DNA of 64,000 bases, from NCBI GenBank assembly GCA_944393215.1, contig CALXZL010000007.1, forward strand, positions 1 through 64,000, written 5' to 3'. Origin of the DNA: an uncultured Alphaproteobacteria bacterium. Its GTDB lineage: Bacteria > Pseudomonadota > Alphaproteobacteria > RF32 > CAG-239. The notes below the pieces were generated by a model. The model was not told the DNA's origin. It made no database searches and worked only from the letters and a program-made list of their open reading frames with translations. Shown here piece by piece: positions 1 through 64,000 of the stretch (the stretch's first letter is position 1; each line of letters starts with the position of its first letter). The translations under genes and the position numbers were made by a program.

Positions 1-33
1 ACAGCTGCTCATTTTTGTACCGGCACTAGATAA
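1..33 (+). CDS. 3' end of an upstream gene (tail only)
   Basis: Frame 1 reads ten codons (ending CTGTR) to a TAG stop at 31-33, seven bases before a strong terminator. The position of the stop relative to the hairpin is the only support; ten residues are too few to name the protein. A gene on the other strand ending further left would also fit, because the terminator is bidirectional. Confidence 0.3.
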   Translation, partial: TAAHFCTGTR

Positions 34-39
34 ATTAAA

Positions 40-79
40 CAAAAAAAACTCTCGGTGGATTTATCCGAGAGTTTTTTTG
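40..79. terminator. Bidirectional rho-independent terminator
   Basis: An 8 bp perfect stem (48-55 pairs with 65-72, core CTCTCGG/CCGAGAG) is flanked by an A-run on the left and a T-run on the right, so it can act on both strands. It closes whatever gene lies to the left of the window. Confidence 0.9.
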
Positions 80-348
80 TTTTAAAATAAAGTTACATAT
101 CCAAATTTACTTGCTGTCCGACACCAATAGTTAGTGATTAAGCTCTGCCATATTTGTTTTCACCTTCCCTTCATTTTAAACTTTAGAGATCATAAACATA
201 ATATAGCGCTGTTTGCTCTTACATACCTTCATGTCTGATATGTTTGCTATATGTAACAACCATTTATTTGGTTTTATAATTCTTGGAAATGATTCTCCAA
301 AGCTATGGCTAATATGAAACAGCTTTGATTATACGACATTATGAAACT

Positions 349-368
349 CCACCGGCTAATGCCGGTGG
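349..368. repeat. IS200-type right-end hairpin
   Basis: CCACCGGC (349-356) pairs perfectly with GCCGGTGG (361-368) around TAAT, immediately after the tnpA stop codon. In this family such imperfectly palindromic ends are the recognition structures bound by the TnpA dimer. Confidence 0.8.
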
Positions 369-370
369 TA

Positions 371-811
371 TCATTTTAGTTCAAGCCAAGCTTGCCCCAT
401 ATCTTCGCGCCCTTGGTGTTCAATGTAGCGTTGTATCACTGCCTCGTTGATACCAACAGTACTGACAAAATACCCATCCGACCAAACACTTTCCGTGCCA
501 AAATAACATTTTTTAAGAAACGGATAAGTTTTCTTCAAATCTCGTGCCGTATTAGATTTAATTATACGCACAACACTACCCACACTCATCTTTGGTGGAA
601 TAGATACCAGAAGATGTATATGATCTTTGTCATAGTTTTGTTCAATGAACTCTATTTGTGGGTAGTGCTCATGAATTTCTCCTAGCCGTTTCTTAAAAAA
701 TCCATATACGCCAGCATTAAATATCTTCTTACGGTATTTTGTCACTATCACTATATGATAATGGCAGTGATACACGCAATTACTCTGTTTTCTATATATT
801 ACCTGTTCCAT
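371..811 (-). CDS. tnpA: IS200/IS605 family Y1 (HUH) transposase TnpA
   Basis: Single-strand DNA transposase of 146 residues, the usual size of TnpA. The HUH metal-binding motif is visible as HIHLL (His64 and His66) and the catalytic tyrosine as Tyr129 in QRYIEHQG. The conserved CHYHIVIVTKYR stretch near the N-terminus is typical. The start ATG follows a good Shine-Dalgarno (AAGGAGAT). All catalytic residues are present, so the gene looks functional. The family cuts and joins the top strand of its ends as single-stranded DNA, usually on the lagging-strand template. No accessory tnpB lies beside it. Confidence 0.95.
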   Translation of the reverse strand: MEQVIYRKQSNCVYHCHYHIVIVTKYRKKIFNAGVYGFFKKRLGEIHEHYPQIEFIEQNYDKDHIHLLVSIPPKMSVGSVVRIIKSNTARDLKKTYPFLKKCYFGTESVWSDGYFVSTVGINEAVIQRYIEHQGREDMGQAWLELK

Positions 812-849
812 ATCTCCTTTATAGCGCGAAGATATGGGTATGTCTACAT

Positions 850-869
850 CTACCTGCTTACGCAGGTAG
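850..869. repeat. IS200-type left-end hairpin
   Basis: CTACCTGC (850-857) pairs with GCAGGTAG (862-869) around TTAC, about 40 bases upstream of the tnpA start. Its size and loop length match the hairpin on the other side of the gene. Confidence 0.75.
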
Positions 870-887
870 TGTTACGTTCGAATCATA

Positions 888-917
888 AAAAAAAGGGCGG
901 AAAATCCGCCCTTTTTC
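888..917 (-). terminator. Terminator of the psd-pssA operon
   Basis: GGGCGG (895-900) pairs with CCGCCC (906-911), flanked by A and T runs. It lies directly after the pssA stop on the minus strand and separates the operon from the insertion sequence. Confidence 0.9.
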
Positions 918-933
918 TCTTTAGTGTTTTTGC

Positions 934-1710
934 TTATTCCGCTTCAAATTTGTGTTTTTCTTTTAAAAATACAATTACACCTACCGGAATCGATAAGGCA
1001 TAAAGCACTGTTAAAGTTCCTAATGTCAGCCAGGGTTGGGTGATGATGAAACTTGCAAATAAGGCAACAAATAACATCATCGGCATAAACATATAAGTCG
1101 GAACTTTTAATTTTTTGGTGGAAAAAGTGGGAATCCTGCTCACCATTAAAAATGCAACAACGCATAAAACCGTGGCGCAAAATCCGTGCGTGCGAACAAA
1201 TGTCCACTCCGGCATTTCAAATGATATCATAACCGGCATCATGGCTAATGCTGCCGCTGCCGGAGCCGGTACACCAACAAAGAAGTGTGACCAATATTCC
1301 GGTTGCGGTTCTTCTTCCAACATGGTGTTGAAACGCGCTAAACGCATTGCCATGCCTATGCTCATCAATAAGCAGAAAAACCAGCCGAATTTCGGTAAAT
1401 CAAACAATGCCCATTGATATAGCAATATTGCCGGGGCAACACCAAAACTTACAAAATCTGACAGAGAATCTAACTCAGCGCCAAATTTGGTGGAGCCTTT
1501 TAACATACGAGCAACGCGTCCGTCCAAACCATCAAAAAATGCGGCAATGAATACGCATAAAACCGCTTTTACCCAATCTTCCTGTATGGAATATCTTATG
1601 GATGTTACTCCCGCACATAATGCCAGCATGGTAACAATATTGGGCGCAATCTTTCTGAAAGGCAAAGATGTTAACTTGTGCCTTATCATCATCTTATTTT
1701 GTTGTTCCAT
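934..1710 (-). CDS. pssA: CDP-diacylglycerol--serine O-phosphatidyltransferase
   Basis: Makes phosphatidylserine from CDP-diacylglycerol and serine in the inner membrane, the first committed step to phosphatidylethanolamine. The 258-residue protein shows the CDP-alcohol phosphotransferase signature DG-x2-AR-x8-G-x3-D-x3-D (from FDGLDGRVARML to ELDSLSDF, about residues 60-85) and several hydrophobic segments. It is the integral-membrane (type II) class, as in Bacillus and alphaproteobacteria, rather than the peripheral E. coli class. Its ATG overlaps the psd stop by one base (TAATG), so the two are translationally coupled; psd comes first in the transcript. The product of PssA is the substrate of Psd. 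Confidence 0.96.
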   Translation of the reverse strand: MEQQNKMMIRHKLTSLPFRKIAPNIVTMLALCAGVTSIRYSIQEDWVKAVLCVFIAAFFDGLDGRVARMLKGSTKFGAELDSLSDFVSFGVAPAILLYQWALFDLPKFGWFFCLLMSIGMAMRLARFNTMLEEEPQPEYWSHFFVGVPAPAAAALAMMPVMISFEMPEWTFVRTHGFCATVLCVVAFLMVSRIPTFSTKKLKVPTYMFMPMMLFVALFASFIITQPWLTLGTLTVLYALSIPVGVIVFLKEKHKFEAE

Positions 1711-2417
1711 TATCTGATTGCCCCTTTAACTTGACCGGCACCATTGGTTAAATTGGCAATTATCGTTTCGCCGGCTACCATTGTTTGTCCTAAGCAAACT
1801 TGCGGTTCTACGCCTTCAGGCAAATATACATCTAATCTCGAGCCAAAACGAATCAAGCCAAAGCGCTCTCCGGCTTTGTATTCCATGCCTTCTGAGGCTT
1901 CACATAATATGCGTCGCGCCAATAAACCCGCAATTTGCACAAAACATATCTTCTTGCCGCTCTTGGTCTTCATGGCTAAAAGCTGACGTTCGTTGTCTTT
2001 GCTGGCTTTGTCCAACGTGGCATTAATAAATTTGCCCGGAATATAAACCGATTTAATAATCGTTCCGGTTGACGGAGCTCGGTTAACATGAACATTAAAC
2101 ACACTCATAAAAACACTTACTCGCGTGAATTTTTCGTCCCCAAGACCTAATTCTTCCGGTGCTTTGACTTTTGTTATCATCTGTACAATACCGTCCGCCG
2201 GAGAAACAACAACATCTTCTATTTCCGGCGTTATTCTTTCAGGATCGCGAAAAAAATAAAAACACCATACGGTCAAAATTAATCCTATCCAGCCCAATGG
2301 TTGCCATATCATTGCCAGTAACGCTGTTACTGCCGCAAAGATTCCGACAAAGCGCCAGCCTTCATTATTTATGTTGGGCAATATATAGCGGCGCCATGAT
2401 ATATCTATTGTTTTCAT
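1710..2417 (-). CDS. psd: Phosphatidylserine decarboxylase proenzyme (short form)
   Basis: Converts phosphatidylserine to phosphatidylethanolamine. The protein has 235 residues, matching the short bacterial Psd subfamily. An N-terminal hydrophobic region (about residues 20-55, VTALLAMIW and [15 protein letters not shown]) anchors it. FNVHVNRAP is the family histidine motif, and the C-terminal [10 protein letters not shown] holds the Gly-Ser pair where the proenzyme cleaves itself to create the pyruvoyl group. A Shine-Dalgarno (AAGGAAT) precedes the ATG. It is the first gene of the psd-pssA pair. Confidence 0.96.
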
Positions 2418-2588
2418 ATCATTAATTCCTTATAAATCATTGTGTTTGCTTTGCCGGGACGCTGTCTCCTGCCGCAAAGCACAAAAGAACTATTTGCTTT
2501 TGCTCTTTTACTCAAACATATTTTTGCATAAGACTCAAGTTTTATGTTGCATTTATTATTTTTTCTTTGTATAACCATTTCTGTTGAT

Positions 2589-2675
2589 GCGCTTGTGGCG
2601 GAACAGGTAGACGCTGCAGACTTAAAATCTGTTGGGAGCAATCCCGTGCCGGTTCGATTCCGGCCTAGCGCACCA
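2589..2675 (+). tRNA. trnL: tRNA-Leu (anticodon UAA)
   Basis: An 87-nt cloverleaf with long variable arm and encoded CCA (2673-2675). The anticodon loop CTTAAAA at 2621-2627 places TAA at 2623-2625. The T-arm is GCCGG-TTCGATT-CCGGC (2648-2664). The acceptor stem GCGCTTG/CTAGCGC has one T-T mismatch at the sixth pair. The long variable arm is as expected for a class II leucine tRNA. Confidence 0.95.
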
Positions 2676-2680
2676 TTTAT

Positions 2681-2743
2681 AAAAAAGCACCTTTCTGAAC
2701 TGTCCAACTTTTGGGGTACACATCATTCTTAAGGTGCTTTTTT
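2681..2743. terminator. tRNA-Leu terminator with an unusually long loop
   Basis: AAAAGCACCTT (2683-2693) pairs with AAGGTGCTTTT (2731-2741) and is followed by T. The 37-base loop is much longer than in the other terminators here. The loop holds TGTCCAACTTTTGGGGTACA, which could be a scar from an insertion inside a once short GCACC/GGTGC hairpin; that is a guess. Confidence 0.7.
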
Positions 2744-2765
2744 GTTGCGCTTTCCTTGTATTTTT

Positions 2766-3872
2766 TTATATTTTATCTAAAATAATCGGATATTTTCGAA
2801 GCATTTTTCGAAAGAGTTTGATTGCTTCTTTTCTATCCAATATTTTCGGTAGTTTGAGGGTAACACTATCGGTATTAATTTGTTTTCCCGTCCTATCAAT
2901 CAGGCAATATTTATTGTTTACGGCTACTATTGACTCTCCATTGCAAAATTCTCCGGCTTTATCAAAAATTATCGGAATCATGATTTTCCCGCTACTATCC
3001 ATATACCCCCAATGCTTATGCCATGAAACCCGTTTTAGCTCTTCTCGGCTGCTTATGTTTGTTGAAATGTTATCCCCTTTATCGGGTAACTTTTTAACTC
3101 TGTATTTCCCGTATTCATCTCTGAAAATGACTGTTCCGCTTGCTGTTATATCTTCAACCGACTTATTGGCAAAAGTGATTATTTCTTTGCCTTGATAATC
3201 AATAATTGTCTGCCAGGAATAAGCTTTGCCTAAATATTCAAAATTTCTTTTTATGCACCAATATTTACCGTTAGACCAATAATCCTCAATATATTCCAAA
3301 TTAAAATTATATTGTTTTTGCAAACGTTTTATTCGACTTATTCTTAAATTTAACAGTTTTACCTTGGCATAATTGGCAATGTTGCGATTTTTGGCGCTCA
3401 AATTAACCCAATTTTCAACAGGAGCGTTGCTTCTTATTATGGCATTATAAAAATTATCAAACAGTTCTTTATCAAAATTGTCTTTAAGGCAAAATTCTTC
3501 AAAACCGTGCAAATCTACATATTTTTTCAAATCTTCGGACACAAATGCGGCAAGATTATACATATAATTAAGCAAGTCGTATTTCTTTTGTTTAAGCAGA
3601 ACGGAGATATATTCTGGAGAGTGCGACTCATTTCTTGGGAAAAGACTCAAAATTCGCAAAATTGCAGCGCGTGACAGCAGATTGCTTTCACGCTCTAATT
3701 TGTTTTTGTCAATAGTTATACGTATAGGCTTTGCAAGGGTAAATTTTACATAATAAAAAAAGGGCAAAGCAAATTCCATGCAGTAACAATAACAGTCATT
3801 TTCTTGTTTTTGACGGTAAATTTTGATCCATTTGGAGATAAATAAATCTTGATATAATTGTTTTTTTGTCAT
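2766..3872 (-). CDS. WG-repeat-like protein of unknown function
   Basis: A 368-residue protein without signal peptide. The N-terminal 200 residues are basic, rich in Asn, Lys and Tyr, and not recognised. The C-terminal part carries a WG (KWG)-type beta repeat: HWGYMDSSGKIMIP followed by FDKAGEFCNGESIVAV and LIDRTGKQI (about residues 285-335), with a weaker preceding copy around IIDYQGKEIITFANKS. WG repeats occur in many host-associated bacteria and are thought to be beta-hairpin binding modules; no enzymatic role is apparent. The start ATG has a GAGG Shine-Dalgarno. It is a single-gene unit between tRNA-Leu and the antiporter gene. Confidence 0.75.
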   Translation of the reverse strand: MTKKQLYQDLFISKWIKIYRQKQENDCYCYCMEFALPFFYYVKFTLAKPIRITIDKNKLERESNLLSRAAILRILSLFPRNESHSPEYISVLLKQKKYDLLNYMYNLAAFVSEDLKKYVDLHGFEEFCLKDNFDKELFDNFYNAIIRSNAPVENWVNLSAKNRNIANYAKVKLLNLRISRIKRLQKQYNFNLEYIEDYWSNGKYWCIKRNFEYLGKAYSWQTIIDYQGKEIITFANKSVEDITASGTVIFRDEYGKYRVKKLPDKGDNISTNISSREELKRVSWHKHWGYMDSSGKIMIPIIFDKAGEFCNGESIVAVNNKYCLIDRTGKQINTDSVTLKLPKILDRKEAIKLFRKMLRKYPIILDKI

Positions 3873-3994
3873 TATTCGCCTCTATATTTTATTATTTAAT
3901 ATAGTAACAGCTCATGACAAAATATGACGCAGTATAATTTTGCTGAGAATTTATATTCTATTGACCTTTGAAATTTGAGTATTGTATTAATCTC

Positions 3995-4104
3995 TTATAC
4001 ATCAAAATCGGCTACAATCATTCGGTTTGACGGCACTCGTCGGCAAAAACGGTGTTGTGTTGACACCTTGACTGTTAGTCCCAAGTAAACTCAAGGTTTT
4101 TGTA
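3995..4104 (+). ncRNA. Candidate small RNA
   Basis: A promoter-like pair (TTGACC at 3961-3966, 18-base spacer, TATTAA at 3985-3990) is followed about 75 bases later by a plus-strand terminator: ACCTTGA (4065-4071) pairs with TCAAGGT (4091-4097), then a short T-run. An inner hairpin GGTGT/ACACC lies at 4051-4067 and would compete with it. No ORF lies between, and both neighbouring genes are on the minus strand, so the terminator has no gene to serve. No known RNA family is recognised. Confidence 0.3.
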
Positions 4105-4155
4105 TATCATTCACAAATCTGTCTTAGATTACTAAATTTGTTGCTTTTCCGCGCT

Positions 4156-6093
4156 TCATTTTTTCTCTGCTTCTACTGCCGCTTTTTCTTCCTCTTGCTC
4201 AGTTTTTCTGCCACGCAGGTTTGCTAAAAACTGGGCTTCCATTTTCATATATTGCGTTAATAACCAGCGCGATTGGAACAAAACCAAAACCGTACCACAA
4301 AGCATTAATAATATGACTTCTACATTTTCAGTTAAAAAATGGTGTACTACCGTAACAATAAAAAAGCATATCAGCAATAAACGCAAACTGGTCATCACGG
4401 CTAACGGAAGACGATTGCTCTTTTTTGCCATCCATAGCTTATAATAAATCTTTGCCAAAACACTGTTTGATACAAAAAAGTTGCGCACGTTTTCTATATT
4501 GGAAGCCCAGCCACTGCAAAAATCAAATCGATTTTCCAATTTTTGCACCATACCTTCTTTGACTTCTCCCTCAGGCGTATCTGTTCTTTTTTTCTTCCAA
4601 AAGAACAGCGATCTAACCACAGAAACAATAAAACTCGGCAATATTGCCTCCCAGCCTATTAAGGCTTTTAAAAACGGTGCCATTAAGACCAACGTAATTG
4701 TTGTGGTGCTTATTCTTCCCCATATTCCAGGAAACAGACTATGCATAAACGGTTGGATATAACTGCCTGAGATAATTATGATGAAATATAGTATCATTGA
4801 AAACAATATCAGACGCAAAAAGTAGTTCTTAAATAATTCTCCCCACATCTTTTCTTCTGACGGGGTTGCGTTTGGCGCAACTTCGGTTTTATTAAAATAT
4901 TCAACGAGTTTAACCGGCAATATTTTCATGAGCCTTTTATAAAACGGATCTGCAGCCTTTATCATCATCGGTGTGAAAAAGGTGGTGATAACGCAAACTG
5001 CCACAATTATCGGATAAACCCGGGCATTTAAGACTCCTAAACTCATTCCCAATGATGCAATAATAAAAGCAAATTCGCCGACCTGAGCCAATGAAAATCC
5101 TCCTGATATGGCAGTCTTGAGCGGTTGTCCCGAAACAATAAAGCCCAAACATGATAATGTGGTGTTTCCTACCATCACTATGGCGGTTATGACTAATATC
5201 GGTTTTGCATATTCAATAAATAATGCCGGATTGACCATCATACCGACAGATACAAAAAAGACAGCACCAAAAAAATCTTTCAGCGGTTTGATATTTTTTT
5301 CAATTTTTTCAATCAGCTCCGTTTCCGACAGAATAGAACCCATCAAAAAGGCTCCAAGCGCCGATGAAAAACCGAATCCCGTTGCTAATAATACCATACC
5401 GAAACACATGCTGACCGTGATTAAAAGCAACATTTCATCATTTAAATATTGACTGATTTTATTTAAAAATGTGGGGACTATGTATATGCCTATTATAAAG
5501 CACAAAATTAAGAAGAAAAGCAATTTTGAGGCGCTGATCAGCAACTGCCCGCCGTCAATACTGCTTCCAACGGCGATCATCGGAAGTATTACGAGGAGTA
5601 AAATGCCGACCAAATCTTCAACAACTAAAACTCCGAAAACCAAATCCGTAAATTTTTGCTTCTTGATATTTAAATCATCAAAGGCTTTTATGATAATGGT
5701 GGTGGAAGACATGGATATCATACTGCCTAAGAAAAAACTATCCATTGTTGACCAGCCTAAAAGCAAACCCGTACTATATCCGATAAATAACATGAATAGT
5801 ACATTGGAATTTGCCGTTATCATTGCTGATTTGCCCACGTTCATCATCTTCTTAAAACTAAATTCCAAACCTAAGCCGAATAATAAGAAAATTACACCGA
5901 TATCTCCCCATAGGGTTAGATTTTCTTTATCACTTACCGTGGGCAAAAGGTTAAAATACGGCCCGGCTAAAATTCCGGCTAAAACATAGCCTAATACTAT
6001 CGGTTGTTTGAATTTTTTACAAAATAAGGTTGTCAAACCGGCATAAATCGTGATTAAGGTCAAATCTACTATCAGCGTATGTATTGCGTGCAT
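4156..6093 (-). CDS. CPA2-family cation:proton antiporter (KefB/NhaS-like) with extra C-terminal membrane domain
   Basis: Predicted exchanger of Na+ or K+ for H+ in the inner membrane. Residues about 1-385 form the Na_H_Exchanger domain with some 12 membrane helices; typical CPA2 stretches are GYVLAGILAGP, FLLFGLGLEFS and VLVVEDLVGI. After it come four more hydrophobic segments (about 430-620) and a charged Glu/Lys-rich tail. There is no recognisable TrkA-N/RCK nucleotide-binding domain, so gating differs from E. coli KefB/KefC. Length is 645 residues. A Shine-Dalgarno (GAGGA) precedes the ATG. The LysR gene lies upstream on the same strand, 21 bases away, so the two may be co-transcribed. 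Confidence 0.9.
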   Translation of the reverse strand: MHAIHTLIVDLTLITIYAGLTTLFCKKFKQPIVLGYVLAGILAGPYFNLLPTVSDKENLTLWGDIGVIFLLFGLGLEFSFKKMMNVGKSAMITANSNVLFMLFIGYSTGLLLGWSTMDSFFLGSMISMSSTTIIIKAFDDLNIKKQKFTDLVFGVLVVEDLVGILLLVILPMIAVGSSIDGGQLLISASKLLFFLILCFIIGIYIVPTFLNKISQYLNDEMLLLITVSMCFGMVLLATGFGFSSALGAFLMGSILSETELIEKIEKNIKPLKDFFGAVFFVSVGMMVNPALFIEYAKPILVITAIVMVGNTTLSCLGFIVSGQPLKTAISGGFSLAQVGEFAFIIASLGMSLGVLNARVYPIIVAVCVITTFFTPMMIKAADPFYKRLMKILPVKLVEYFNKTEVAPNATPSEEKMWGELFKNYFLRLILFSMILYFIIIISGSYIQPFMHSLFPGIWGRISTTTITLVLMAPFLKALIGWEAILPSFIVSVVRSLFFWKKKRTDTPEGEVKEGMVQKLENRFDFCSGWASNIENVRNFFVSNSVLAKIYYKLWMAKKSNRLPLAVMTSLRLLLICFFIVTVVHHFLTENVEVILLMLCGTVLVLFQSRWLLTQYMKMEAQFLANLRGRKTEQEEEKAAVEAEKK

Positions 6094-6114
6094 TAAGAAT
6101 CCTCAAAATTTTTA

Positions 6115-6996
6115 TTATAATTCTTGTAACAAGTCTTTATAATAGTTTAATACCACACGATTTTTGGCAATATCTTTACTTCCCTGATGCGTTATCAGAT
6201 GCAAAGAAATGTTGCTCCGACACGGTAAATGGTCCAGATAGAGCATTCCTTCTTGCTTGAAACGTAACGGCATTATTCCTATTCCTAAGCCATTTTTTAA
6301 GACTTCATACATATAATAACTGACATTAGTTGCAAAATTATTACTTTTTGATTTTTTTAAAACATCTTCCCAACCTTCTATATATTTTTCATAGCCTATT
6401 TTATTTATCAATCGGTGGTTGGCGGTTAAATCTTCCATATCCCGCGGATAACCATATTTACTGATGTATTGCGGTGAGGCAAAAAATCCTAATTCTACTT
6501 TTTTTGATAATATTACAACAGAATCCGAATCTGCCGGAATATGCGGCGATATCATTATGTCAAAATCTGATAAGGGAACTGTTTTCCTTCCTTCTTCACT
6601 GTTTATATATTGTAATAATTTTATCTGCGGATAGTGTTCGCAAAAATATTGCAAATCTTTGCTGAATATTCCCGAGGCGGCGATCGAGGATATGGAAATT
6701 CTGACTTCTCCAGATATTTCTTTTTTGTCTTCAATGTTGCTCTTTATATTATCCAGGACACCTTCTATTATTTCCGATTTTTTCAATAATTCTTTTCCAC
6801 GCGGTGTCAAATAAGATCCCCTGACATTGCTCGACAGCACTTTATACCCTAATTCTTGTTCCAAATTATCAATATATTTATTCAACGTATCCAATGATAC
6901 ACCGAATTTTTGTGCTGCCTGTTTTTTACCGGCATATTTTTCTATGATTTTGAGATAACATATGGCTTGCAATATATTAATGTCTTTGATATTCAT
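6115..6996 (-). CDS. LysR-family transcriptional regulator
   Basis: DNA-binding activator or repressor. The N-terminal winged helix-turn-helix covers about residues 1-60 (ICYLKIIEKYAGKKQAAQ, then LGYKVLSSNVRGSYLTPRG), followed by the periplasmic-binding-like effector domain (KVELGFFASPQYI). I chose the ATG at 6996 because GAAGG lies six bases upstream; the longer reading frame would start at a TTG at 7020 with no Shine-Dalgarno. It is transcribed away from the flavin reductase gene across an 84-base gap, the usual arrangement for a LysR regulator and its target. The antiporter downstream may be a second target. The ligand is unknown. Confidence 0.9.
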   Translation of the reverse strand: MNIKDINILQAICYLKIIEKYAGKKQAAQKFGVSLDTLNKYIDNLEQELGYKVLSSNVRGSYLTPRGKELLKKSEIIEGVLDNIKSNIEDKKEISGEVRISISSIAASGIFSKDLQYFCEHYPQIKLLQYINSEEGRKTVPLSDFDIMISPHIPADSDSVVILSKKVELGFFASPQYISKYGYPRDMEDLTANHRLINKIGYEKYIEGWEDVLKKSKSNNFATNVSYYMYEVLKNGLGIGIMPLRFKQEGMLYLDHLPCRSNISLHLITHQGSKDIAKNRVVLNYYKDLLQEL

Positions 6997-7080
6997 TTTT
7001 GCCTTCACTGACTTGCACAATAAAATAAATAGTTTATAATTTAGCTTAATTTAATTACTAATAATTGTAAAGGATTTCTT

Positions 7081-7752
7081 ATGACAAAAATTACGTGGAA
7101 ACCAGGTACGCTGCTTGCCCCGGTACCTCCGGCTCTCATTTCTTGCGGAACTGTTGATAAACCTAATGTTATGACTGCGGCTTGGACCGGAATTATTGCC
7201 TCTGATCCTGCGATGACTTATGTTTCCATCCGTCCCTCCAGATTTTCTCATAAATTGATTAAAGAAAGCGGTGAATTTGTTATTAATCTTACCAATTTGC
7301 CTTTGGTTAATGCCGCTGATTGGTGCGGTGTGAAATCGGGAAAAAATGTGGATAAATTCAAGGAAATGCACCTGACACCGGCTCCTTGTGCTCAAATTAA
7401 AGCTCCGCAGATTGAAGAGGCTCCCGTTTCCCTTGAGTGCAAAGTTAAAAATGTTGTCAATTACGGCTCTCATGATATGTTTTTGGCTGAAATTGTTGCC
7501 GTTAACGTTGATGACAGATATATTGACGAAGAGGGAAAACTTTGGCTGGAAAAAGCCGGCTTGATTGCTTATGTTCACGGTTTTTATTATACTCTCGGTC
7601 GGAAAATCGGCAAATTTGGATTTTCGGTTGAAAAAAATCCTAAAAAAATTAAAGAAAAGGATTTTGAACCGCATATTTCAACAAAACGCCCCACGTTTTC
7701 TTCCGAAAAAAAGAAAAAAATTTTTTCCGTTTCTCCTAAAAAGAGAAGATAA
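7081..7752 (+). CDS. Flavin reductase-like (flavoredoxin family) FMN-binding protein
   Basis: The N-terminal 180 residues match the FMN-binding split-barrel flavin reductase family: PVPPALISCGT, NVMTAAWTGIIASDP, YVSIRPSRFSHKLI and EFVINLTN are the characteristic flavin-binding strands. Such proteins reduce FMN or act as electron carriers. The last 45 residues are an unusual Lys/Arg-rich tail (KKIKEKDFEP through SPKKRR) without match in the core family, possibly nucleic-acid or membrane-surface binding. AAAGGA precedes the ATG. It is divergent from the LysR gene and closed by a terminator, so it is probably a single-gene unit under that regulator. Confidence 0.9.
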   Translation: MTKITWKPGTLLAPVPPALISCGTVDKPNVMTAAWTGIIASDPAMTYVSIRPSRFSHKLIKESGEFVINLTNLPLVNAADWCGVKSGKNVDKFKEMHLTPAPCAQIKAPQIEEAPVSLECKVKNVVNYGSHDMFLAEIVAVNVDDRYIDEEGKLWLEKAGLIAYVHGFYYTLGRKIGKFGFSVEKNPKKIKEKDFEPHISTKRPTFSSEKKKKIFSVSPKKRR

Positions 7753-7780
7753 AATTATCCGCATAATAAATCTTATTTCG

Positions 7781-7815
7781 AAGCCGCAGATTCTAAAGGT
7801 TTGCGGCTTTTTTAT
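7781..7815 (+). terminator. Terminator of the flavin reductase-like gene
   Basis: AAGCCGCA (7781-7788) pairs with TGCGGCTT (7802-7809), followed by T residues. Confidence 0.85.
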
Positions 7816-8040
7816 TTGTCGATTCCATCTCGATTCTTCATTTTCAGTCTATTTTGCGACAAAAAAATGCATTTTTTGCGACTATTTTTCTTTTTTTGTA
7901 CCGATTCTTTTTTAACCCACATCCTATCTACACCGCAATTTCCCTTGGGCTACAAAATATTATAGACCTAAAACTTGACAAAATTTTAAAAATTTGTTAT
8001 GCTTACTTGCGTAATGCAGAAAAACTTGGGAGTTTGATAA

Positions 8041-8658
8041 ATGCCTAATTTTGATGACACTAGAACCAAAGAATTTGAAAAATTATTTTCAGAAAAAGAT
8101 ATTGTCGGTCTGGAAAACTTTATTGAGAAAAATTTGGAATATAAAAAAATTTATGACCTATTCAAAGGGCGCTTCTACTTCGACACAAAAGATATTTTCA
8201 CGTTTAAGATATCTCCTAACCACCAAACAGCTGCCCTCATCTCTCTTCTCCTTGAAAAACAAAAATCCCTCTCCTTCTTCTCCTCCACCCCTCCTCAATA
8301 TAATCTTGAAATCTTAGTCGCCAGATACGGCAATGACGGAAATTTTCACCGCTCTGAACAAATTCGATACGATTATTCTGATAATATGAAATTTATTGAC
8401 CTGGAAGATGATGCTCTTCTCCTCTCTCAAATCGATAACCCCGAACAAGTCTTCCGACGTTTCCTTCGCACTTCTCACGACATGAACTCAATTCCAAAAC
8501 TCGAACTCTTAAATAAACAAGAGATTGAACTCAAAAAACAACAGCTCATTCTTATTCGTGATGAATATAAAAGCCGTATGGCGGGAAAAACGAAGGAACG
8601 GCAACCATTGCGTCCAAGTTTTATGGCTTTGGAAGGTCAATATAAACGCAGCGTTTAA
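8041..8658 (+). CDS. Hypothetical protein
   Basis: A 205-residue soluble protein I do not recognise. It has no signal peptide or membrane segment. The N-terminal half is rich in Phe, Lys and Asp (FDTKDIFTFKISPNHQTA); the last 60 residues are a predicted charged helix (LLNKQEIELKKQQLILIRDE). A Ser/Pro-rich strand SFFSSTPPQYNLE sits at about residues 79-91. The upstream 225 bases are very AT-rich with no gene. No strong Shine-Dalgarno precedes the ATG. The gene ends in a terminator shared with the convergent pepF. Confidence 0.7.
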   Translation: MPNFDDTRTKEFEKLFSEKDIVGLENFIEKNLEYKKIYDLFKGRFYFDTKDIFTFKISPNHQTAALISLLLEKQKSLSFFSSTPPQYNLEILVARYGNDGNFHRSEQIRYDYSDNMKFIDLEDDALLLSQIDNPEQVFRRFLRTSHDMNSIPKLELLNKQEIELKKQQLILIRDEYKSRMAGKTKERQPLRPSFMALEGQYKRSV

Positions 8659-8668
8659 TTGCTTATCA

Positions 8669-8697
8669 AAAAGGCGGAGTTTTCTCCGCCTTTTTTA
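8669..8697. terminator. Bidirectional terminator between convergent genes
   Basis: AAGGCGGAG (8671-8679) pairs with CTCCGCCTT (8684-8692) around TTTT, with flanking A and T runs. It serves the hypothetical gene at 8041 and the pepF transcript. Confidence 0.95.
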
Positions 8698-8702
8698 CTA
8701 GC

Positions 8703-10490
8703 TTATCCAAATACTTTTTTATCGAGTTTTTCCAACTCATCAATATAACCGGAGATAAGTTTCAACCCCATATTCCAGAATTTGGGATCATTGGGATTTA
8801 GTCCAAACGGTTTTAACAATTTGTCATAATCGGTAATTGCCGTCTTCTCCAACATTTGCAGATATTTTTTCGGAAAATCTTTAACACTGCCGTCCTGACT
8901 GACCTGATACAGTGAGTTTACCAAACAATCGGCAAAAGAATAGGCATAAACATAAAAAGGTAAGAAAAAGAAATGTCCGACTTGCAACCAAATATATGCC
9001 GAATTTTCATCCACATTAACATATGGACCTAACACATCTTTTTGTACTTCCAGCCAGATTTCAGCCAATCTTGCTTCCGACAACTCGCCTGATTTTCTTT
9101 CTTCATGAGCTTTACTCTCAAAAAAGTGAAAGGCTATTTGCCGAAATGCCGTATTAATCATGTCATTAACCTTTGAGGCTATCAAACACAATTTGGTTTT
9201 ATCATCTTTTATATTTCTTAATAAAGATTGGAAGGTTATCATTTCTCCGAATACGGATGCCACTTCTTCCGATGTCATGCGCGAAGTTTCGTTCAAATCA
9301 CCGTTCTTTTGGCGTAAACGCATATGACAGCCGTGTCCCAACTCGTGAGCCAAAGTCAAAACATCATTTTCTTTGCCGACAAAGTTTAATAACAAATAGG
9401 GGTGCTTAACACTGCTCGTCCCTGCCGCAAAGGCGCCGCTTCTTTTACCGTCACGCGGCGGAACATCAATCCAGGCATTTTCAAAAAACGGCAATGCGGT
9501 TTCATATAACTCCGGAGAAAATTCTTTATATGCATTGAGTACCGTGTCCACCGCTTCTTGCCAACTATAGTGCAAATCTGCCGAAAACGGCAAAGGTGCG
9601 TTTCTATCCCAATATTCAATTTTATCAACCCCCAACCATTTGGCTTTCAGCTTATAAAAACGGTGGCTGATGTTTTTATAATTCTTTTTTATTGTTTCTG
9701 CCAGCGCATCAACAACCTCATCAGAAACATTTTCACTTAAATTGCGTTCAGATACCGGCTTTTTATATTTTCTTTTATTATCTTCTATTAATTTGTCTTT
9801 AATCACCATATTATAAATAAAGGTAAACAGAGGGGAATTTTCTTTGCTGACTCGATTTAATTCTTTGCCGGCTTTTTCTCTTGTTTTGGCATCTTTATCT
9901 TGTAAAAGCTTGGAAATTTCTGCATCGTTATATTCTTTGCCGTCGATTGTAAATTTTAGCCGCGACGATTGTTCTTCATACAGACGAACCCAAGCCGAAG
10001 ATGACGTAACGGATTTTTCAAGCAAGACTTCTTCTACTTCTTCACTCAGCTCATGCTTTTTGAAACGTAAAACTCTTTCAAACCATGGTCTGTAGAATCC
10101 GACTTTATCATCTTTCAACCACTCTTTGATTTTTTTATCGGGAAGTTGATTGATTTCCAATGTGAAAAATACAAGCGGCTTAGCATATTCGGTTAATGCC
10201 TCCGAGGTATTTTGGTAAAAAGCCATAGCCTCGCCGTTTTTCATTTGCGTACACATGTTTAAGTAGGCAAATTCTCCCAAGACCGTACCTAAAGTCTCCA
10301 AATGTTCATATTCAACCAACGCATTATATATTTTTTGGGCATCAAGCTCTGCCAACTTACCTTTATATTTTTTGGCAAAATCTGCCGCTTTCTTTTTATA
10401 TTCTGATAAATCTTTTTTTATTTGCGGATCTTTTATGCCTTTGTATAAATCCGACAAATCCCATGCCGGCAAATCATTTTGCTTTTTCAT
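8703..10490 (-). CDS. pepF: Oligoendopeptidase F (M3B metallopeptidase)
   Basis: Cytoplasmic zinc peptidase that degrades short peptides. It carries HELGHGCH (HExxH, about residue 380) and the downstream Glu of the M3 family in the TSEEVASVFGEM region; the N-terminus PAWDLSDLYKGIKDP is typical of the bacterial PepF/M3B branch. The start at 10490 (595 residues) has GAGG nine bases upstream and matches the family N-terminus; a longer frame beginning at 10538 adds only a basic stretch that overlaps the upstream gene. The gene overlaps that upstream gene by 17 bases, and three genes (nucleotidyltransferase, small membrane protein, pepF) form one operon. Confidence 0.95.
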   Translation of the reverse strand: MKKQNDLPAWDLSDLYKGIKDPQIKKDLSEYKKKAADFAKKYKGKLAELDAQKIYNALVEYEHLETLGTVLGEFAYLNMCTQMKNGEAMAFYQNTSEALTEYAKPLVFFTLEINQLPDKKIKEWLKDDKVGFYRPWFERVLRFKKHELSEEVEEVLLEKSVTSSSAWVRLYEEQSSRLKFTIDGKEYNDAEISKLLQDKDAKTREKAGKELNRVSKENSPLFTFIYNMVIKDKLIEDNKRKYKKPVSERNLSENVSDEVVDALAETIKKNYKNISHRFYKLKAKWLGVDKIEYWDRNAPLPFSADLHYSWQEAVDTVLNAYKEFSPELYETALPFFENAWIDVPPRDGKRSGAFAAGTSSVKHPYLLLNFVGKENDVLTLAHELGHGCHMRLRQKNGDLNETSRMTSEEVASVFGEMITFQSLLRNIKDDKTKLCLIASKVNDMINTAFRQIAFHFFESKAHEERKSGELSEARLAEIWLEVQKDVLGPYVNVDENSAYIWLQVGHFFFLPFYVYAYSFADCLVNSLYQVSQDGSVKDFPKKYLQMLEKTAITDYDKLLKPFGLNPNDPKFWNMGLKLISGYIDELEKLDKKVFG

Positions 10491-10953
10491 TTTTCTTTTC
10501 CTCTTTCGCTGCAGAAATTTGTGTCTCAAGCTCATCACTCATTTTGATTAAATTTTGCATATCGGCTGTCGGTGTTATTCCCTTTTTGATATATTCGGCA
10601 TAAAATTCATCGTCTTCTGCCGGCATATTCGGTAATTCCGGTTCAAAAATATAATTAGACCACGGCGCCGATTGTTTTCCTTGTCCCCAATCTTTCCAGC
10701 CTTTTCCGATGACTTTCAGGTCGCACCAACTATTGGCTAAAATATGCTTGATACCGCAGCTGTATTTGTTTTCTTGCGGACAACTCAATAAGTTTTGAGC
10801 CAGCGCTTCCGTACAAGGAATAAAACCTCTTTTTTGGACATCATATCGCGGGGATAATAATATCAGCAAAAAAAACATAAAGCCTACCAGCAAGATAAAG
10901 CTCATCAGCAAGCCAAACCAATAATATTTCAAAAAAGCCGCTAACTTCTTCAT
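10474..10953 (-). CDS. Single-pass membrane protein of unknown function
   Basis: A 159-residue protein with one strong N-terminal membrane helix (about residues 12-34, GLLMSFILLVGFMFFLLI) followed by an outside domain containing four cysteines (PCTEALAQNLLSCP, YSCGIK, NSWCDLK), which could form disulfides in the periplasm. The C-terminus is a charged helix rich in Glu and Lys. It is not recognised. Its ATG overlaps the end of the nucleotidyltransferase gene by four bases (ATGA), and its own end overlaps pepF, so it is made together with both. Confidence 0.75.
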   Translation of the reverse strand: MKKLAAFLKYYWFGLLMSFILLVGFMFFLLILLSPRYDVQKRGFIPCTEALAQNLLSCPQENKYSCGIKHILANSWCDLKVIGKGWKDWGQGKQSAPWSNYIFEPELPNMPAEDDEFYAEYIKKGITPTADMQNLIKMSDELETQISAAKEEKKNEKAK

Positions 10954-11690
10954 GCTGATTTTTTTCCGTTTCTTTGCAGATACAATTCTTCCAACAAAGC
11001 CAGTTCTTCTCTGGTATTTGCTGCCGAAGCTTCATATACCGAACATTCTACCGCACTGCATTTTAAGCCTTTTTTCAAGGCAATTTCGACGGCATCGGTC
11101 AGATAATATTCTCCGGCGGCGTTGTTATCCGATATTTCATCCAATATTTCAAACAACTTTTCTCCGTCAAAGCACATCATGCCCGAATTGCAGAACTTAA
11201 CCGCTTTTTCTTCTTCATTGGCATCTTTAAATTCTACTATTCTTTCCAGCTCTCCGTTTTTCATAATCAAGCGTCCGTAACGGGCGGCGTCTTCCGGACA
11301 GAAGCCGACACATACTACCGCATAGCCTTCTCTTCTTTTGTTTAAAACTTTTTCTATGGTTTCTTTGGTATATAACGGCTGATCTCCGAAAATAACCAAG
11401 ACATCTCCCTTAAAGCCATTTAAGGCTTCTTTTGCACATTTAACGGCATGTCCCGTTCCCAACTGTTTATCTTGGACACAGGTCTTATACGGTGCAACTT
11501 CTTTTTTGACCAAGTCTCCGTCCGGGGCAATAACCACCACAACATCATCAATTTTTTCGGCTTCCAATGTGTCTAATATGTGTCTTATCATCGGTTTTCC
11601 GCATACCGGCATCATGACTTTCGGCAAATCTGATTTCATTCTTGTGCCTTTGCCTGCTCCCAATATTACGGCTGCTACTTTATTATTCAT
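10950..11690 (-). CDS. Sugar-nucleotidyltransferase, GlmU N-terminal-like
   Basis: The 246-residue protein is the nucleotidyltransferase half of a GlmU-type enzyme: AAVILGAGKGTRMKSDLPKV is the nucleotide-binding signature, followed by QDKQLGTGHAVKCAKEAL and VLVIFGDQPLYT (metal-binding Asp). The family makes UDP-GlcNAc or another NDP-sugar from a sugar 1-phosphate. The left-handed beta-helix acetyltransferase domain of full GlmU (about 450 residues) is missing. It may work with a separate acetyltransferase or be a different NDP-sugar synthase. AAGGAG precedes the ATG. First gene of the operon with the small membrane protein and pepF. Confidence 0.88.
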   Translation of the reverse strand: MNNKVAAVILGAGKGTRMKSDLPKVMMPVCGKPMIRHILDTLEAEKIDDVVVVIAPDGDLVKKEVAPYKTCVQDKQLGTGHAVKCAKEALNGFKGDVLVIFGDQPLYTKETIEKVLNKRREGYAVVCVGFCPEDAARYGRLIMKNGELERIVEFKDANEEEKAVKFCNSGMMCFDGEKLFEILDEISDNNAAGEYYLTDAVEIALKKGLKCSAVECSVYEASAANTREELALLEELYLQRNGKKSA

Positions 11691-11776
11691 TTATATTCTC
11701 CTTCATAATCTTTTTTTAATTAATATCAGTTTATATTATCAGAGGTATAATTTTTGTTAATATCCGTGAGGCGGTT

Positions 11777-13939
11777 ATGCGAAAACTTTTTCTTGCAATT
11801 TGTTTCATTATTTCTCTATCTCCCGTTCTGTCTTTTGCGGCGGTCAGAACCATGTCCAGTTTGGAAGAAGCGCAACATAACAGCCGTGAAAATAACCTGC
11901 CCGTCTCTGAAGAAATTATGAAGGAAAAACAATATTTCAGAAATATGACGCAGGAACAAATGCGGGAATATCTCAGAGACAGATTGTTCCATGTGGTGAT
12001 TAATGAGTTTGAAAAAACAGACGGTTTGAACGGCGATGGTACCATTAATGTGCAAAAATCCGATATTCAACGTGAAATCGAAGCTCAAAACAGCAAATCT
12101 ATTTTTGAGAAAATTTATGACAAAGCCATGAATAATCTCATTAATATCACTGATCCCAAACCTGCCGCCAAAATTTATACCGATGGACGAAACCTTTCAA
12201 GAAATATGCGTCCTCAAGCCGCAGAAGATGCTGAAATGTTTTATAATCAAGAAATGGCTCAACGCCAAGCTTGGCTTAATTCTAATATTGAGATGATTGA
12301 TGTGGAATTGCCCCCTTATAACAAAAAAACTCTTGTGCCGGCTCAGGAGCATATCCCTTATTTGTTCTCACGAATCGAATTACTGCCTGACGGACTCACT
12401 ATGTTTTCCGATACGATTGTTGTGGTGGCAAATAACAACAAAATTAAAAATGGTATTCAGCGCGCTTTTCCTAAATTTGTGATCGATCGCGAGGGCAAAC
12501 GACAAAAAGTGGATTTTAATCTGCTCGGGGTTTATATTAACGGGAATCCGGTTGAATATAAAATTTCCGATCGGAATAATTATGTTTTTATGGAACCGAA
12601 ATATAATTTTCAGCTCAGCCCCGGGGTTTATGAATTTCAGTTTGACTATACTATTGATAACCAGATATTCTCTTATGACGAATTTGATGAGTTTTATTGG
12701 AATCTTACCGGAAGTGTCTGGAATCTTGTTATTGCTCGCGCCGGTGCCGTTGTTATCTTTCCGCCCAACACTCAAACTCTGGGACAAAATGCTATCTCCG
12801 GATATCCAGGATATTGGCGAGATGATACCGTTGTCATTTCTCAAGAACAAGACAGTGTTTTGGGCTTTGCCTCAAAATCGCCTTTGTTTATCGGGCAAGC
12901 ATTGGAAATAATCGTTTCCTTACCTAAAGGTGCCGTTTCCAATATTTCCTGGAGCAAAAAATTCTTGCGTTTTATTAACGAATACGGTGATATTTTGTTC
13001 GCCGTCTTCGGTCTTGCCGCTATTTTCTTGTCTTATTTCTTTTCTTGGCGCTCTATCCGAAAAAATAAAAATTTGCGTGTTAAAGGAATCTTACAAAATG
13101 CTCCCTTATTAAGATATCTTGCCAAAGGTATCGTCGATAAAAAAACTTTCGGAACTTTTCTTCTTGAGCTTTATCGTAAAAATATCATTGATATTGAACA
13201 AAATGATAATAATATCTTGCTGGTGAAAAAGACTGATAATCTTACTTCTTTATCTAACGGTGAAAAAAAAGTTCTTCTCTCCTTATTTAAAGATAAAGAA
13301 AATATTTTAAACATTAATTCTTTTTCTGCGTCCAAAATCAAAAAAGCTTTTGATATTCTTAAAAACCATGTCTTATATCAAGCTAAAAAACTCGGCTTAA
13401 TTCTTAACTTTACATATCTCCTGTTCAGCATTGGCATGTTGCTTGTAACCGAAGCTGCCATTGCTTTTCTTTCTTATGATTTTGCTTATAATTTTTTGTT
13501 TTTACTTCTGAGCACGCTTGTCCTTGCTTTGTGTCTGTGGCTGTTTCAATATAAATTTTCTTGTTCGTGGAAAAACAAAACCGCTAAAATTTGTGCCATA
13601 TTCTTTGCCGCATCAACTGCCTTTATCATGCTGGCAACAGTCAATTTGCCTACCGTCTTGATTATTGCGGTAACCCTTATTATTATTCAAGAATTTACCA
13701 AACTTTATCTTCAACGCGACGGCTTGCTTGCCACTTGTGTTAAAGATGCCTTAAACCTGGCAACCCTTTTACAAAATAAAGCCGATGCCCTGTGCTTGGG
13801 AAAAGATTTTCTTAAAAATCAGGCTGCTATATTTGCTTTGGACTGTGAATCCTTTTATTCTTTGCAAGAAAAAAACAAAAACATTTATAAACTTAATATT
13901 ATCAATATGATGGTTGAAAAGATGCCCGATATTGATTAG
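11777..13939 (+). CDS. DUF2207-type membrane protein
   Basis: A 720-residue envelope protein. It has a cleavable signal peptide (MRKLFLAICFIISLSPVLSF, then A-A), a large extracytoplasmic region, and the DUF2207 hallmark around FDEFYWNLTGSVWNL (about residues 305-325). A membrane helix near residues 410-430 (ILFAVFGLAAIFLSYFF) and four further helices between 540 and 640 surround a cytoplasmic part (KGIVDKKTFGTFLLELYRK). DUF2207 proteins are common but uncharacterised; the layout suggests an outside ligand-binding domain coupled to a cytoplasmic winged-helix-like segment. Its stop overlaps the stop of the convergent downstream gene by four bases, with no terminator between them. Confidence 0.85.
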   Translation: MRKLFLAICFIISLSPVLSFAAVRTMSSLEEAQHNSRENNLPVSEEIMKEKQYFRNMTQEQMREYLRDRLFHVVINEFEKTDGLNGDGTINVQKSDIQREIEAQNSKSIFEKIYDKAMNNLINITDPKPAAKIYTDGRNLSRNMRPQAAEDAEMFYNQEMAQRQAWLNSNIEMIDVELPPYNKKTLVPAQEHIPYLFSRIELLPDGLTMFSDTIVVVANNNKIKNGIQRAFPKFVIDREGKRQKVDFNLLGVYINGNPVEYKISDRNNYVFMEPKYNFQLSPGVYEFQFDYTIDNQIFSYDEFDEFYWNLTGSVWNLVIARAGAVVIFPPNTQTLGQNAISGYPGYWRDDTVVISQEQDSVLGFASKSPLFIGQALEIIVSLPKGAVSNISWSKKFLRFINEYGDILFAVFGLAAIFLSYFFSWRSIRKNKNLRVKGILQNAPLLRYLAKGIVDKKTFGTFLLELYRKNIIDIEQNDNNILLVKKTDNLTSLSNGEKKVLLSLFKDKENILNINSFSASKIKKAFDILKNHVLYQAKKLGLILNFTYLLFSIGMLLVTEAAIAFLSYDFAYNFLFLLLSTLVLALCLWLFQYKFSCSWKNKTAKICAIFFAASTAFIMLATVNLPTVLIIAVTLIIIQEFTKLYLQRDGLLATCVKDALNLATLLQNKADALCLGKDFLKNQAAIFALDCESFYSLQEKNKNIYKLNIINMMVEKMPDID

Positions 13940-14739
13940 TTATCCGAAACCTGTTTTTGCTTCTTGTCAAAATAGATAAAATATTGATAAATATGCGCCA
14001 GAAACGATGCCTTTATCGTATCATTTAAAAAGCCTATCATTGTCAAACTAAAACTAAAAATCAGATTTAGGAAAACATTATCAAATCGGATAGCAAAATA
14101 TAAGCTGCTGACAAATATATTAACCAGCGACATCGGCAGTGCCAATATAAACAAGCCCCAAAATATGGCATTTATGTTTCCTTTAGTCAGTTCAAAAGAT
14201 TTATTAAAGCTCATTTCCGCATCTTCTATGGCGATACCCGGAAAAACCAAGATATATCTTGATAAATACATACTGATAATAAAGAAACTTATTGCCGAAA
14301 AAATAATGCCTATTTGTTTGAGACTTCCGAGTTTTAATATACTACCAATTACACCGAACAACAAACCGATGATTACAGAAAGCAAAACAGCCGCAAATAT
14401 TAATTTCAGCATTGCCCATATATATTTAAAATCTTTTGTACCAAATCTCGGGCGGAAATATTTTCCTGTCTCTGTTTTGGTAATGACATAAATTATATAG
14501 CTTATAATGATTGATATTCCGCCAAAAAATAAGCTCCATTGATATAGATTTAATTTTTGTTCACTCACACAATTTTCCGAGCCTATCGGACATAAGGATG
14601 GAAAACCTTCGCAGGCATCTATCAGGCAGGTTAGCACCCCCCAAAACAAACTTAAACGAATATATACGCTTAGATGACTGAAAACAAAATTGAAACTTCT
14701 TTTAATTGCTTCTCCGAAAGGTAGATGAATTTCCTTCAT
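13936..14739 (-). CDS. Polytopic membrane protein
   Basis: A 267-residue protein with six or so membrane helices (for instance IIISYIIYVITK, LLSVIIGLLFGVIGSIL, ISFFIISMYLSRYILVFP) and a short Cys-containing loop (CEGFPSLCPIGSENC). The stretch FPGIAIEDAEMSFNKSFELT is reminiscent of the conserved loop in bacterial multi-helix proteins of the DUF975/glycerophosphodiester phosphodiesterase membrane-domain type; this is a weak resemblance. Its ATG overlaps the stop of the preceding membrane protein gene by four bases (ATGA). The two are probably a heteromeric pair transcribed after dnaE. Confidence 0.7.
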   Translation of the reverse strand: MKEIHLPFGEAIKRSFNFVFSHLSVYIRLSLFWGVLTCLIDACEGFPSLCPIGSENCVSEQKLNLYQWSLFFGGISIIISYIIYVITKTETGKYFRPRFGTKDFKYIWAMLKLIFAAVLLSVIIGLLFGVIGSILKLGSLKQIGIIFSAISFFIISMYLSRYILVFPGIAIEDAEMSFNKSFELTKGNINAIFWGLFILALPMSLVNIFVSSLYFAIRFDNVFLNLIFSFSLTMIGFLNDTIKASFLAHIYQYFIYFDKKQKQVSDN

Positions 14740-15641
14740 ATGTTCTCATCCCCTTCTGTTGAAGCATATAAAATATCATATTGCATGTTTATATTATTGA
14801 TAACAACAATATATAAAAATAAGGAAAAAAAGTCATATACATATTCGGACAAAAGTTGATTTAAAATCGTTATACTTCCGGTCAGAGATTTAAAATTGGT
14901 ATATAAATTGCCAAAAATGAACATTCCTATTGTTAAAATCAGCATAAAACTTAAAAATATTTTTAAAGTGTTGCCAGAAGTTTTGTTCCAAATGTCAGAT
15001 AACTTCTCTCGCTTTTGTCCTCTCATGGCAAAACCCAATACCGTATAAAAACGCAATAAAATTATCGGCATTAGAAATCCGATTGAAACAAAGGCAAAAA
15101 AGACCATTTCCACCTGCCAGTTCGGATCGGGAACTCTCACATATAATACCCACCATGACAGTAGCGGTAAGAGATTTAAAATTAAAAATAAAAATAAATA
15201 ACCGGAAAATATCAAACATCTTCTATCAACCGAAAATAGTGTTTTTCCGGCAAAAGAAACTCCGGCATTAACATATTCATACCATTTAATTCCGACATAT
15301 CCGAAAATTAATATTCTGATTAAGCTGTGCCCTATATATCCGTATAAGGAGTTGGAACAATATAAAACCTCTCCGGAGGGCTGACCATAACTGCATAAAT
15401 AATTAAATCCGAGCATTGTCGAAGACAGGCAAATCAGCAGTGCTGCCGGTAACGCTAAAGAAAAAAATATTTTTCCGTTATCTAAAATCTGATTCAACGG
15501 CGCAAACATTAATCGAAACAGCGGCAGTTTTATCTCTTTTTCTCTTTCTTGCTCATCTGCCGGAGCCAGAAATCCGCCTTTCTGAAATAAAGACGAAGAC
15601 GAATATTTTTGCTGAAGTTTGGTAAGAATTTTATTAAGCAT
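14736..15641 (-). CDS. Polytopic membrane protein, partner of the next gene
   Basis: A protein of 301 residues with about six membrane helices (LPAALLICLSSTMLG, YLFLFLILNLLPLLSWWVL, FVSIGFLMPIILLRFYTVLG). The general layout parallels the downstream 267-residue protein, and both end in cytoplasmic charged tails, so they may be distant paralogues. I chose the ATG at 15641, preceded by AAAGGA, over an in-frame TTG at 15647 that would overlap the dnaE stop. It follows dnaE after two bases, so it rides on the dnaE transcript, an odd place for a membrane protein pair. Function unknown. Confidence 0.7.
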   Translation of the reverse strand: MLNKILTKLQQKYSSSSLFQKGGFLAPADEQEREKEIKLPLFRLMFAPLNQILDNGKIFFSLALPAALLICLSSTMLGFNYLCSYGQPSGEVLYCSNSLYGYIGHSLIRILIFGYVGIKWYEYVNAGVSFAGKTLFSVDRRCLIFSGYLFLFLILNLLPLLSWWVLYVRVPDPNWQVEMVFFAFVSIGFLMPIILLRFYTVLGFAMRGQKREKLSDIWNKTSGNTLKIFLSFMLILTIGMFIFGNLYTNFKSLTGSITILNQLLSEYVYDFFSLFLYIVVINNINMQYDILYASTEGDENI

Positions 15642-15643
15642 AA

Positions 15644-18600
15644 TCAAATTTCCTTTATTGTGGTTACGCCTGATATTCCTCTGATTTTGCTTATGGTATC
15701 ATTCACAAAGGCAAAACCGCCGGAAAGTTCAATTCGGACATCCCATTCCGGATGCTCGGGTTTGATATATATCTTATTTACGCCGTTATTATCATGACGC
15801 AAGACTTCGTGTATCGGTTTGACGGCACTGACATCATTGACATAAATTATCATCCCGCTGGCAACATTTGCGATGGCATGATCTAATGTTTCTACAAAAT
15901 TTATCATGGTGCGCGGCATTGATTCTTCATTATCTTTGGTGATATTGACACTTACCAGCAACGGAAGTCCGGAATTGATTATATCTTCATATTTGGCTAA
16001 GCCTTCCGAAAAAACCAAGCCTTCAAAACTGCTGCTTCCGTCCGAAAGCTGTAAAAAGGCATATTTGTTACCGCTTTTACTGATGCGCTTTTGACAAGAG
16101 GTGACACAACCTGCCAACTTGGCGCGGATATTATCCCCGACACGAACACTGCCATATACTTCCGCTGCCGATTTAACACCCAATTTTTCCATACCTTCGC
16201 GATAACTGTCTAACGGATGCGCCGAAAGATAGAAGCCTATGGCTTCCGCCTCAAGTTTTAATTTTTCCAATTCGGGCCAATCGGGTTTATCTGCCAACTT
16301 AACTTTGGCGTGTAATTCTTCCGTGCCAAACAAAGATGCCTGTGAGCTCGTTTTTAATTCGGTTGAGGAATATATGTGTTGAATGATTGTTTCAATATTG
16401 GCAAATATCTTCCCGCGATTTTTTTCCAAACAATCAAAAGCTCCGGCTTTGCACAGTTGCTCTAATTGGCGGCGGTTGATTTGTTTGAAATCGGTACGAT
16501 GAATAAAATCAGATAAATCTTTATACGGACCATGTTTTTTGCGTTCATCAACAATGCTTTGCATATTGGCGGCGCCCACACCTTTAATTGCGCCCAAGGC
16601 ATAGCGAATGTTGCCGTTTTCAACGGCAAAGTCGGCTTCCGAATGATTGATGTCCGGCGGCAAAACCTTAAAACCTAACTTTTTGCATTCTTCTTTATAA
16701 TTTTGCAATTTATCAACATTGGTCATATCCAAAGTCATGACGGCGCACATAAATTCAACCGGATAATGCGCCTTCAAATATGCGGTTTGATAAGATACCA
16801 ATGAATAAGCCGCTGCGTGCGATTTGTTAAAACCATAAGATGCAAATTTTTCCATTTGGTCAAAAATGGCGGTTGCGGTGGCTTCGGGAATACCTTTTTT
16901 CAAAGCACCTTCGGTAAACATGGCGCGTTGTTTGGGAATTTCATCGCGCATTTTTTTACCCATGACTTTACGCAATTTATCCGCTCCGCCCATGGTATAG
17001 CCGCCTAAAACCTGTGCAATTTTCATAACCTGCTCTTGATAAACCATAATTCCGTAGGTTTCATCCAATATCGGGGCTAAGTCAGGATGCAGATAGGTGA
17101 TTTCTTCTTCTCCGTGTTTGCGTTTGATATAGGTTGGAATATTATCCATCGGTCCGGGACGATACAAGGACACAATAGCAATTAAATCTTCAAAACGGTC
17201 GGGGCGAATCTGTTTATGAACATCCTTCATTCCTGCCGATTCAAATTGGAATACGGCTGCCGTATCTCCACGGGAAAGCATTTGATAAGTTTCTTTATCA
17301 TCCAGAGGGACACTATCTATGTCTAAATCAATGCCATGGCTTACTTTTACCCAATCTACCGCTTTTTTAATGACGGTTAAGGTCTTTAACCCCAAAAAGT
17401 CAAACTTAATCAAACCGGTTTCTTCCACAAACTTCATATCATATTGCGTAACCGGCATATCGGCTTTGGGATCTTTATATAAAGGAACAAGTTCGTCCAA
17501 CGGGCGGTCGCCGATTACCACGCCGGCGGCGTGCATACCTGACTGACGATACAAACCCTCTAACTTCATACCAATATCAAAAAGTTTATTTATCTGCGGA
17601 TCATTTTGCCGCATTTCTTCCAACTCGGGTACTTGCTCCAAAGACTCCTTCAACGTGGGGTTTTTGCCTTGAACACCGGGAGGAATCATCTTAGAGATTT
17701 TATCGGCTTGCGTATAGGGCATTTGCAAAACGCGCGCCACATCTCTAATTACGTTTTTGGCTTGCAGCTTACCATAAGTAATGATTTGTGCCACGTGGTC
17801 AAAACCATATTTGTTTTGCACATATTCAATGGTTTTGTAACGATTTTCCTGACAAAAATCGACGTCAAAGTCAGGCATGTTAACACGTTCCGGATTTAAG
17901 AAACGTTCAAACAACAAGTCTAATTTTATCGGATCTAAATCGGTAATTTTTAAAGACCACGCCACTATGGAACCGGCACCGGAACCACGCCCCGGCCCAA
18001 CCGGAACACCATGTCCTTTAGACCAACGAATAAAGTCCGACACGATTAAGAAATAGCCGGGGAAGCCCATTTTTTTGATAACGCTTAATTCATATTCCAA
18101 ACGGGCATAATATTTTTCATCAATTTCTTTTTTTTCTTCTTCTGTCATACCTTCATGGTAGACATGAATCTTCATCCTCTCGTTCAAACCTTTATAGGCT
18201 TCTTCGGTGATGAACTCATCTTGGGTTCTGCCGCCGGGACATTCAAAAATCGGCAGAAGAGGATTTACCTTCTGCGATATAAAATTGCAGCGCATTGCAA
18301 TGTTAACCGTGTTTTCTATCGCCTCGGGCAAATCTTTGAAAAGCTCAATCATCTCCTCAGTACTGCGTAAGCGATTGTTTGGCGAAAATTTGCGGCGGTT
18401 TTCATTGGCAACATATTCGCCTTCGGCAATGCATATCAGGGCATCATGCGCCTCATACATATCGGCGTCCATAAAATAGGCTTCATTGGTGGCAACAAGA
18501 GGAATATTATATTTATATGCCCAATCGATAAAGGTTTCTTCGGTTTTTTGTTCCTGCTCCAAACCGATACGAGAAATTTCCATATAAAGGCGGTTACCGA

Positions 18601-19114
18601 ATATTTCATGAAGTTTGACTATATGGGCTTCAGCCTCTTCCTTGCGGTTTTCAAGAAGCAAACGTCCGGCTTGTCCCTCCCAGCCGCCGGTCAAACAGAT
18701 CAGTCCTTCGTTCAGCTCTTCCAAATCGCTCATTTTAAGCTGAGCTCTTTCTCCCCGAGGTGGATTATCCAGATAAGAACGTTTCATCAAATGCATCAGG
18801 TTTTTATAGCCGGTTTCGTTCATCACTAAAATAATAATTTTGTCCGGCTCTATCACGCGTCCTTTAGACTTTAACAAATCATCGGCATCAGGATTGCGCA
18901 AAAAGAATTGCGCCCCCAAAATCGGCTTAATACCTTCATCCGAGGCATATTTTGACAAAGCCTTACCACAAAACAAATTGGCAGTATCGGTAATGGCAAT
19001 GGCGGGAATATTATTGTCATGCATAAAGTGGATTAAATTGGGCACAAGAATAGCACCTTCCGACAATGAATAAGCGGAATGAACACGTAAATGTACAAAT
19101 TTTGGTGCCGACAT
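15644..19114 (-). CDS. dnaE: DNA polymerase III alpha subunit
   Basis: Main replicative polymerase. The 1156-residue length is normal for DnaE1. The N-terminal PHP domain starts at HLRVHSAYSLSEGA; the catalytic palm carries VGPGRGSGAGSIVAW and the Asp pair of MPDFDVDFC (about residues 412-418); the finger region has FNKSHAAAYSLVSYQTAYL, and an OB-fold with tail follows (AGCVTSCQKRISKSGNKYAF). The ATG follows AAAGGG. The gene heads a transcript that runs into two membrane protein genes. A tail with the beta-clamp-binding segment is present but no internal proofreading exonuclease is visible. Confidence 0.98.
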   Translation of the reverse strand: MSAPKFVHLRVHSAYSLSEGAILVPNLIHFMHDNNIPAIAITDTANLFCGKALSKYASDEGIKPILGAQFFLRNPDADDLLKSKGRVIEPDKIIILVMNETGYKNLMHLMKRSYLDNPPRGERAQLKMSDLEELNEGLICLTGGWEGQAGRLLLENRKEEAEAHIVKLHEIFGNRLYMEISRIGLEQEQKTEETFIDWAYKYNIPLVATNEAYFMDADMYEAHDALICIAEGEYVANENRRKFSPNNRLRSTEEMIELFKDLPEAIENTVNIAMRCNFISQKVNPLLPIFECPGGRTQDEFITEEAYKGLNERMKIHVYHEGMTEEEKKEIDEKYYARLEYELSVIKKMGFPGYFLIVSDFIRWSKGHGVPVGPGRGSGAGSIVAWSLKITDLDPIKLDLLFERFLNPERVNMPDFDVDFCQENRYKTIEYVQNKYGFDHVAQIITYGKLQAKNVIRDVARVLQMPYTQADKISKMIPPGVQGKNPTLKESLEQVPELEEMRQNDPQINKLFDIGMKLEGLYRQSGMHAAGVVIGDRPLDELVPLYKDPKADMPVTQYDMKFVEETGLIKFDFLGLKTLTVIKKAVDWVKVSHGIDLDIDSVPLDDKETYQMLSRGDTAAVFQFESAGMKDVHKQIRPDRFEDLIAIVSLYRPGPMDNIPTYIKRKHGEEEITYLHPDLAPILDETYGIMVYQEQVMKIAQVLGGYTMGGADKLRKVMGKKMRDEIPKQRAMFTEGALKKGIPEATATAIFDQMEKFASYGFNKSHAAAYSLVSYQTAYLKAHYPVEFMCAVMTLDMTNVDKLQNYKEECKKLGFKVLPPDINHSEADFAVENGNIRYALGAIKGVGAANMQSIVDERKKHGPYKDLSDFIHRTDFKQINRRQLEQLCKAGAFDCLEKNRGKIFANIETIIQHIYSSTELKTSSQASLFGTEELHAKVKLADKPDWPELEKLKLEAEAIGFYLSAHPLDSYREGMEKLGVKSAAEVYGSVRVGDNIRAKLAGCVTSCQKRISKSGNKYAFLQLSDGSSSFEGLVFSEGLAKYEDIINSGLPLLVSVNITKDNEESMPRTMINFVETLDHAIANVASGMIIYVNDVSAVKPIHEVLRHDNNGVNKIYIKPEHPEWDVRIELSGGFAFVNDTISKIRGISGVTTIKEI

Positions 19115-19194
19115 CAGAAACCCTTTCCCAATATGCTTTCAGATTATAGCAATTTTGCTTCGGCTGGCAACTACAAAAATCAATATATTATTAC

Positions 19195-19226
19195 AAAAAA
19201 GCTCTCCGACCAGAGAGCTTTTATTT
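19195..19226 (-). terminator. Terminator downstream of prfA
   Basis: GCTCTC (19201-19206) pairs with GAGAGC (19213-19218), extended by A-T pairs and followed by T on the minus strand, directly after the prfA stop. Confidence 0.9.
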
Positions 19227-19227
19227 T

Positions 19228-20301
19228 TTAATCTAATTCAGACAACTTTTGCGCTTGATCCTCGGTTATCAACGCATCTATAATCTCATCCAACGCATCT
19301 CCCGATACAACTTCATCCAACTTATACAAAGTTAAGTTAATGCGGTGGTCGGTCACTCTGCCTTGCGGATAGTTATAGGTTCTGATTCTTTCGGATCTAT
19401 CTCCCGAGCCGACTTGCAATTTTCTTTTTTCCGAATATGCCGAATCAATACTTTCTTTTTGCATGTCATACAATTTGGCACGCAAGTGATTCATGGCTTT
19501 TTCTTTGTTCTTAAATTGTGACCTATCATCTTGGCACTGAACAACGACGCCTGTCGGAATATGCGTAATTCTAACTGCGGACTCGGTTCTGTTGACGTGT
19601 TGTCCTCCAGCACCTGACGCCCTGTATACATCAATTTTCAAATCTGCCGGATTTATATACATATCCACTTCTTCAATCTCCGGCAAAACCGCAACCGTTG
19701 CCGCCGAAGTATGGACTCGTCCTTGCGACTCCGTTACCGGAACACGTTGTACACGGTGCGCGCCCGACTCAAATTTCAAACGTGCAAAAACATCCTTCCC
19801 CGTGATTTTTGCCGTGGCTTCTTTATAACCGCCCAACTCATTTTCGGTTACGTCATTAACCTCAAATTTCCAGCCCATTTTTTGCGAATAGCGCTGATAC
19901 ATTTCAAACAAAACTGCCGCAAATAATGCCGCCTCGTCACCACCCGTACCGGCTCTGACTTCCAATATGGCGTTCTTTTCATCTTCTTCATCTTTGGGCA
20001 GCAAAAGAATCTTTACCTTCTTTTCAAGCTCCGGCAATTTTTCTTTTAACTCATAATATTCAGCCTCTGCCATTTCGCGCATTTCTTTATCTAATTCGGC
20101 ATCTTCCATCATGGCTTTGGCATCATTCATGTTTTTTTCTGCATGGTTCATCTCATTAACCGCTTCAACAACCGGGGTTAATGCCGCTAACTCCTTATTC
20201 ATGCGCACCAAGTCTTCCGAACTGATGTTCGGCTCGGACAATAATGCCTGAATTTCATCATGGCGATTGACAACATTACTTAACTTCTCTGCAAATGACA
20301 T
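19228..20301 (-). CDS. prfA: Peptide chain release factor 1
   Basis: Releases the peptide at UAA and UAG codons. The 357 residues include the universal GGQ motif ([12 protein letters not shown], about residue 232) that enters the peptidyl-transferase centre, and the RF1-type tripeptide in [15 protein letters not shown], here PVT rather than the usual PAT or PxT variants, which still fits RF1 and not RF2 (SPF). AGGAAAGAAG precedes the ATG. It follows ispG by 15 bases on the same strand, so ispG-prfA are one transcript. The methyltransferase PrmC gene is not adjacent here. Confidence 0.97.
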
Positions 20302-20316
20302 CTATTTCTTCTTTCC

Positions 20317-21393
20317 TTATCCTATTTTTTTTACTCTTTCTTCTACCAAACGAACCAATTCGTCAACAATATTTTCATTTTTAACCTTGTGATCGGGCTT
20401 TCCGCTTATGAAAATCATATTTTCATCACCTTTTCCGCCACAAACACCAAAATCGGTATGTCCCGCCTCTCCGGGACCGTTAACCACACAGCCCATAACC
20501 GCCAAACTCAAGGGCTGATTGATGTGGGCTAATCTTTCTTCCAATGCCTCTATGGTCTTTTGCACGTCATAGCCTCTTCTGGCGCAGGTCGGGCAAGAAA
20601 CAATCCGAATCCCTCTGTGTCTTAAATCCAGCGCTTTCAAAATCTCGTATCCGGCTTTGACTTCCTCTTCAACATCTGCCGTTAATGAAACACGCAACGT
20701 ATCTCCGATACCTTGCATCAACAAAGCGCCAATTCCCATGGCGGATTTAATGGTTCCCGTTCTCAAACCACCGGCTTCGGTCACGCCCAAATGAAGAGGA
20801 TAATCACAGGCTGCTGCCAATTTTTTATATGCTTCTATCATCAACATGGTGTTTGATGACTTGACGCTGATTTTAAACTCATCAAAATCATTATCTTCCA
20901 ACATCTTGGCTTGTTCCAAGGCACTTTCTACCAAAGCATCGGCACAAGGTTCGCCGTATTTTTCCAATAACCTTTTATCCAACGAACCGCCGTTAACCCC
21001 TATGCGAATCGAACAACCATAATCTTTTGCGGCTTGAACCACTGCCTTGACTCTGTCTGCTCCACCGATATTTCCCGGGTTTATTCGCAAACATGCCGCA
21101 CCGTTTTCTGCTGCCAAAATTCCTAGACGATAGTCAAAATGAATGTCGGCAACAACCGGAATTTTTACTTCCTTTGTGATGATTTTTAAGGCTCGTGCCG
21201 AATCTTCATCCGGACAAGAGCAGCGTGTTATATCGCACCCGACCGCTTCTTGTCTCTGTATTTGTTCTATTGTTGCCTTGGCATCTGAGGTCAATGTGTT
21301 GGTCATGGACTGAACGCTTATCGGAGAATCTCCTCCGACAAAGACATTTCCTACTCTTATCTTTTTACTTTTGCGGCGAACAATTTTTTCCAT
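20317..21393 (-). CDS. ispG: 4-hydroxy-3-methylbut-2-enyl diphosphate synthase (IspG/GcpE)
   Basis: Penultimate step of the MEP isoprenoid pathway, an iron-sulfur enzyme in the cytoplasm. The 358-residue protein is the short bacterial form: a TIM barrel beginning [17 protein letters not shown], then the 4Fe-4S domain with [11 protein letters not shown] and [12 protein letters not shown], supplying the three cluster cysteines and the Glu ligand. AAGGAAAATGA precedes the ATG. It lies downstream of the RodZ-like gene with a hairpin in the 74-base gap, so read-through from rodZ may be attenuated. This shows the organism uses the MEP rather than the mevalonate route. Confidence 0.97.
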
Positions 21394-21420
21394 TTCATTT
21401 TCCTTTTCAATACAGAAAAA

Positions 21421-21449
21421 GGAAAATAGCAGACTCCTCTGCTATTTCC
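21421..21449. terminator. Hairpin between the RodZ-like gene and ispG
   Basis: AAATAGCAG (21424-21432) pairs with CTGCTATTT (21439-21447) around ACTCCT. On the minus strand it is followed by a T/C-rich tract rather than pure T, so it could be a weak terminator or attenuator between rodZ and ispG. Confidence 0.55.
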
Positions 21450-21467
21450 CTTTCCTTCTATCCTTTG

Positions 21468-22568
21468 CTAATCTTCGGCTTTGCTGATTATTTCATCTAC
21501 AGAAATATTCATTTTTTTATTGGGAGAGAATTTATAAATTTCTTTTCCTTCATACAGAACCTTTACTCCGTCTGCTCTTCCTACCGATAATTTTAAATTA
21601 TCGGCTTTGGGCAAAGTATAGCTGTCTCCTCCCTGCAAAACCTTACTGATATACAGCGTTTTGTCATTTCTGACTTCTATCCATGTTTCTTTTAATATAT
21701 TTAAAACCAATTCGCTTTTTGCTGTTTTTACCTTATCTGTCGATTGAACTTTTTCTTCCGATTTTACGGCTTCGGGCTGTTCTGCTTCCGTTTTTTCTTT
21801 GATTGTTTCTTGTTCTTCAAAACTTTTATTTGTTACCGTCACTTGTTGATTTTCTTCCACAGAACTAACATCTACTATCGGCAGTTCTTCTTTTGGCTCT
21901 TCAGCCTCCGTTTGTTTTGGGTTTTCTTGTTCTTCGGCTTCAATTACCTCGGCATTGGTACTATAATCTTCTACCTTGAGCGGAAAATTTACGTTTGTAT
22001 CTTCCGTAACTTCCGTTGCTACCATTTCTGAAGGCGAAACTTCTTCTGTATAGGCATATTGATTATACAGACTCCAGGCGCCATATACCAAAATCAGTGC
22101 TATTAAACTGATTAAAAGATATTTCTTACTCGGAACCGTGGCCTCTACTTGCGGCTCCATTACAAAATATGGATGTTTCTTCCTAAAATCTGCCTCGGCT
22201 TCTTCTTTGTACATCTTGACAATATTATTTCCGTCCAGCCCCAAATAATCGGCATATGAGCGGATAAAACCTATTCCGTACGGATATTCCGGAATGTTAT
22301 TATAATCACTTTCCTCTATCGCCTCGAGATAACTTTTACGGATGCACAAATCTTGCGATATTTCAGAAAATGTTTTGCCTTGCTTGTTGCGCATTTCTTT
22401 AAGCAGAAGACCTACTTTTCCTTCTTCCTTTTTTGTGGAAACGGTTTTCTTTTCTGAACTTTGTTCTGTTGCGACGATCTCTTCTTTAGCTTCGTTTTTG
22501 GCTTTTTTAGGTTCCTTTGTCACTTTGTTTTCCTCTGCTTTTGTTATGAATTTTTTTGATTGTTGCAT
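21468..22568 (-). CDS. RodZ-like cytoskeletal/helix-turn-helix membrane protein
   Basis: RodZ links MreB filaments to the membrane in rod-shaped cells. Layout: Lys/Glu-rich N-terminal extension (about 1-45), helix-turn-helix of the RodZ type (LLLKEMRNKQGKTFSEISQ, YLEAIEESDYNNIPEYPYG, about 53-110), one membrane helix (YLLISLIALILVYGAWSLY, about 150-170), a low-complexity acidic linker, and a C-terminal DUF4115 beta domain (ETWIEVRNDKTLYISKVLQ). The 366-residue size fits. It starts five bases after the ptsP stop, so the two genes are coupled. The N-terminal extension is longer than in E. coli RodZ. Confidence 0.88.
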   Translation of the reverse strand: MQQSKKFITKAEENKVTKEPKKAKNEAKEEIVATEQSSEKKTVSTKKEEGKVGLLLKEMRNKQGKTFSEISQDLCIRKSYLEAIEESDYNNIPEYPYGIGFIRSYADYLGLDGNNIVKMYKEEAEADFRKKHPYFVMEPQVEATVPSKKYLLISLIALILVYGAWSLYNQYAYTEEVSPSEMVATEVTEDTNVNFPLKVEDYSTNAEVIEAEEQENPKQTEAEEPKEELPIVDVSSVEENQQVTVTNKSFEEQETIKEKTEAEQPEAVKSEEKVQSTDKVKTAKSELVLNILKETWIEVRNDKTLYISKVLQGGDSYTLPKADNLKLSVGRADGVKVLYEGKEIYKFSPNKKMNISVDEIISKAED

Positions 22569-22573
22569 AATTT

Positions 22574-24838
22574 TTAATAAATTTCAATACCATGGTCATG
22601 GGCGTAGGATATTAATTGTGGTCTTAAAGTTTTTTTGTTTGATTTCAATAAACTGTGAACATAATCTTCAATTTCTTCAACGTTTATGCTTCTGACCATG
22701 CTTTTTACCCTTCCGAAGGAAGAGCCAGACATTGATAAGTTTCTGTATCCTAAACCTATTAATGCCATTGCCTCTATCGGATTTGATGCCATTTCTCCAC
22801 ATACCGAGCAATATACATGATGTTTGTTGGCTTTGCTTATTATCTCATTCATTACCGTCAAAAACGGTGCCGATAACACATCATATCTTTCCGTCAGCCT
22901 TGGATTTCCTCGGTCGCAGGCAAAGATAAATTGTGCTAAATCATTGGTCCCGATCGATATAAAATCGGTTTGTTCCAAAATCGAATCTAACTGAAAAATG
23001 ACTGACGGTACTTCTATCATTAAACCAACATTGACCTTCTTTGGTATCTTATCACTGCGACGCTTTTCTTTTTCCAATTCCAACATCAAAGTCTCTTTTG
23101 CTTCTTCAAACTCACTTAAATTGGTTATCATCGGAAACATAACATTTAATTCTTTTCCTGCCGCCGCTCTTAAAAAAGCACGAATCTGTTTTCTTAAAAT
23201 GGCTCTCCTATCTAATGTTATGCGAATCGAACGCCAACCTATTGCCGGATTTTCTTCTCCGACATTGCCCCAGTAAGGCAAAAGTTTATCCGAACCAACA
23301 TCCAAACTTCTGAAGACAACTTTCTTATCTCCGGATCTGTCCATTAATTCCTGATAATAAGAAATCTGACGGTCTACATCCGGCATTATCTCTGATGCCA
23401 TAAACGGTATTTCCGTTCGGTATAAGCCTATACCGTCACAGTTGGTACTTTCTATATAATCTAAATCAAATGCCAGACCTACATTCAGATATAAATTGAT
23501 GTTTATGCCGTCTTTGCTGCACGCCGGAAGTTCTCTTAACTCGGCTAATTTGGCTTGTAATCTTTGTCTTTCTTCTATCTTGGATCTAAAGTTGTCTTGA
23601 ACTTGCTGCGACGGTCTGATATATACATAACCTTCCATCCCGTCCACGGCTATCAGCTCTCCGGTTTTGGCTTCACTGAAAATCCCTTTAATTTTTGCAA
23701 CAACCGGAATATTTAAGGCTTTGGCAACAATTGCCACATGCATGGTCGGCGTGCCATCTTCTATGATTAATCCTCTTATTTTGCTATAATCATAATCCAT
23801 TAAATCTGCCGGTCCCATGGTTTGTGCCACAACAATTATATCCGGACTATCTATACTTTTGACTGAACCAAAATCTCCGCTCAAATATGAAGATAATCGA
23901 TCCGATACATCTCTTAAATCATGTAATCTTTCTCGCAAATAAACATCCGTTGTGCCTGACAACCGGTTCCACATATCTTCATAAGCACGTTCTACCGCAG
24001 CTTCTGCCGTTAAACCGCTCTGAATATTGTTTACCAACTTTTTATACCAACCCTTATCGCTGGCAAACATGCGGTAGGCATCTAATATATCAACATGCTC
24101 TCCTATGCCTAACTTAGCGGCATCTAACTTTTTATCCAAGTCGGCATTCATTTGACCAAAGGCTATTTCCAAACGGTGCAGTTCCTTTTCTTTATCTTCC
24201 GCGAAAATTTTGCTGACAATTTGGCGGCGTCTATGCACAACCGCAACACCCATGCCATAGCCTTTGCTTAGACTCAGTCCTTTGAGTTTTTCTCTATATC
24301 CCATCTGACTGCCGCGATCATAATTCTTGCGCCACTCCGACATTTCTTCAGAAGATACGATTTCGCTTAAAACCATTGCAACCGTTTCTAATATTTCTGT
24401 TTCTAATGCCGTATATTCGTGAAGCTCTTTGCTCTGCAACGCTAATACACCGACCGAACGATGCCACCTTATCAGTGGAATTCCGATGTAGGATTTATAG
24501 TTATCCTCTCCCAATTCGGGCTTATGCACAAATTTTGGATGAGACCATGCATCTGCCACACTTATTGTTCGGCTATTTTGCGCAACTTCTCCCGTCAAGC
24601 CTTCTCCAAAGCGAAATAATACTTTGTTGATTGCTTCTTCATTCATTTGATAGGCGGCAAATAAAACCAATCTGTTTCCGCCTATCGTGATATAGCAGGC
24701 GGCTGCATCCGCTTGCATTTGCTCAGCTATCATCTTGACTATCTTATTTAATTTGACTTCTATGCCGTCTTGACCTTCACTGATAGAGCGTAGCTGCTGT
24801 AAAATTTCCATTGCTTTGTTTATCGCCGGAGATTGCAT
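22574..24838 (-). CDS. ptsP: Phosphoenolpyruvate--protein phosphotransferase PtsP (EI-Ntr)
   Basis: First enzyme of the nitrogen phosphotransferase relay, which passes phosphate from PEP to NPr and EIIA-Ntr and regulates, rather than imports, solutes. The 754 residues comprise an N-terminal GAF domain (about 1-165), then the EI HPr-binding and phosphohistidine domains with the active His in DGTPTMHVAIVAKALNIP (about residue 365; the usual TSH is TMH here), and the PEP-binding TIM barrel (FRSLDVGSDKLLPY, MIEVPSVIFQ, ISIGTNDLAQF). TAGGAAAA precedes the ATG. It is the first gene of ptsP-rodZ(-ispG-prfA). Confidence 0.95.
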   Translation of the reverse strand: MQSPAINKAMEILQQLRSISEGQDGIEVKLNKIVKMIAEQMQADAAACYITIGGNRLVLFAAYQMNEEAINKVLFRFGEGLTGEVAQNSRTISVADAWSHPKFVHKPELGEDNYKSYIGIPLIRWHRSVGVLALQSKELHEYTALETEILETVAMVLSEIVSSEEMSEWRKNYDRGSQMGYREKLKGLSLSKGYGMGVAVVHRRRQIVSKIFAEDKEKELHRLEIAFGQMNADLDKKLDAAKLGIGEHVDILDAYRMFASDKGWYKKLVNNIQSGLTAEAAVERAYEDMWNRLSGTTDVYLRERLHDLRDVSDRLSSYLSGDFGSVKSIDSPDIIVVAQTMGPADLMDYDYSKIRGLIIEDGTPTMHVAIVAKALNIPVVAKIKGIFSEAKTGELIAVDGMEGYVYIRPSQQVQDNFRSKIEERQRLQAKLAELRELPACSKDGININLYLNVGLAFDLDYIESTNCDGIGLYRTEIPFMASEIMPDVDRQISYYQELMDRSGDKKVVFRSLDVGSDKLLPYWGNVGEENPAIGWRSIRITLDRRAILRKQIRAFLRAAAGKELNVMFPMITNLSEFEEAKETLMLELEKEKRRSDKIPKKVNVGLMIEVPSVIFQLDSILEQTDFISIGTNDLAQFIFACDRGNPRLTERYDVLSAPFLTVMNEIISKANKHHVYCSVCGEMASNPIEAMALIGLGYRNLSMSGSSFGRVKSMVRSINVEEIEDYVHSLLKSNKKTLRPQLISYAHDHGIEIY

Positions 24839-24936
24839 ATTTTTCCTACCCTAAAATTTTTTTCTGTTGTGATTTTCTTTATATTCTTTATATTATCTTT
24901 CATCAAGTTAATTTTACTTATTAAAGGATAAAAAAT

Positions 24937-25299
24937 ATGACCAATAATTATAAAAAAGGTGATAAAGATTCACGCCCCTGGGGCACTTGGGAAGTTTTGG
25001 ACGCCGGAGACGGATTTTGCGTTAAAAGAATTTGCGTCACTCCCGGAAATATTCTTTCTTTACAACTTCATCACTTCAGAGCCGAACACTGGATTATTGT
25101 TAAAGGAGAAGCTTTGGTTACTCTCGGAGATGAAAAAATCATTAAAAAAGCTAATGAATCTGTTTATATTCCCGCAGAAACAAAGCACAGAATCCAAAAT
25201 AATACTCAAAATAATATGGAATTTATTGAAATTCAGACCGGTGAAAATTTGGACGAAAACGACATTGTCCGTTTTCAAGATTCCTACGGACGCGTTTAA
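24937..25299 (+). CDS. Cupin-domain protein, mannose-6-phosphate isomerase type II-like
   Basis: A single beta-barrel cupin of 120 residues that matches the C-terminal isomerase domain of bifunctional GDP-mannose pyrophosphorylases (AlgA/ManC): RPWGTWEVLD, VTPGNILSLQLHHFRAEHWI, VKGEALVTLGDE, SVYIPAETKHRIQNN and FIEIQTGENLDENDIVRFQD. The metal-binding residues (HHxxxxEH motif and the later His) are present, so it may isomerise mannose 6-phosphate and fructose 6-phosphate. The pyrophosphorylase half is absent. AAAGGA precedes the ATG. A terminator follows, so it is monocistronic. It is transcribed divergently from ptsP. Confidence 0.88.
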   Translation: MTNNYKKGDKDSRPWGTWEVLDAGDGFCVKRICVTPGNILSLQLHHFRAEHWIIVKGEALVTLGDEKIIKKANESVYIPAETKHRIQNNTQNNMEFIEIQTGENLDENDIVRFQDSYGRV

Positions 25300-25326
25300 A
25301 TTTTTATCTTGCTATTCCTTATCTTG

Positions 25327-25358
25327 CATAAGTCGGCTTTGCCGACTTATGTTTTTTT
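25327..25358 (+). terminator. Terminator of the cupin gene
   Basis: CATAAGTCGGC (25327-25337) pairs perfectly with GCCGACTTATG (25341-25351) around TTT and is followed by seven T. Confidence 0.95.
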
Positions 25359-25445
25359 ATGCGAAAGATTCCGAAATGGACAAATTTTGTTCTTGATTTT
25401 TTATATTTTGGCTATATATTTGAATAAATTTTCAAGGACATTCTA

Positions 25446-26378
25446 ATGACTAAATATTTGTTACCAAGCAAAGAAGAAATTCTTTTTGCTATGAGCGAAC
25501 AGCCCCTCGGCGAAGGTGCTGAAGCTAAAGTTTATAAAATTCACACCAATCCAAAATATATGACTCGCGTCAGTTTGGATTGTCCGCCTTTAAATGAATT
25601 GGCTAAAATTATCAACGAAACTCCCATGATTGAGCAAAAAAATATTTTCGGTGAACGCAATTTTGCTCAAACTTTGGCGTATTGGAAAGATCCGGAAAAT
25701 CCTGAACAGCCTCTTTTGACTATTAATTTTTACTGTCCGGGAATTTCCATTGAAGTTCATAAATCTGGTCGGCCAAAACCTGATCCCGAAGAAGCGTTAA
25801 TTCGTACAAAGGTTTTAAGTGAAACAATCCTTAACCTTCCCGATAGTGCTTTTGATAAAATTTATGACGATTTGCACTTCCTTTCTTCCAGAAAACATAC
25901 TTTGGATGTGGGCGGAGGTTTGTTTACAAATACCGGTAATATTTTGTATTCTGCCGTTGATAACCAGATGTTTATCATCGATTTGCAACCTTTTATGGCT
26001 GATTATCCCGGTATTGATAAAAATCAAACTAAAGGTTTTAACACACCTCTTTATTTGACCAGAGGTTTGATGCCGGGAGCTTATTGTTATCGCAATGAAC
26101 ATGCTCAAGATCCGGACTTAATTAAGTATCGCACCGAAATTCTTGAGAAAATTATCTCCGGTGCCGAACGTAATAACCTTAATGATGTCGGTGGTTATCT
26201 CAGAGGTAATATGGATAAAATGCTCGGCTATTGGGAAGCTCAACTTCATATATTGAACATTCCCGAAAAATATAGCGAAAATTTCTTAACCAGAATCGGT
26301 TCCGTTAAAGATAAGCAACGCTATACCATTTCAAAAGATATTTTGACTTATGTTCGCGTCAGTGGAAAAGATATCTAA
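25446..26378 (+). CDS. Unknown protein with a possible divergent kinase-like fold
   Basis: A 310-residue soluble protein I cannot place in a family. The N-terminus has a Gly-rich loop PLGEGAEAKVYKI (about residues 20-32) like the nucleotide loop of kinases. Around residues 155-185, FTNTGNILYSAVDNQMFIIDLQPF-type order (Asn-Ile-Leu, then a hydrophobic-Ile-Asp strand) resembles the catalytic-loop Asn and metal-binding Asp of aminoglycoside phosphotransferase-like kinases. The HGD/HRD aspartate is not obvious, replaced by DVGGGLFTNTG, so it may be inactive or not a kinase. AAGGA precedes the ATG. It stands alone between two terminators. The kinase reading is inference from motif order only. Confidence 0.6.
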   Translation: MTKYLLPSKEEILFAMSEQPLGEGAEAKVYKIHTNPKYMTRVSLDCPPLNELAKIINETPMIEQKNIFGERNFAQTLAYWKDPENPEQPLLTINFYCPGISIEVHKSGRPKPDPEEALIRTKVLSETILNLPDSAFDKIYDDLHFLSSRKHTLDVGGGLFTNTGNILYSAVDNQMFIIDLQPFMADYPGIDKNQTKGFNTPLYLTRGLMPGAYCYRNEHAQDPDLIKYRTEILEKIISGAERNNLNDVGGYLRGNMDKMLGYWEAQLHILNIPEKYSENFLTRIGSVKDKQRYTISKDILTYVRVSGKDI

Positions 26379-26380
26379 AA

Positions 26381-26420
26381 AAATCCCTCCGAATCTCACG
26401 TTCGGAGGGATTTCTTTATT
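26381..26420. terminator. Bidirectional terminator, 13 bp stem
   Basis: AAATCCCTCCGAA (26381-26393) pairs perfectly with TTCGGAGGGATTT (26401-26413). It ends the 310-residue gene and also the convergent isochorismatase-family gene. Confidence 0.95.
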
Positions 26421-26427
26421 TTCCTTG

Positions 26428-26973
26428 TTATACTCGCTTTGCCCATACTTCCTTAAATTCCGGACTGCGTGAATTTTCCAACCACTCAAATATTGCCATT
26501 TCTACAGTTACAACATCCACGCCGTTGTGTAACAATCTTTGTATTCCCAATGCACTTTGCATTTCATTTCTTGAGGAGCAGGCATCTGCCGCTACAAATA
26601 CCTCATATCCTTCTTTTTGCAAATCTAACGCCGTTTGCAAAATACATAAATGGGTTTCTAATCCGGCAATAACTATTTGTTTTTTTCCTGACTGTCTTAT
26701 TCTTTCTCTTATCTCTTCATTTTTGTAGCATGAAAAAGTATCTTTTTCATAATAGGTAATTTCATCTCCTAAAACAATCCGCAAATCTATCATTGTCGGA
26801 CCAAAGCTATTATGATTCTGCTCGGCAACGATGAAAGGAATATTAAGTTTTTTGGCAATATCCAACAAAGCCGCACAACCGTTTATTACATCTCGAGGTC
26901 GTTCCTGTGCCGGTGCCAAGTGTTCTTGAACGTCTATTATTAACAATAACGAATCATCCTTCTTCATCAACAT
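26428..26973 (-). CDS. Isochorismatase-family cysteine hydrolase
   Basis: A 181-residue alpha/beta hydrolase of the isochorismatase/nicotinamidase superfamily. The catalytic Asp is in LLIIDVQEHL (Asp14), and the nucleophile Cys is in AGLETHLCILQTALDL; a Lys in the middle segment (YYEKDTFSCY) fits the third triad member. The start at 26973 is decided by a near-perfect Shine-Dalgarno (AAAGGAGGT) six bases upstream; a longer frame from 27033 adds a hydrophobic stretch that is very likely untranslated leader. Substrate cannot be predicted. It is a single gene, convergent with the 310-residue protein. Confidence 0.9.
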   Translation of the reverse strand: MLMKKDDSLLLIIDVQEHLAPAQERPRDVINGCAALLDIAKKLNIPFIVAEQNHNSFGPTMIDLRIVLGDEITYYEKDTFSCYKNEEIRERIRQSGKKQIVIAGLETHLCILQTALDLQKEGYEVFVAADACSSRNEMQSALGIQRLLHNGVDVVTVEMAIFEWLENSRSPEFKEVWAKRV

Positions 26974-27067
26974 TTCGACCTCCTTTGTAAATAGGTTATT
27001 GACTATCTTAACAAAATACATAATACTTCGCAATAAATAATTTAACTTTTATATCAGAAGAAATATC

Positions 27068-27988
27068 ATGAAATTTATTGATTTGGGTTTAAGTGAAAAA
27101 ACTATTCAAGCTATTGAAGAATATGGCATTAAAGAGCCAACTACCGTTCAGTGCGATGTTATCCCTTCCATTTTGCAAGGGAAGGATGTTTTTACCATTG
27201 CTCCGAGCTTGTGCGGAAAAACCATGTCTTATATCTTTCCGCTTATTGATATTATCAGCAATAAAAACGGGCAGAATATTTTAATCATTACTCCGAATTC
27301 TGATTTGTCCGTCTTAGTTTCCGACAGACTCTCCGTCTTTAATAAATATCACGAGATTAATGAGGCTACGGTTAAAGATGCTCATGAGGATATTGATGCC
27401 GAAGCTAATGTAATTATCGGTTCTCCCGATTTGCTTGTCGATTTAGCCGAAGATTCTAAATTTGATTTTTCAAAAACAAATATTTTAATTGTTGATGATA
27501 TTAATTTGATTAAGAAAAACAAACAACTTGATAATTTGGAAAAAATCTTGGCTATTTTGCCGGCTCAAAAACAAAATATTGTTTATACCAACCGTCGCTC
27601 TAAAGAAACTCAATCTATTTTGGAAAAAATTCTTAAAGCGCCAGAAGAAATTAAGGTTGATAAAGACAAAGAATTGGAAACTTCCTTGAATCCGCAAACA
27701 TCTAAGAAAATGGATGTTGCCGAGAAAAATAAAAATTCAAATGATTTTGCAAAATCTAAAAATTCGCCGACCAGATCAAAGCAAAGAAATAGTCGCGATG
27801 CACAAAAGAATAATAAAGGCTCTTCTCTTAACCCATTGTTTGATTCAGAAGCTGCCGAAATTGCTAAGAAATTTAAATCGTTTAACGGAAAAACACCTGA
27901 CTTTATTTTAAATAAAGGGATTTTGGCTGAAGATAATGATTGTAATTCCTGCAAGGTGGATGATTTTAAAATATCATCTCCCTATTAA
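27068..27988 (+). CDS. Degenerate DEAD-box-like protein with one RecA domain
   Basis: The first 200 residues follow the order of the DEAD-box helicase N-terminal domain: a Q motif (FIDLGLSEKTIQAIEEYGI, EPTTVQ), motif I as APSLCGKT, Ia position TPNSDLSVLV, Ib position GSPDLLVDL, motif II as VDDI in place of DEAD, and the motif III position YTN in place of SAT. The C-terminal helicase domain is missing; instead there is a 100-residue Lys/Asn/Ser-rich linker and a tail with a Cys pair (DNDCNSCKVDDF). With Walker B altered and half the engine absent it is unlikely to unwind RNA and may be an RNA-binding or ribosome-assembly adaptor. A terminator follows. Confidence 0.8.
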   Translation: MKFIDLGLSEKTIQAIEEYGIKEPTTVQCDVIPSILQGKDVFTIAPSLCGKTMSYIFPLIDIISNKNGQNILIITPNSDLSVLVSDRLSVFNKYHEINEATVKDAHEDIDAEANVIIGSPDLLVDLAEDSKFDFSKTNILIVDDINLIKKNKQLDNLEKILAILPAQKQNIVYTNRRSKETQSILEKILKAPEEIKVDKDKELETSLNPQTSKKMDVAEKNKNSNDFAKSKNSPTRSKQRNSRDAQKNNKGSSLNPLFDSEAAEIAKKFKSFNGKTPDFILNKGILAEDNDCNSCKVDDFKISSPY

Positions 27989-28002
27989 AGAATTGAAGTT
28001 AT

Positions 28003-28031
28003 AAAAAAAGCTCCGAAACGGAGCTTTTTTA
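28003..28031. terminator. Bidirectional terminator
   Basis: AGCTCCG (28009-28015) pairs with CGGAGCT (28019-28025), extended by A-T pairs on both sides. It sits between the DEAD-like gene and the convergent small lipoprotein gene. Confidence 0.93.
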
Positions 28032-28033
28032 TA

Positions 28034-28183
28034 TTACCAGGGGATTCCATTGATACAACGTTCCGGTTTGGTGTCACATATATCGTTACCCATTTTATAC
28101 AACTTTTGACGATCCGGTTTTAATTCCCCCACCGTGCATCCGGCAACCATTAATATTAACATACAACATAAAATTTTTTTCAT
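28034..28183 (-). CDS. Small lipoprotein (49 residues)
   Basis: A short ORF with a clear lipoprotein signal peptide: MKKILCCMLILMVAGC, where the final Cys16 is the lipidation site (lipobox V-A-G-C). The mature part is only 33 residues, with two further cysteines (ICDTKPERCINGIPW) that could form a disulfide. AAGGA precedes the ATG. It lies 13 bases after the stop of the 122-residue membrane protein gene, so the two are one operon, and it ends in a terminator. Its size recalls small entericidin-like or outer-membrane anchoring lipoproteins, but no family is recognised. Confidence 0.8.
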   Translation of the reverse strand: MKKILCCMLILMVAGCTVGELKPDRQKLYKMGNDICDTKPERCINGIPW

Positions 28184-28196
28184 TGTTTTTCCTTAC

Positions 28197-28565
28197 TTAA
28201 AATATTGACCATATATTTATTGCTAAAAATAATGCTATCAGCAAACGAGATAAAAATTTCAAAATATTGCTGCGTTCAAAACTTGCCGAACTTCTCAACA
28301 CGCCTAACCAGACACATATCCCGTAATATAAGAAAAAAACAACAGCTCCGATATAACAAAGTGTAAAAAATATTGCCCAACCATTAAAATTTATCGGGTT
28401 AAAATAGTGCAAATAATAATCTACCAGTCTTATATTGCCTATTTGTTTATGCAGCAGAAACTCAAAAACTCGAACAAATACATGAACGATTAATGTTCCA
28501 AATATTCCAAATTTCCAAAAAGTTTCGCCTAAACCAAATTCTCCGCTCAAAAGTTTTTTTATCAT
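28197..28565 (-). CDS. Small multi-pass membrane protein
   Basis: A 122-residue protein with three to four hydrophobic helices (FWKFGIFGTLIVHVFVRVF, WAIFFTLCYIGAVVFFLYYG, FLSRLLIALFLAINIWSIF). Not recognised. The short amphipathic N-terminus KKLLSGEFGLGETFWKFG is typical of small bacterial inner-membrane proteins. GAGG lies before the ATG. It is followed closely by the small lipoprotein gene. Confidence 0.75.
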   Translation of the reverse strand: MIKKLLSGEFGLGETFWKFGIFGTLIVHVFVRVFEFLLHKQIGNIRLVDYYLHYFNPINFNGWAIFFTLCYIGAVVFFLYYGICVWLGVLRSSASFERSNILKFLSRLLIALFLAINIWSIF

Positions 28566-28647
28566 TTTGTGCCTCTTTCCATTGCATATATGCTCATAGT
28601 CTTATAATTTTTTTCTTTTAGCAAGCAAAACCATCCTCTTTCTCACA

Positions 28648-28678
28648 AAAAAAGCCTGAACGCATATCAGGCCTTTTT
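28648..28678 (-). terminator. Terminator downstream of sdaA
   Basis: GCCTGA (28654-28659) pairs with TCAGGC (28667-28672), with an A-run to the left that becomes the T-tract on the minus strand after sdaA. Confidence 0.8.
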
Positions 28679-28683
28679 ATTTA

Positions 28684-30066
28684 TTAGCAATTTGCCACAT
28701 TTACTGCCAAACCACCCAGTGAGGTCTCTTTATATTTATTGTTCATATCGCGCCCCGTATCAAACATGGTTTTGATAACGCTATCCAACGAGATTAAGTG
28801 ATTGCCGTTTCCCTTCATGGCAAGCCTTGCTGAATTAACTGCCTTGACTGCTCCCATAGCATTGCGTTCTATGCATGGAGCCTGGACCAAACCTGCCAAC
28901 GGATCACATGTTAAACCTAAATTGTGCTCCATGGCTATTTCTGCCGCATTTTCAATTTGTTTCGGAGTTCCGCCCATGGCTGCCGCTAATCCGGCTGCCG
29001 CCATTGAGCAAGCTACTCCAACTTCTCCCTGGCAGCCGACTTCCGCTCCTGAAATTGAGGCATTGCTTCGATATAAACTACAAATTGCCGATGCCGTTAA
29101 CATAAAGATTTTGATGCCTTCTTCTATGCTGTATTGTGATTTATTTGCCGCAAATCTTTCATAATATCTTAAAACCGCAGGCATTACTCCGGCGGAACCC
29201 ATTGTCGGCGCCGTTACAATCTGCCCGCCGCCCGCATTTTCTTCCGCCACGGCAAATCCCCACAAATTTATCCAATCTATCGTCATTAGCGGATCATAAT
29301 CATTATTTTTGAATTTTTCTTCCAAACGAACATATATTTCATGCGCTCGCCGCGGAATATTTAAACCTCCGGGTAATATGCCGCTTGCCTTCATCCCTCT
29401 GTCTATAGAATTTTGCATTATTTTATGTATTTTCATTATTCCTGAAATTACTTCTTCCTGCGGGCGTAATGCACTTTCATTTGCCAACACCAAATCGGCT
29501 ATACTCATGTTGTGCTCGGTACATAAAGATATTAATTCGGCACATGTATCAAAATTATACGGAATCTTATATGGTTCTCGCGATATTCGTTTTGAAATCT
29601 CGTCTTTTCTGGCTATTGTTCCGCCACCTACCGAAAAATATGTTTCTTCCAACAACAAATTGCCTTCTTTATCAAAGGCTTTAAATGTCATGCCGTTGGA
29701 GTGCTCCGGTAAAAAAATGTCTTTTTTGAATATGATATCCTTATCTATATCAAAATTTATCACTTTTTCATGGTCGGCAAGTAAGGTTTTATCTTTTTCT
29801 ATTGCCAGCATATACGCCTTTTCGGGGTTGATTTCTTCCGCCTCCAGTCCCATTAAACCATAAGCTATTGCTTTGACCGTGCCGTGCCCGACTCCGGTTA
29901 ATGCCAATGAACCATAGAGTGTTGTTTCTATCTTTTCTAAATCATTGAATTTTCCGGCTACTCGTAAATTTTTGATATATCTTTTGGCAGCGCGCATCGG
30001 TCCGACCGTATGTGAACTTGACGGTCCGATACCGATTGAAAATATTTCAAAAAAACTGTAATACAT
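28684..30066 (-). CDS. sdaA: L-serine ammonia-lyase (single-chain, iron-sulfur type)
   Basis: Deaminates L-serine to pyruvate and ammonia. The 460-residue length is that of the fused beta-alpha SdaA type. The N-terminal domain begins [19 protein letters not shown]; the C-terminal domain has [14 protein letters not shown] and the cluster cysteines in [14 protein letters not shown] and [15 protein letters not shown]. Its ATG overlaps the stop of the M49-like peptidase gene by one base (TAATG). The pairing with a peptidase suggests joint use of peptides and serine as carbon source; that link is inference. Confidence 0.96.
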
Positions 30067-31778
30067 TAAAAATATGTCCTGATTTCAATATATGGTTTGA
30101 TGCCGATTTCTTGCAGAGTTTTGGCAATATAATTGTGTATGTCTTTCCACTCTGTGTATTTATCAATAAATTCTTTGGCTTTTGTTGCCGATTTTGAAAG
30201 CTGAACTTCTATGGTTTCTGCCAAAATTTTATTCATAACTTCCGGCAATTTGGCAAAATCTATTTCTAATTTGTTGTCACTATTAAACCTTATTGCTCCA
30301 TGTTCCAACAAATAGTTAAAGTGAATTAAATCGCCCATGCGATGCGGCTGAATCAACTGCGGTTTCGCTTTCAAGAAAATGCGGACAATCCACGTGGTAT
30401 AGACTTCCTTCAAGGTCTTTTCATCAATAATTCCTGCCTTTACATATTGCGGCATCATGGCTATCGATACAACATCGGCTTTGTTTTCTTCTATCGTATG
30501 TTTATACAAGCCCAAAGAATTCTTAAAGCTGCTGTCCGGTCCCAATGAGTGGCCGTTTTCATGCCCGATTACAAAAATATGCTCAGCTTCGGGATTATAA
30601 TATTGATGCAGATTTTCTGCTACCAGCGCATTTAACAATTTTTTGGTTCTTTCTTTATCCTGACTCATTCTTACTTGGCGATGATATACATTTCTTCTGC
30701 CACCGCCGGTTTTTATTGATAATTTATCGTCATTGGGCAAATTTTGCGCCGTGGTAATGGCACCACGGCATTGAGCATAATCTCCTTTTAAGGCGATTAA
30801 ATCTACATCCACCATGGTTTGTTTCAAATCCTGACCGGAGGCAATGTTTTGTTTATATTTCTCGGCATAGGGCATTAAACCTGCCAAATTTTTCATTTGC
30901 TCCTTAAATGTCAGTAGCAAATCCGTGCCTTTTTTATTTACAATCCCTACCCTTATTCCGAGCATGTCTTTGGAATTGACTTCTATACCCAAATCATCCA
31001 GCATGGATTTTAGTTCCGCATTATCACATATTGTCGGCGTCATTTCATCATCATAATTTTCGCGGCTGACCGTAAATTCCAAAGGCGAATCTTGCAAAAC
31101 CGCCCAATGTTTGTCTGCCAACATATCCATGTCTTCATTATTTTGAATTAAAGCCTGTGCCTGCCAGCCGAGATAATCTTTGAATGCTTCATCGGCGGTA
31201 TAATGCGCCGCAACTTCCAACTCGTTTGCAATTGCTGAAAACGGTTTTTCAAAATATTGGGTATAATCTATTCCTTCCAGCTCGTCCCCTTTTCTTCTTA
31301 CCATGGTTCGGGCACTTAATATGCGGCGGACTTCATCATGTTTACCTGCCTGTAACATTTTTTTGACAATCTTATGAAATTCATCAACGCTTAGGTCTGA
31401 CGGGTAATAATTGCGCCCTTTTAATACTTTAACATCTTTAAAAATTTGTATTGGCTCGGGATCTATTCCGTTCAATCCGGCAACGCCGCTAAAACAGTTG
31501 AACAAACGCAATGCTTTGGCGGCATGACTGTTTTTCTCCGCTTCTTTTTCCAAAGCTTTTTTTAAATGCAAATTTAACGGATGATCTTGTTCCAAAGCAA
31601 CATCATTCATTATTTCTGCGGCTTTAACTAAATGATTTAATACCTTTTTTTCATTTTCGGGTAAATTTTTATATCCCTCAAATTCCGGTGTAATCAGCTC
31701 TATCGGACGCAATTTTTTTGCAAATATTTCATCTAATTCTTCTTCTCTTAAATTTAACTCATATCCGTCAATTTTCAT
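30066..31778 (-). CDS. Dipeptidyl-peptidase III-like zinc metallopeptidase (M49-related)
   Basis: A 570-residue cytoplasmic protein. The zinc motif is HENGHSLGP (about residues 406-410), followed some 20 residues later by EENKADVVSI, where Glu is the third zinc ligand; this HExxH ... EExxAD order is that of bacterial DPP III-like hydrolases, which lack the extra residue of the classical HELLGH motif. AQCRGAITTAQNLPND and GGGRRNVYHRQVR are also typical of this branch. The family removes dipeptides or hydrolyses small amide substrates. Its start overlaps the end of the upstream MEMO-AMMECR1 gene by 11 bases, so they are co-expressed with sdaA. Confidence 0.85.
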   Translation of the reverse strand: MKIDGYELNLREEELDEIFAKKLRPIELITPEFEGYKNLPENEKKVLNHLVKAAEIMNDVALEQDHPLNLHLKKALEKEAEKNSHAAKALRLFNCFSGVAGLNGIDPEPIQIFKDVKVLKGRNYYPSDLSVDEFHKIVKKMLQAGKHDEVRRILSARTMVRRKGDELEGIDYTQYFEKPFSAIANELEVAAHYTADEAFKDYLGWQAQALIQNNEDMDMLADKHWAVLQDSPLEFTVSRENYDDEMTPTICDNAELKSMLDDLGIEVNSKDMLGIRVGIVNKKGTDLLLTFKEQMKNLAGLMPYAEKYKQNIASGQDLKQTMVDVDLIALKGDYAQCRGAITTAQNLPNDDKLSIKTGGGRRNVYHRQVRMSQDKERTKKLLNALVAENLHQYYNPEAEHIFVIGHENGHSLGPDSSFKNSLGLYKHTIEENKADVVSIAMMPQYVKAGIIDEKTLKEVYTTWIVRIFLKAKPQLIQPHRMGDLIHFNYLLEHGAIRFNSDNKLEIDFAKLPEVMNKILAETIEVQLSKSATKAKEFIDKYTEWKDIHNYIAKTLQEIGIKPYIEIRTYF

Positions 31779-33225
31779 CTTTACTTATCTCCACTGCTTT
31801 AAATCTGTATACTTTGATTTGATTGGACCAATAAGCCGGACTCATACCGGTTTTGATTTTTAAATTATTTAAAAATTCCTGCGGCGAGGCATATTGTTTC
31901 CACTCTGAGGGGAGAAATATGCCTTGTCTGTTGCCGTCTCTGATCACCAGACCATCACTCCCGATTTGCAATTTTTTCAATAAATCGGCTTCATCTTGAT
32001 AGCTGATTTTTTCATATCCCGTTAATAAGCTCATTTTGATTTTTATTTTTGACAATTCTTCCGGTTGCAGAGGCGGAAAATCTTTATCTTCTACTGCCGC
32101 ACTATATGTATTTTGCGCCACGGCAAATGCTATGGCTTGGGAAGGAAGTAAAGAACCGGAGCTCCCTCGTAATGCGTTATCTTTATATAAATTAATATAT
32201 ACAGCTCCGCGATTAAATAAGACATCCGACGTGGTTTCTCTTTCCGGTTTGAGCTGTTTTTTCTTAAGAACGGCTGTTGACAAACTCTCCATGGCAATAT
32301 TAAACAATTCTTCCCCATGCAATCGAGCAAATGCAGTTAAACTCTCAACTTCTTGTTCCAACGTGGTCAGCGGTTTGTCATTTTTTAATTCGGACAAGCG
32401 ATAGTTTTGTTCGGCAATGTCTTCAAAATTAACCAAATCAAATATCTTCGGATATAGATGAGCTTTTTGGGCTAAATTTACAACCAAATCTATGTTTTCT
32501 GATGAAGCTTCCTTTTGTTCTCCTTCGGTATAATGCCCTGACATATCTGCCGAAAAAATTAGTAAATTATGTTTAGATTGAACAAGGGGACATAACAGCT
32601 TTTCAACTTGTGCCGTTTGATTGGCTCCGTAATATAAAACGGCAAAATTTATTTTTGAACCGAAGATTTGGCTGATTAACGGTAATTGTTGGGATATACC
32701 AGCTATGTTGCTTAAATCTTCAACTCTAAATTTAACCTCGGAATTTTTTTGCAAAAACTCGTTTAAGCCTTTGCTCACTATCATGTTTTTTCCGTTTATT
32801 TCCAACTTCCCTGCTTTGTTTATATTTATTGTTGAAAAATTTTTGTCTTTACTTTGAGCGATAAGTACAACATTTTTTATGGTATCCTTCCAGGGAAGAA
32901 GCCAGTTATATGCTTTGGCAACATTTTGTTCGGAATATAAATAACCGGAATACGGGACAACAAAAATTCTCGGATTGGTTTGTGACGCCAGTATTTTTTT
33001 GCCTTGTTTATTGTATGGATAAAAGAAAACCGAACTGACCGGTATGCGAAATTTGTCCACATTATTATCTATGGCAATGAAATTATTTATTCTTTCCGGA
33101 TTGGATGAGATATGTTTGGCAAAATATAAATAATTTACCCAGCCTAGTGCCATGAGCGCGACAATTATTAAGATTATATTGATAATCTTATTTTTTTCAT
33201 CCATATTTTCGTCTTCGCTACTCAT
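31768..33225 (-). CDS. Membrane-anchored MEMO-AMMECR1 fusion (AmmeMemoRadiSam A/B-like)
   Basis: Two families in one 485-residue chain. After a membrane anchor (INIILIIVALMALGWVNYLY, about 13-32) comes a MEMO-type dioxygenase-like domain (about 45-280) with IFVVPYSGYLYSE in place of the usual PHAGYxYS and LIFSADMSGHYTEG matching the S-x-D-M-S-H region. The C-terminal part (about 300-480) is AMMECR1: LRGSSGSLLPSQAI (usual LRGCIG), FPPLQPEELSKIKIKMSLLT, and LFxPSEW-type GIFLPSEWKQYASPQEFL. Both signature sites are altered (His to Tyr, Cys to Ser). The third AmmeMemoRadiSam partner, a radical SAM protein, is not in this window. AAGG precedes the ATG; a second Met is at residue 8. Confidence 0.85.
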   Translation of the reverse strand: MSSEDENMDEKNKIINIILIIVALMALGWVNYLYFAKHISSNPERINNFIAIDNNVDKFRIPVSSVFFYPYNKQGKKILASQTNPRIFVVPYSGYLYSEQNVAKAYNWLLPWKDTIKNVVLIAQSKDKNFSTININKAGKLEINGKNMIVSKGLNEFLQKNSEVKFRVEDLSNIAGISQQLPLISQIFGSKINFAVLYYGANQTAQVEKLLCPLVQSKHNLLIFSADMSGHYTEGEQKEASSENIDLVVNLAQKAHLYPKIFDLVNFEDIAEQNYRLSELKNDKPLTTLEQEVESLTAFARLHGEELFNIAMESLSTAVLKKKQLKPERETTSDVLFNRGAVYINLYKDNALRGSSGSLLPSQAIAFAVAQNTYSAAVEDKDFPPLQPEELSKIKIKMSLLTGYEKISYQDEADLLKKLQIGSDGLVIRDGNRQGIFLPSEWKQYASPQEFLNNLKIKTGMSPAYWSNQIKVYRFKAVEISKDEN

Positions 33226-33288
33226 TTCTGAAAACCTTTTGATTTATATTTGTTTTGTTATAGCAAAAACTCTTTAACTTTTCCCTAA

Positions 33289-33957
33289 TTACTTCGTTTC
33301 TTTTAAAAAATTAAAAAATTTTTCAAAGGAAGAAAAATAAGCTATATCGGCAGATAACTTTTTTTCATCACCCCAAATGGCTTTGCCGATGCGGATGGCT
33401 TGTGCATGGGCTGAAAAAGCACAATCACTGTCCATTTTGCTGTCTCCGACTATCCATACTTTTTCGGGGGTGAAATCTTGAGGCGCTAACCAGCCTTGTA
33501 AGGCAAACCAGGCTTGCTCAGGATAGGGTTTGTCTTTTGGGGCTTCATGCCCGGCGATAATGCGGTCAAACAATGATCTGTCAAAAAGCAAAGGCAATTC
33601 AAAATCTAACAATTTTCGGTCTTTGTTGGTCAGAATTATGATTTTTTTGTCTTGGCTTTTTAAAAATTCTAATGTCTCCTTGACTTTGGGAAATGTGGTC
33701 AGTAGCTTTCCAACATTTTGCTTATAAAGCTCTGCATATTCTTTATATGCATCCTGCGCATTATCAACTCCGAAAATGTTTGGAAAATTGTCACGAAAAG
33801 ACAAGTTTGGATCGCGTTTTGTTTTTTGATGTTCCCAATCGGGCAAATTATATTTTTTTAAAATTTCATTGACCGTTGTTACCAAACAAGTACGACTTTC
33901 CGCCAAGGTATTATCCCAATCAAATAAAATATATTTAACTTCTTGTAAATTAATCAT
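33289..33957 (-). CDS. HAD-superfamily phosphatase (phosphoglycolate phosphatase-like)
   Basis: A 222-residue haloacid dehalogenase-type hydrolase. Motif I is LFDWDNTLAESR (nucleophile Asp and Asp+2 replaced order D-W-D), motif II is IIILTNKD, and motif IV is VWIVGDSKMDSDCAF. A helical cap lies between (about 20-100). Substrate is not predictable; the closest pattern is Gph-like phosphatases that clear phosphoglycolate. AGAAGGA precedes the ATG. It lies between serS and the MEMO fusion on the same strand, but a terminator after serS separates it from that gene. Confidence 0.88.
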   Translation of the reverse strand: MINLQEVKYILFDWDNTLAESRTCLVTTVNEILKKYNLPDWEHQKTKRDPNLSFRDNFPNIFGVDNAQDAYKEYAELYKQNVGKLLTTFPKVKETLEFLKSQDKKIIILTNKDRKLLDFELPLLFDRSLFDRIIAGHEAPKDKPYPEQAWFALQGWLAPQDFTPEKVWIVGDSKMDSDCAFSAHAQAIRIGKAIWGDEKKLSADIAYFSSFEKFFNFLKETK

Positions 33958-33977
33958 TTTCCTTCTCTCAACACAGC

Positions 33978-34006
33978 AAAAAAGCGCCCTTGCGGACGCT
34001 TTTTTA
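33978..34006 (-). terminator. Terminator of serS
   Basis: On the minus strand AGCGTCC pairs with GGGCGCT around GCAA (one G-T wobble) and is followed by T. Between serS and the HAD gene. Confidence 0.88.
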
Positions 34007-34018
34007 CCTCTTAAAAAT

Positions 34019-35305
34019 TTATGCGTTTTTACCGATTTTGGCTACGCCGCCCATATAGGGACGCAATTTTTCCGGAATATTGACCGTACCATCGGCATTT
34101 TGGTGATTTTCAATAAACGGAACCAATGCGCGCGGGGTGGCAATTCCGGTATTGTTCAAAGTGTGAACAAACTTAACTTTACCGTCGGCATTGTCACGAT
34201 AACGCAAATTGGTGCGACGCGCTTGCCACTCGGTGATGTTGGAGCAGGAGTGGGTTTCACGATAGCAATTTTGCGACGGAACCCAAGCTTCCAAGTCATA
34301 TTGACGATATTTCGGAGCACCCATATCTCCGGTGCAAACTTCCAAAACTTGATAAGGCAATTCCAAATCTTGCAAAACTTCTTCCGAAATTTGCAACAAT
34401 TTCTTGTGCCATTTTTCACTTTCGGCAATATCATTTTTACAGATGACAAATTGTTCGGTTTTCATAAATTGGTGAACACGAACCAAGCCGCGGGTATCTT
34501 TTCCGGCTGCACCGGCTTCACGACGGAAGCAAGGAGAAAATCCGGCATAAAGAATCGGCAGTTCATTTTCTTGCAAAATTTCATCAGCACGCAAAGAATT
34601 TAAAATCAACTCTGCCGTACCGGACAAATAGATATCATCTGCCGGCATGTAGTAAACTTCATCACGTGAGAACGGCAAATAACCTTGACCATATAAAGGT
34701 TTCTCTTTAGAAATTGACGGAACGGTAATTACGGTAAAACCGTTGGCGCGCAATTTATCCAAAACCATCATGTGCATAGCCAATTCCAATTTTGCCAAAT
34801 CGTTCTTAATGGCATAAGTACGAGAACCAGAAACTTTGGCAATACGTTCCATTTCCGACCAATCGTTTAATTCCATCAATTCAATATGGTCACGCGGAGT
34901 AAAGTCAAACTTGGGTAATTCGCCGACTTTGCGACGAACCACATTTTCCGAATCGTCTTTTCCAACCGGACTTTCAGGGCTCGGCATGTTGGGCATGCGC
35001 CACATAATATTATCAAATTTTTCTTGCTCGGCTGCCTGTTTTTCTTGTTCAACTTTTAATTCTTCGCCAATTTGTTTGCTTTTGGCGATAATTGCCGGAC
35101 GTTCTTCTGCGGAAGCGGATTTGATTGAGTTACTGAGTTTGTTTTTTTCTTCGGACAGAGCTTGGGATGAGGTTTTTAATTTGTTTATATCTTTATAAAG
35201 CGCAATCAACGCATCAATATCTATATCTTCTTTAGTGTATCCTTTTTTAGCCAGTCCTTCTTTTATCAATTCCGGATTTTCGGCAATGTATTTAATATCT
35301 AACAT
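34019..35305 (-). CDS. serS: Seryl-tRNA synthetase
   Basis: Charges tRNA-Ser. The 428 residues contain the N-terminal coiled-coil arm that grips the tRNA variable arm (about 30-100), then the class II catalytic core: motif 2 in FSPCFRREAGAAGKDTRGLVRVHQF and motif 3 in TGIATPRALVPFIEN. Length is normal. AGGAC precedes the ATG. It is a single-gene unit with its own terminator, transcribed away from the acidic repeat protein gene. Confidence 0.98.
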   Translation of the reverse strand: MLDIKYIAENPELIKEGLAKKGYTKEDIDIDALIALYKDINKLKTSSQALSEEKNKLSNSIKSASAEERPAIIAKSKQIGEELKVEQEKQAAEQEKFDNIMWRMPNMPSPESPVGKDDSENVVRRKVGELPKFDFTPRDHIELMELNDWSEMERIAKVSGSRTYAIKNDLAKLELAMHMMVLDKLRANGFTVITVPSISKEKPLYGQGYLPFSRDEVYYMPADDIYLSGTAELILNSLRADEILQENELPILYAGFSPCFRREAGAAGKDTRGLVRVHQFMKTEQFVICKNDIAESEKWHKKLLQISEEVLQDLELPYQVLEVCTGDMGAPKYRQYDLEAWVPSQNCYRETHSCSNITEWQARRTNLRYRDNADGKVKFVHTLNNTGIATPRALVPFIENHQNADGTVNIPEKLRPYMGGVAKIGKNA

Positions 35306-35400
35306 TATTTTCTGTCCTATTTATTTTGTTATCAACTCAAACAGGCTCAGAATAACAATTTTTTATATAAAAACAATAGAAATTTACATCTAAAAAACAA

Positions 35401-35437
35401 AAAACCTTTGGCGACACAAAAGTCGGCAAAGGTTTTC
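35401..35437 (-). terminator. Terminator of the acidic repeat gene
   Basis: AAAACCTTT (35401-35409) pairs with AAAGGTTTT (35428-35436), with a GAC/GTC pair inside. It directly follows the stop at 35440 on the minus strand. Confidence 0.85.
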
Positions 35438-35439
35438 TT

Positions 35440-36348
35440 TTAATCGTCATCATCGTCATCATCGTCATCATCGTCATCATCGTCATCATCGTCATCATCG
35501 TCGTCGGTGTCGTCATCGTCGTCGGTGTCGTCATCGTCATCGTCGGTGTCGTCATCGTCGTCGGTGTCATCATCGTCGTCGGTGTCATCATCGTCGTCGG
35601 TGTCATCATCGTCGTCGGTGTCGTCATCGTCGTCGGTGTCATCATCGTCGTCGGTGTCGTCATCGTCGTCGGTGTCATCATCGTCGTCGGTGTCATCATC
35701 GTCGTCGGTGTCGTCATCGTCGTCGGTGTCGTCATCGTCATCGAAGAGACTGGGCGATTCATCATCATCGTCATCTCCGAAAAGACTGTGGGATTCACCG
35801 TCGTCGTCATCATCTTCGAAAAGACTGTAGTGCTCCTCTTCCTCCTGAGAAGGTTGCTCCTCTTCCTCCTGAGAAGGTTGTTCCTCTTCCTCCTGAGAAG
35901 GCTGTTCCTCTTCTTGATAAGAAGGTTGTTCCTCTTCTTCCTGATAAGAAGGCTGCTCCTCTTCTTCCTGAGAAGGTTGTTCCTCTTCTTCTTGAGATGG
36001 TTGTTCCTCTTCTTCTGACGTCAGACGCGCACGTTCATGCCAATATAAATGCTCTTCCTCTTTATGATACTCCGCATAATCTTTTGCTTGAGTTTCATCA
36101 AGGAAGCCATCATTATTTTGAGCATTATATCCTTGGAACTCATGATAACTCTGTTCGTCGCGACCGTGATAACTTTTTTCTAAGACCGGACTGCTATATC
36201 CGGATGAACATGGGCAAAGTCCTCTCTTTCTGAGGTAACCTACTCTTTGCCCCATGGCTACGCAGTAATAGCCTTTTTCCGTCCAAACTGCTTGTTCGCA
36301 TTTCATATCTATAATTTTAATAATTTTTTCCTTTTGTCTTTTTACCAT
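35440..36348 (-). CDS. Extremely acidic Asp/Glu repeat protein
   Basis: A 302-residue protein with three parts. Residues about 15-105 form a small unrecognised domain with four cysteines (KCEQAVWTEKGYYCVAMG and GLCPCSSGYSSP). About residues 110-180 are eight copies of an eight- or nine-residue unit E-E-E-E-Q-P-S-Q/Y. The rest is Asp-rich: three SLF-D5 units, then some 13 TDDDDD units and a final pure Asp run to the stop. There is no signal peptide. The net charge is so negative that a calcium- or protein-binding role is likely; no family is recognised. Neither Met1 nor Met15 has a clear Shine-Dalgarno, so the start is uncertain. Confidence 0.75.
   Translation of the reverse strand: MVKRQKEKIIKIIDMKCEQAVWTEKGYYCVAMGQRVGYLRKRGLCPCSSGYSSPVLEKSYHGRDEQSYHEFQGYNAQNNDGFLDETQAKDYAEYHKEEEHLYWHERARLTSEEEEQPSQEEEEQPSQEEEEQPSYQEEEEQPSYQEEEQPSQEEEEQPSQEEEEQPSQEEEEHYSLFEDDDDDGESHSLFGDDDDDESPSLFDDDDDTDDDDDTDDDDDTDDDDDTDDDDDTDDDDDTDDDDDTDDDDDTDDDDDTDDDDDTDDDDDTDDDDDDTDDDDDTDDDDDDDDDDDDDDDDDDDDD
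35508..35745. repeat. 18 bp minisatellite encoding TDDDDD
   Basis: The 18-base unit GTGTCATCATCGTCGTCG (plus-strand phase arbitrary) is repeated about 13 times with CAT/CGT third-position changes. To its left, 35443-35507 is an almost pure trinucleotide (GTC/ATC) run. To its right, 35825-36010, a second imperfect 24-27 bp array encodes the E-E-E-E-Q-P-S-Q units. Such arrays expand and contract by slippage. Confidence 0.9.
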
Positions 36349-36473
36349 AAAATAGACAAAAAATCAACTCTAAATAAAAATTTCTTTATATATTTTTCCT
36401 TATCCCTTGATTTAATTTATGCTTTGGGCTATTTTAGTGCCAATTTGTAAAGATGATACATACAGAGAATTTG

Positions 36474-37490
36474 ATGTTTGAAAATAAAACTATTTTAACC
36501 GGTGTTAAACCTACCGGAAAACCTCATCTCGGCAACTATCTCGGTGCAATTAAGCCGGCAGTTGAACTTGGAAAAGAAGCTTTGGCTCAAGGCGGTAAAC
36601 ATTATATGTTTATTGCCGATTATCATGCCATTAATGCCGAAAAGAATCCGGCGGTTTTGAACGAAATGACCAAAGAAATCGCCTGCATTTATTTGGCTTG
36701 CGGCTTAGATCCGAAAAAATCTTATTTTTATCGTCAGTCTGATATTCCCGAAATTCCGGAAATCACCACCATTTTATATGCTTACACACCTAAAGGATTT
36801 ATGAACAAGGCGCATGCATATAAAGCTGCCGTTGATAAAAACCGTGAAGCCGGCAAACCTGATGATGACGGTATTAACATGGGGCTTTATACCTACCCCA
36901 CCCTCATGGCTGCCGATATTTTGGCTTATGATTCCGATATTGTTCCTGTTGGCAAAGACCAAGTTCAACATGTGGAAATCGCGCGTGATATTGCCGGCGC
37001 TATCAATGCCCACTATGGTAAAAAGCTTTTAAAATTGCCGACTTATCGTTTTGATGAAAATGTTGCCGTGGTTGTCGGTATTGACGGTCGCAAGATGAGC
37101 AAATCTTACGGCAACGTTATTCCTTTGTTTGAAGACGACAAGGCAATCAAAAAAGCCATTTTCTCCATTAAAACCGACTCCCGTCCAATGGAAGAGCCCA
37201 AGAATCCGGATGAAATTTTGGTTTATGAAATTTATAAATCAATCGCTACACCGGAACAGCTCCAAGAAATGGGTGACGGTCTGCGCCAAGGCAAGCTTGG
37301 TTATGGGCACATCAAAAATATGTTGCTTGATGCAGTTGTTAATGAAATCAAAGAGCCGAGAGAAAAATATAATTACTACATGGCTCACTTTAACGAGGTG
37401 GAAGAAATGTTGCTGGAAGGTGCCGAAAAAGCACGTCCGTTTGCAAAAGCAACTCTAAAACGCCTCAAAGACGCCGTTTTCGGAAGATAA
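36474..37490 (+). CDS. trpS: Tryptophanyl-tRNA synthetase
   Basis: Charges tRNA-Trp. Class I core: the HIGH equivalent is GKPHLGNYLGA (KPTGKPHLGN) and the KMSKS equivalent is GRKMSKSYGN. DQVQHVEIARDIA is the family signature. Length 338 residues is normal. The frame is open from an ATG at 36453, but the ATG at 36474 gives the usual N-terminus (MFENKTILTGVKPTG) and has AGAG about seven bases upstream; neither Shine-Dalgarno is strong. A terminator follows the stop, and tRNA-Thr lies next. Confidence 0.97.
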   Translation: MFENKTILTGVKPTGKPHLGNYLGAIKPAVELGKEALAQGGKHYMFIADYHAINAEKNPAVLNEMTKEIACIYLACGLDPKKSYFYRQSDIPEIPEITTILYAYTPKGFMNKAHAYKAAVDKNREAGKPDDDGINMGLYTYPTLMAADILAYDSDIVPVGKDQVQHVEIARDIAGAINAHYGKKLLKLPTYRFDENVAVVVGIDGRKMSKSYGNVIPLFEDDKAIKKAIFSIKTDSRPMEEPKNPDEILVYEIYKSIATPEQLQEMGDGLRQGKLGYGHIKNMLLDAVVNEIKEPREKYNYYMAHFNEVEEMLLEGAEKARPFAKATLKRLKDAVFGR

Positions 37491-37497
37491 TAATTTT

Positions 37498-37526
37498 ATA
37501 AAGCCCTCAAATGAGGGCTTTATTTT
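37498..37526 (+). terminator. Terminator of trpS
   Basis: ATAAAGCCCTCA (37498-37509) pairs with TGAGGGCTTTAT (37512-37523) and is followed by T. Confidence 0.95.
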
Positions 37527-37607
37527 TGCTTTTAAAAAATTTTTTATCAAAAGACAAAATTTATACTTGATTTTTATGATAATTGTTTGTATGTTTCTTT
37601 CGTTGTT

Positions 37608-37682
37608 GCCGCTGTAGCTCAGTGGTAGAGCACGTCATTGGTAATGACGGGGTCGCAAGTCCGATTCTTGCCAGCGGCACCA
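37608..37682 (+). tRNA. trnT: tRNA-Thr (anticodon GGU)
   Basis: A 75-nt cloverleaf: acceptor GCCGCTG/CAGCGGC, anticodon stem CGTCA/TGACG with loop TTGGTAA (anticodon GGT), T-arm GCAAG-TCCGATT-CTTGC, encoded CCA at 37680-37682. It is the integration target of the island: the antisense strand of its 3' half encodes the last codons of the serine recombinase. The usual terminator no longer follows; it now lies at 52300. The T-arm contains the octamer AGTCCGAT that recurs through the island. Confidence 0.97.
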
Positions 37683-39215
37683 TTTATCAGTTTCTGGCGT
37701 TTTTAGTAGTTCATCGAATGGCTTAACTATTGAAAACGCTATATTTTTTCCTTCAGTTTTGCAGTCCGATAATATTAATTTCAAAATGTCTCTTTTTTCA
37801 GAAATAATCGGACTTTTTAAGAATTTTCCTACATTTGCAGCTATTTCCGCGATATTTGCCAAGATTTCATCTGTTTCGGTATCAATCTCAAGGTATCTAT
37901 CCATATCTTTTTGTAGTTTTTCTTTTTCCATTTCAATTTCAGTTTTTAATTCATTATACATTTTTTCATCGCATTTACCTCTCATATAGCCACGAAATAA
38001 GTTTTTTGCTTCTTCATCAAGCTCATTTAATTTAATGGTAATGTCTCGTTTGAGATTGGCTGTATTGATATTTTCGGCTTTGAGTTGCTTTTTTACTTCC
38101 AACTTAATATTTTTTAACATAGTGTCACTAATGTTAATAGGTAATGACAATTCTTGTTCAAGCTGTTGTAAGATTTTTGCTTCATTGATTGGTTTTTGTG
38201 AACATTTGGAACGTAATTTGTTACATTTTAAATAATTGTAAGAATGTTTATCGTCTTTTACTTTAGTTTCACAAGTCATTAAACTACCACAACAACCACA
38301 TCTGACTAAACCTGTAAAAATATATTGTTTATCACCATAATATAATTTACTTGGTGCTCGTTTTCTTCCTTCCATGGTATCTTGGACAATTTGAAACAAT
38401 TCTTTATCTATAAATAAAGGATAAGGATGTTTGTAAACTTTGCCTTTTTGCGTAAAATATCCAATGTAAAAAGTGTTTTTCAGTATATTTTGAACTTGAG
38501 CTCGACTAATCGTTTTATTTACACGACACATTTTTGAAGATAATCCTAAGGTTCTGGCTAGATTGGTAATGTCTTGCAAGGTTCGTCCGCCTTTGGCATA
38601 TTCTTCAAAAAGTCTTTTAACCTTTGGTGCTCGTTCTTCATCTATAATTATATCGGCTGAAGTTGTTCTGGTTTTAGATATATTTAAATATCCTACCGGT
38701 GCACAAGATTGCCATTGTCCTGCTTCTCTTTTATATTCCTGACTGCGTAAAACATTGTCTCTTAAAGCACCTACATACATCTTAGCGGATAAAATTCCCA
38801 TATCCCAACGTAAAATATCAGATGAATTGCTATCTCTATGCAAATAGAAACCTTCTTTATAAAAATGTATCTCAATCCTGCCTTGTTTACGCAAATCGTC
38901 TAATTCAACACATTCCTTATATCCTCGTTGCAATCTATCGACACAATTTACAACAATAGCGGTTTTGTGTTTTTGTGATTTTACAAACTCAAGCATTTCA
39001 TAAAATTTTAGACGACCTCCCCGTGTCGAACTTTCTACAATAGAGAATTTATCTAAAATCTTAAACTTGTGATTGTCGCAATAATCAATAACCGTTTTAA
39101 GTTGTGCATCAATGGACGCTCCTTTCTTTTGTTCTTCCGATGAAACTCGAGCAAATATAACGGCTTGTTTACATTCTTCATCTGCAATATTTTGATATTT
39201 ATTCTTTTTAGACAT
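37635..39215 (-). CDS. Large serine recombinase (integrase)
   Basis: Probable integrase/excisionase of the island. The 526 residues contain the resolvase catalytic domain (AVIFARVSSEEQKKGASIDAQ, with the nucleophile in ARVSS), the recombinase domain (APVGYLNISKT, about 170-270), a zinc ribbon (CGCCGSLMTC and CNKLRSKC, about 310-345) and a coiled-coil region (about 380-460), as in phage and ICE large serine integrases. AAGGAG precedes the ATG. The reading frame runs through the island boundary and stops inside tRNA-Thr at 37635, so its last ten residues (ESDLRPRHYQ) are antisense tRNA. Most known integrases at tRNA genes are of the tyrosine type, so the pairing is notable. Confidence 0.95.
   Translation of the reverse strand: MSKKNKYQNIADEECKQAVIFARVSSEEQKKGASIDAQLKTVIDYCDNHKFKILDKFSIVESSTRGGRLKFYEMLEFVKSQKHKTAIVVNCVDRLQRGYKECVELDDLRKQGRIEIHFYKEGFYLHRDSNSSDILRWDMGILSAKMYVGALRDNVLRSQEYKREAGQWQSCAPVGYLNISKTRTTSADIIIDEERAPKVKRLFEEYAKGGRTLQDITNLARTLGLSSKMCRVNKTISRAQVQNILKNTFYIGYFTQKGKVYKHPYPLFIDKELFQIVQDTMEGRKRAPSKLYYGDKQYIFTGLVRCGCCGSLMTCETKVKDDKHSYNYLKCNKLRSKCSQKPINEAKILQQLEQELSLPINISDTMLKNIKLEVKKQLKAENINTANLKRDITIKLNELDEEAKNLFRGYMRGKCDEKMYNELKTEIEMEKEKLQKDMDRYLEIDTETDEILANIAEIAANVGKFLKSPIISEKRDILKLILSDCKTEGKNIAFSIVKPFDELLKTPETDKWCRWQESDLRPRHYQ
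37667..37685 (+). repeat. Attachment-site copy 1 (inside tRNA-Thr)
   Basis: CTTGCCAGCGGCACCATTT; the first 16 bases are the 3' end of tRNA-Thr. Left junction of the island. Identical to copies at 47248 and 52273. Confidence 0.9.
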
Positions 39216-39364
39216 GATATTACTCCTTAAAATTAGTCCGATAATGTTATTATGTCGTGTTATTTTGGGAAAGTACGCAGTTATTTTCAGCTTTTTGCAA
39301 TTTTTTTACTAACAAATTACTGATATTTCAAAAGACTAACCTAATTCCCAATTGGAACGAGGTT

Positions 39365-39391
39365 ATAAAAAGTTATTGTCGTTAACGTCAC
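39365..39391 (+). repeat. Island repeat, copy 1 (TTATTGTCGTTAACGTCAC)
   Basis: The string AGTTATTGTCGTTAACGTCAC, preceded by ATAAAA, recurs at 45897-45924 in the same orientation. Both copies are preceded by a similar ATTCCCAAT...AGGTT segment 25-35 bases upstream. The core GTTAAC is a palindrome. Both lie in non-coding DNA. Confidence 0.8.
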
Positions 39392-39404
39392 AAAGTCAAA
39401 AAAA

Positions 39405-39434
39405 ATAACCTCTGCTGAAATTTACAGAGGTTGG
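39405..39434 (-). terminator. Terminator of the 61-residue ORF
   Basis: AACCTCTG (39407-39414) pairs with CAGAGGTT (39425-39432); on the minus strand it is followed by a T-run. It isolates the recombinase gene from the next gene upstream. Confidence 0.8.
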
Positions 39435-39440
39435 GAATAT

Positions 39441-39626
39441 TTAAGTTGATTTAGTGTCGTTGATGTCCGTTAATGTTTTTTCAGATTGCTTTGCATGATA
39501 AACAGCCTTTGCTCCTAAATAGAAAAAACGGATTAATTTGTTAGTCATTTCAGTTAATTCATTATCCGTAAAATCGGGATAATAAATCTTTAATTCCTCT
39601 TTTATTTCATTAAATGTATCAGTCAT
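39441..39626 (-). CDS. Small acidic protein of unknown function
   Basis: A 61-residue helical protein (EIKEELKIYYPDFTDNELTEM, then NKLIRFFYLGAKAVYHA). It sits upstream of the recombinase, where small regulators or recombination directionality factors often lie, but no helix-turn-helix is evident. The Shine-Dalgarno is weak. A terminator follows the stop. Confidence 0.6.
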   Translation of the reverse strand: MTDTFNEIKEELKIYYPDFTDNELTEMTNKLIRFFYLGAKAVYHAKQSEKTLTDINDTKST

Positions 39627-39739
39627 AATAATTATATGTCGGGATTGAATAAATATGTAAAACAGGAAATAAACACCTATTTTGATATATATAAATTACG
39701 ACTGATACAAATTATAAAAAAAATCCAATTTTGTAGCTA

Positions 39740-40147
39740 TTATTTTGAAGAACAGAATATTAATCCATTTTGAGTTTGGGAGCAAACAGAATATATATCT
39801 CCTTTATACCAACGAGTTTCATGTAATTTATATCCTACATATCCGCCAAAACTATTTTTAGCATTATATTTTACCTTTGTGCACCATCCCAACAAAGGCG
39901 TAGCAGGAGAATCTTTCGCAGGAAAATTGCATCTATAAGGCTCTGACCAAATAAATTTAGCACTATCAGGATCTTTCAAAAGCATTTTTATGCCAGTTTC
40001 AGTAATAGCTTTATATTCTTTGGGTAATGTTCCATAATCTTCATTTGTTGAATTTTGTAATAAGACCTTTAAATTATTCTGATATTCTATTTGTGTTGCA
40101 GAGCAACTACATAAAAAAACAACCAATAAAGTAAATATTCTTTTCAT
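39740..40147 (-). CDS. Lipoprotein, prophage-type
   Basis: A 135-residue lipoprotein: MKRIFTLLVVFLCSCSATQ is a lipoprotein signal peptide with Cys at 13 or 15. The mature part has LKDPDSAKFIW, GWCTKVKYNAKNSFGGYVGYK and ETRWYKGDIYSVC, the pattern of a family of small phage and plasmid lipoproteins with a NAKNSFGGY core. AAAGGA precedes the chosen ATG at 40147; a longer frame from 40180 would hide the signal peptide. Its role may be surface exclusion or envelope modification; inference. Confidence 0.8.
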   Translation of the reverse strand: MKRIFTLLVVFLCSCSATQIEYQNNLKVLLQNSTNEDYGTLPKEYKAITETGIKMLLKDPDSAKFIWSEPYRCNFPAKDSPATPLLGWCTKVKYNAKNSFGGYVGYKLHETRWYKGDIYSVCSQTQNGLIFCSSK

Positions 40148-40229
40148 TAAAATAAATCCTTTATCTATAATATTATGCATATAGCATATGTATATATTAT
40201 TAAAATAACGTAAAATTCTTTACCGTATA

Positions 40230-40991
40230 TTATTCAATGTAAGGCTTTAAAAAATCAATATTATATCTTGCAACACAACGACAACCATCAATTTCAGATA
40301 CTGGAGCACCCATACTATCATCCCCAGGATACATCATTTTTTCTCCAGAAGGAAGAATAAAAGGTTCAGAAAATGGAATGCCTTTTTCTTTGCTATAAAC
40401 TTTTCCCATATATGCATGAGATTTTCTTGTTCTATTATCTCCACAATCATCCCACCATTTAATAATTTGATTTTCATCAATTAAGCCTTCTTTTATGATT
40501 TTCTTTAAGCTTTCGTATTCTCCTTTATTACGTGCTTTTGTGTACTCTCCTTGAATAATTGTATTAATAAAATTCATAATCAACTTATTTTTTAAGGACA
40601 AAAGAATTCTATCAATCTGCTCTGTAGATAATTTTTCTTGTTTTTGTATTGCTTTCTTAACACTTTTATCATATCTCTTATCGCGACATTCAATTAACAG
40701 ATAAGCAGAATCTAAATTTTCTAATAATTTTTTTATTTGGAGGATATTTTCATTTTGAAATTTATCAATATCAATTACCCCGCCAATTCTCTTTTTAGTA
40801 ATATGATCTATCCTACCGACAATTTCTAAAGAAGCTTTTTTAGGATTTTGACCTTTTTCTAATGCCTTTTTTAAAATTTTACGAATTCTATTTTTTTGTT
40901 CATCTGATAGTTCTGTCAGTGAAGATAAATCACTTTCAGATATAACCTTTTCTGTTGTTAAATTACGCATAAAATTAATGTTTATTACCAT
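40230..40991 (-). CDS. Phage Mu F-like (minor head protein domain) protein
   Basis: The C-terminal 80 residues match the phage Mu gpF/SPP1 gp7 type domain: WWDDCGDNRTRKSHAYMGK, PFILPSGEKMMYPGDDSMGAP and CRCVARYNI (DxRTR..H, later Cys-Arg-Cys). The N-terminal 170 residues are Lys/Glu-rich helices. In phages this domain belongs to head morphogenesis proteins; stand-alone versions also occur in toxins and mobile elements. No portal, capsid or terminase gene is near. GAGGAAAA precedes the ATG at 40991, which I prefer over the ATG at 41012. Total 253 residues. Confidence 0.75.
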   Translation of the reverse strand: MVININFMRNLTTEKVISESDLSSLTELSDEQKNRIRKILKKALEKGQNPKKASLEIVGRIDHITKKRIGGVIDIDKFQNENILQIKKLLENLDSAYLLIECRDKRYDKSVKKAIQKQEKLSTEQIDRILLSLKNKLIMNFINTIIQGEYTKARNKGEYESLKKIIKEGLIDENQIIKWWDDCGDNRTRKSHAYMGKVYSKEKGIPFSEPFILPSGEKMMYPGDDSMGAPVSEIDGCRCVARYNIDFLKPYIE

Positions 40992-41088
40992 TTTTCCTCT
41001 GAAACTATTCAATTCATTATTCTATAAATATTTTAATACTAAAAAATTGTAGATACGACCAATATTTTTAAATATAAACATTTATCAC

Positions 41089-41422
41089 AATCGTAGCAAA
41101 ATGTCATCAAGAAAGTGAGTTTTAGGGGCTCGCGAATGGGAAAATACACGGCATAATATAAATAGTTAATGAGTAAAACAACTATTTATGAAAGGAAAAA
41201 CAATGTGGTATGTAAAATTAAATAATACAATTCTTCCAACGCCTTATCAATATTTTAGCGATTGTCTTAAGGAATGCAAAAGACTGCAATGGGTTATGGT
41301 TGCCGTATCCACGGAACCTGTATTTGTTGACTAATTTGGTATCAAGGAGATTTGCTATGTTAAAAAAATTTGAAAATTGGTTGTTAAATAATAATTACAG
41401 ACCTACCACCGCTTTTGATTAT
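41089..41422 (+). repeat. 334 bp inverted repeat, copy 1 (leader, small ORF, start of next gene)
   Basis: Aligns with the reverse complement of 48457-48790 with few differences. It covers a conserved leader (AATCGTAGCAAAATGTC, then TTTTAGGGGCTCGCG), a hairpin AAATAGTT/AACTATTT just before the Shine-Dalgarno, the 43-aa ORF, and the first 22 codons of the next gene. The two copies are inverted and 7 kb apart. Confidence 0.9.
41203..41334 (+). CDS. Conserved 43-residue protein, copy 1
   Basis: A short ORF beginning MWYVKLNNTILPTPYQYF and ending in EPVFVD. A homologous ORF (48546-48677, minus strand) is the same length with seven substitutions and no frameshift, which supports real coding. AAAGGA precedes the ATG, and a hairpin lies right upstream. 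The sequence is amphipathic, with two cysteines spaced four apart (DCLKECKRLQ). Not recognised. It is followed after 22 bases by the 89-residue gene. Confidence 0.75.
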   Translation: MWYVKLNNTILPTPYQYFSDCLKECKRLQWVMVAVSTEPVFVD

Positions 41423-41626
41423 CAAGGAAGAATTGAAAGATTGTGTCGTGCTGAAGGTTATACTCTATCTCATTTGGTTGAAAATATTGCTTTGATTTTA
41501 CCTGAATATGAAATTAACGGTAAAAAATCAAGTTATGGTAAAAGAAGTCATACTTCGGTTAGACAAGCCTTGAGACGTTTTAAGATGTTTTTGGTATCAA
41601 ACAAATTCATTGAAAGCGTAAAATAA
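41357..41626 (+). CDS. Small protein resembling a recombinase core-binding (SAM-like) domain
   Basis: An 89-residue helical protein: FENWLLNNNYRPTTAFDYQ and SVRQALRRFKMFLVSN have the look of the N-terminal arm-binding/core-binding domain of tyrosine recombinases, but no catalytic domain follows. The ATG at 41357 has a clear AAGGAG six bases upstream; a longer frame from 41300 overlaps the 43-residue ORF in another phase and is discounted. Its stop overlaps the next start by one base (TAATG), so it is coupled to the DUF3768 gene. A truncated second copy is at 48352. Confidence 0.75.
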   Translation: MLKKFENWLLNNNYRPTTAFDYQGRIERLCRAEGYTLSHLVENIALILPEYEINGKKSSYGKRSHTSVRQALRRFKMFLVSNKFIESVK

Positions 41627-41943
41627 TGACTGATATCAAAACCTTAAATGATAACTTTAGAAAAACCTTTAGCGGTGGAAGAGTTACATTATCTTGTGGA
41701 ATATCCGCCAAGAGTCAAAGTGAATTAGCTGAAATATTAAATCAAGTTAGGTGTTTTAATAACTTTACCAAAGCAAACGATCCGTATAATGAGCATGATT
41801 TTGGCAGTTTTTACTATAAAGGAGAACAAATTTATTGGAAAATTGATTATTATGATAAAAATTACCGATTTTATTCAGAAAATCCATGTAATCCAAATAT
41901 AACCAACCGAGTTATGACGATTATGTTATCTCACGAATATTAA
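41626..41943 (+). CDS. DUF3768 protein
   Basis: A 105-residue protein with the DUF3768 pattern: LNDNFRKTFSGGRVTLS, FTKANDPYNEHDFGSF, YWKIDYYDKNYRFYSENP and NRVMTIMLSHEY. DUF3768 is a small uncharacterised family found mainly on alphaproteobacterial plasmids and genomic islands. It is translationally coupled to the preceding gene and closed by a terminator, giving a three-gene unit with the 43-residue ORF. Confidence 0.9.
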   Translation: MTDIKTLNDNFRKTFSGGRVTLSCGISAKSQSELAEILNQVRCFNNFTKANDPYNEHDFGSFYYKGEQIYWKIDYYDKNYRFYSENPCNPNITNRVMTIMLSHEY

Positions 41944-41950
41944 AACAATT

Positions 41951-41990
41951 TAGTCCGATTTGAGTAGTATCAAGTCGGATTTTTTATTTT
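41951..41990 (+). terminator. Terminator of the DUF3768 unit
   Basis: TCCGATTTGA pairs with TCAAGTCGGA (one wobble), followed by six T. The left arm includes one copy of the octamer AGTCCGAT. Confidence 0.85.
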
Positions 41991-42060
41991 TGATATTTTA
42001 ACTTCGTAACCTCAATGACAACAAGTTATTTTAAACATCTTATTTTTTAACCCGTGGATA

Positions 42061-42126
42061 CAACCTTTTTATTTGGTATAGGTTTTATTACTTTTATCAA
42101 ATCCGGTTATCCATGGGTTGTTTATG
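42061..42126 (-). pseudogene. Fragment of the HUH Rep-like gene
   Basis: The minus strand of about 62 bases matches the Rep-like gene at 45108-45170 (TTHELQNDIKAIEPIPNKN region): here it reads TTHG, stop, then PDLIKVIKPIPNKK. A stop codon replaces the Leu codon, and nothing further of the gene is left. It lies between the DUF3768 unit and the KAP gene and suggests past loss of a second rep copy. Confidence 0.6.
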
Positions 42127-42141
42127 GAGATGTATAATATG

Positions 42142-44313
42142 CTAAAATTCTTCTTCATGTTTTTTTATAAACTTAATTATTTTTTCATAAGCTGTTACCA
42201 CATGTTGATAATAGTCATCTTCCAACTCATTTAATGCACGCTTTTCTAATTTGTAATTATGTAAAGTTTTTTTAGCTTTAACATAATCATTATCAAGTTT
42301 ATTAATAATCTTAAAAAAAGGTAAATTGCATTGTTTTTTTATTATGTTGATGTTCCATAAAGTTGTATCGCCATTAGTTTGTTCTACAAATTTATCTAAT
42401 AAGTCTAAGAGACCAGGGGCAACATCAATATTGTTTGAAATTAACTGTTGAAACAAAACCCCATATAACTCAGGTGTATATTTTTCAAAGTCGATATAAA
42501 AGATTAAGTTGTTTCTCGGCAAATATGACTTCTTAGTATTGTATGTTTCAACATACTCATGAATATATTCTGCCCGTTTAACACTGTTTTCAGAAATATT
42601 TATTAAATCGTATGTATGTAGCTGAGACAAAGAAGAATAATCTTGCTGAAAATACTCTTTGATATTTAATAAGGGAAGTTTTTGATTAAACAGTATATTA
42701 AATTCTTTAGTCGCTTCTCTTTGAAATTCATAATTAGAAACTATTTGTGTAAACTTTTGAGAAGATAGAGTCTGGTCATTTATTGCATGAATAAAAAATG
42801 AAACAAGATATCTATTTTTGTCAAGTTCACTAAAATGATTATCTAAAAGTCTAACTTCATCATATGAAAGTTTTTGTAATATTAGTTGGTACTGTTCATA
42901 AGATATTGGCAAATCACCTGAATTATATGCAAAATAAAAATGTTTAAATTTAGTTTTTTTCAAAATTCTTATTAGTGTATTTACTTCAGCTTCAACGGCT
43001 GAATTATCAATTTTAGGCAGAGAAATATTTTGTAAAATAGAAGATTTTATACTGTTATATAAATCAATATCTTTTAATTTTACAATCTCCAGAGTTTTAA
43101 ATATATAAAAATCCACATTTTGAGATAATAATTCATATTTTTCTTCAAGCGTTTGATATTTAAAAATGCTAGCAGCTTTAAGTTTATTAATAATAATTTT
43201 AATTTCTCTAATATTTTGTGGATAATAGTATAAATTTAAAGCACGAAAAGAAGTTTGATAACTATTAGTTTTCTCTTTCCATGTTTTTAATTCAGTATCT
43301 TGGCTTATTAAATTATCTAGTAATGTATTCAAATCTTCCGCTGTAATAGTAGGTACTTCGAAATATAGATTGATTATTTTATCACAATAATGTGTTGCAA
43401 CATCATTATTGTTAGAAAATTGTTGGAAATATTTATCAATACTATTTTCTACTACCTTTCTATCAAGACAAAGAATAAAATATACATTTTCAAAATTTGC
43501 CACACATCTAATAAGTTTAAATATTTGTAATATCTCTTGAGGATCTAATCGATCTAAATCATCTATTGTAATAATAAATTGTTTTTCGCTCTGATTAATC
43601 TTTTGTTGAATGATTTCTTTTAATTCTTCATCAGACTTGTTTATAAAAAATAAGATAATCTTTCCCCAAAAGCCACAATCTTTATCTAGAATATCTTTAA
43701 ACGCTGACAAATAGACTATATTTATTCCATAATTTATTTTTTTTAATTCAGAGTTTAATTTATCAACAAAAGCATTAGTATAATTTATATTTTTAGCAAA
43801 TACCCAAGGTTGAAATGAGAAATGATAAAAATCAGGATACTTACCACTTTTGATTATTTCTTTTATTTGTTTTAAGACGTAAGTTTTTCCATTCCCCCAT
43901 TTCCCATCTAATCCTATAACAAGATTATTTGTTCTATTTTTGTCTTTATAAAAATTATTAATCATTTGTAAGATATTGTCTGCAAAAATACGTTTACCAA
44001 AATCATATTTTAAAATATATCCATCATTATGTTCGAATAAAGTATCTTGTTTTTCCTTGGCCTTGAAAAACAATATAATATCTTTAAACAAACTTACAAA
44101 ACTATTCCATTTTAAGGCAAGAAAAAGAGTAAACAACCAAATATAGAAATATATATTTTGTTTTATATGTAATATAAACTGAGAAAACCAATCGTTTCTT
44201 GTACTAAAGAAAAAAGAATGCTCGTAATAATCGTACAAGGCTATCCCCCACGGTAAGAAAATTATGGAGATATAAACTAAAGCAATTAATATTTTTTTTA
44301 GAAGTATTTTCAT
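42142..44313 (-). CDS. KAP family P-loop NTPase, membrane-anchored
   Basis: A 723-residue STAND/AAA-type ATPase of the KAP group. Two N-terminal membrane helices (ILIALVYISIIFLPWGIAL and NIYFYIWLFTLFLALK) fit the classic KAP layout. Walker A is GLDGKWGNGKT (about residues 134-144) and Walker B is FIITIDDLDRLDP (about 250). The rest is a helical C-terminal region without recognised effector domain. KAP NTPases occur patchily in bacteria, often on mobile elements, and several are suspected in defence against phages. No clear Shine-Dalgarno precedes the ATG. It is alone, with 246 bases to the Rep-like gene. Confidence 0.92.
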   Translation of the reverse strand: MKILLKKILIALVYISIIFLPWGIALYDYYEHSFFFSTRNDWFSQFILHIKQNIYFYIWLFTLFLALKWNSFVSLFKDIILFFKAKEKQDTLFEHNDGYILKYDFGKRIFADNILQMINNFYKDKNRTNNLVIGLDGKWGNGKTYVLKQIKEIIKSGKYPDFYHFSFQPWVFAKNINYTNAFVDKLNSELKKINYGINIVYLSAFKDILDKDCGFWGKIILFFINKSDEELKEIIQQKINQSEKQFIITIDDLDRLDPQEILQIFKLIRCVANFENVYFILCLDRKVVENSIDKYFQQFSNNNDVATHYCDKIINLYFEVPTITAEDLNTLLDNLISQDTELKTWKEKTNSYQTSFRALNLYYYPQNIREIKIIINKLKAASIFKYQTLEEKYELLSQNVDFYIFKTLEIVKLKDIDLYNSIKSSILQNISLPKIDNSAVEAEVNTLIRILKKTKFKHFYFAYNSGDLPISYEQYQLILQKLSYDEVRLLDNHFSELDKNRYLVSFFIHAINDQTLSSQKFTQIVSNYEFQREATKEFNILFNQKLPLLNIKEYFQQDYSSLSQLHTYDLINISENSVKRAEYIHEYVETYNTKKSYLPRNNLIFYIDFEKYTPELYGVLFQQLISNNIDVAPGLLDLLDKFVEQTNGDTTLWNINIIKKQCNLPFFKIINKLDNDYVKAKKTLHNYKLEKRALNELEDDYYQHVVTAYEKIIKFIKKHEEEF

Positions 44314-44559
44314 TTTGATATCATATGTCTGTAATATTTATTTGATAAATTGTATAAAAATAATCCTATAGATACAACTTATCTTTTTCAACCACAAAAG
44401 TAAAACAATACAACTTTTGTAAAATTTAGCAGAAGTTAAACATAATAATACCTATTTACAATGTGTTATAACTATCCAAAAGAATCTGATATAAATGTAT
44501 TGTCGTGCATATTGGGATTTGTAAACGGTTAAACTTCCATTATGATGTTTTTTTATAAT

Positions 44560-45555
44560 TTAGTTTCTTTGAGGATTAAGATTAAATAAGTCTTCAGAAA
44601 AAATCATATGGTCACTATCAAATTTACCATTCCAATATATTTTTATTTCTTTCATACAATAATAAGTAACATTTAACAATTTTGGTTCAATTGGTTTTAA
44701 ATTCATGCAATATGACGGTAAGTTTTCTCTCATCATTGCTTGAAAAATAGCATCTTGGAGTTCTTGTTCACTAAATCTTCCTCGATTAAATAATATATGA
44801 AAATGCCAGTCCGAACTTATTCCATTTTCAGCAAATGCAATAAACCGAAGATGGTGATGCTCCCAATTGTTCATCAAACTCTTTTCAAATGCTTTCATAA
44901 TGTTTCTTAAATGACTAATTGAGTTATATAAATCTTTAGTCTTCTTGTTTTCTGGTAGTTGTACGGTTAAAAAGTGAGTCGGTTTATATTCTTTAGCAAT
45001 CCATTTATTTAATCTTTTTTTTATCGTGGAAGAATTTGTTGCCTTTTTTCCTTGAGACACAGATTTTATGATATTACCCATTTTTTGACTGTAGGAATCA
45101 GTATTTTTATTTGGTATAGGTTCGATTGCTTTTATATCATTTTGTAGTTCATGGGTTGTTTTAGGCTTGTTTATGCTCGTGTTTTGGTTAAGATTTTCAT
45201 TATTAGCACATCTGGAGATATAAAAGAGTATATTAACTATTTTCTGTATATAGTTTATTTTATTTTGCTTGAGTTTTCCATTATAAATACTCTTAAATTT
45301 ATTATAAAAACCATTTAATAAAGAAGAATTAACTAAATAATCCTTAAAAGAAATACCATATTCAACAAGAAAAGGACTCAATTTTACTTTATCAATAACA
45401 GAAATTAATCCATATCTTCTTATAATACCTAAGACATATACATAATCATCAATACATCTTGTTGCATGACTTATTGACAATTTTAACATCTTGTTTTCTG
45501 TCATTATCTCTTGCAACCATACTCTTTCATATTTGTATTTATTCATTTTTATCAT
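44560..45555 (-). CDS. HUH-type replication initiator-like protein
   Basis: A 331-residue protein whose C-terminal half has the three motifs of rolling-circle Rep proteins: THFLTVQLPEN (motif 1), SDWHFHILFN (HUH motif 2) and VTYYCMKEIK (motif 3, YxxK with tyrosine). The N-terminal half is helical and Lys/Asn-rich. Such proteins nick the origin of small plasmids and phages or act in conjugation. The spacing of motifs (about residues 196, 253, 296) fits a Rep. Start could be Met1 or Met4. No single-strand origin is identified. If functional, the island could replicate as a circle after excision. Family not recognised by name. Confidence 0.75.
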   Translation of the reverse strand: MIKMNKYKYERVWLQEIMTENKMLKLSISHATRCIDDYVYVLGIIRRYGLISVIDKVKLSPFLVEYGISFKDYLVNSSLLNGFYNKFKSIYNGKLKQNKINYIQKIVNILFYISRCANNENLNQNTSINKPKTTHELQNDIKAIEPIPNKNTDSYSQKMGNIIKSVSQGKKATNSSTIKKRLNKWIAKEYKPTHFLTVQLPENKKTKDLYNSISHLRNIMKAFEKSLMNNWEHHHLRFIAFAENGISSDWHFHILFNRGRFSEQELQDAIFQAMMRENLPSYCMNLKPIEPKLLNVTYYCMKEIKIYWNGKFDSDHMIFSEDLFNLNPQRN

Positions 45556-46356
45556 CCAATTAGTATTTATTTAAGTTATTAATTTTATTTATTTTTTTAA
45601 TAATAATTAAGTTATTTTTTGATATAAAAATAACAAAGGCCGCCTGAATAAAAGCTTCCTCGTATCCCGAACTGATGAAACAGTTATACCAAGATTATGG
45701 TGGATTTTGGTAATCGGTTTATAATGATACATTTAAATAGAATTGTTTTTTTCACAAAATCTAATGATAAAATTTCTTAAAGATAAAAATTTTTTGGTTT
45801 TACATTTTTGTTTTCCATGACATTATACATATAAAATCACATAAAAATAATGATTTAACTTCATTCCCAATAAGAATTAGGTTGTTGGATTATTTTATAA
45901 AAAAGTTATTGTCGTTAACGTCACGAACTTTTAACATCTGAATGTCAAAGGTTGAAATCATTAAATGACATTGATGTCGGTTTATCAACTTTTGTAAAAA
46001 TTTGCAGAAGTCTATTTGAAAAATAAAAATCAAAGAAGCTCTCTCACACGTAAAGGCCTTGACTAAAATTCGCTTAACAAAAAAAATAATCTTATCCAGT
46101 ACGGTACGGCATGGCTGTATGGTATCCATGGAAGGTGTAGGTGTCGGGTATCCTTTATGGCGGTGGAGCTATCCCGTTATGCTTATGCCAGTCCGATATT
46201 AAAATAAAGAGACAAAGACGGTTAAATCCTTGCCTCTCTACGTGTCTGTCTATGCAGTTTTTGAACTCCAAAATTATATTGTCGTGTTATTCATCAAATC
46301 GGAGCGGTAAAAATTTGGCTTGTGCGTAAGTTTAACAATCTGCATGAGATTAATAT
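45556..46356. other. 800-base stretch without convincing gene
   Basis: Very AT-rich DNA upstream of the Rep-like gene. It holds copy 2 of the TTATTGTCGTTAACGTCAC repeat (45897-45924), one AGTCCGAT octamer (46190) and a GC-richer patch (46095-46200) with short open frames on both strands (about 60-80 codons) lacking ribosome sites. The position next to rep and the GTTAAC-containing repeat make it the best candidate for an origin of replication, but no iterons or nick-site hairpin can be named. Confidence 0.5.
45897..45924 (+). repeat. Island repeat, copy 2 (TTATTGTCGTTAACGTCAC)
   Basis: Same 21-base core as 39371-39391, also preceded by ATAAAAA and by an ATTCCCAAT segment. The two copies bracket most of unit 1. 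Confidence 0.8.
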
Positions 46357-46926
46357 TTAGTTGGATGGTAAAAATTTTGGAAGTTTGCCACACTCTTTCT
46401 TTATTGCCTTAGCATTACCACCATTATCTATATAGCTACTTCCATAACAACTGCAATATTTTTCATCTTGAGGTAATTTTTCATCTCCATAGGAATTTAT
46501 ACACAAGGCATATATATTTTCTTTTGCTTCAGAAATTCTATTCTGATGTTCTTCTTCTGACTGATAATTGTTTTTATATTCAAAAACAATTTGAGAAACT
46601 GTTTTTTGTGCCCCTTCTTTGTTTTGGTACTTATATACTCCATTTCTGACAGCACACTTGTCTGAGGGAACTTCATAAATCATACCATCATATAAGTCTT
46701 CACTAACTTTATCCCCAAAAATAAAATTCACATTATTGCTATAAGCATCACTGCAGTCTGGAGTAAAACATTCAAAAGCTAACCCAGTATTATGATGTAT
46801 AGCTTGTAATACTTTGAATCTACGAACACCTATACAATTTTCATTATCAACTCCAATTTCACTTAAAGAATCGATAGTTGAACAAGATGTTAGTAAAAGT
46901 ATAAGCAATAAATAAATTTTCTTCAT
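46357..46926 (-). CDS. Cysteine-rich lipoprotein
   Basis: A 189-residue lipoprotein with signal peptide MKKIYLLLILLLTSC (lipobox L-T-S-C, Cys15). The mature part has eight or more cysteines (FECFTPDCSD, DKCAVRNG, ALCINSYG, KYCSCYGSS, KECGKLP), suggesting several disulfides in the periplasm. Not recognised; perhaps an inhibitor or surface-exclusion lipoprotein. GAGAGG precedes the ATG. Last gene of unit 1. Confidence 0.8.
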   Translation of the reverse strand: MKKIYLLLILLLTSCSTIDSLSEIGVDNENCIGVRRFKVLQAIHHNTGLAFECFTPDCSDAYSNNVNFIFGDKVSEDLYDGMIYEVPSDKCAVRNGVYKYQNKEGAQKTVSQIVFEYKNNYQSEEEHQNRISEAKENIYALCINSYGDEKLPQDEKYCSCYGSSYIDNGGNAKAIKKECGKLPKFLPSN

Positions 46927-47247
46927 AGTAACCTCTCTTTTTAGATATACTATAAAAATAACTTTTAATTTTCAAATATATTCTTTACTTTCAAACATAT
47001 CAATTTTCCTACTCAAAAGCTTAAAATCATCATAGAAATTAGTCCGATAATTGCATAGTATCTCGCACCATTAAAACACAAGAGCGCCCTTTAGGGGCGT
47101 TTTTGTGTTTTAAAAGTATTGTTTGTGAGAAATCGGACTTGCGGGGACAAGAGCAAGTCTGACGACAGAGCCAAGCGAAGTTTGGCGAAGGAGAGCGAGC
47201 AAAGCGAGAACCTTTGGTTTGCGCGGTGGCAGAGCCGCGCGCACAAG

Positions 47248-47266
47248 CTTGCCAGCGGCACCATTT
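47248..47266 (+). repeat. Attachment-site copy 2
   Basis: Exact copy of the 19-base tRNA-Thr tail. It is the boundary between units 1 and 2. Upstream bases differ from tRNA, so no complete tRNA is formed here. Confidence 0.88.
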
Positions 47267-47273
47267 TTAGAAA

Positions 47274-47297
47274 TGCACCAATTAAGGTGCTTTTTTG
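47274..47297 (+). terminator. tRNA-type terminator after attachment copy 2
   Basis: GCACC (47275-47279) pairs with GGTGC (47286-47290), then six T. It resembles the one after attachment copy 3, the original tRNA-Thr terminator, so it was probably captured from a tRNA-Thr locus. Confidence 0.7.
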
Positions 47298-47501
47298 TTA
47301 TGAAAACCAAGGCTTTCAGACAGTCCGATTTTGGAAGTTTTGAAAACAGCATTTTTTGATAACCTATCGGACTTTTTGTGCAAACGCTAAGAAAATCAAG
47401 CTTCTTACCATTTCAAATCCCAGTCCGATAAAATAAAAAAATCTTTTATTTTTTGCTCAACTATGGTATCCTTCAACTATAATACGAATGCGGAGGTTAT
47501 T

Positions 47502-48275
47502 ATGGTTGCCAAATATAAGGAAGAAGATGTACTAAACACTCGTCTTACTTGGAATGAAAAATCAGATGATTTAGACAATATTTTATTTAAGCAAAATGGT
47601 TTTTCAGTAAAAAGGCTAAGTGTTGAATCTCAAATAAACGGGGCTCAAAGTAAAATTGATGCTAATGCTTTAGTAGGTTTGGGAACAACATTATTAAACG
47701 ACCGACAATCCAATCAAAACTTTTATTCTTTATTACTTCCTTCACAGGCATGTTTTTGCGGCTCTCACGCTGTAGCAATGGCTGTTGATAATAAAAGCAA
47801 AACAATTTATTATCATGATTCCCACGGTGAGGATATGCGTAAAGAGATGAAAGACTTTCTGGGGATGTTATTACCTGAGTATGAAATTTCTATTAATCAT
47901 TCCAAACAGCAAGAAGATGTTATTAATCCTCTTGTTTCAGAAGAAAATGATAATTCTTGTGTTTTGCTTACCAAATATAACTTGCGAGATATGTGGTATA
48001 AAATCAACGGGCAAGAAGACAAAATTTGTGATTACTCTTCGCTAGAAGCCAGAAAAGATGCTTGGAACAAGTTAAAAAACATTCAAAAGGAAGAAATTGT
48101 TAATGCCGTTGAAACAAAAAAGTCTGGTTTCAAAATTGGAATAAAAAAAACACCATCAAAAGAAGAATTGAATGCAATAAAAGAAGCTGAAAAGACTGAT
48201 TTTCAATATCGTATGTATAATGAACCCAATTATAAAGACTTATTGCAAGGAGCTGTCACAAAAAGCAAAATCTAA
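47502..48275 (+). CDS. Candidate CE-clan cysteine protease/acetyltransferase (Ulp1/YopJ-like)
   Basis: A 257-residue soluble protein. GSHAVAMAVDNKSKTIYYHDSHGED looks like the core of the Ulp1/C48 and YopJ/C55 fold: His89 in SHAVAMAVD, Asp106 in YYHDSHG, and Cys153 in NDNSCVLL, with 17 and 47 residues between them, close to the spacing in Ulp1-type proteases. A Gln pair lies 16 residues before the Cys. Members cleave ubiquitin-like proteins or acetylate host proteins and are common effectors of host-associated bacteria. The ATG at 47502 has GGAGG; the longer frame from 47463 does not. Family membership is inferred from order and spacing only. No secretion signal is visible. Confidence 0.65.
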   Translation: MVAKYKEEDVLNTRLTWNEKSDDLDNILFKQNGFSVKRLSVESQINGAQSKIDANALVGLGTTLLNDRQSNQNFYSLLLPSQACFCGSHAVAMAVDNKSKTIYYHDSHGEDMRKEMKDFLGMLLPEYEISINHSKQQEDVINPLVSEENDNSCVLLTKYNLRDMWYKINGQEDKICDYSSLEARKDAWNKLKNIQKEEIVNAVETKKSGFKIGIKKTPSKEELNAIKEAEKTDFQYRMYNEPNYKDLLQGAVTKSKI

Positions 48276-48351
48276 TCATTTGGCATATTGCAAACAATTA
48301 ATGGTACAAAAAATTAGGTAACCCTTTCTATTCAACATAATATGGCTGAAT

Positions 48352-48522
48352 TCAATGTACTATGTATGAGGTGTAATTTTTAGCTGTCCTCAAACATCTT
48401 AATTTGTCTTGATAATTCCTTAAAATCATCATAGAAATTAGTCCGATAACTGCACAATAATCAAAAGCGGTAGAAGGTTTATAATTCTGTTCCAAAAGCC
48501 AGTTTTCAAAATTCTTTAACAT
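48352..48522 (-). pseudogene. Truncated, fused copy of the 89-residue gene
   Basis: The first 22 codons (MLKNFENWLLEQNYKPST...) match the gene at 41357, then the homology breaks and the frame runs into unrelated DNA (the TGTGCAGTTATCGGAC sequence of the 327 bp repeats) and continues to a stop after 56 codons. In another frame the same DNA encodes the YRTNFYDDFK relic tail. AAAGGAG is kept before the ATG. A recombination junction between two island repeats explains it. Confidence 0.75.
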
Positions 48523-48790
48523 CTCAAATCTCCTTTATCAAAAATTTAGCCAATCAATACCGGTTCGGAAAACACAGCCACCATAACCCGCTGCAATCTT
48601 TTACACTCAGCCAGGCAATCGCTAAAATATTGATAAGGTGTTGGAAGAATTGTATTATTTAATTTTACATACCACATTGTTTTTCCTTTCATAAATAGTG
48701 TTTTGCTCATTAACTATTTATATTATGCGGTATATTTTCCCATCCGCGAGCCCCTAAAATGCAACTTGCCAACGACATTTTGCTACGATT
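48457..48790 (-). repeat. 334 bp inverted repeat, copy 2
   Basis: Reverse complement of copy 1 (41089-41422): same leader blocks, same hairpin before the Shine-Dalgarno (AAATAGT/ACTATTT, one base shorter), same 43-aa ORF, same start of the next gene. Homology ends abruptly at the 22nd codon of the truncated gene. Confidence 0.9.
48546..48677 (-). CDS. Conserved 43-residue protein, copy 2
   Basis: Same length and start (MWYVKLNNTILPTPYQYF) as the ORF at 41203, ending in EPVLIG. Differences from copy 1 are all in-frame substitutions (for instance KEC to AEC and QWV to QRV), and several third-position changes are silent (such as CCA-ACG to CCA-ACA). AAAGGA precedes the ATG. The downstream partner gene is truncated here, but this ORF remains intact. 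Confidence 0.75.
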   Translation of the reverse strand: MWYVKLNNTILPTPYQYFSDCLAECKRLQRVMVAVFSEPVLIG

Positions 48791-48952
48791 TGGACGGGAT
48801 TGCTAAGAAACGGACAAAAATCCTTTAACTTTTCGGTAAATCAGAAAAGAAGTTTTGTATAAATGATGTTTTTGATGTGATATATTAATTTGTCCAAGCC
48901 TGAAATAAAAGTACTAAAACAAAAATTTCAATATTAAGGACTATGTATTCCT

Positions 48953-49945
48953 CTATATTAAATCTGCATAAGGCAATGATTTGATATAGTCTTCCATATA
49001 TTGCCAATCAGGATCACCTTTTTGCGTTATTGGCAAACGAATAGTCTCATTACAAAATTTATTATAAAAAGCTTTTCTGCCAAATTGAAATTTATACTTA
49101 TTTTTCTTCATAATTGTTGTTATAAACAATGCATTATATTTATTTAGTTTCTCGTTATGGAAACAGTATATTTCATCTGATGCTGTAAATTCATTTTCTA
49201 CATAAAAAGCAGATGCAAATGTATTATATACTATGCAATTTTTTTCTATAAAAAGAGGATTGCTAATCTGATCTGTTTGGCTATTGTTAAATTCGGAAGC
49301 TGAATAATAATCAATATCGCCACTAATTCGATCTTCAGCAATTAATCGTTGCCCATGTGTTATTCGTGTCCATAGTTTTTTATCTATAAAGGAAAATTCG
49401 CCCCATTTTTTTATATCTTTATAGCAAGTTGATATGTTTAAAGTTTCAATAGGATTAAATTTTACATTTTTTGTTATATTATTTGTATAATTCTCCATAT
49501 AATTCCAATCAGGCACATTGTTTTTATCTACAGGAAGAAGGATATTTTCTCTTTCCAATCTACTATTACTTATCTCTCTTCCAAAATTATACTTATAACG
49601 TATTTTTTCAAAAACTGGCTTAAGATATAGAGCTATATTTTTTGTTAACATTCTACCTTTAGGCCAAAAAACCGTAACATGATCGGATGCTATAAAATTA
49701 TAATTATGATAAAAAAGATATCCGACACTACCACTATTGCTAATTGTTAAGCAATTATTATAGACAATTACTTTAGCTCCTTTTTTTGTTGTTAAAGGGG
49801 GTGCTACATAGTCATTAATGCCATTATTATCTTTAGAGGAAGAAACATAAGGAATATCTCCTATAATATGCTCATCTTCTGTAAAGCGAACACCTCTTTT
49901 ATAATCAAAAACCTCAGAAAAAGGAAAATATTTAAATTGCTTCAT
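48953..49945 (-). CDS. Specificity (S) subunit of a BcgI-like restriction-modification system
   Basis: Gives the system its DNA target. The 330-residue protein has two half-domains of the HsdS type: residues about 1-160 (FPFSEVFDYKRGVRF, IPYVSSSKDNNG, FGREISNSRLERENILLPV, PDWNYMENY) and about 165-325 (FSFIDKKLWTRITHG, IDYYSASEFNN, FGRKAFYNKFCNETIRLPI, PDWQYMEDY). Each half holds one target recognition domain. Its length is close to BcgI B (about 340 residues). Its ATG overlaps the end of the nuclease-methylase gene by 14 bases, and AAGGAAA lies upstream. Confidence 0.88.
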   Translation of the reverse strand: MKQFKYFPFSEVFDYKRGVRFTEDEHIIGDIPYVSSSKDNNGINDYVAPPLTTKKGAKVIVYNNCLTISNSGSVGYLFYHNYNFIASDHVTVFWPKGRMLTKNIALYLKPVFEKIRYKYNFGREISNSRLERENILLPVDKNNVPDWNYMENYTNNITKNVKFNPIETLNISTCYKDIKKWGEFSFIDKKLWTRITHGQRLIAEDRISGDIDYYSASEFNNSQTDQISNPLFIEKNCIVYNTFASAFYVENEFTASDEIYCFHNEKLNKYNALFITTIMKKNKYKFQFGRKAFYNKFCNETIRLPITQKGDPDWQYMEDYIKSLPYADLI

Positions 49946-51893
49946 TTTTATTTTCCTTATAATATGCGCTCAGAATATCAAGCATTTCGGCCTCTGACTT
50001 TTCTTCAAATAATATACCGATGTCTTTTTTAGCCTCAAATATCATATATTCACGCACAGAATTAATAAAATCCTGTTCAGATAAATTAGAATAATCTGTT
50101 TTACTATGTGCATAAATAGTCCACTCATCTTTGGGTTTGATTTTTGTTTTTACATATATGATATCATCTGGTTTTTCACCATTATTTGTTCCTCTTATTA
50201 TAGATAATAATTTTTTTTCAATGCTATTCCATTTATTGTAGATATCTGTTCTGCCTTTATTTTTAGCAAGAACAAAGCCATCGTCTCGCAAATCATAAAA
50301 AATTACTTCATCATTATTATAATCAAATGCCCTATTGGTTTCAAAAATAGCTATAGCTGTATGAGTAGAAGCATTTGGTTGGAATAAATCCTTTGGCATA
50401 TTTATTACTGCTTTTAATGTATGTTTTTTTAAGATGTTATCACGAATAGCTTCATCTTTAAAATACATACTTAGAGGAGCAATAACTATCCCATAACGAG
50501 AACAATTATCTAATAACTTTGTTAAAAATGTTATTTCCTTCGGTGTTGGATCTTCTTTATTTTCCTTGCCGCTGTAAGGAGGATTAATAAAACCAATAGT
50601 AGCTTTAAATTCATCTAGCTTTTCTTGTGCTCTACAATCTTTTATCGAATCATAATTGTAAATAGATGATTTTCCATCGCCTCTAAACATCATACTTGAT
50701 ATAGCACATATATACATAGTAGGATTTATCTCAAAGCCAAGTAACTGTGTCTGTTTTACATTAGCAATGGCTTCTTGTTTATCTGTTCTATTGCTTTTTT
50801 CAATTTTATTTATAATAGCATTCATCCCAGCAATCAAAAAAGCTCCTGTTCCACAACATAAATCTACTATTTTATCATTTTCTTTCAAATCGATTAGTTT
50901 AGTGAAAAGGGTTGTAATATGGCGAGGAGTCAAAACAATACCTTTTTTTACATTAGAAACACCTGCATATTTTAAAAATTCTTCATAAAACCTTCCAATA
51001 ATATCATAATTTGAAGATTTAGCAAAATTACCAGTAAGTAAAGGAATAACATTATTTTTTAGTTCATCCAGAATCTGTTTTAAAATATCACTTGTTCTTA
51101 ATGTAACATCCGTTTTCAAAAATGCTAATTCAGTATCTAATACTTCTAGCTTTTCAGCCGGAATTCCTTCGTTTTTTAAAACACGAGGAGCTTGAAGTAA
51201 GATATTATCCGCTAATGTGGTTGTATCCATAGTGCTATAAGTTGCGGAGAAAGATCCTGTATTTTTATTATGAAGACATATCATCAAAGCAGACAATAAA
51301 ATTGGTCTTTTTTGCGAATCTATAGATCTAAGAAGATTATTTATTTTTTTACTTGAGGAACTTATTTTTGTAACAGCCTCTTCTTCATTCAAACTATTGA
51401 ATAAAGCTAAAAAAGAGTCTTTATTTACAAAATTCGTAATCTGAGGAACAGAAATAATCTTTTGCTCTCTATTGTCTAGCATAAAACAACTAAATTTATA
51501 TTGATATTCTTTTAATAAATCCCCACTTACAGCAATACCTAAAATTCTCCATGATTTAAAAACATTTTTTTGAGAATTGTCTAAATTATTTTCTTGAAAA
51601 CGACTTAAATACCATTTAATGCCACTTACAGCACCCTTTTCTATATCTTCTAAATCATGTTCTTTCATTGTGGGCTTTTCTTCAACAAGAATAAGCAGCT
51701 TATTCTTTCCATCGCAATAAATTCTATCCGGATAACCTTCACGCCCTGTTTGTCTCTTTGATGAGCAAGATAAAACTTTCTTAATATCATCAGTTAATTT
51801 GCTTTTAGAATCATCCCAATCCGCAACATGATATCCTAAATTCTGCAAAACAGTTGTAACAGATGGTGTTATATTCTTATCTTTTCTTGCCAT
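49932..51893 (-). CDS. Fused restriction endonuclease and N6-adenine methyltransferase (BcgI A-like)
   Basis: A 653-residue protein, close to BcgI A (about 640). The N-terminal domain has a PD-(D/E)xK nuclease motif: Pro55-Asp56 in EGYPDRIYC, then Glu71-Glu72-Lys73 in LILVEEKP. The middle is the HsdM-type N6-adenine methyltransferase: GIVLTPRHITTLFTKL, motif I DLCCGTGAFLIAG and motif IV INPPYSGKE. The last part resembles the HsdM C-terminus. With the S subunit downstream it forms a type IIB system, which cuts on both sides of a bipartite site and protects host DNA by methylation. GGGGA precedes the ATG. Cargo of unit 2. Confidence 0.9.
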   Translation of the reverse strand: MARKDKNITPSVTTVLQNLGYHVADWDDSKSKLTDDIKKVLSCSSKRQTGREGYPDRIYCDGKNKLLILVEEKPTMKEHDLEDIEKGAVSGIKWYLSRFQENNLDNSQKNVFKSWRILGIAVSGDLLKEYQYKFSCFMLDNREQKIISVPQITNFVNKDSFLALFNSLNEEEAVTKISSSSKKINNLLRSIDSQKRPILLSALMICLHNKNTGSFSATYSTMDTTTLADNILLQAPRVLKNEGIPAEKLEVLDTELAFLKTDVTLRTSDILKQILDELKNNVIPLLTGNFAKSSNYDIIGRFYEEFLKYAGVSNVKKGIVLTPRHITTLFTKLIDLKENDKIVDLCCGTGAFLIAGMNAIINKIEKSNRTDKQEAIANVKQTQLLGFEINPTMYICAISSMMFRGDGKSSIYNYDSIKDCRAQEKLDEFKATIGFINPPYSGKENKEDPTPKEITFLTKLLDNCSRYGIVIAPLSMYFKDEAIRDNILKKHTLKAVINMPKDLFQPNASTHTAIAIFETNRAFDYNNDEVIFYDLRDDGFVLAKNKGRTDIYNKWNSIEKKLLSIIRGTNNGEKPDDIIYVKTKIKPKDEWTIYAHSKTDYSNLSEQDFINSVREYMIFEAKKDIGILFEEKSEAEMLDILSAYYKENKNEAI

Positions 51894-52272
51894 AATATTT
51901 CCCCGTATAACTATATTTTTATAGTTATATTAATTTTTACACAATAATATAAAAATTTAGTTAATATTAACATTAATTTAATCTTTAGCCGTTAACGACA
52001 TCAAACAACGACTCGTTAAAAAGCTCAACTTTTCTTATTAACCGCTTAAATTCATCATAATTTTCAGTCCGATAACTGCACAGTATCGCGCACCATTAAA
52101 ACACAAGAGCGCCCTTTAGGGGCGTTTTTGTGTTTTAAAAGTATTGTTTGTGAGAAATCGGACTTGCGGGGACAAGAGCAAGTCTGACGACAGAGCCAAG
52201 CGAAGTTTGGCGAAGGAGAGCGAGCAAAGCGAGAACCTTTGGTTTGCGCGGTGGCAGAGCCGCGCGCACAAG

Positions 52273-52291
52273 CTTGCCAGCGGCACCATTT
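52273..52291 (+). repeat. Attachment-site copy 3 (right boundary of the island)
   Basis: Exact copy of the 19-base tRNA-Thr tail. To its right lies what should be the original chromosomal flank of tRNA-Thr. Confidence 0.88.
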
Positions 52292-52298
52292 TTTAGAA

Positions 52299-52323
52299 TG
52301 CACCCTTTGAGGTGCTTTTTTTG
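52299..52323 (+). terminator. Displaced tRNA-Thr terminator
   Basis: GCACC (52300-52304) pairs with GGTGC (52311-52315), followed by seven T. Joining 37682 to 52289 would restore tRNA-Thr plus this terminator 10 bases downstream, so it is probably the native terminator moved 14.6 kb by the integration. Confidence 0.75.
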
Positions 52324-52396
52324 TATGCATTCCAAGGCTTTCGATTAGTCCGATTTTAGATGTTTTTAATTTGAAGATTTTCTACAATAAAAAAAT

Positions 52397-52468
52397 TTAG
52401 CTAACAATACTTTCAATAGCTAACATCGCTGCTTTTTGAGCATGTATCAAAGTTGTATCATAAACCGG
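52397..52468 (-). pseudogene. C-terminal stub of an Asp/Glu racemase
   Basis: Only the last 23 codons survive: PVYDTTLIHAQKAAMLAIES and the stop. The DTT-x-IHA pattern is the C-terminal motif of aspartate/glutamate racemases (YgeA-like). The frame is closed a few codons further upstream. No gene start or catalytic part is present. Confidence 0.6.
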
Positions 52469-52469
52469 T

Positions 52470-52646
52470 AGAGAAATATCCCTATTTTATTCTACCGATG
52501 ATGAAAAATCGATTTTGGATAGTGTCAATAAAATTTTATCTCATTATAAAAATATTAAGATATACTCTTTTAAAAATAAAGGACACTTTGTTTACAGCAC
52601 TATCGGTTCAACTTTTCCCGAACTTTTGAAAGTTATCTCCGAATGA
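52470..52646 (+). pseudogene. C-terminal stub of an alpha/beta hydrolase
   Basis: About 56 codons: FYSTDDEKSILDSVNKIL and YSFKNKGHFVYSTIGS, ending in a TGA at 52644-52646. The Asp of STDDE and His of KGHF are the acid and base of the RBBP9/DUF1749-type alpha/beta hydrolase triad; the nucleophile half is missing. It begins exactly where the racemase stub ends, on the opposite strand, so a deletion joined two gene tails. Confidence 0.7.
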
Positions 52647-52673
52647 TTTTGTTACAGAATAAAGGCTTATATC

Positions 52674-53159
52674 ATGAAACTTTATCATTATACACCCAAA
52701 GAAAATTCTTGCCTTGAAAAAGGTATTTTATCTGTTTCTTTGCTTCCGGAATGTTTGTCTCACTACGCTTCAAGAGCTAAATCTGAAAATCCTGATCTTA
52801 TTATAAAATGGCTAGATAGTACATTTTTCGGTCGAAGCCGATCAGTTGCTTGTTTTACAGAACCGTTAATGCTTAACGGGAAAATCGTGGCGGTTGATGA
52901 TGGATGTTTATTTTCTTTTGATATTAACACGCTGATTAATGATAACTTGGTTGAAAGTATCTACCAAAAAACCAAGTCAGGAAATGGTGGTTATATTGAA
53001 GAGTTTAAAAAAATTGAAGCGGATGAAATTGATTATTCCCCTTTAGACTTTTCTCCATATAAAACTGAGGAAGAAATCACAAACGTATTTTTCAGGCATT
53101 ACTTTGTTGTTTTGAAAAACGGATATATTCCTCCTCAATATCTTACAAAAGAAAAATGA
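52674..53159 (+). CDS. Unknown protein with an LYHYT N-terminus
   Basis: A 161-residue soluble protein. It starts MKLYHYTPKENSCLEKGIL, which resembles the first strand and helix of ADP-ribosyltransferase-fold proteins (H-Y-T, then a GIL loop), and a later Glu (EKxEADE type, IEADEIDY) could be a catalytic residue. That is a weak pattern. AAAGG lies upstream. Its stop overlaps the next start (ATGA), so it is coupled to a P-loop kinase-like gene, as in some toxin or metabolic pairs. Confidence 0.7.
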   Translation: MKLYHYTPKENSCLEKGILSVSLLPECLSHYASRAKSENPDLIIKWLDSTFFGRSRSVACFTEPLMLNGKIVAVDDGCLFSFDINTLINDNLVESIYQKTKSGNGGYIEEFKKIEADEIDYSPLDFSPYKTEEEITNVFFRHYFVVLKNGYIPPQYLTKEK

Positions 53160-53641
53160 AAATGAAAATTTTTATTATCGGCGGACCGGGAAGCGGAAAA
53201 ACGACCTTAGCCCAAAACCTCTCTAAACAATACCATATTCCGCATTTTGATTTGGATGAGATAAACTGGATTAATGAAAATGGTAAATTCTACGGTCATA
53301 AGCGCGATAAAAAAGAGCGAAGCCTGATGTTGGATAACATCTTAACATCTCATTCCGATTGGATTTTTGAGGGTGTTTACTTCAAAGATTGGATTGACCC
53401 GATTATTGAACAAGCTGATAAAATTATCATTTTAACCCCTTCAAACTGGCTCAGATGTTATAGATGTTTTAAACGCTTCTTAAAGCGAAAGCTTGGACTT
53501 GAACCTTCTCCTCACAAAGAAACTTTTATCTCTTTTCTTAAATTGACACTGTGGAATCATAATTATGATTCTTGTTTAGAGGTCTTTCGTCAAAAACTCA
53601 AAGACAAAAATCTTAATGACAAGATTGAAAAAAATCTCTGA
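53156..53641 (+). CDS. P-loop nucleotide kinase-like protein (FlaR/adenylate kinase type)
   Basis: A 161-residue NTPase with Walker A at the N-terminus (IIGGPGSGKTTLAQNLS) and HFDLDEINW, WIFEGVYFKDWIDPI, ADKIIILTP and RCFKRFLKRKLG (lid-like basic helix), the layout of topology-modulation FlaR-like and shikimate/adenylate kinase-like proteins. Substrate unknown. Starts inside the stop of the preceding gene (ATGA overlap); no terminator is seen before the convergent mutarotase gene. Confidence 0.88.
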   Translation: MKMKIFIIGGPGSGKTTLAQNLSKQYHIPHFDLDEINWINENGKFYGHKRDKKERSLMLDNILTSHSDWIFEGVYFKDWIDPIIEQADKIIILTPSNWLRCYRCFKRFLKRKLGLEPSPHKETFISFLKLTLWNHNYDSCLEVFRQKLKDKNLNDKIEKNL

Positions 53642-53661
53642 TAAAAAAGCGTCACTAAAAA

Positions 53662-54477
53662 TTATTTCAGTTTTTGTAGGTTTATGGTTGCGGATATGAT
53701 ATGCTTCGCTTGCGGAGCGAGTTTGACACAATAATCACCCACGTTTGATGGCTCCACACAAACAAAGGTTTTATATTGTTCGGGGCTCATTTCGGCTAAA
53801 TCTTTGGCAGGATTCCAAACAACCGTGGTTTTTGAGCCTTGCTTTTTCATAACAATTTCGCGATTGTAAGCTTTATCGACGATTTTAATCGGTTCTACCT
53901 GATTTAAGAAAATGGAATCAAACTCTCCGTTAATTTGCAAATCTTTATCCAGAGTATACATTTTGCCGTCCAGCGAATTTTTATACTGATGACCGGATAA
54001 GCCTTTAATCTCAATATCATTGACGGAACTTACATTAAAATAGGCGTGCAGAGCCTCGCTGAAGGTGAACTCTTTATCACTTAAATTAGTTGTTTCCAGC
54101 GCATATTCCAATTTATCGGTGATTTTGATTAAAAGCCTTACCGACAAATTGAGATTATATTTACTATCCGGTGTCAAAGAAAGTTCGGCTTCGATTTTGT
54201 TTTCATCAACATTCACATTTTGCAAAGCCCATGTGGAGAGCCTTGCAAAGCCATGACGGGGGAGATGATTGTTTAATGCTTCTTCGGCAAAGCGCGGCCA
54301 ACAAACCGGGATTCCGCCCCGGATAGCTTGAACATTGTCAAACTTATTCAAATCGCCAAGCCAAAAAACATCATGTTCTTCGTTCAACGGACGATAAGAC
54401 AATAAATTTCCGCCCCAGAGAGAAATTTTGCATTCCGCTACAGAATTCTTTAAACAAATAAAATTCTTATCCTTCAT
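53662..54477 (-). CDS. D-hexose-6-phosphate mutarotase-like (YeaD/aldose-1-epimerase family)
   Basis: A 271-residue beta-sandwich sugar epimerase. Family marks: VWNPAK and MSPEQYKTFVCVEPSNV at the C-terminus, RGGIPVCWPRFA and LPRHGFARLSTW (catalytic His in the HGFAR motif), and FSEALHAYFNVSSV (second His). It interconverts alpha and beta anomers of glucose 6-phosphate or related sugars. GACGGAAG precedes the ATG. It may serve glycogen metabolism together with glgX downstream in the window, but they are not linked. Confidence 0.92.
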   Translation of the reverse strand: MKDKNFICLKNSVAECKISLWGGNLLSYRPLNEEHDVFWLGDLNKFDNVQAIRGGIPVCWPRFAEEALNNHLPRHGFARLSTWALQNVNVDENKIEAELSLTPDSKYNLNLSVRLLIKITDKLEYALETTNLSDKEFTFSEALHAYFNVSSVNDIEIKGLSGHQYKNSLDGKMYTLDKDLQINGEFDSIFLNQVEPIKIVDKAYNREIVMKKQGSKTTVVWNPAKDLAEMSPEQYKTFVCVEPSNVGDYCVKLAPQAKHIISATINLQKLK

Positions 54478-54705
54478 CTTCCGTCTTCCCTTAAAATTGA
54501 TTTTTTCTCAACCTAACATAGAGATTGTCAAACATCAATATTGATTTTGCCGTTTCCTCACAGCAGATGTTAAAAGCTCACCAAAATATTGCGAAAATCA
54601 TTATATTCTTATCTTATTGAAAATACTTTGCAAAAACATTTACATCATTTTTCTTTTATGTTATAATCAGTTATAGGTTAGAGATAATATATCAAGAGAA
54701 AAGCT

Positions 54706-55599
54706 ATGGATATTAAGCAAAAAATTCAAAAGTTAAAAAGAAGGAGTCTTGAATTGGCGACTCTTGCTCTGACCTTATTTCCGTCATCCGGCGCCACGAC
54801 TACCGTTAACAGTGACAAAAATACAGACCATAACAAAACGCAACCTTCTTCTGAACTTATTGCTTCTCAATCTATTGCAGACTTTGTTACCGACGGCATA
54901 GAATTGAATATCCATGAGCTTAAAGAAATTGTTGATAATAATCCTGATATGGAATTATCTGCCGACTTGTTATCTGCAATTAAACCCGGTCCCAGCCAGA
55001 AAAAAATCAAATCACTCCTTGCAAAGGGATTTGACTACACTGTGCGCAATAGCCGCGGAGAAAGCAAACTGGTTAAATGTAGCTTAAATCAATCTCCTAA
55101 AGGATATTGCTACGGCGCTTTGAAACACTTGCTCTATAAAATATATAAAGAACCGAAGTCTAATTTTCTTTCGGCTTATCAAGAAAAAGATAAATTATTG
55201 CAATCTGCTAACTTTTTAGCCATGCCGATTGAACTTCAAGATATTGAAAATTGTCCGCCAAGTACCGTTGTTGTTATTCCTAAATGCAAAGGTCACAAAC
55301 ATGGGCATATTTTTACCGTGGTGGAAAAAGGTGTTTATTGTTCTGACGGTAAGGAAGTTGCCGGTGCTTATTTTGAAAACAATTATAAATCGGCAAAAGG
55401 AATCTATGCTTTTATTCCCGTAGATGCCTCCATTACTTTGACGCCCCAGGTTTTGCAATCTTCTCCGAAATTGTATGCTGCCGTTTTGTTACAGCAAACC
55501 GGTAAAGATATTCATCCCTTGCCGGATGCTCGCTCTGATACTCCCGTGATGTTTGCCGAACTTTCTCCTGCTCAAAAAACAAAAGACTTTAGTCGATAA
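54706..55599 (+). CDS. Secreted protein with a possible NlpC/CHAP-like cysteine amidase core
   Basis: A 297-residue protein. The N-terminus has a basic stretch then a hydrophobic one (LATLALTLFPSSGATT), a plausible signal peptide. The middle has KGYCYGALKHLLYK (Cys preceded by Gly-Tyr) and, about 70 residues later, GHKHGHIFTVVEKGVYCSDG (His), the order of nucleophile Cys and general-base His in papain-like peptidoglycan amidases. VVVIPKCKGHKHGHI fits the pre-His strand. Not assignable to a named family. AGAGAAAAG lies upstream. The pair gene 57064 shares only a similar short N-terminal layout. Confidence 0.65.
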   Translation: MDIKQKIQKLKRRSLELATLALTLFPSSGATTTVNSDKNTDHNKTQPSSELIASQSIADFVTDGIELNIHELKEIVDNNPDMELSADLLSAIKPGPSQKKIKSLLAKGFDYTVRNSRGESKLVKCSLNQSPKGYCYGALKHLLYKIYKEPKSNFLSAYQEKDKLLQSANFLAMPIELQDIENCPPSTVVVIPKCKGHKHGHIFTVVEKGVYCSDGKEVAGAYFENNYKSAKGIYAFIPVDASITLTPQVLQSSPKLYAAVLLQQTGKDIHPLPDARSDTPVMFAELSPAQKTKDFSR

Positions 55600-55616
55600 T
55601 TCTTAGGAGCATTTTC

Positions 55617-56002
55617 TTGAATATTTATTTTATTATCGGAAATCTTTTTTCTCTTTTTGCCGTAATTTGTTTGGCTGTCTCTGTTACGAAAAAAATAAAA
55701 ATAAGCTATCCAAATCTGTCACCATTGTATTGACTGTTTTATGCGTTATTTTCGGCGCTTTTGCCAATACTCGCGGTATTATCGGCTGGTTTCCGATTAC
55801 GGCATCTGCCAGCTATACTTTATTTATGTTTATGACTAAAAATGAGCAACAAATGCGTTTTGCTCTTATCTCAAATCTGTTGTTATGGTTTGTACATGAT
55901 ATATATATCCAAGCCCTTCCCTCCGCGCTTGCCGATCTGACGCTCTCAGTTTGGACCGGATATCAGGCTTTTAAAAACAGAAAAACACCCTCTTCTGTCT
56001 AA
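55617..56002 (+). pseudogene. YgjV-like inner membrane protein, broken by deletion and frameshift
   Basis: Two frames together give a YgjV-family protein. Frame 1 starts at a TTG at 55617 behind AGGAG and reads NIYFIIGNLFSLFAVICL and SVTKK; it stops at 55733. Frame 2 then gives LSKSVTIVLTVLCVIFGAF, IIGWFPITASASYTLFMF and NLLLWFVHDIYIQALPSA up to the stop at 56002. The switch lies at or near the A7 run (55689-55695). About 45 residues of the usual middle part are also missing, so this is not just one base of sequencing error. Confidence 0.7.
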
Positions 56003-56013
56003 AGAGGGTGTTT
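55983..56013. terminator. Hairpin between convergent genes
   Basis: AAACACCCTCTT (55983-55994) pairs with AAGAGGGTGTTT (56002-56013). T-tracts are short, but it lies between the stops of the YgjV relic and the small lipoprotein gene. Confidence 0.8.
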
Positions 56014-56018
56014 CCGGC

Positions 56019-56315
56019 TTAATTATTACGAAGGCTGTTGATAATGCTTGAGGCAATACTTTCTGCTTCAGAATCGATTCCTGCCGCTTGTAATGCCATT
56101 TTTTTCAAACATGTATTAACAATCTCTTCCTTGGTTGTGCTTATATCTTGTGAAAACAGTGTGCCGTTTTTCAATTTGCTTTGTGCTTCACTTAGCGCAC
56201 AAGCTCTGAATTTTTCCTGTGCCGTAGCATTTGAGCTTACGTTCATATATTTATCCAGCTCGGCACAGTTACTTAATAATGCAACAACGCCAAACATTAA
56301 TATATATTTTTTCAT
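56019..56315 (-). CDS. Small lipoprotein
   Basis: A 98-residue lipoprotein: MKKYILMFGVVALLSNC (lipobox L-S-N-C, Cys17), followed by a helical, Ala/Ser-rich mature domain (ATAQEKFRACALSEAQSKL, EEIVNTCLKKMALQAAG). Not recognised. AAGGAAAGAG precedes the ATG at 56315; a longer frame from 56342 would put a charged leader before the signal peptide. Confidence 0.8.
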   Translation of the reverse strand: MKKYILMFGVVALLSNCAELDKYMNVSSNATAQEKFRACALSEAQSKLKNGTLFSQDISTTKEEIVNTCLKKMALQAAGIDSEAESIASSIINSLRNN

Positions 56316-56343
56316 TTTTTTCTCTTTCCTTATTATTTCCATG

Positions 56344-56932
56344 TTATGAAAATATACTCAAACTATTTAATTTTTTATAAAAATCTTTATCTGCTTTTTC
56401 CAAAAGTTGATATTCGTGGTCATAGGTACAGTTTAACTTATCATTATATATATCCAGTTTTTTCTGTAATTCGGGATTTTCTGCCTTAAATTCGCGAATC
56501 GTTATCTTATCATAATTATAAATTCCCATTGCCGGCATATTGGCTAGACTATCGGCATTTTCATTTCGATATACATATTTTTGTTTGTTTTGATATTTTT
56601 TTGCGGCAATGAAACATAAATTGTATCTATTTGTTTTTTTTAGTTTTATTTATACCTCGTTGCTTTTGCTCTTCTTTATTTTGATAGTTGCACAAACTGT
56701 CTACATTGTATTTTTGCCCGTTTGACTTTGTATATATCCAACCTTTTTCGGTGTAACATAAATTATTATAAAACTCTTGAATCGACAGTGTATCTTTATC
56801 TATCACCACTTTTGTTTGATTAAAATCTTGCTCATTTTTTTCTGCTATATGCCGCATAATCGATATGCCGGATACACTGCATAAAAGTATTCCGGTACAA
56901 AAGCCTATTTTTTTTATCAGTTTATTTTTCAT
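56344..56932 (-). pseudogene. Secreted protein gene with a frameshift at a T8 run
   Basis: The first frame (start 56932) has a signal-like N-terminus (IKKIGFCTGILLCSVSGISI), then VVIDKDTLSIQEFYNNLCY and KGWIYTKSNGQKYNVDSLC, and stops at 56627 right after the homopolymer T8 (56634-56641). The frame shifted by one base remains open from there: NRYNLCFIAAKKYQNKQ, then ENADSLANMPAMGIYNYDK, to a stop at 56344. Joined, it gives one protein of about 195 residues. It could be a true pseudogene, slippage-controlled or an assembly error. Confidence 0.6.
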
Positions 56933-57063
56933 CTTATTATCATCACCGTTTCAGTGTTTTAATTATACCCTCTTTTCTTTTTTTGGGCAATCTTATCATT
57001 ATTGACACCACCTTGTTTTTTATGTATAATTCTTCTATGTTCTGTTTCTAAAAAGGATAAAAA

Positions 57064-57981
57064 ATGAAAAACCTTACTATTGAGCTTAATCGTTTTAAAC
57101 AACGCCTTAAAACAAGTATTATGGCGGGCGGTATTGTCTTATCTTCTTTAAGCGGGGCATCTGCCGTTGCCGCACAAAACACTCAAAATAAAAATCAAGA
57201 CAAATCTGCCTTAGTCATTGATTTAGACCAACTTCATTCCGCCGAAAAATATCCGAAAACCGGTGACAATTTATATCAATATTTTTATAAAGACGGAACC
57301 GATAGCGGCATTCATATAGAAATTAAAGACTTGGCAAAAGGTCTGGCTGCCGCTTGTGTTACCTCAAAATCTGCACAATTTGATCAATTTTGCACATCTT
57401 ATTTAAATTATATTGATAATAACGGTAAAATTACTTTTTGGAATTTTAATAAAGTATTGCAGGAATCTTTATCTCCTGAACAAATTACAGCTTTCAGCGA
57501 TGCTTTGCTTCAGGCTTTTAAAGAAAGAGAAACACCTAATTTAAAGAAAAAAGTTGCTTCCCCGAAAGATAATAAGTGGAAAAGCATAAAAAACAAATAT
57601 GCTGATATCAAATATAGCTTTTCAGAAAACGGGATGCGTATGCAGGGCACTTTTTCCATGAATCTCAGCAATTTGATTCCGCCTGTTGTAAAATTAGAAA
57701 ACGGGAAATATAAATGCGGCATCGTCTCTCATAATAGTTATTCTCTTGCCAAAACGTTGGAAACATCAAAACTAAAAAGAGTTATCATGGAGCATTTTGT
57801 TTATAATGATCTGTTAAATTCTGAATATGTTTCTACTCCTGCGATTGAACGCTTTTTAAACCGTCATCAACAAGATATGAAAAAACATGGTCTGATTGTT
57901 GATGAAACCGGAAGGTTTATCCAAAAAGACAGACAAAAGCAAATGAAATTTATTCAAGATGCTCTTTCTCAAAAGCGTTAA
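57064..57981 (+). CDS. Secreted protein of unknown function
   Basis: A 305-residue protein with a signal peptide preceded by a long basic segment (MKNLTIELNRFKQRLK, then TSIMAGGIVLSSLSGASAVA-AQ). The mature part is mainly helical with Lys-rich stretches; visible features are YQYFYKDGTDSGIHIEIKD and FSENGMRMQGTFSMNLSNL. No family recognised. AAAGGA precedes the ATG. The same Lys/Arg-rich pre-signal layout is seen in the 54706 gene, so both may be exported by the same route. Confidence 0.7.
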   Translation: MKNLTIELNRFKQRLKTSIMAGGIVLSSLSGASAVAAQNTQNKNQDKSALVIDLDQLHSAEKYPKTGDNLYQYFYKDGTDSGIHIEIKDLAKGLAAACVTSKSAQFDQFCTSYLNYIDNNGKITFWNFNKVLQESLSPEQITAFSDALLQAFKERETPNLKKKVASPKDNKWKSIKNKYADIKYSFSENGMRMQGTFSMNLSNLIPPVVKLENGKYKCGIVSHNSYSLAKTLETSKLKRVIMEHFVYNDLLNSEYVSTPAIERFLNRHQQDMKKHGLIVDETGRFIQKDRQKQMKFIQDALSQKR

Positions 57982-57989
57982 ATATTTTC

Positions 57990-60095
57990 TTATTTCCTTC
58001 CGGCTCGTTTTTGTGCCATTTTGGCAGCAAGCAAGCGTTGATTGACTCTGACTTTATTTTTCTTTTTGGTCATAATCACAAAAGAATAAGGTTTTAGCGC
58101 ATATTCGGCTCCGGCATCAAATTGACGCATATTTTTACTGAATTCTCCTTCTGAGGTATCCAGTAAAAGCTGCCACTTTCCGCCCGATGGCGGTGTCGGC
58201 AATTTGTAGTTAATGGTATGATAATTATCTCCGGAAACCATAATCAGAAAATCGTCATCCGAAGCTCTGTTTTCCGTAGCGGCTCCGTTTAACATATAAG
58301 CTCCGGTTTTATGATACGGTAGTGTCCACTCGGCAACCGTCATTTCATTACCGTCAGGACGAAGCCATGTGATATCCTTCACTCCGTTTTCCGGATTTTC
58401 TTTACCCTCAAATAAGCTCAAATCGGTAAAAATCGGGTGTTGACGACGCAAAGCATTTAACCGACAAATCTGCTTAAACAATTTTTTCTCTTTGTCGTTC
58501 ATATTTTTCCATTGCAGCCATACCGTATGATCATCTATGCAATAGGGATTATTATTGGGGCTGGCATAGCTTATCTCATCACCGTTTCGCATAAGAGGAA
58601 TTCCCTTACTTAAGATATTCATTGCTGCAGCCGTTGCCGAACGCCGATAAAGCTCTTCTTCATCATATGATTTTGCATAATGATCCGGACTACCGTCCCG
58701 TCCTTGCTCTCCGTTATCTGTTGTATCTTTATGATATTTAAATGCTCCAACCAAGCTGAAACCATCATGAGTAAAGGCCGTGCCTACCATGGCTGTTTCC
58801 TTCTTTTGATAATCTGATATGGATGAGCCGGATACTTGTTTTCCGAATTCTCCTGCCATATTTTCTCGAGCGCTGAAAAAATCTGCCGTAAATTCTCTTC
58901 TTTTATCGCTCCACTCCTTCACGCCGGGAACTAATCTGGAAAAACGTCCGGTATAATTTCCGCCCATTGCACTCCATGGCTCCACAAACATTTCCATATT
59001 CAATTCATTTGCCGCATATTTCAATTCTTGAATAAAGGCTCCGTTATCTTGAAACTCTCCATATTGATTTAAGGCATTATCTCCGCCCAAATCCCAACGA
59101 ATTCCGTCAAAACCAAGAGCATGCATATGGTTGATATAATCATGCAACAACATATGTCCGAGTTTGGAATCCAGATTAAAATTATTATGGCAACCGGTTG
59201 AATTCATATAATCGGCTTTTGTGTTTCCTGCCGGTCGATAATAATTCGGACTGTCTAAAAGCTTAAACGAGAGGGCACGGTTCCAATATCCGCGGGCGGC
59301 ATGTTCTCCGGTATGATTTAAGACCGCATCTATGGTTAATTTGATTCCGTTTTGGTGCAATTTGTTAATAACTTCAACCATATCTCGCAAATTGCCGTAA
59401 CGCGGATCAACCGCAAAATAGCAATAAGGATTATACCCCCAACTGTCAAAACGTCCTTCCGTTTCGGGAATTTGCCGTCCGGGGCATGTTGGGGTTATGG
59501 GCATGAGCTCAATGTTATTGACACCTATTTTTTGTAAATATTCTATAGTCCAATCATCTGATAAGGCAGATAATTTACCTCTTTTTTCTTCCGGTATGTT
59601 CGGATTAAGGTATGAGAAATTTTTAATATGGGTTTCATAAAGGATATTACTTCCCATTTTAAATTTCGGACCTTTGGCTAAATAAGGATATTTTTCAGTA
59701 TCAAAAATGGCATTTTTATCAACCACCACGGCTTTGGGCATTAAATATGCCGTGTCCGCATCATTTTCTACACTCAAATCTTCTGAACGCCAATTCTTAA
59801 ACGTTGAAGAAACTTCTAAGGCATAGGGATCCATGGCTAATTTATGCGGATTGAAAAACAGACCTTCATCCGGATTATATTCCCCGTGGGCGCGATATCC
59901 ATATTTTTGTCCCGGTTTGATTCCCTTCACTTCTGCTTGCCAAACGTCTCCTTGCCTTTCCATCGGGATACGTTTTTCTTCTTTTTCATCCGGAGAAAAC
60001 AGGCATAATTCCATTTTTTGTGCATGTTCCGAAGCAACGCGAAATTGTGTATTGTCCTTTGAATATTCTGCTCCCAACTGTTTTGAATCTGCCAT
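57990..60095 (-). CDS. glgX: Glycogen debranching enzyme (isoamylase type)
   Basis: Hydrolyses alpha-1,6 branches of glycogen or limit dextrins. The 701 residues comprise an N-terminal CBM48/beta-sandwich (about 1-150), a GH13 barrel (about 160-560) and a C-terminal domain. Barrel motifs: LTIDAVLNHTGE, FDGIRWDLGGDN (nucleophile Asp), EMFVEPWSAM (acid Glu) and GTAFTHDGFSL (third Asp, usually NHD). A strong AGGAGG precedes the ATG. It is divergent from the murA unit. It implies glycogen storage, though no glgA, B or P lies nearby. Confidence 0.95.
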   Translation of the reverse strand: MADSKQLGAEYSKDNTQFRVASEHAQKMELCLFSPDEKEEKRIPMERQGDVWQAEVKGIKPGQKYGYRAHGEYNPDEGLFFNPHKLAMDPYALEVSSTFKNWRSEDLSVENDADTAYLMPKAVVVDKNAIFDTEKYPYLAKGPKFKMGSNILYETHIKNFSYLNPNIPEEKRGKLSALSDDWTIEYLQKIGVNNIELMPITPTCPGRQIPETEGRFDSWGYNPYCYFAVDPRYGNLRDMVEVINKLHQNGIKLTIDAVLNHTGEHAARGYWNRALSFKLLDSPNYYRPAGNTKADYMNSTGCHNNFNLDSKLGHMLLHDYINHMHALGFDGIRWDLGGDNALNQYGEFQDNGAFIQELKYAANELNMEMFVEPWSAMGGNYTGRFSRLVPGVKEWSDKRREFTADFFSARENMAGEFGKQVSGSSISDYQKKETAMVGTAFTHDGFSLVGAFKYHKDTTDNGEQGRDGSPDHYAKSYDEEELYRRSATAAAMNILSKGIPLMRNGDEISYASPNNNPYCIDDHTVWLQWKNMNDKEKKLFKQICRLNALRRQHPIFTDLSLFEGKENPENGVKDITWLRPDGNEMTVAEWTLPYHKTGAYMLNGAATENRASDDDFLIMVSGDNYHTINYKLPTPPSGGKWQLLLDTSEGEFSKNMRQFDAGAEYALKPYSFVIMTKKKNKVRVNQRLLAAKMAQKRAGRK

Positions 60096-60250
60096 TATAT
60101 CCTCCTTATTCTAGCGGGGTTTGTCAACTTTCAATAATGTTTTGTTTTCATATTATATAGTTTAGCATAAATTTTTTATCTTGCAATTCTTATCCTTTTG
60201 TTAATCTTATTGTTGTAGAGTATAGTCCTAACCCGTTTATGGAGAACAAA

Positions 60251-60394
60251 ATGGCTGAAACTCCCAAAAAGGAAAATAAAAAACGTTCAGAAATTCGTTT
60301 TGAACGAGAAGCAAAGGCTTTGCAAAAAAATTTGGAAAAACGCAAAAAACAACAGAAAGCTCGTGATGAATTGAAAAAGTCTGCCGAAAATTAG
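60251..60394 (+). CDS. Small charged protein upstream of murA
   Basis: A 47-residue ORF, Lys/Glu/Arg-rich (IRFEREAKALQKNLEKRKKQ), probably a single helix with coiled-coil character. AGGAGA-like bases (GGAGAAC) precede the ATG. Short ORFs of this composition are often seen immediately upstream of murA in alphaproteobacteria. It is 45 bases from murA on the same strand and likely part of the transcript. Function unknown. Confidence 0.7.
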   Translation: MAETPKKENKKRSEIRFEREAKALQKNLEKRKKQQKARDELKKSAEN

Positions 60395-60439
60395 TCGCAG
60401 GCTTTTTTTGACAACTTTAGTATTGGAAGGAGAACGGTT

Positions 60440-61747
60440 ATGGATAAAATCAAAATTATCGGCGGAAACAAACTTTGCGGCAAAATTTATATCAGTGGGG
60501 CAAAAAATGCCGCACTCCCTCTTATTTGCGCCAGCTTACTCACAAAAGATACCGTCACTCTGACCAATATGCCCGAACTTTCCGATATTAAATCCATGAA
60601 TGTTTTATTATTACAGCTCGGAACTCAAATTGATGAATTTAATGATTTTGTTGACGGTCATCCCACTAAAACTTATTCTTACCGGACACAAAAGGCAACT
60701 TCCCTGATTGCTCCTTATGATTATGTGCGGAAAATGCGTGCTTCTTACTATGTTTTAGGTCCGCTTTTGGCTCGTTACGGTCATGTTGAAGTTTCTCTTC
60801 CCGGAGGTTGTGCTATCGGTGCTCGTCCGATGGATATTCATTTGTCAGCCCTGGAACAAATGGGAGCTAAAATTGAAATAAAAAACGGTTATATTATTGC
60901 AGATTGCCCAAATCGTCTGCAAGGGGCTCAAATTTCCTTCCATACGGCTTCTGTCGGTGCTACTTGTAATATCATGATGGCGGCAACTCTTGCAGAAGGC
61001 GTAACCGTGATTGAAAACGCCGCTAAAGAACCGGAAATTTCCGATCTGGCTGAATTGCTTATTGCCATGGGCGCAAAAATTTCCGGACAAGGAACCTCAA
61101 CCATTACCATAGAAGGGGTTGATTCTTTGCATGGTGCAGCACATAAAGTTATTCCCGACAGAATCGAAGCCGGATCCTATGCTGCCGCCGCAGTTATTAC
61201 ACACGGTAAAATTGAACTCATTAATGCTCAACCGCAAACTCTGCAAAATCCTTTGCAAATTCTTAAAGATATGGGCGTAAAAATTTCTGAAACCCCTGAC
61301 GGAATTTTAGTAGATGCAACCGATGTACAGCTTATCGGGCAGGATATTATGACGGATTATTATCCCGGATTTCCTACCGATTTGCAGGCTCAATTTTTGG
61401 CATTAATGCTCACTGCCGAAGGAGCCGCCATGATTAGTGAAACCATTTGGGAAAACCGGTTTATGCATGTGCCGGAACTCTTGCGTATGGGTGCCAATAT
61501 CAAGGTTCACGGACATGCTTCTGCCATTGTTCGCGGCGTGAAAAAACTTTCCGGGGCTCAAGTTATGGCTACTGATTTGCGCGCCTCGTTTGCCCTTATC
61601 TTAGCCGGTTTGATTGCCGAAGGTGAAACTATCGTCAATCGTGTTTATCACCTGGACAGAGGCTATGAACATTTAGAAGAAAAACTAAAAGCTGTCGGTG
61701 CAAACATAGAACGTATATCTGAAATTGATGAATTGGCTGCCGAATGA
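60440..61747 (+). CDS. murA: UDP-N-acetylglucosamine 1-carboxyvinyltransferase
   Basis: First committed step of peptidoglycan synthesis: adds enolpyruvate from PEP to UDP-GlcNAc; target of fosfomycin. The 435-residue protein has the EPSP-synthase-type repeats, KNAALPLICASLLTKDTVTL, and the active-site Cys124 in LPGGCAIGARPMDIHL. DYYPGFPTDLQAQF and LRASFALILAGLIAEGET are further signature segments. AAGGAG precedes the ATG. The Cys is present, so natural fosfomycin resistance by Cys-to-Asp change is not indicated. Confidence 0.98.
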   Translation: MDKIKIIGGNKLCGKIYISGAKNAALPLICASLLTKDTVTLTNMPELSDIKSMNVLLLQLGTQIDEFNDFVDGHPTKTYSYRTQKATSLIAPYDYVRKMRASYYVLGPLLARYGHVEVSLPGGCAIGARPMDIHLSALEQMGAKIEIKNGYIIADCPNRLQGAQISFHTASVGATCNIMMAATLAEGVTVIENAAKEPEISDLAELLIAMGAKISGQGTSTITIEGVDSLHGAAHKVIPDRIEAGSYAAAAVITHGKIELINAQPQTLQNPLQILKDMGVKISETPDGILVDATDVQLIGQDIMTDYYPGFPTDLQAQFLALMLTAEGAAMISETIWENRFMHVPELLRMGANIKVHGHASAIVRGVKKLSGAQVMATDLRASFALILAGLIAEGETIVNRVYHLDRGYEHLEEKLKAVGANIERISEIDELAAE

Positions 61748-61778
61748 GCCTGATATAAGCCTAACTACCTTACTCCCG

Positions 61779-61816
61779 GTGCCTTGAACAACTTCTGTTC
61801 TTGGCACTTTTTTTAT
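61779..61816 (+). terminator. Terminator of murA
   Basis: GTGCC/GGCAC with an inner GAAC/GTTC pair and a two-base mismatch, followed by seven T. Confidence 0.85.
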
Positions 61817-61871
61817 AATGTTTTGTTGCCCGGCAAGGCTTTTCTTTTAAATACAACTGAATCCAGTTTAT

Positions 61872-61909
61872 AAAAAAATAAGCTCGTTCCTACGAGCTTA
61901 TTTTTTTAT
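61872..61909 (-). terminator. Terminator of the M23-bactofilin operon
   Basis: A 15 bp perfect stem (61872-61886 with 61893-61907, core AAGCTCG/CGAGCTT) with A and T runs; it follows the bactofilin stop. Confidence 0.95.
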
Positions 61910-61920
61910 CTATTTATTTT

Positions 61921-62370
61921 CTATGCTTTTTTCTTATTTTTACTTGCATCCGTTATCATTAAGTCGGGCTTTGCGCCTTCTGCCGGAATCGGCTCTCCTA
62001 TGCGCATGCAACGTCCGTCTATAAAAGCGCCCGGCTCAATGGCTATGGTGACATGTGTGGCATCTCCGATTAATTTGGCACTCTTGGCAATAAATATACT
62101 TTCAGCTGCTACTCGACCATTTAGTGTTCCGTATAATTGCAGATTTTTTACCGTTACAGAGCCTTCTACTATGCCTTTGGTGCCTATCACCAATTCATCA
62201 CAACTTATATCTCCGGTAACCTGACCATCTATATGTAATATGGTATTGCTGATTATGTCCCCGTTTACTCGCGTTTGTTCACTGATTATGGTCGGTACCG
62301 GAACCGAATTATTATTTTTATTTATCGATCTGGCAAATTTTAAATATAACAATCTTTTTAAATTTTTCAT
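61921..62370 (-). CDS. Bactofilin (polymer-forming cytoskeletal protein)
   Basis: A 149-residue bactofilin-domain protein. The beta-helical core spans about 30-130: IISEQTRVNGDIISNTILHI, GQVTGDISCDELVIGTKG, VEGSVTVKNLQLYGTLNGRV and AESIFIAKSAKLIGD. Bactofilins form filaments without nucleotide and place cell-wall enzymes. The ATG at 62370 with GAGG is preferred over a GTG at 62376. The gene follows the M23 endopeptidase by 23 bases, a common partnership in proteobacteria (bactofilin with a LmdC/Csd1-like peptidase), which suggests joint shaping of the wall. Confidence 0.95.
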   Translation of the reverse strand: MKNLKRLLYLKFARSINKNNNSVPVPTIISEQTRVNGDIISNTILHIDGQVTGDISCDELVIGTKGIVEGSVTVKNLQLYGTLNGRVAAESIFIAKSAKLIGDATHVTIAIEPGAFIDGRCMRIGEPIPAEGAKPDLMITDASKNKKKA

Positions 62371-62393
62371 ATTCACCTCTATATCTTTAAATC

Positions 62394-63611
62394 TTACGAT
62401 ATTTTTGCCTTCATAAACGGCATGGGATCAACCGGAACCCCTCGATATAAAATTTCATAATGCAAATGCGGTCCCGTAGAACGACCGGTGTTTCCTACTT
62501 CTCCGAGAACATCTTGTGCTTCCACCTGCTGACCTTTCTTTACATATATTTTATTCATATGCGCATATTTTGTCTTAAAACCATTGCCATGATCCACTTC
62601 TACCAAATTGCCGTAACCACCAGCAAAACCGGCTCTTGTTACTTTGCCTTGCGCCATGGTTTTTATTTTGTTGCCGGTGCGGCTGGCTAAATCTACCCCT
62701 TTATGACGAGCTCTTTTCTTATTAAACGGATCTGCTCTGCCGCCAAAGGGCGATGTTAACCAATAACTCCATACCGGCTTGCCTAACGGAACGAATCGGA
62801 CTATCTCTTTATAATATTCTAAATCATCTACATCTTTGTATATTTCACTTATTTTTTTACTAATCTCTTTATCTCTCAGTTTGGGTGTTTTTTCGGGCTC
62901 AAATAAGCCGCCTTTGGCATTTTTACGATTGGCTTGCGGGTTGAAATATAAACCTTGTTTTTTCAACGGAACATTTATTTCCTTAAAGGCACTCTTTATT
63001 TTTCCAACTTCTTTGGAAGATATTTTGGAAACCTTTTCCAAAACTTCCATTTCCGCTTCTTTGAGCTCGTCAATGATATCTTCCATTTCATTCATTTGGC
63101 GTTTGAGCTCATCTCGTTCGGATGCGGCTATATCTCTTTGTAAAACAGCTTCACTCAAAGAAATTTTCTCTTCTAACTTTTCTTCAGATGCCCAGTCATT
63201 GCTGGCGGATAATAATTTGATTTTATCTTCCATCACGCTGGCTTGTCTTTTATATTTTTCTATTTCTTTAGAAGAACTCTTTCCGCCCAAGTTGCTCAAT
63301 AAATTACTGATGTTTTTTTGCAAAGACATAAAATCTCCCATCAGATTTGTATATGCATCTCTTGTGGTCTCTAACTCTTTGTTCTTTACCGAGACCATAA
63401 CGCCGGATTTGTTGTATATATGATAAGAATAAAAGCTCCATGCGCCTATAACAAACAGAACACACAAAAACAGCACCTGAGCCTTGGACGATATAGTCAA
63501 GACTTTGGCGCGATTTTGACTGCGAAATATAATCTCTTTTTCAGAAAAAAGCTTTTTCTTTTCTTTATACTTTGGGTTATATTCTCGCGTATTTTGCGTT
63601 ATATTATTCAT
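62394..63611 (-). CDS. M23 peptidoglycan DD-endopeptidase, membrane-anchored
   Basis: A 405-residue protein: one membrane helix (VLFLCVLFVIGAWSFYSYH, about 48-66), a long coiled coil (about 75-200, ELKRQMNEMEDIIDELKEAE), and a C-terminal LytM/M23 domain: RHKGVDLASRTGNKIKTM, TRAGFAGGYGNLVEVDHG and GRSTGPHLHYEI with zinc His (HxxxD and HLH). The fold cleaves peptide cross-links. All zinc ligands are visible, so it is probably active. The ATG at 63611 is chosen over a TTG at 63614. First gene of the operon with bactofilin. Confidence 0.95.
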   Translation of the reverse strand: MNNITQNTREYNPKYKEKKKLFSEKEIIFRSQNRAKVLTISSKAQVLFLCVLFVIGAWSFYSYHIYNKSGVMVSVKNKELETTRDAYTNLMGDFMSLQKNISNLLSNLGGKSSSKEIEKYKRQASVMEDKIKLLSASNDWASEEKLEEKISLSEAVLQRDIAASERDELKRQMNEMEDIIDELKEAEMEVLEKVSKISSKEVGKIKSAFKEINVPLKKQGLYFNPQANRKNAKGGLFEPEKTPKLRDKEISKKISEIYKDVDDLEYYKEIVRFVPLGKPVWSYWLTSPFGGRADPFNKKRARHKGVDLASRTGNKIKTMAQGKVTRAGFAGGYGNLVEVDHGNGFKTKYAHMNKIYVKKGQQVEAQDVLGEVGNTGRSTGPHLHYEILYRGVPVDPMPFMKAKIS

Positions 63612-63788
63612 CAAAAACCTGTGTTCCTGCCTTTCGGCTTTTATTTTATTTTGTTTTATAACTTAAAAAAATATTAAAATACAGTTTTTTTCTTAACTTA
63701 TCCTATTTTTATCTCTTCCGACTTGTCTTTTTTTTGTTTTTTAGGTAAGAATAATTCTATTCTTTTTTTTCGTTTGACGGGGTTTGAT

Positions 63789-64000
63789 ATGCATAATGCT
63801 CAGTTTAAAATTTTAGAATTTTTGGCAACATGGTTTTATTCCGGGAAAAGTCCTAAAGCTCCGGGAACTTGCGGCTCTTTGGCTACTCTTCCTTTTGTTT
63901 ATGCTTTGGCTCATTTTTACGGAACCTACGCTGTTGCGACTTTTGCTCTTATTGTTACTCTTATCGGAATCCCCGTTGCCGAAAAATATGCTCGAGCTCT
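63789..64000 (+). CDS. pgpA: Phosphatidylglycerophosphatase A (N-terminal part)
   Basis: The window ends after 70 codons. The N-terminus has ATWFYSGKSPKAPGTCGS, the PgpA signature (usual SGxSPxAPGTxGS), then hydrophobic helices (LPFVYALAHFYG, VATFALIVTLIG). It removes the terminal phosphate of phosphatidylglycerophosphate to make phosphatidylglycerol. The ATG at 63789 is preceded by GGGG but not a perfect Shine-Dalgarno. With pssA and psd it covers phospholipid head-group synthesis. Confidence 0.9.
   Translation, partial: MHNAQFKILEFLATWFYSGKSPKAPGTCGSLATLPFVYALAHFYGTYAVATFALIVTLIGIPVAEKYARA

Follow-up and report, generated by a model that had tools for sequence, protein, structure and literature searches.

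The 64,000-nucleotide stretch of DNA analysed here (the window) quite probably holds the tRNA-Thr end of an integron-like, tRNA-anchored array of mobile cassettes on which, as judged from sequence, a serine integrase would act in trans. The anchor is a tRNA-Thr(GGT) gene with an encoded CCA (37608..37685, plus strand; gene body 37608-37682 plus CCA), and apart from this tRNA no Rfam family reached its gathering score in 36000-53000. The 3' end of a large serine integrase gene (37635..39215, minus strand) overlaps the tRNA gene, and its final codons are read from the tRNA sequence. The protein combines the Resolvase catalytic domain, the Recombinase domain and a zinc ribbon (Pfam Zn_ribbon_recom), the composition that defines a large serine recombinase, and matches the integrase family phrog_95. 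As the sequence-only reading had stated, this is the one recombinase gene among the scanned ORFs of 37.6-52.3 kb; no tyrosine integrase was found among them, and the only match, a weak one, came from a SAM-like ORF of 108 aa. A full-length close relative of the integrase occurs in 5 of 109 family genomes, a count from which contig breaks may hide some.

The tRNA gene contains an attB-type acceptor half-site, composed of AGTCCGAT at 37658-37665, 11 nt, and the core GCACCATT at 37677-37684. The same 8-mer stands 16 nt ahead of GCACCA in X, an 80-bp sequence that closes the cassettes, as compared to 11 nt ahead of GCACCA in the tRNA. In 23 loci, all 20 tRNA sites had a spacing of 11 and all 22 remaining junctions a spacing of 16, and 20 further array loci gave 9 sites at spacing 11, 44 at 16, 6 at 17 and 5 at other values. 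We scanned 109 whole family genomes with the spacing left free from 4 to 28, using the reversed pattern as a control. The half-site pattern was detected in 86 of them (control, 0), and among the 150 matches listed the spacing was 11 in 78, 16 in 62, 17 in 7 and another value in 3; order-1 Markov controls gave 0-1 pairs across 5 runs versus 91 observed. According to excerpts of PMC3783163, attP half-sites of serine integrases are 25 bp long and the zinc-ribbon motif is shifted by 5 bp between attB and attP half-sites. The left half-sites here, with 16 versus 11 nt, display this 5-bp shift of large serine recombinases. Since the 11-nt spacing is set by tRNA anatomy, independent evidence comes solely from the presence of the 8-mer in both sites and from its distance of 16 nt in X. 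A comparable motif in the right half-site, a further mark of large serine recombinases, was not found: 77 distinct left arms showed no conserved AGTCCGAT-like motif where it should lie.

The earlier reading had bounded two adjacent units by three identical 19-base tRNA tails. The three copies of CTTGCCAGCGGCACCATTT are indeed exact, at 37667-37685 (the tRNA-Thr(GGT) 3' end), 47248-47266 and 52273-52291, and a search of the window that tolerated as many as 3 mismatches gave no further copy, with 0.01 expected by chance. As unit ends, however, the two distal copies had to be rejected, because the first unit stops at X plus GCACCATT (47041-47072) and the 19-mers close a 193-bp mini-block instead. 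The serine-integrase cassette ends are the GCACCATT copies at 47065 and 52090, each after an X and 193 bp before a distal 19-mer. Mini-block 1 (47065..47266; 193 bp core to core) has a terminator-like hairpin at its start and the full 19-base tRNA tail at its end, and mini-block 2 (52090..52291) is near-identical to it: 47060-47275 and 52085-52298 share 99% identity, with the distal 19-mer terminating the block in both places. Because the unit ends differ from the 19-mers, the circular junctions proposed earlier would miss the expected product. Tandem accretion at the tRNA, with a non-autonomous cargo unit beside an integrase-bearing one, stood up to the analysis; the boundaries and the scale assigned to it did not. 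It is accordingly very improbable that the locus is one integrase island with one non-autonomous neighbor, local to this genome; the three 19-mers do enclose two large intervals, as such a pair would, whereas the boundaries do not lie at the 19-mers and related genomes carry arrays of up to five junctions.

A tyrosine-integrase island of 7.2 kb, its integrase recognized by reading the ORF, lies between such tRNA tails in one relative, G002. That island, together with the complete 19-bp tail present at both 47248 and 52273, is what would be expected if the locus arose by ordinary tandem island accretion through tyrosine integrases, with a 17-19-bp tail as the core and the serine integrase as a passenger. 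This explanation appears unlikely, given that the X junctions have just GCACCATT in common with the tRNA rather than the tail, and that X is linked to the serine integrase by the 5-bp shift, by an inverted pair located inside the integrase gene and by the in-frame tail (the latter two described below). Tyrosine-type integrases may nevertheless explain the 193-bp mini-blocks.

The first unit combines a backbone with variable cargo. A 61-aa ORF (39441..39626, minus strand) adjoins the integrase, as it does beside 8 of 8 other full-length close integrases fetched, with an identity of 95-98% in six relatives, 67% in L048 and 61% in L047; by position alone, it is a candidate directionality factor. 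The next two genes, encoding a lipoprotein-like protein (39740-40180, minus strand) and a Mu-F/head-morphogenesis-like protein (40230-41012, minus strand; phrog_3517, E 5e-52), are variable cargo, and 39740..41012 had no match among the loci searched. A backbone pair follows on the plus strand, formed by an ORF with a SAM-like N-terminal domain (41300-41626) and a DUF3768 gene (41626-41943). Both the KAP NTPase and the HUH Rep-like protein proposed from sequence were confirmed. The former (42142..44313, minus strand; PifA-like, E 1e-34) is cargo without a match among the loci searched; the latter (44560..45555, minus strand; PF23343, E 3.8e-6) belongs to the backbone, and the 44.4-46.4 kb stretch is ~97% identical in L044, L045 and L046. 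A lipoprotein-like cargo ORF (46357..46926, minus strand) precedes the X site that closes the unit (46991..47072), whose attP-type half-site, AGTCCGAT-16-GCACCATT, was located above. Scans reaching close relatives only detected none of the integrase or Rep in viral contigs, and no relatives of Rep were found in plasmid records, leaving a phage or plasmid origin unsupported. The 8 matches to AGTCCGAT-16-GCACCATT in viral contigs are unlike X and chance-like in appearance.

What had been described as a second unit looks like two fused cassettes, because it contains a decayed X without a core (48390..48459). This X adjoins a fragment of a SAM-like ORF and is probably an old cassette boundary. Ahead of it lies a 270-aa ORF (47463..48275, plus strand), earlier put forward as a CE-clan protease. 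That assignment was not borne out, with no match in Pfam, PHROG or PADLOC and a best PDB hit to an unrelated protein (E 0.037); its single-sequence structure model was unusable (mean pLDDT 33.7). Behind the decayed X lies a restriction-modification (R-M) cassette (48482..52097), in which the suggested BcgI-like system was recovered as a specificity subunit (48953..49945, minus strand; Methylase_S, E 3e-25) and a type IIG/BcgI-like restriction-methyltransferase (49932..51893, minus strand; N6_Mtase, E 3e-27). It is closed by an X site (52016..52097) with AGTCCGAT-16-GCACCATT at 52066-52097. Across 3617 aligned positions, the cassette shows 99.25% identity to 10741-14356 of L056, where it is tRNA-adjacent, and the identity ends at GCACCATT. 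The left arm of a seemingly old, decayed cassette follows (52283..52400), with a terminator, one AGTCCGAT (52347) and an incomplete inverted pair.

Similar arrays were found across the family. X was matched at E <= 0.01 in 71 of 127 family genomes, some of the matches being short and weak, and several copies in the same orientation often occur on one contig. The arrays target tRNA-Thr or tRNA-Leu, and wherever the tRNA falls in the locus its site comes first. With a length filter of 500-6000 bp, the delimited cassettes number 45, one contig being counted twice, and measure 704-4832 bp; many carry restriction or defence genes. Intact cassettes begin with the core GCACCATT, usually with a terminator-like hairpin, and end with X, in which AGTCCGAT lies 16 (sometimes 17) nt ahead of the next core. 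Distal X sites are decayed in the window (48390), L041, L105, L108 and L111; this is a trend only, with L098 and L099 as counterexamples. Cassettes are shared between genomes of different species, with identity stopping at the cores, in the pairs window/L056, L100/L102 (99.5% identity) and L097/L099, and the right part of one cassette is common to L039 (tRNA-Thr) and L101 (tRNA-Leu). A fossil array, produced by homologous recombination or duplication between repeated ends and no longer subject to site-specific movement, would account for the frequent decay of distal X sites and for the rarity of complete integrases. We regard it as distinctly improbable, and somewhat more so than accretion by tyrosine integrases, in view of the nearly identical R-M and L100/L102 cassettes that both stop at the core, the presence of related cassettes at two different tRNAs, and the length of X and core, which seem short for homologous recombination. 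The genomes are multi-contig drafts throughout, and most of the named relatives are MAGs. In these drafts we observed neither recombination nor a circular or excised form, and no empty site from the same species.

Beyond the core, many cassettes carry a 52-bp inverted pair, AGTCCGAT-36-ATCGGACT, which in the window lies inside the integrase CDS, 86 nt past the core (37763..37814), and in the second cassette 64 nt past the core (47322..47373). The pair was found in 71 of 109 family genomes (control, 0), and its spacing is 36 in 68 of 75 places among those listed. It follows 60 of 99 distinct junctions, or 60 of 89 once the 10 junctions that open mini-blocks are excluded, and was not found past the remaining 29 of the 89 cores. 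Its offset from the core is 62-65 or 85-86 in 57 of 60 cases. An origin as a general by-product of serine-integrase coding is not supported: the exact 8-36-8 pair is present in 4 of 9 integrases compared. One of the four is the integrase of the window; the others are three sister integrases from tRNA-Leu contigs, in which the exact pair is retained and the arms are different. L007, L010 and L061 reach at best 7 of 8, which is indistinguishable from chance, and L014 and L015 reach 6 of 8.

Translating X in frame with the integrase yields a conserved C-terminal tail of 25-38 aa; in the X of the first unit this reads WCEILCNYRTNFYDDFK (minus strand). Of 51 related X sequences, 3 have a stop in the integrase frame, compared to 34 and 51 in the two remaining frames of the strand, and the synonymous fraction is 0.341 versus 0.149 expected, although these counts are not independent. 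Where an integrase 3' end meets X, the tail frame stays open (7 of 7 distinct junctions); it is absent at 13 of 13 tRNA junctions, where the integrase ends in WCR... followed by a stop. Five of the seven 3' ends at X are open for only 24-89 codons, and those of L102 and L057 are partial. With none demonstrably complete, the tailed form is one that we infer for circles.

We propose that the integrase, predicted to bind AGTCCGAT through its zinc-ribbon domain, would take the tRNA as the attB-type and X as the attP-type half-site, with strand exchange inside the core GCACCATT. Entering at tRNA-core-left arm, a circular cassette (X-core-left arm) would restore the tRNA, bring a terminator and shift older cassettes outward. 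As acceptor and product both consist of a tRNA half plus a cassette left arm, the site would be regenerated, and an array could grow or shed its first cassette. Short cassettes that bear only ends and cargo would depend in trans on the integrase of the putative autonomous unit, which comprises the integrase, the 61-aa ORF, the SAM-like ORF, DUF3768 and the HUH Rep. Circularization would fuse the integrase gene to its own X and so add the tail, which would be lost at the tRNA; which form of the protein is made would then indicate where the element resides. A broader reading, that this is a second, independently evolved integron-like platform, is more tentative, and we rate it slightly below an even chance. 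It would comprise a family-wide pool of terminator-bearing cassettes at tRNA genes, an acceptor rebuilt at each insertion (a tRNA half with a cassette arm and an X half with a cassette arm would recombine into the same two sites, so that arrays could expand or shrink with site types unchanged), an accessory synaptic site formed by the 52-bp pair (offsets 64 and 86, helically related) and a tail switch between circular and tRNA forms that controls the reaction. Our estimate is kept down because the tail is found on partial integrase genes only and because the inverted pair was found past no more than two thirds of the cores.

Integrons (IntI/attI/attC), whose attC sites recombine as folded single strands, and integrase-less attC arrays likewise hold short mobile cassettes behind a fixed insertion site. 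In the arrays described here, as in integrons, small cassettes, mostly of 1-3 ORFs, stand in a row behind the fixed site and a single integrase would serve many of them; the cargo is rich in defence and accessory enzymes, and many arrays lack a complete integrase. Unlike integrons, they have a serine-type recombinase rather than an IntI-type tyrosine recombinase, a tRNA gene as insertion site, half-sites with 11/16 spacing, and cassettes that usually open with a terminator-like hairpin and carry genes on either strand. Units without a recombinase exist in SCC, and such units between identical repeats were also found here. In excerpts of PMC6222049, SCC/SCCmec and enterococcal ECC use Ccr large serine recombinases at rlmH with repeated att sites, and ECC measure 21-78 kb, compared to 0.7-5 kb for the short cassettes here. 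The large serine recombinase, insertion at a gene 3' end and repeated att sites are common to both systems, but in place of ccrAB/ccrC at the rlmH 3' end we found a single-protein integrase at tRNA-Thr or tRNA-Leu and an extra 52-bp inverted pair. The domain layout and the 5-bp shift of the zinc-ribbon motif resemble those of the A118/LI, Bxb1 and phiC31 integrases, as far as these are covered by the excerpts of PMC3783163; unlike these, the integrase here has a tRNA target and a tail that would change upon integration, and a cassette arm stays with its acceptor, which would be regenerated. In mycobacteriophage BPs, according to part of PMC4557955, attP lies inside a gene and integration removes a 33-residue C-terminal tail from the repressor, whereas the gene that would lose its tail here is the integrase itself. 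Tandem accretion of ICEs and IMEs, described in part of PMC5357655 as stacks of a few integrase-bearing elements plus decayed ones, is similar in stacking at one site and differs from a family-wide pool of interchangeable short cassettes. No description of a tRNA-anchored serine-integrase cassette array was found in titles and abstracts of the open-licence literature, preprints excluded.

Integrons are the textbook case of a bacterial library of movable genes behind one site. If the proposed reading is correct, tRNA genes would house a second library of this kind under an unrelated recombinase, which would make this arrangement a general solution. Serine integrases targeting tRNA genes would gain a clear example, and engineering a natural serine integrase with one site and many cassettes. 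For the organisms themselves, the library would explain a hypervariable, defence-rich spot across a family of uncultured Alphaproteobacteria.

The 19-base tRNA tail CTTGCCAGCGGCACCATTT, from which the sequence-only reading had delimited two adjacent units, was recovered at 37667, 47248 and 52273 and at no other window site with three or fewer mismatches (0.01 expected by chance). The copy at 37667 forms the tail of tRNA-Thr(GGT), and each of the distal copies closes a 193-bp block. Before each block stands an additional core, the tRNA-tail sequence GCACCATT seen at cassette junctions (47065 and 52090); each block, termed a mini-block, runs from core to core. Both of these cores are preceded by an 80-bp sequence, termed X. 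The stretches 47060-47275 and 52085-52298 match at 99%, and a search of the same genome returned only these two copies, a self-inverted stem aside. A third X, without a core, lies at 48390-48459 within the second unit, where it adjoins a piece of a SAM-like ORF. The window contains 16 occurrences of the 8-mer AGTCCGAT (about one expected), all but one inside 37658-52354.

The spacing from AGTCCGAT to GCACCA is 11 nt in the tRNA versus 16 nt in X. In 23 loci, comprising the window, five genus relatives and 17 loci around integrase relatives, 20 sites were at spacing 11 and 22 at spacing 16, and other spacings from 6 to 24 were absent. Twenty further array loci, some overlapping the earlier ones, contributed 9 sites at 11, 44 at 16, 6 at 17, 1 at 10, 1 at 15 and 3 at 22, the last three having one common sequence. 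Five simulated sets gave 0-1 pairs against the 91 observed (some loci overlapping). A scan of whole genomes of the family CAG-239 that allowed any spacing between 4 and 28 matched 86 of 109 genomes, with none for a reversed-pattern control. Among the 150 matches listed for these 109 genomes, 78 were at 11, 62 at 16 and 7 at 17, with single sites at 5, 14 and 15; read by eye, the matches listed place a 16- or 17-nt site in at least 42 genomes. The tRNA-site spacing is fixed by tRNA anatomy, and the informative point is that the same 8-mer recurs in X, 5 bp farther from the core. A report on the Listeria LI integrase (PMC3783163) places a zinc-ribbon motif at positions 16-24 of the 25-bp attP half-site, and in attB the motif is moved 5 bp toward the centre. 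The same 5-bp shift fits a serine integrase for which the tRNA would be the attB-type and X the attP-type left half-site. For the right half-site, a comparable motif was absent from 77 distinct left arms, the cassette DNA following the core. One genome departs from the remaining arrays seen in having a second complete 11-nt tRNA-type tail 2.5 kb from the first (G029:C5, 582-608 and 3038-3064).

Under this layout, insertion would occur at the tRNA-core-left arm junction, with an acceptor that joins a B half to a cassette arm and a donor circle that joins an X half to a cassette arm. Recombination would again yield one of each site type, so that the tRNA site would be rebuilt and the array would grow there; this rebuilding follows from the half-site layout only. 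Growth at the insertion site is the behavior of attI in integrons, and is likewise proposed for the tRNA site. The array would work similarly to integrons and to SCC composite islands, but it is a member of neither, as its recombinase is not IntI and its target is not rlmH. A tRNA-anchored serine-integrase cassette array was not found among the titles and abstracts listed in searches of open-licence literature, preprints excluded, and the term 'tRNA' does not appear in the available portion of the main text of a survey of LSRs from 2022 (PMC10083194).

Several cassettes recur between genomes. The restriction-modification cassette at 48482-52097 is 99.25% identical to a tRNA-adjacent cassette of another genome, and the match stops at the core. 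Loci L097 and L099 have in common a cassette that encodes a 558-aa ORF (90%), each end lying no more than 2 bp from a core, and L039 and L101 share 743 bp at the right-hand side of a cassette (90%), a match that likewise stops at the core. The latter two arrays stand at different tRNAs, tRNA-Thr in one case and tRNA-Leu (TAA) in the other; the tRNA-Leu tail, AGTTCGAT-11-GCACCA, obeys the same spacing rule. Among the 120 rows listed in this comparison, many other matches lack a core at one or both ends. The window has its own tRNA-Leu(TAA) at 2589-2700, with the tail GGTTCGAT-11-GCACCATT followed by a terminator seemingly interrupted by ~40 bases.

The 45 cassettes, one contig being counted twice, span 704-4832 bp; of their ORFs, 45 point outward from the tRNA and 35 point back to it. 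The 58 cassette proteins scanned include DNA methylases, NgoFVII-like and other restriction enzymes, NERD, GNAT, HAD, NUDIX and GDSL proteins, a methyladenine glycosylase, and the PADLOC candidates PDC-S01, S04 and S13. A perfect hairpin with a T-run was present in 52 of 77 left arms by a strict test.

Many cassettes also contain a 52-bp inverted pair, AGTCCGAT-36-ATCGGACT, whose halves approximate an attP half-site in length. With spacing free from 24 to 48, the pair was found in 71 of 109 genomes (control 0), and its spacing was 36 in 68 of 75 places among the matches listed. A recount gave 99 distinct junctions, 10 of which open a mini-block; 60 of the 89 others have the pair, at an offset from the core of 62-65 in 38, 85-86 in 19 and 245-248 in 3. 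The 85-86 class corresponds to the integrase cassette, its pair (37763-37814) lying inside coding sequence, and the 245-248 class would fit an added mini-block. The step from offset 64 to offset 86 amounts to about two helical turns. Three relatives at 34-35% identity, located on tRNA-Leu contigs, have an exact 8-36-8 pair with other arms, AGTTCGAA and AGTTCTCA, which suggests that the palindrome is conserved as DNA; the exact pair is absent from L007, L010, L014, L015 and L061. We infer that the pair is an accessory binding site. In L097 and L099 (8324 and 2736), two 98% identical cassettes match starting only at the inverted pair and have different terminator pieces ahead of it; these 62-64 bp may therefore be exchanged independently.

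The large serine recombinase gene (37635-39215, minus strand) has its last codons inside the tRNA. The integrase frame of X, which lies on the minus strand, encodes WC(E/A)ILC(N/S)YRTNFYDDFKxLSRKI. A stop within 24 codons was found in 3 of 51 X sites in this frame, versus 34 and 51 of 51 in the other frames of that strand, the sites being related sequences and the counts therefore not independent. Single-base codon differences were 34.1% synonymous in the integrase frame versus 14.9% expected, with the other two frames near expectation (20.1 vs 19.5 and 23.3 vs 20.0). Where the integrase 3' end follows X, the frame continues past the core to give a tail of 25-38 aa at 7/7 distinct junctions (8 rows, with one contig represented twice). 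None of the seven proved to be a complete gene: five have an open frame of 24-89 codons, and those of L102 and L057 are partial. An integrase 3' end that follows the tRNA instead closes in WCR, WCRR, WCRW or WCRWQESDLRPRHYQ (13/13); at three further junctions it follows a mini-block. A circular element would carry a tailed form of the integrase, for which the nearest precedent found is the BPs repressor (PMC4557955).

The KAP, HUH-Rep-like and BcgI-like genes first read from the sequence were all borne out, and the proposed CE-clan protease was not confirmed. Five other integrase units had sufficient flanking sequence for comparison (L044, L045, L046, L048 and L050), and all contain the 61-aa ORF, the SAM-like ORF and a Rep, the Rep matching at 98-99% in three and at 66% and 43% in two; DUF3768 is in four of the five, and the gap cargo varies. 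A Mu-F/head-morphogenesis-like protein (phrog_3517, 40230-41012) is cargo, no further phage structural gene having been noticed in the element. A 28-base near-identical repeat, AAAAAGTTATTGTCGTTAACGTCAC, lies near the integrase (39367-39394) and near the Rep gene (45900-45927), and is possibly an origin or regulatory site of the backbone. Outside the 19-mers, the ORFs at 35337-35813 and 35440-36348 contain long runs of 9- and 24-base repeats (35386-36062), and relatives carry other repeats at the equivalent position. The 161-aa ORF starting MKLYHY (52674-53159) has relatives at 36-37% in array loci L112/L054 and L101, so old cassettes may also make up the DNA past the right 19-mer.

Other recombinases were observed at tRNAs. 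Locus L038 (genome G002, 9163-16475) has a 7.2-kb island in the same tRNA-Thr, between the same tails, with ORFs identified by reading as 579-aa tyrosine-integrase-like, P-loop-like and resolvase-like; two recombinase types may compete for one tRNA-Thr site. Another gene for a large serine recombinase, 31% identical, stands beside a tRNA-Gln in the window's own genome (L043, contig C3, 10367-12051), and related genes overlap tRNA-Leu (L114, L115). Targeting of tRNAs may be common in this clade.

The genomes compared were drafts, one per species. X was matched in 71 of 127 family genomes and 13 of 16 genera (E <= 0.01), and AGTYCGAT-N9..18-GCACCATT in 113 of 154 genomes of the order, one of the 154 being outside the family. 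Among 385 class genomes scanned, five of them of the family, the 16-nt site occurred in 1 of the 380 outside it (G225), 2 kb from a tRNA-type site. Twenty named loci were labelled Alphaproteobacteria (17), Rickettsiales, proteobacterium and bacterium (one each); one comes from a water deer rectum MAG. Of 109 family genomes, 5 yielded a close integrase of full length (90-100% identical), and others had partial ones. Since the full-length integrase is rare, most arrays seem dependent on an integrase from elsewhere.
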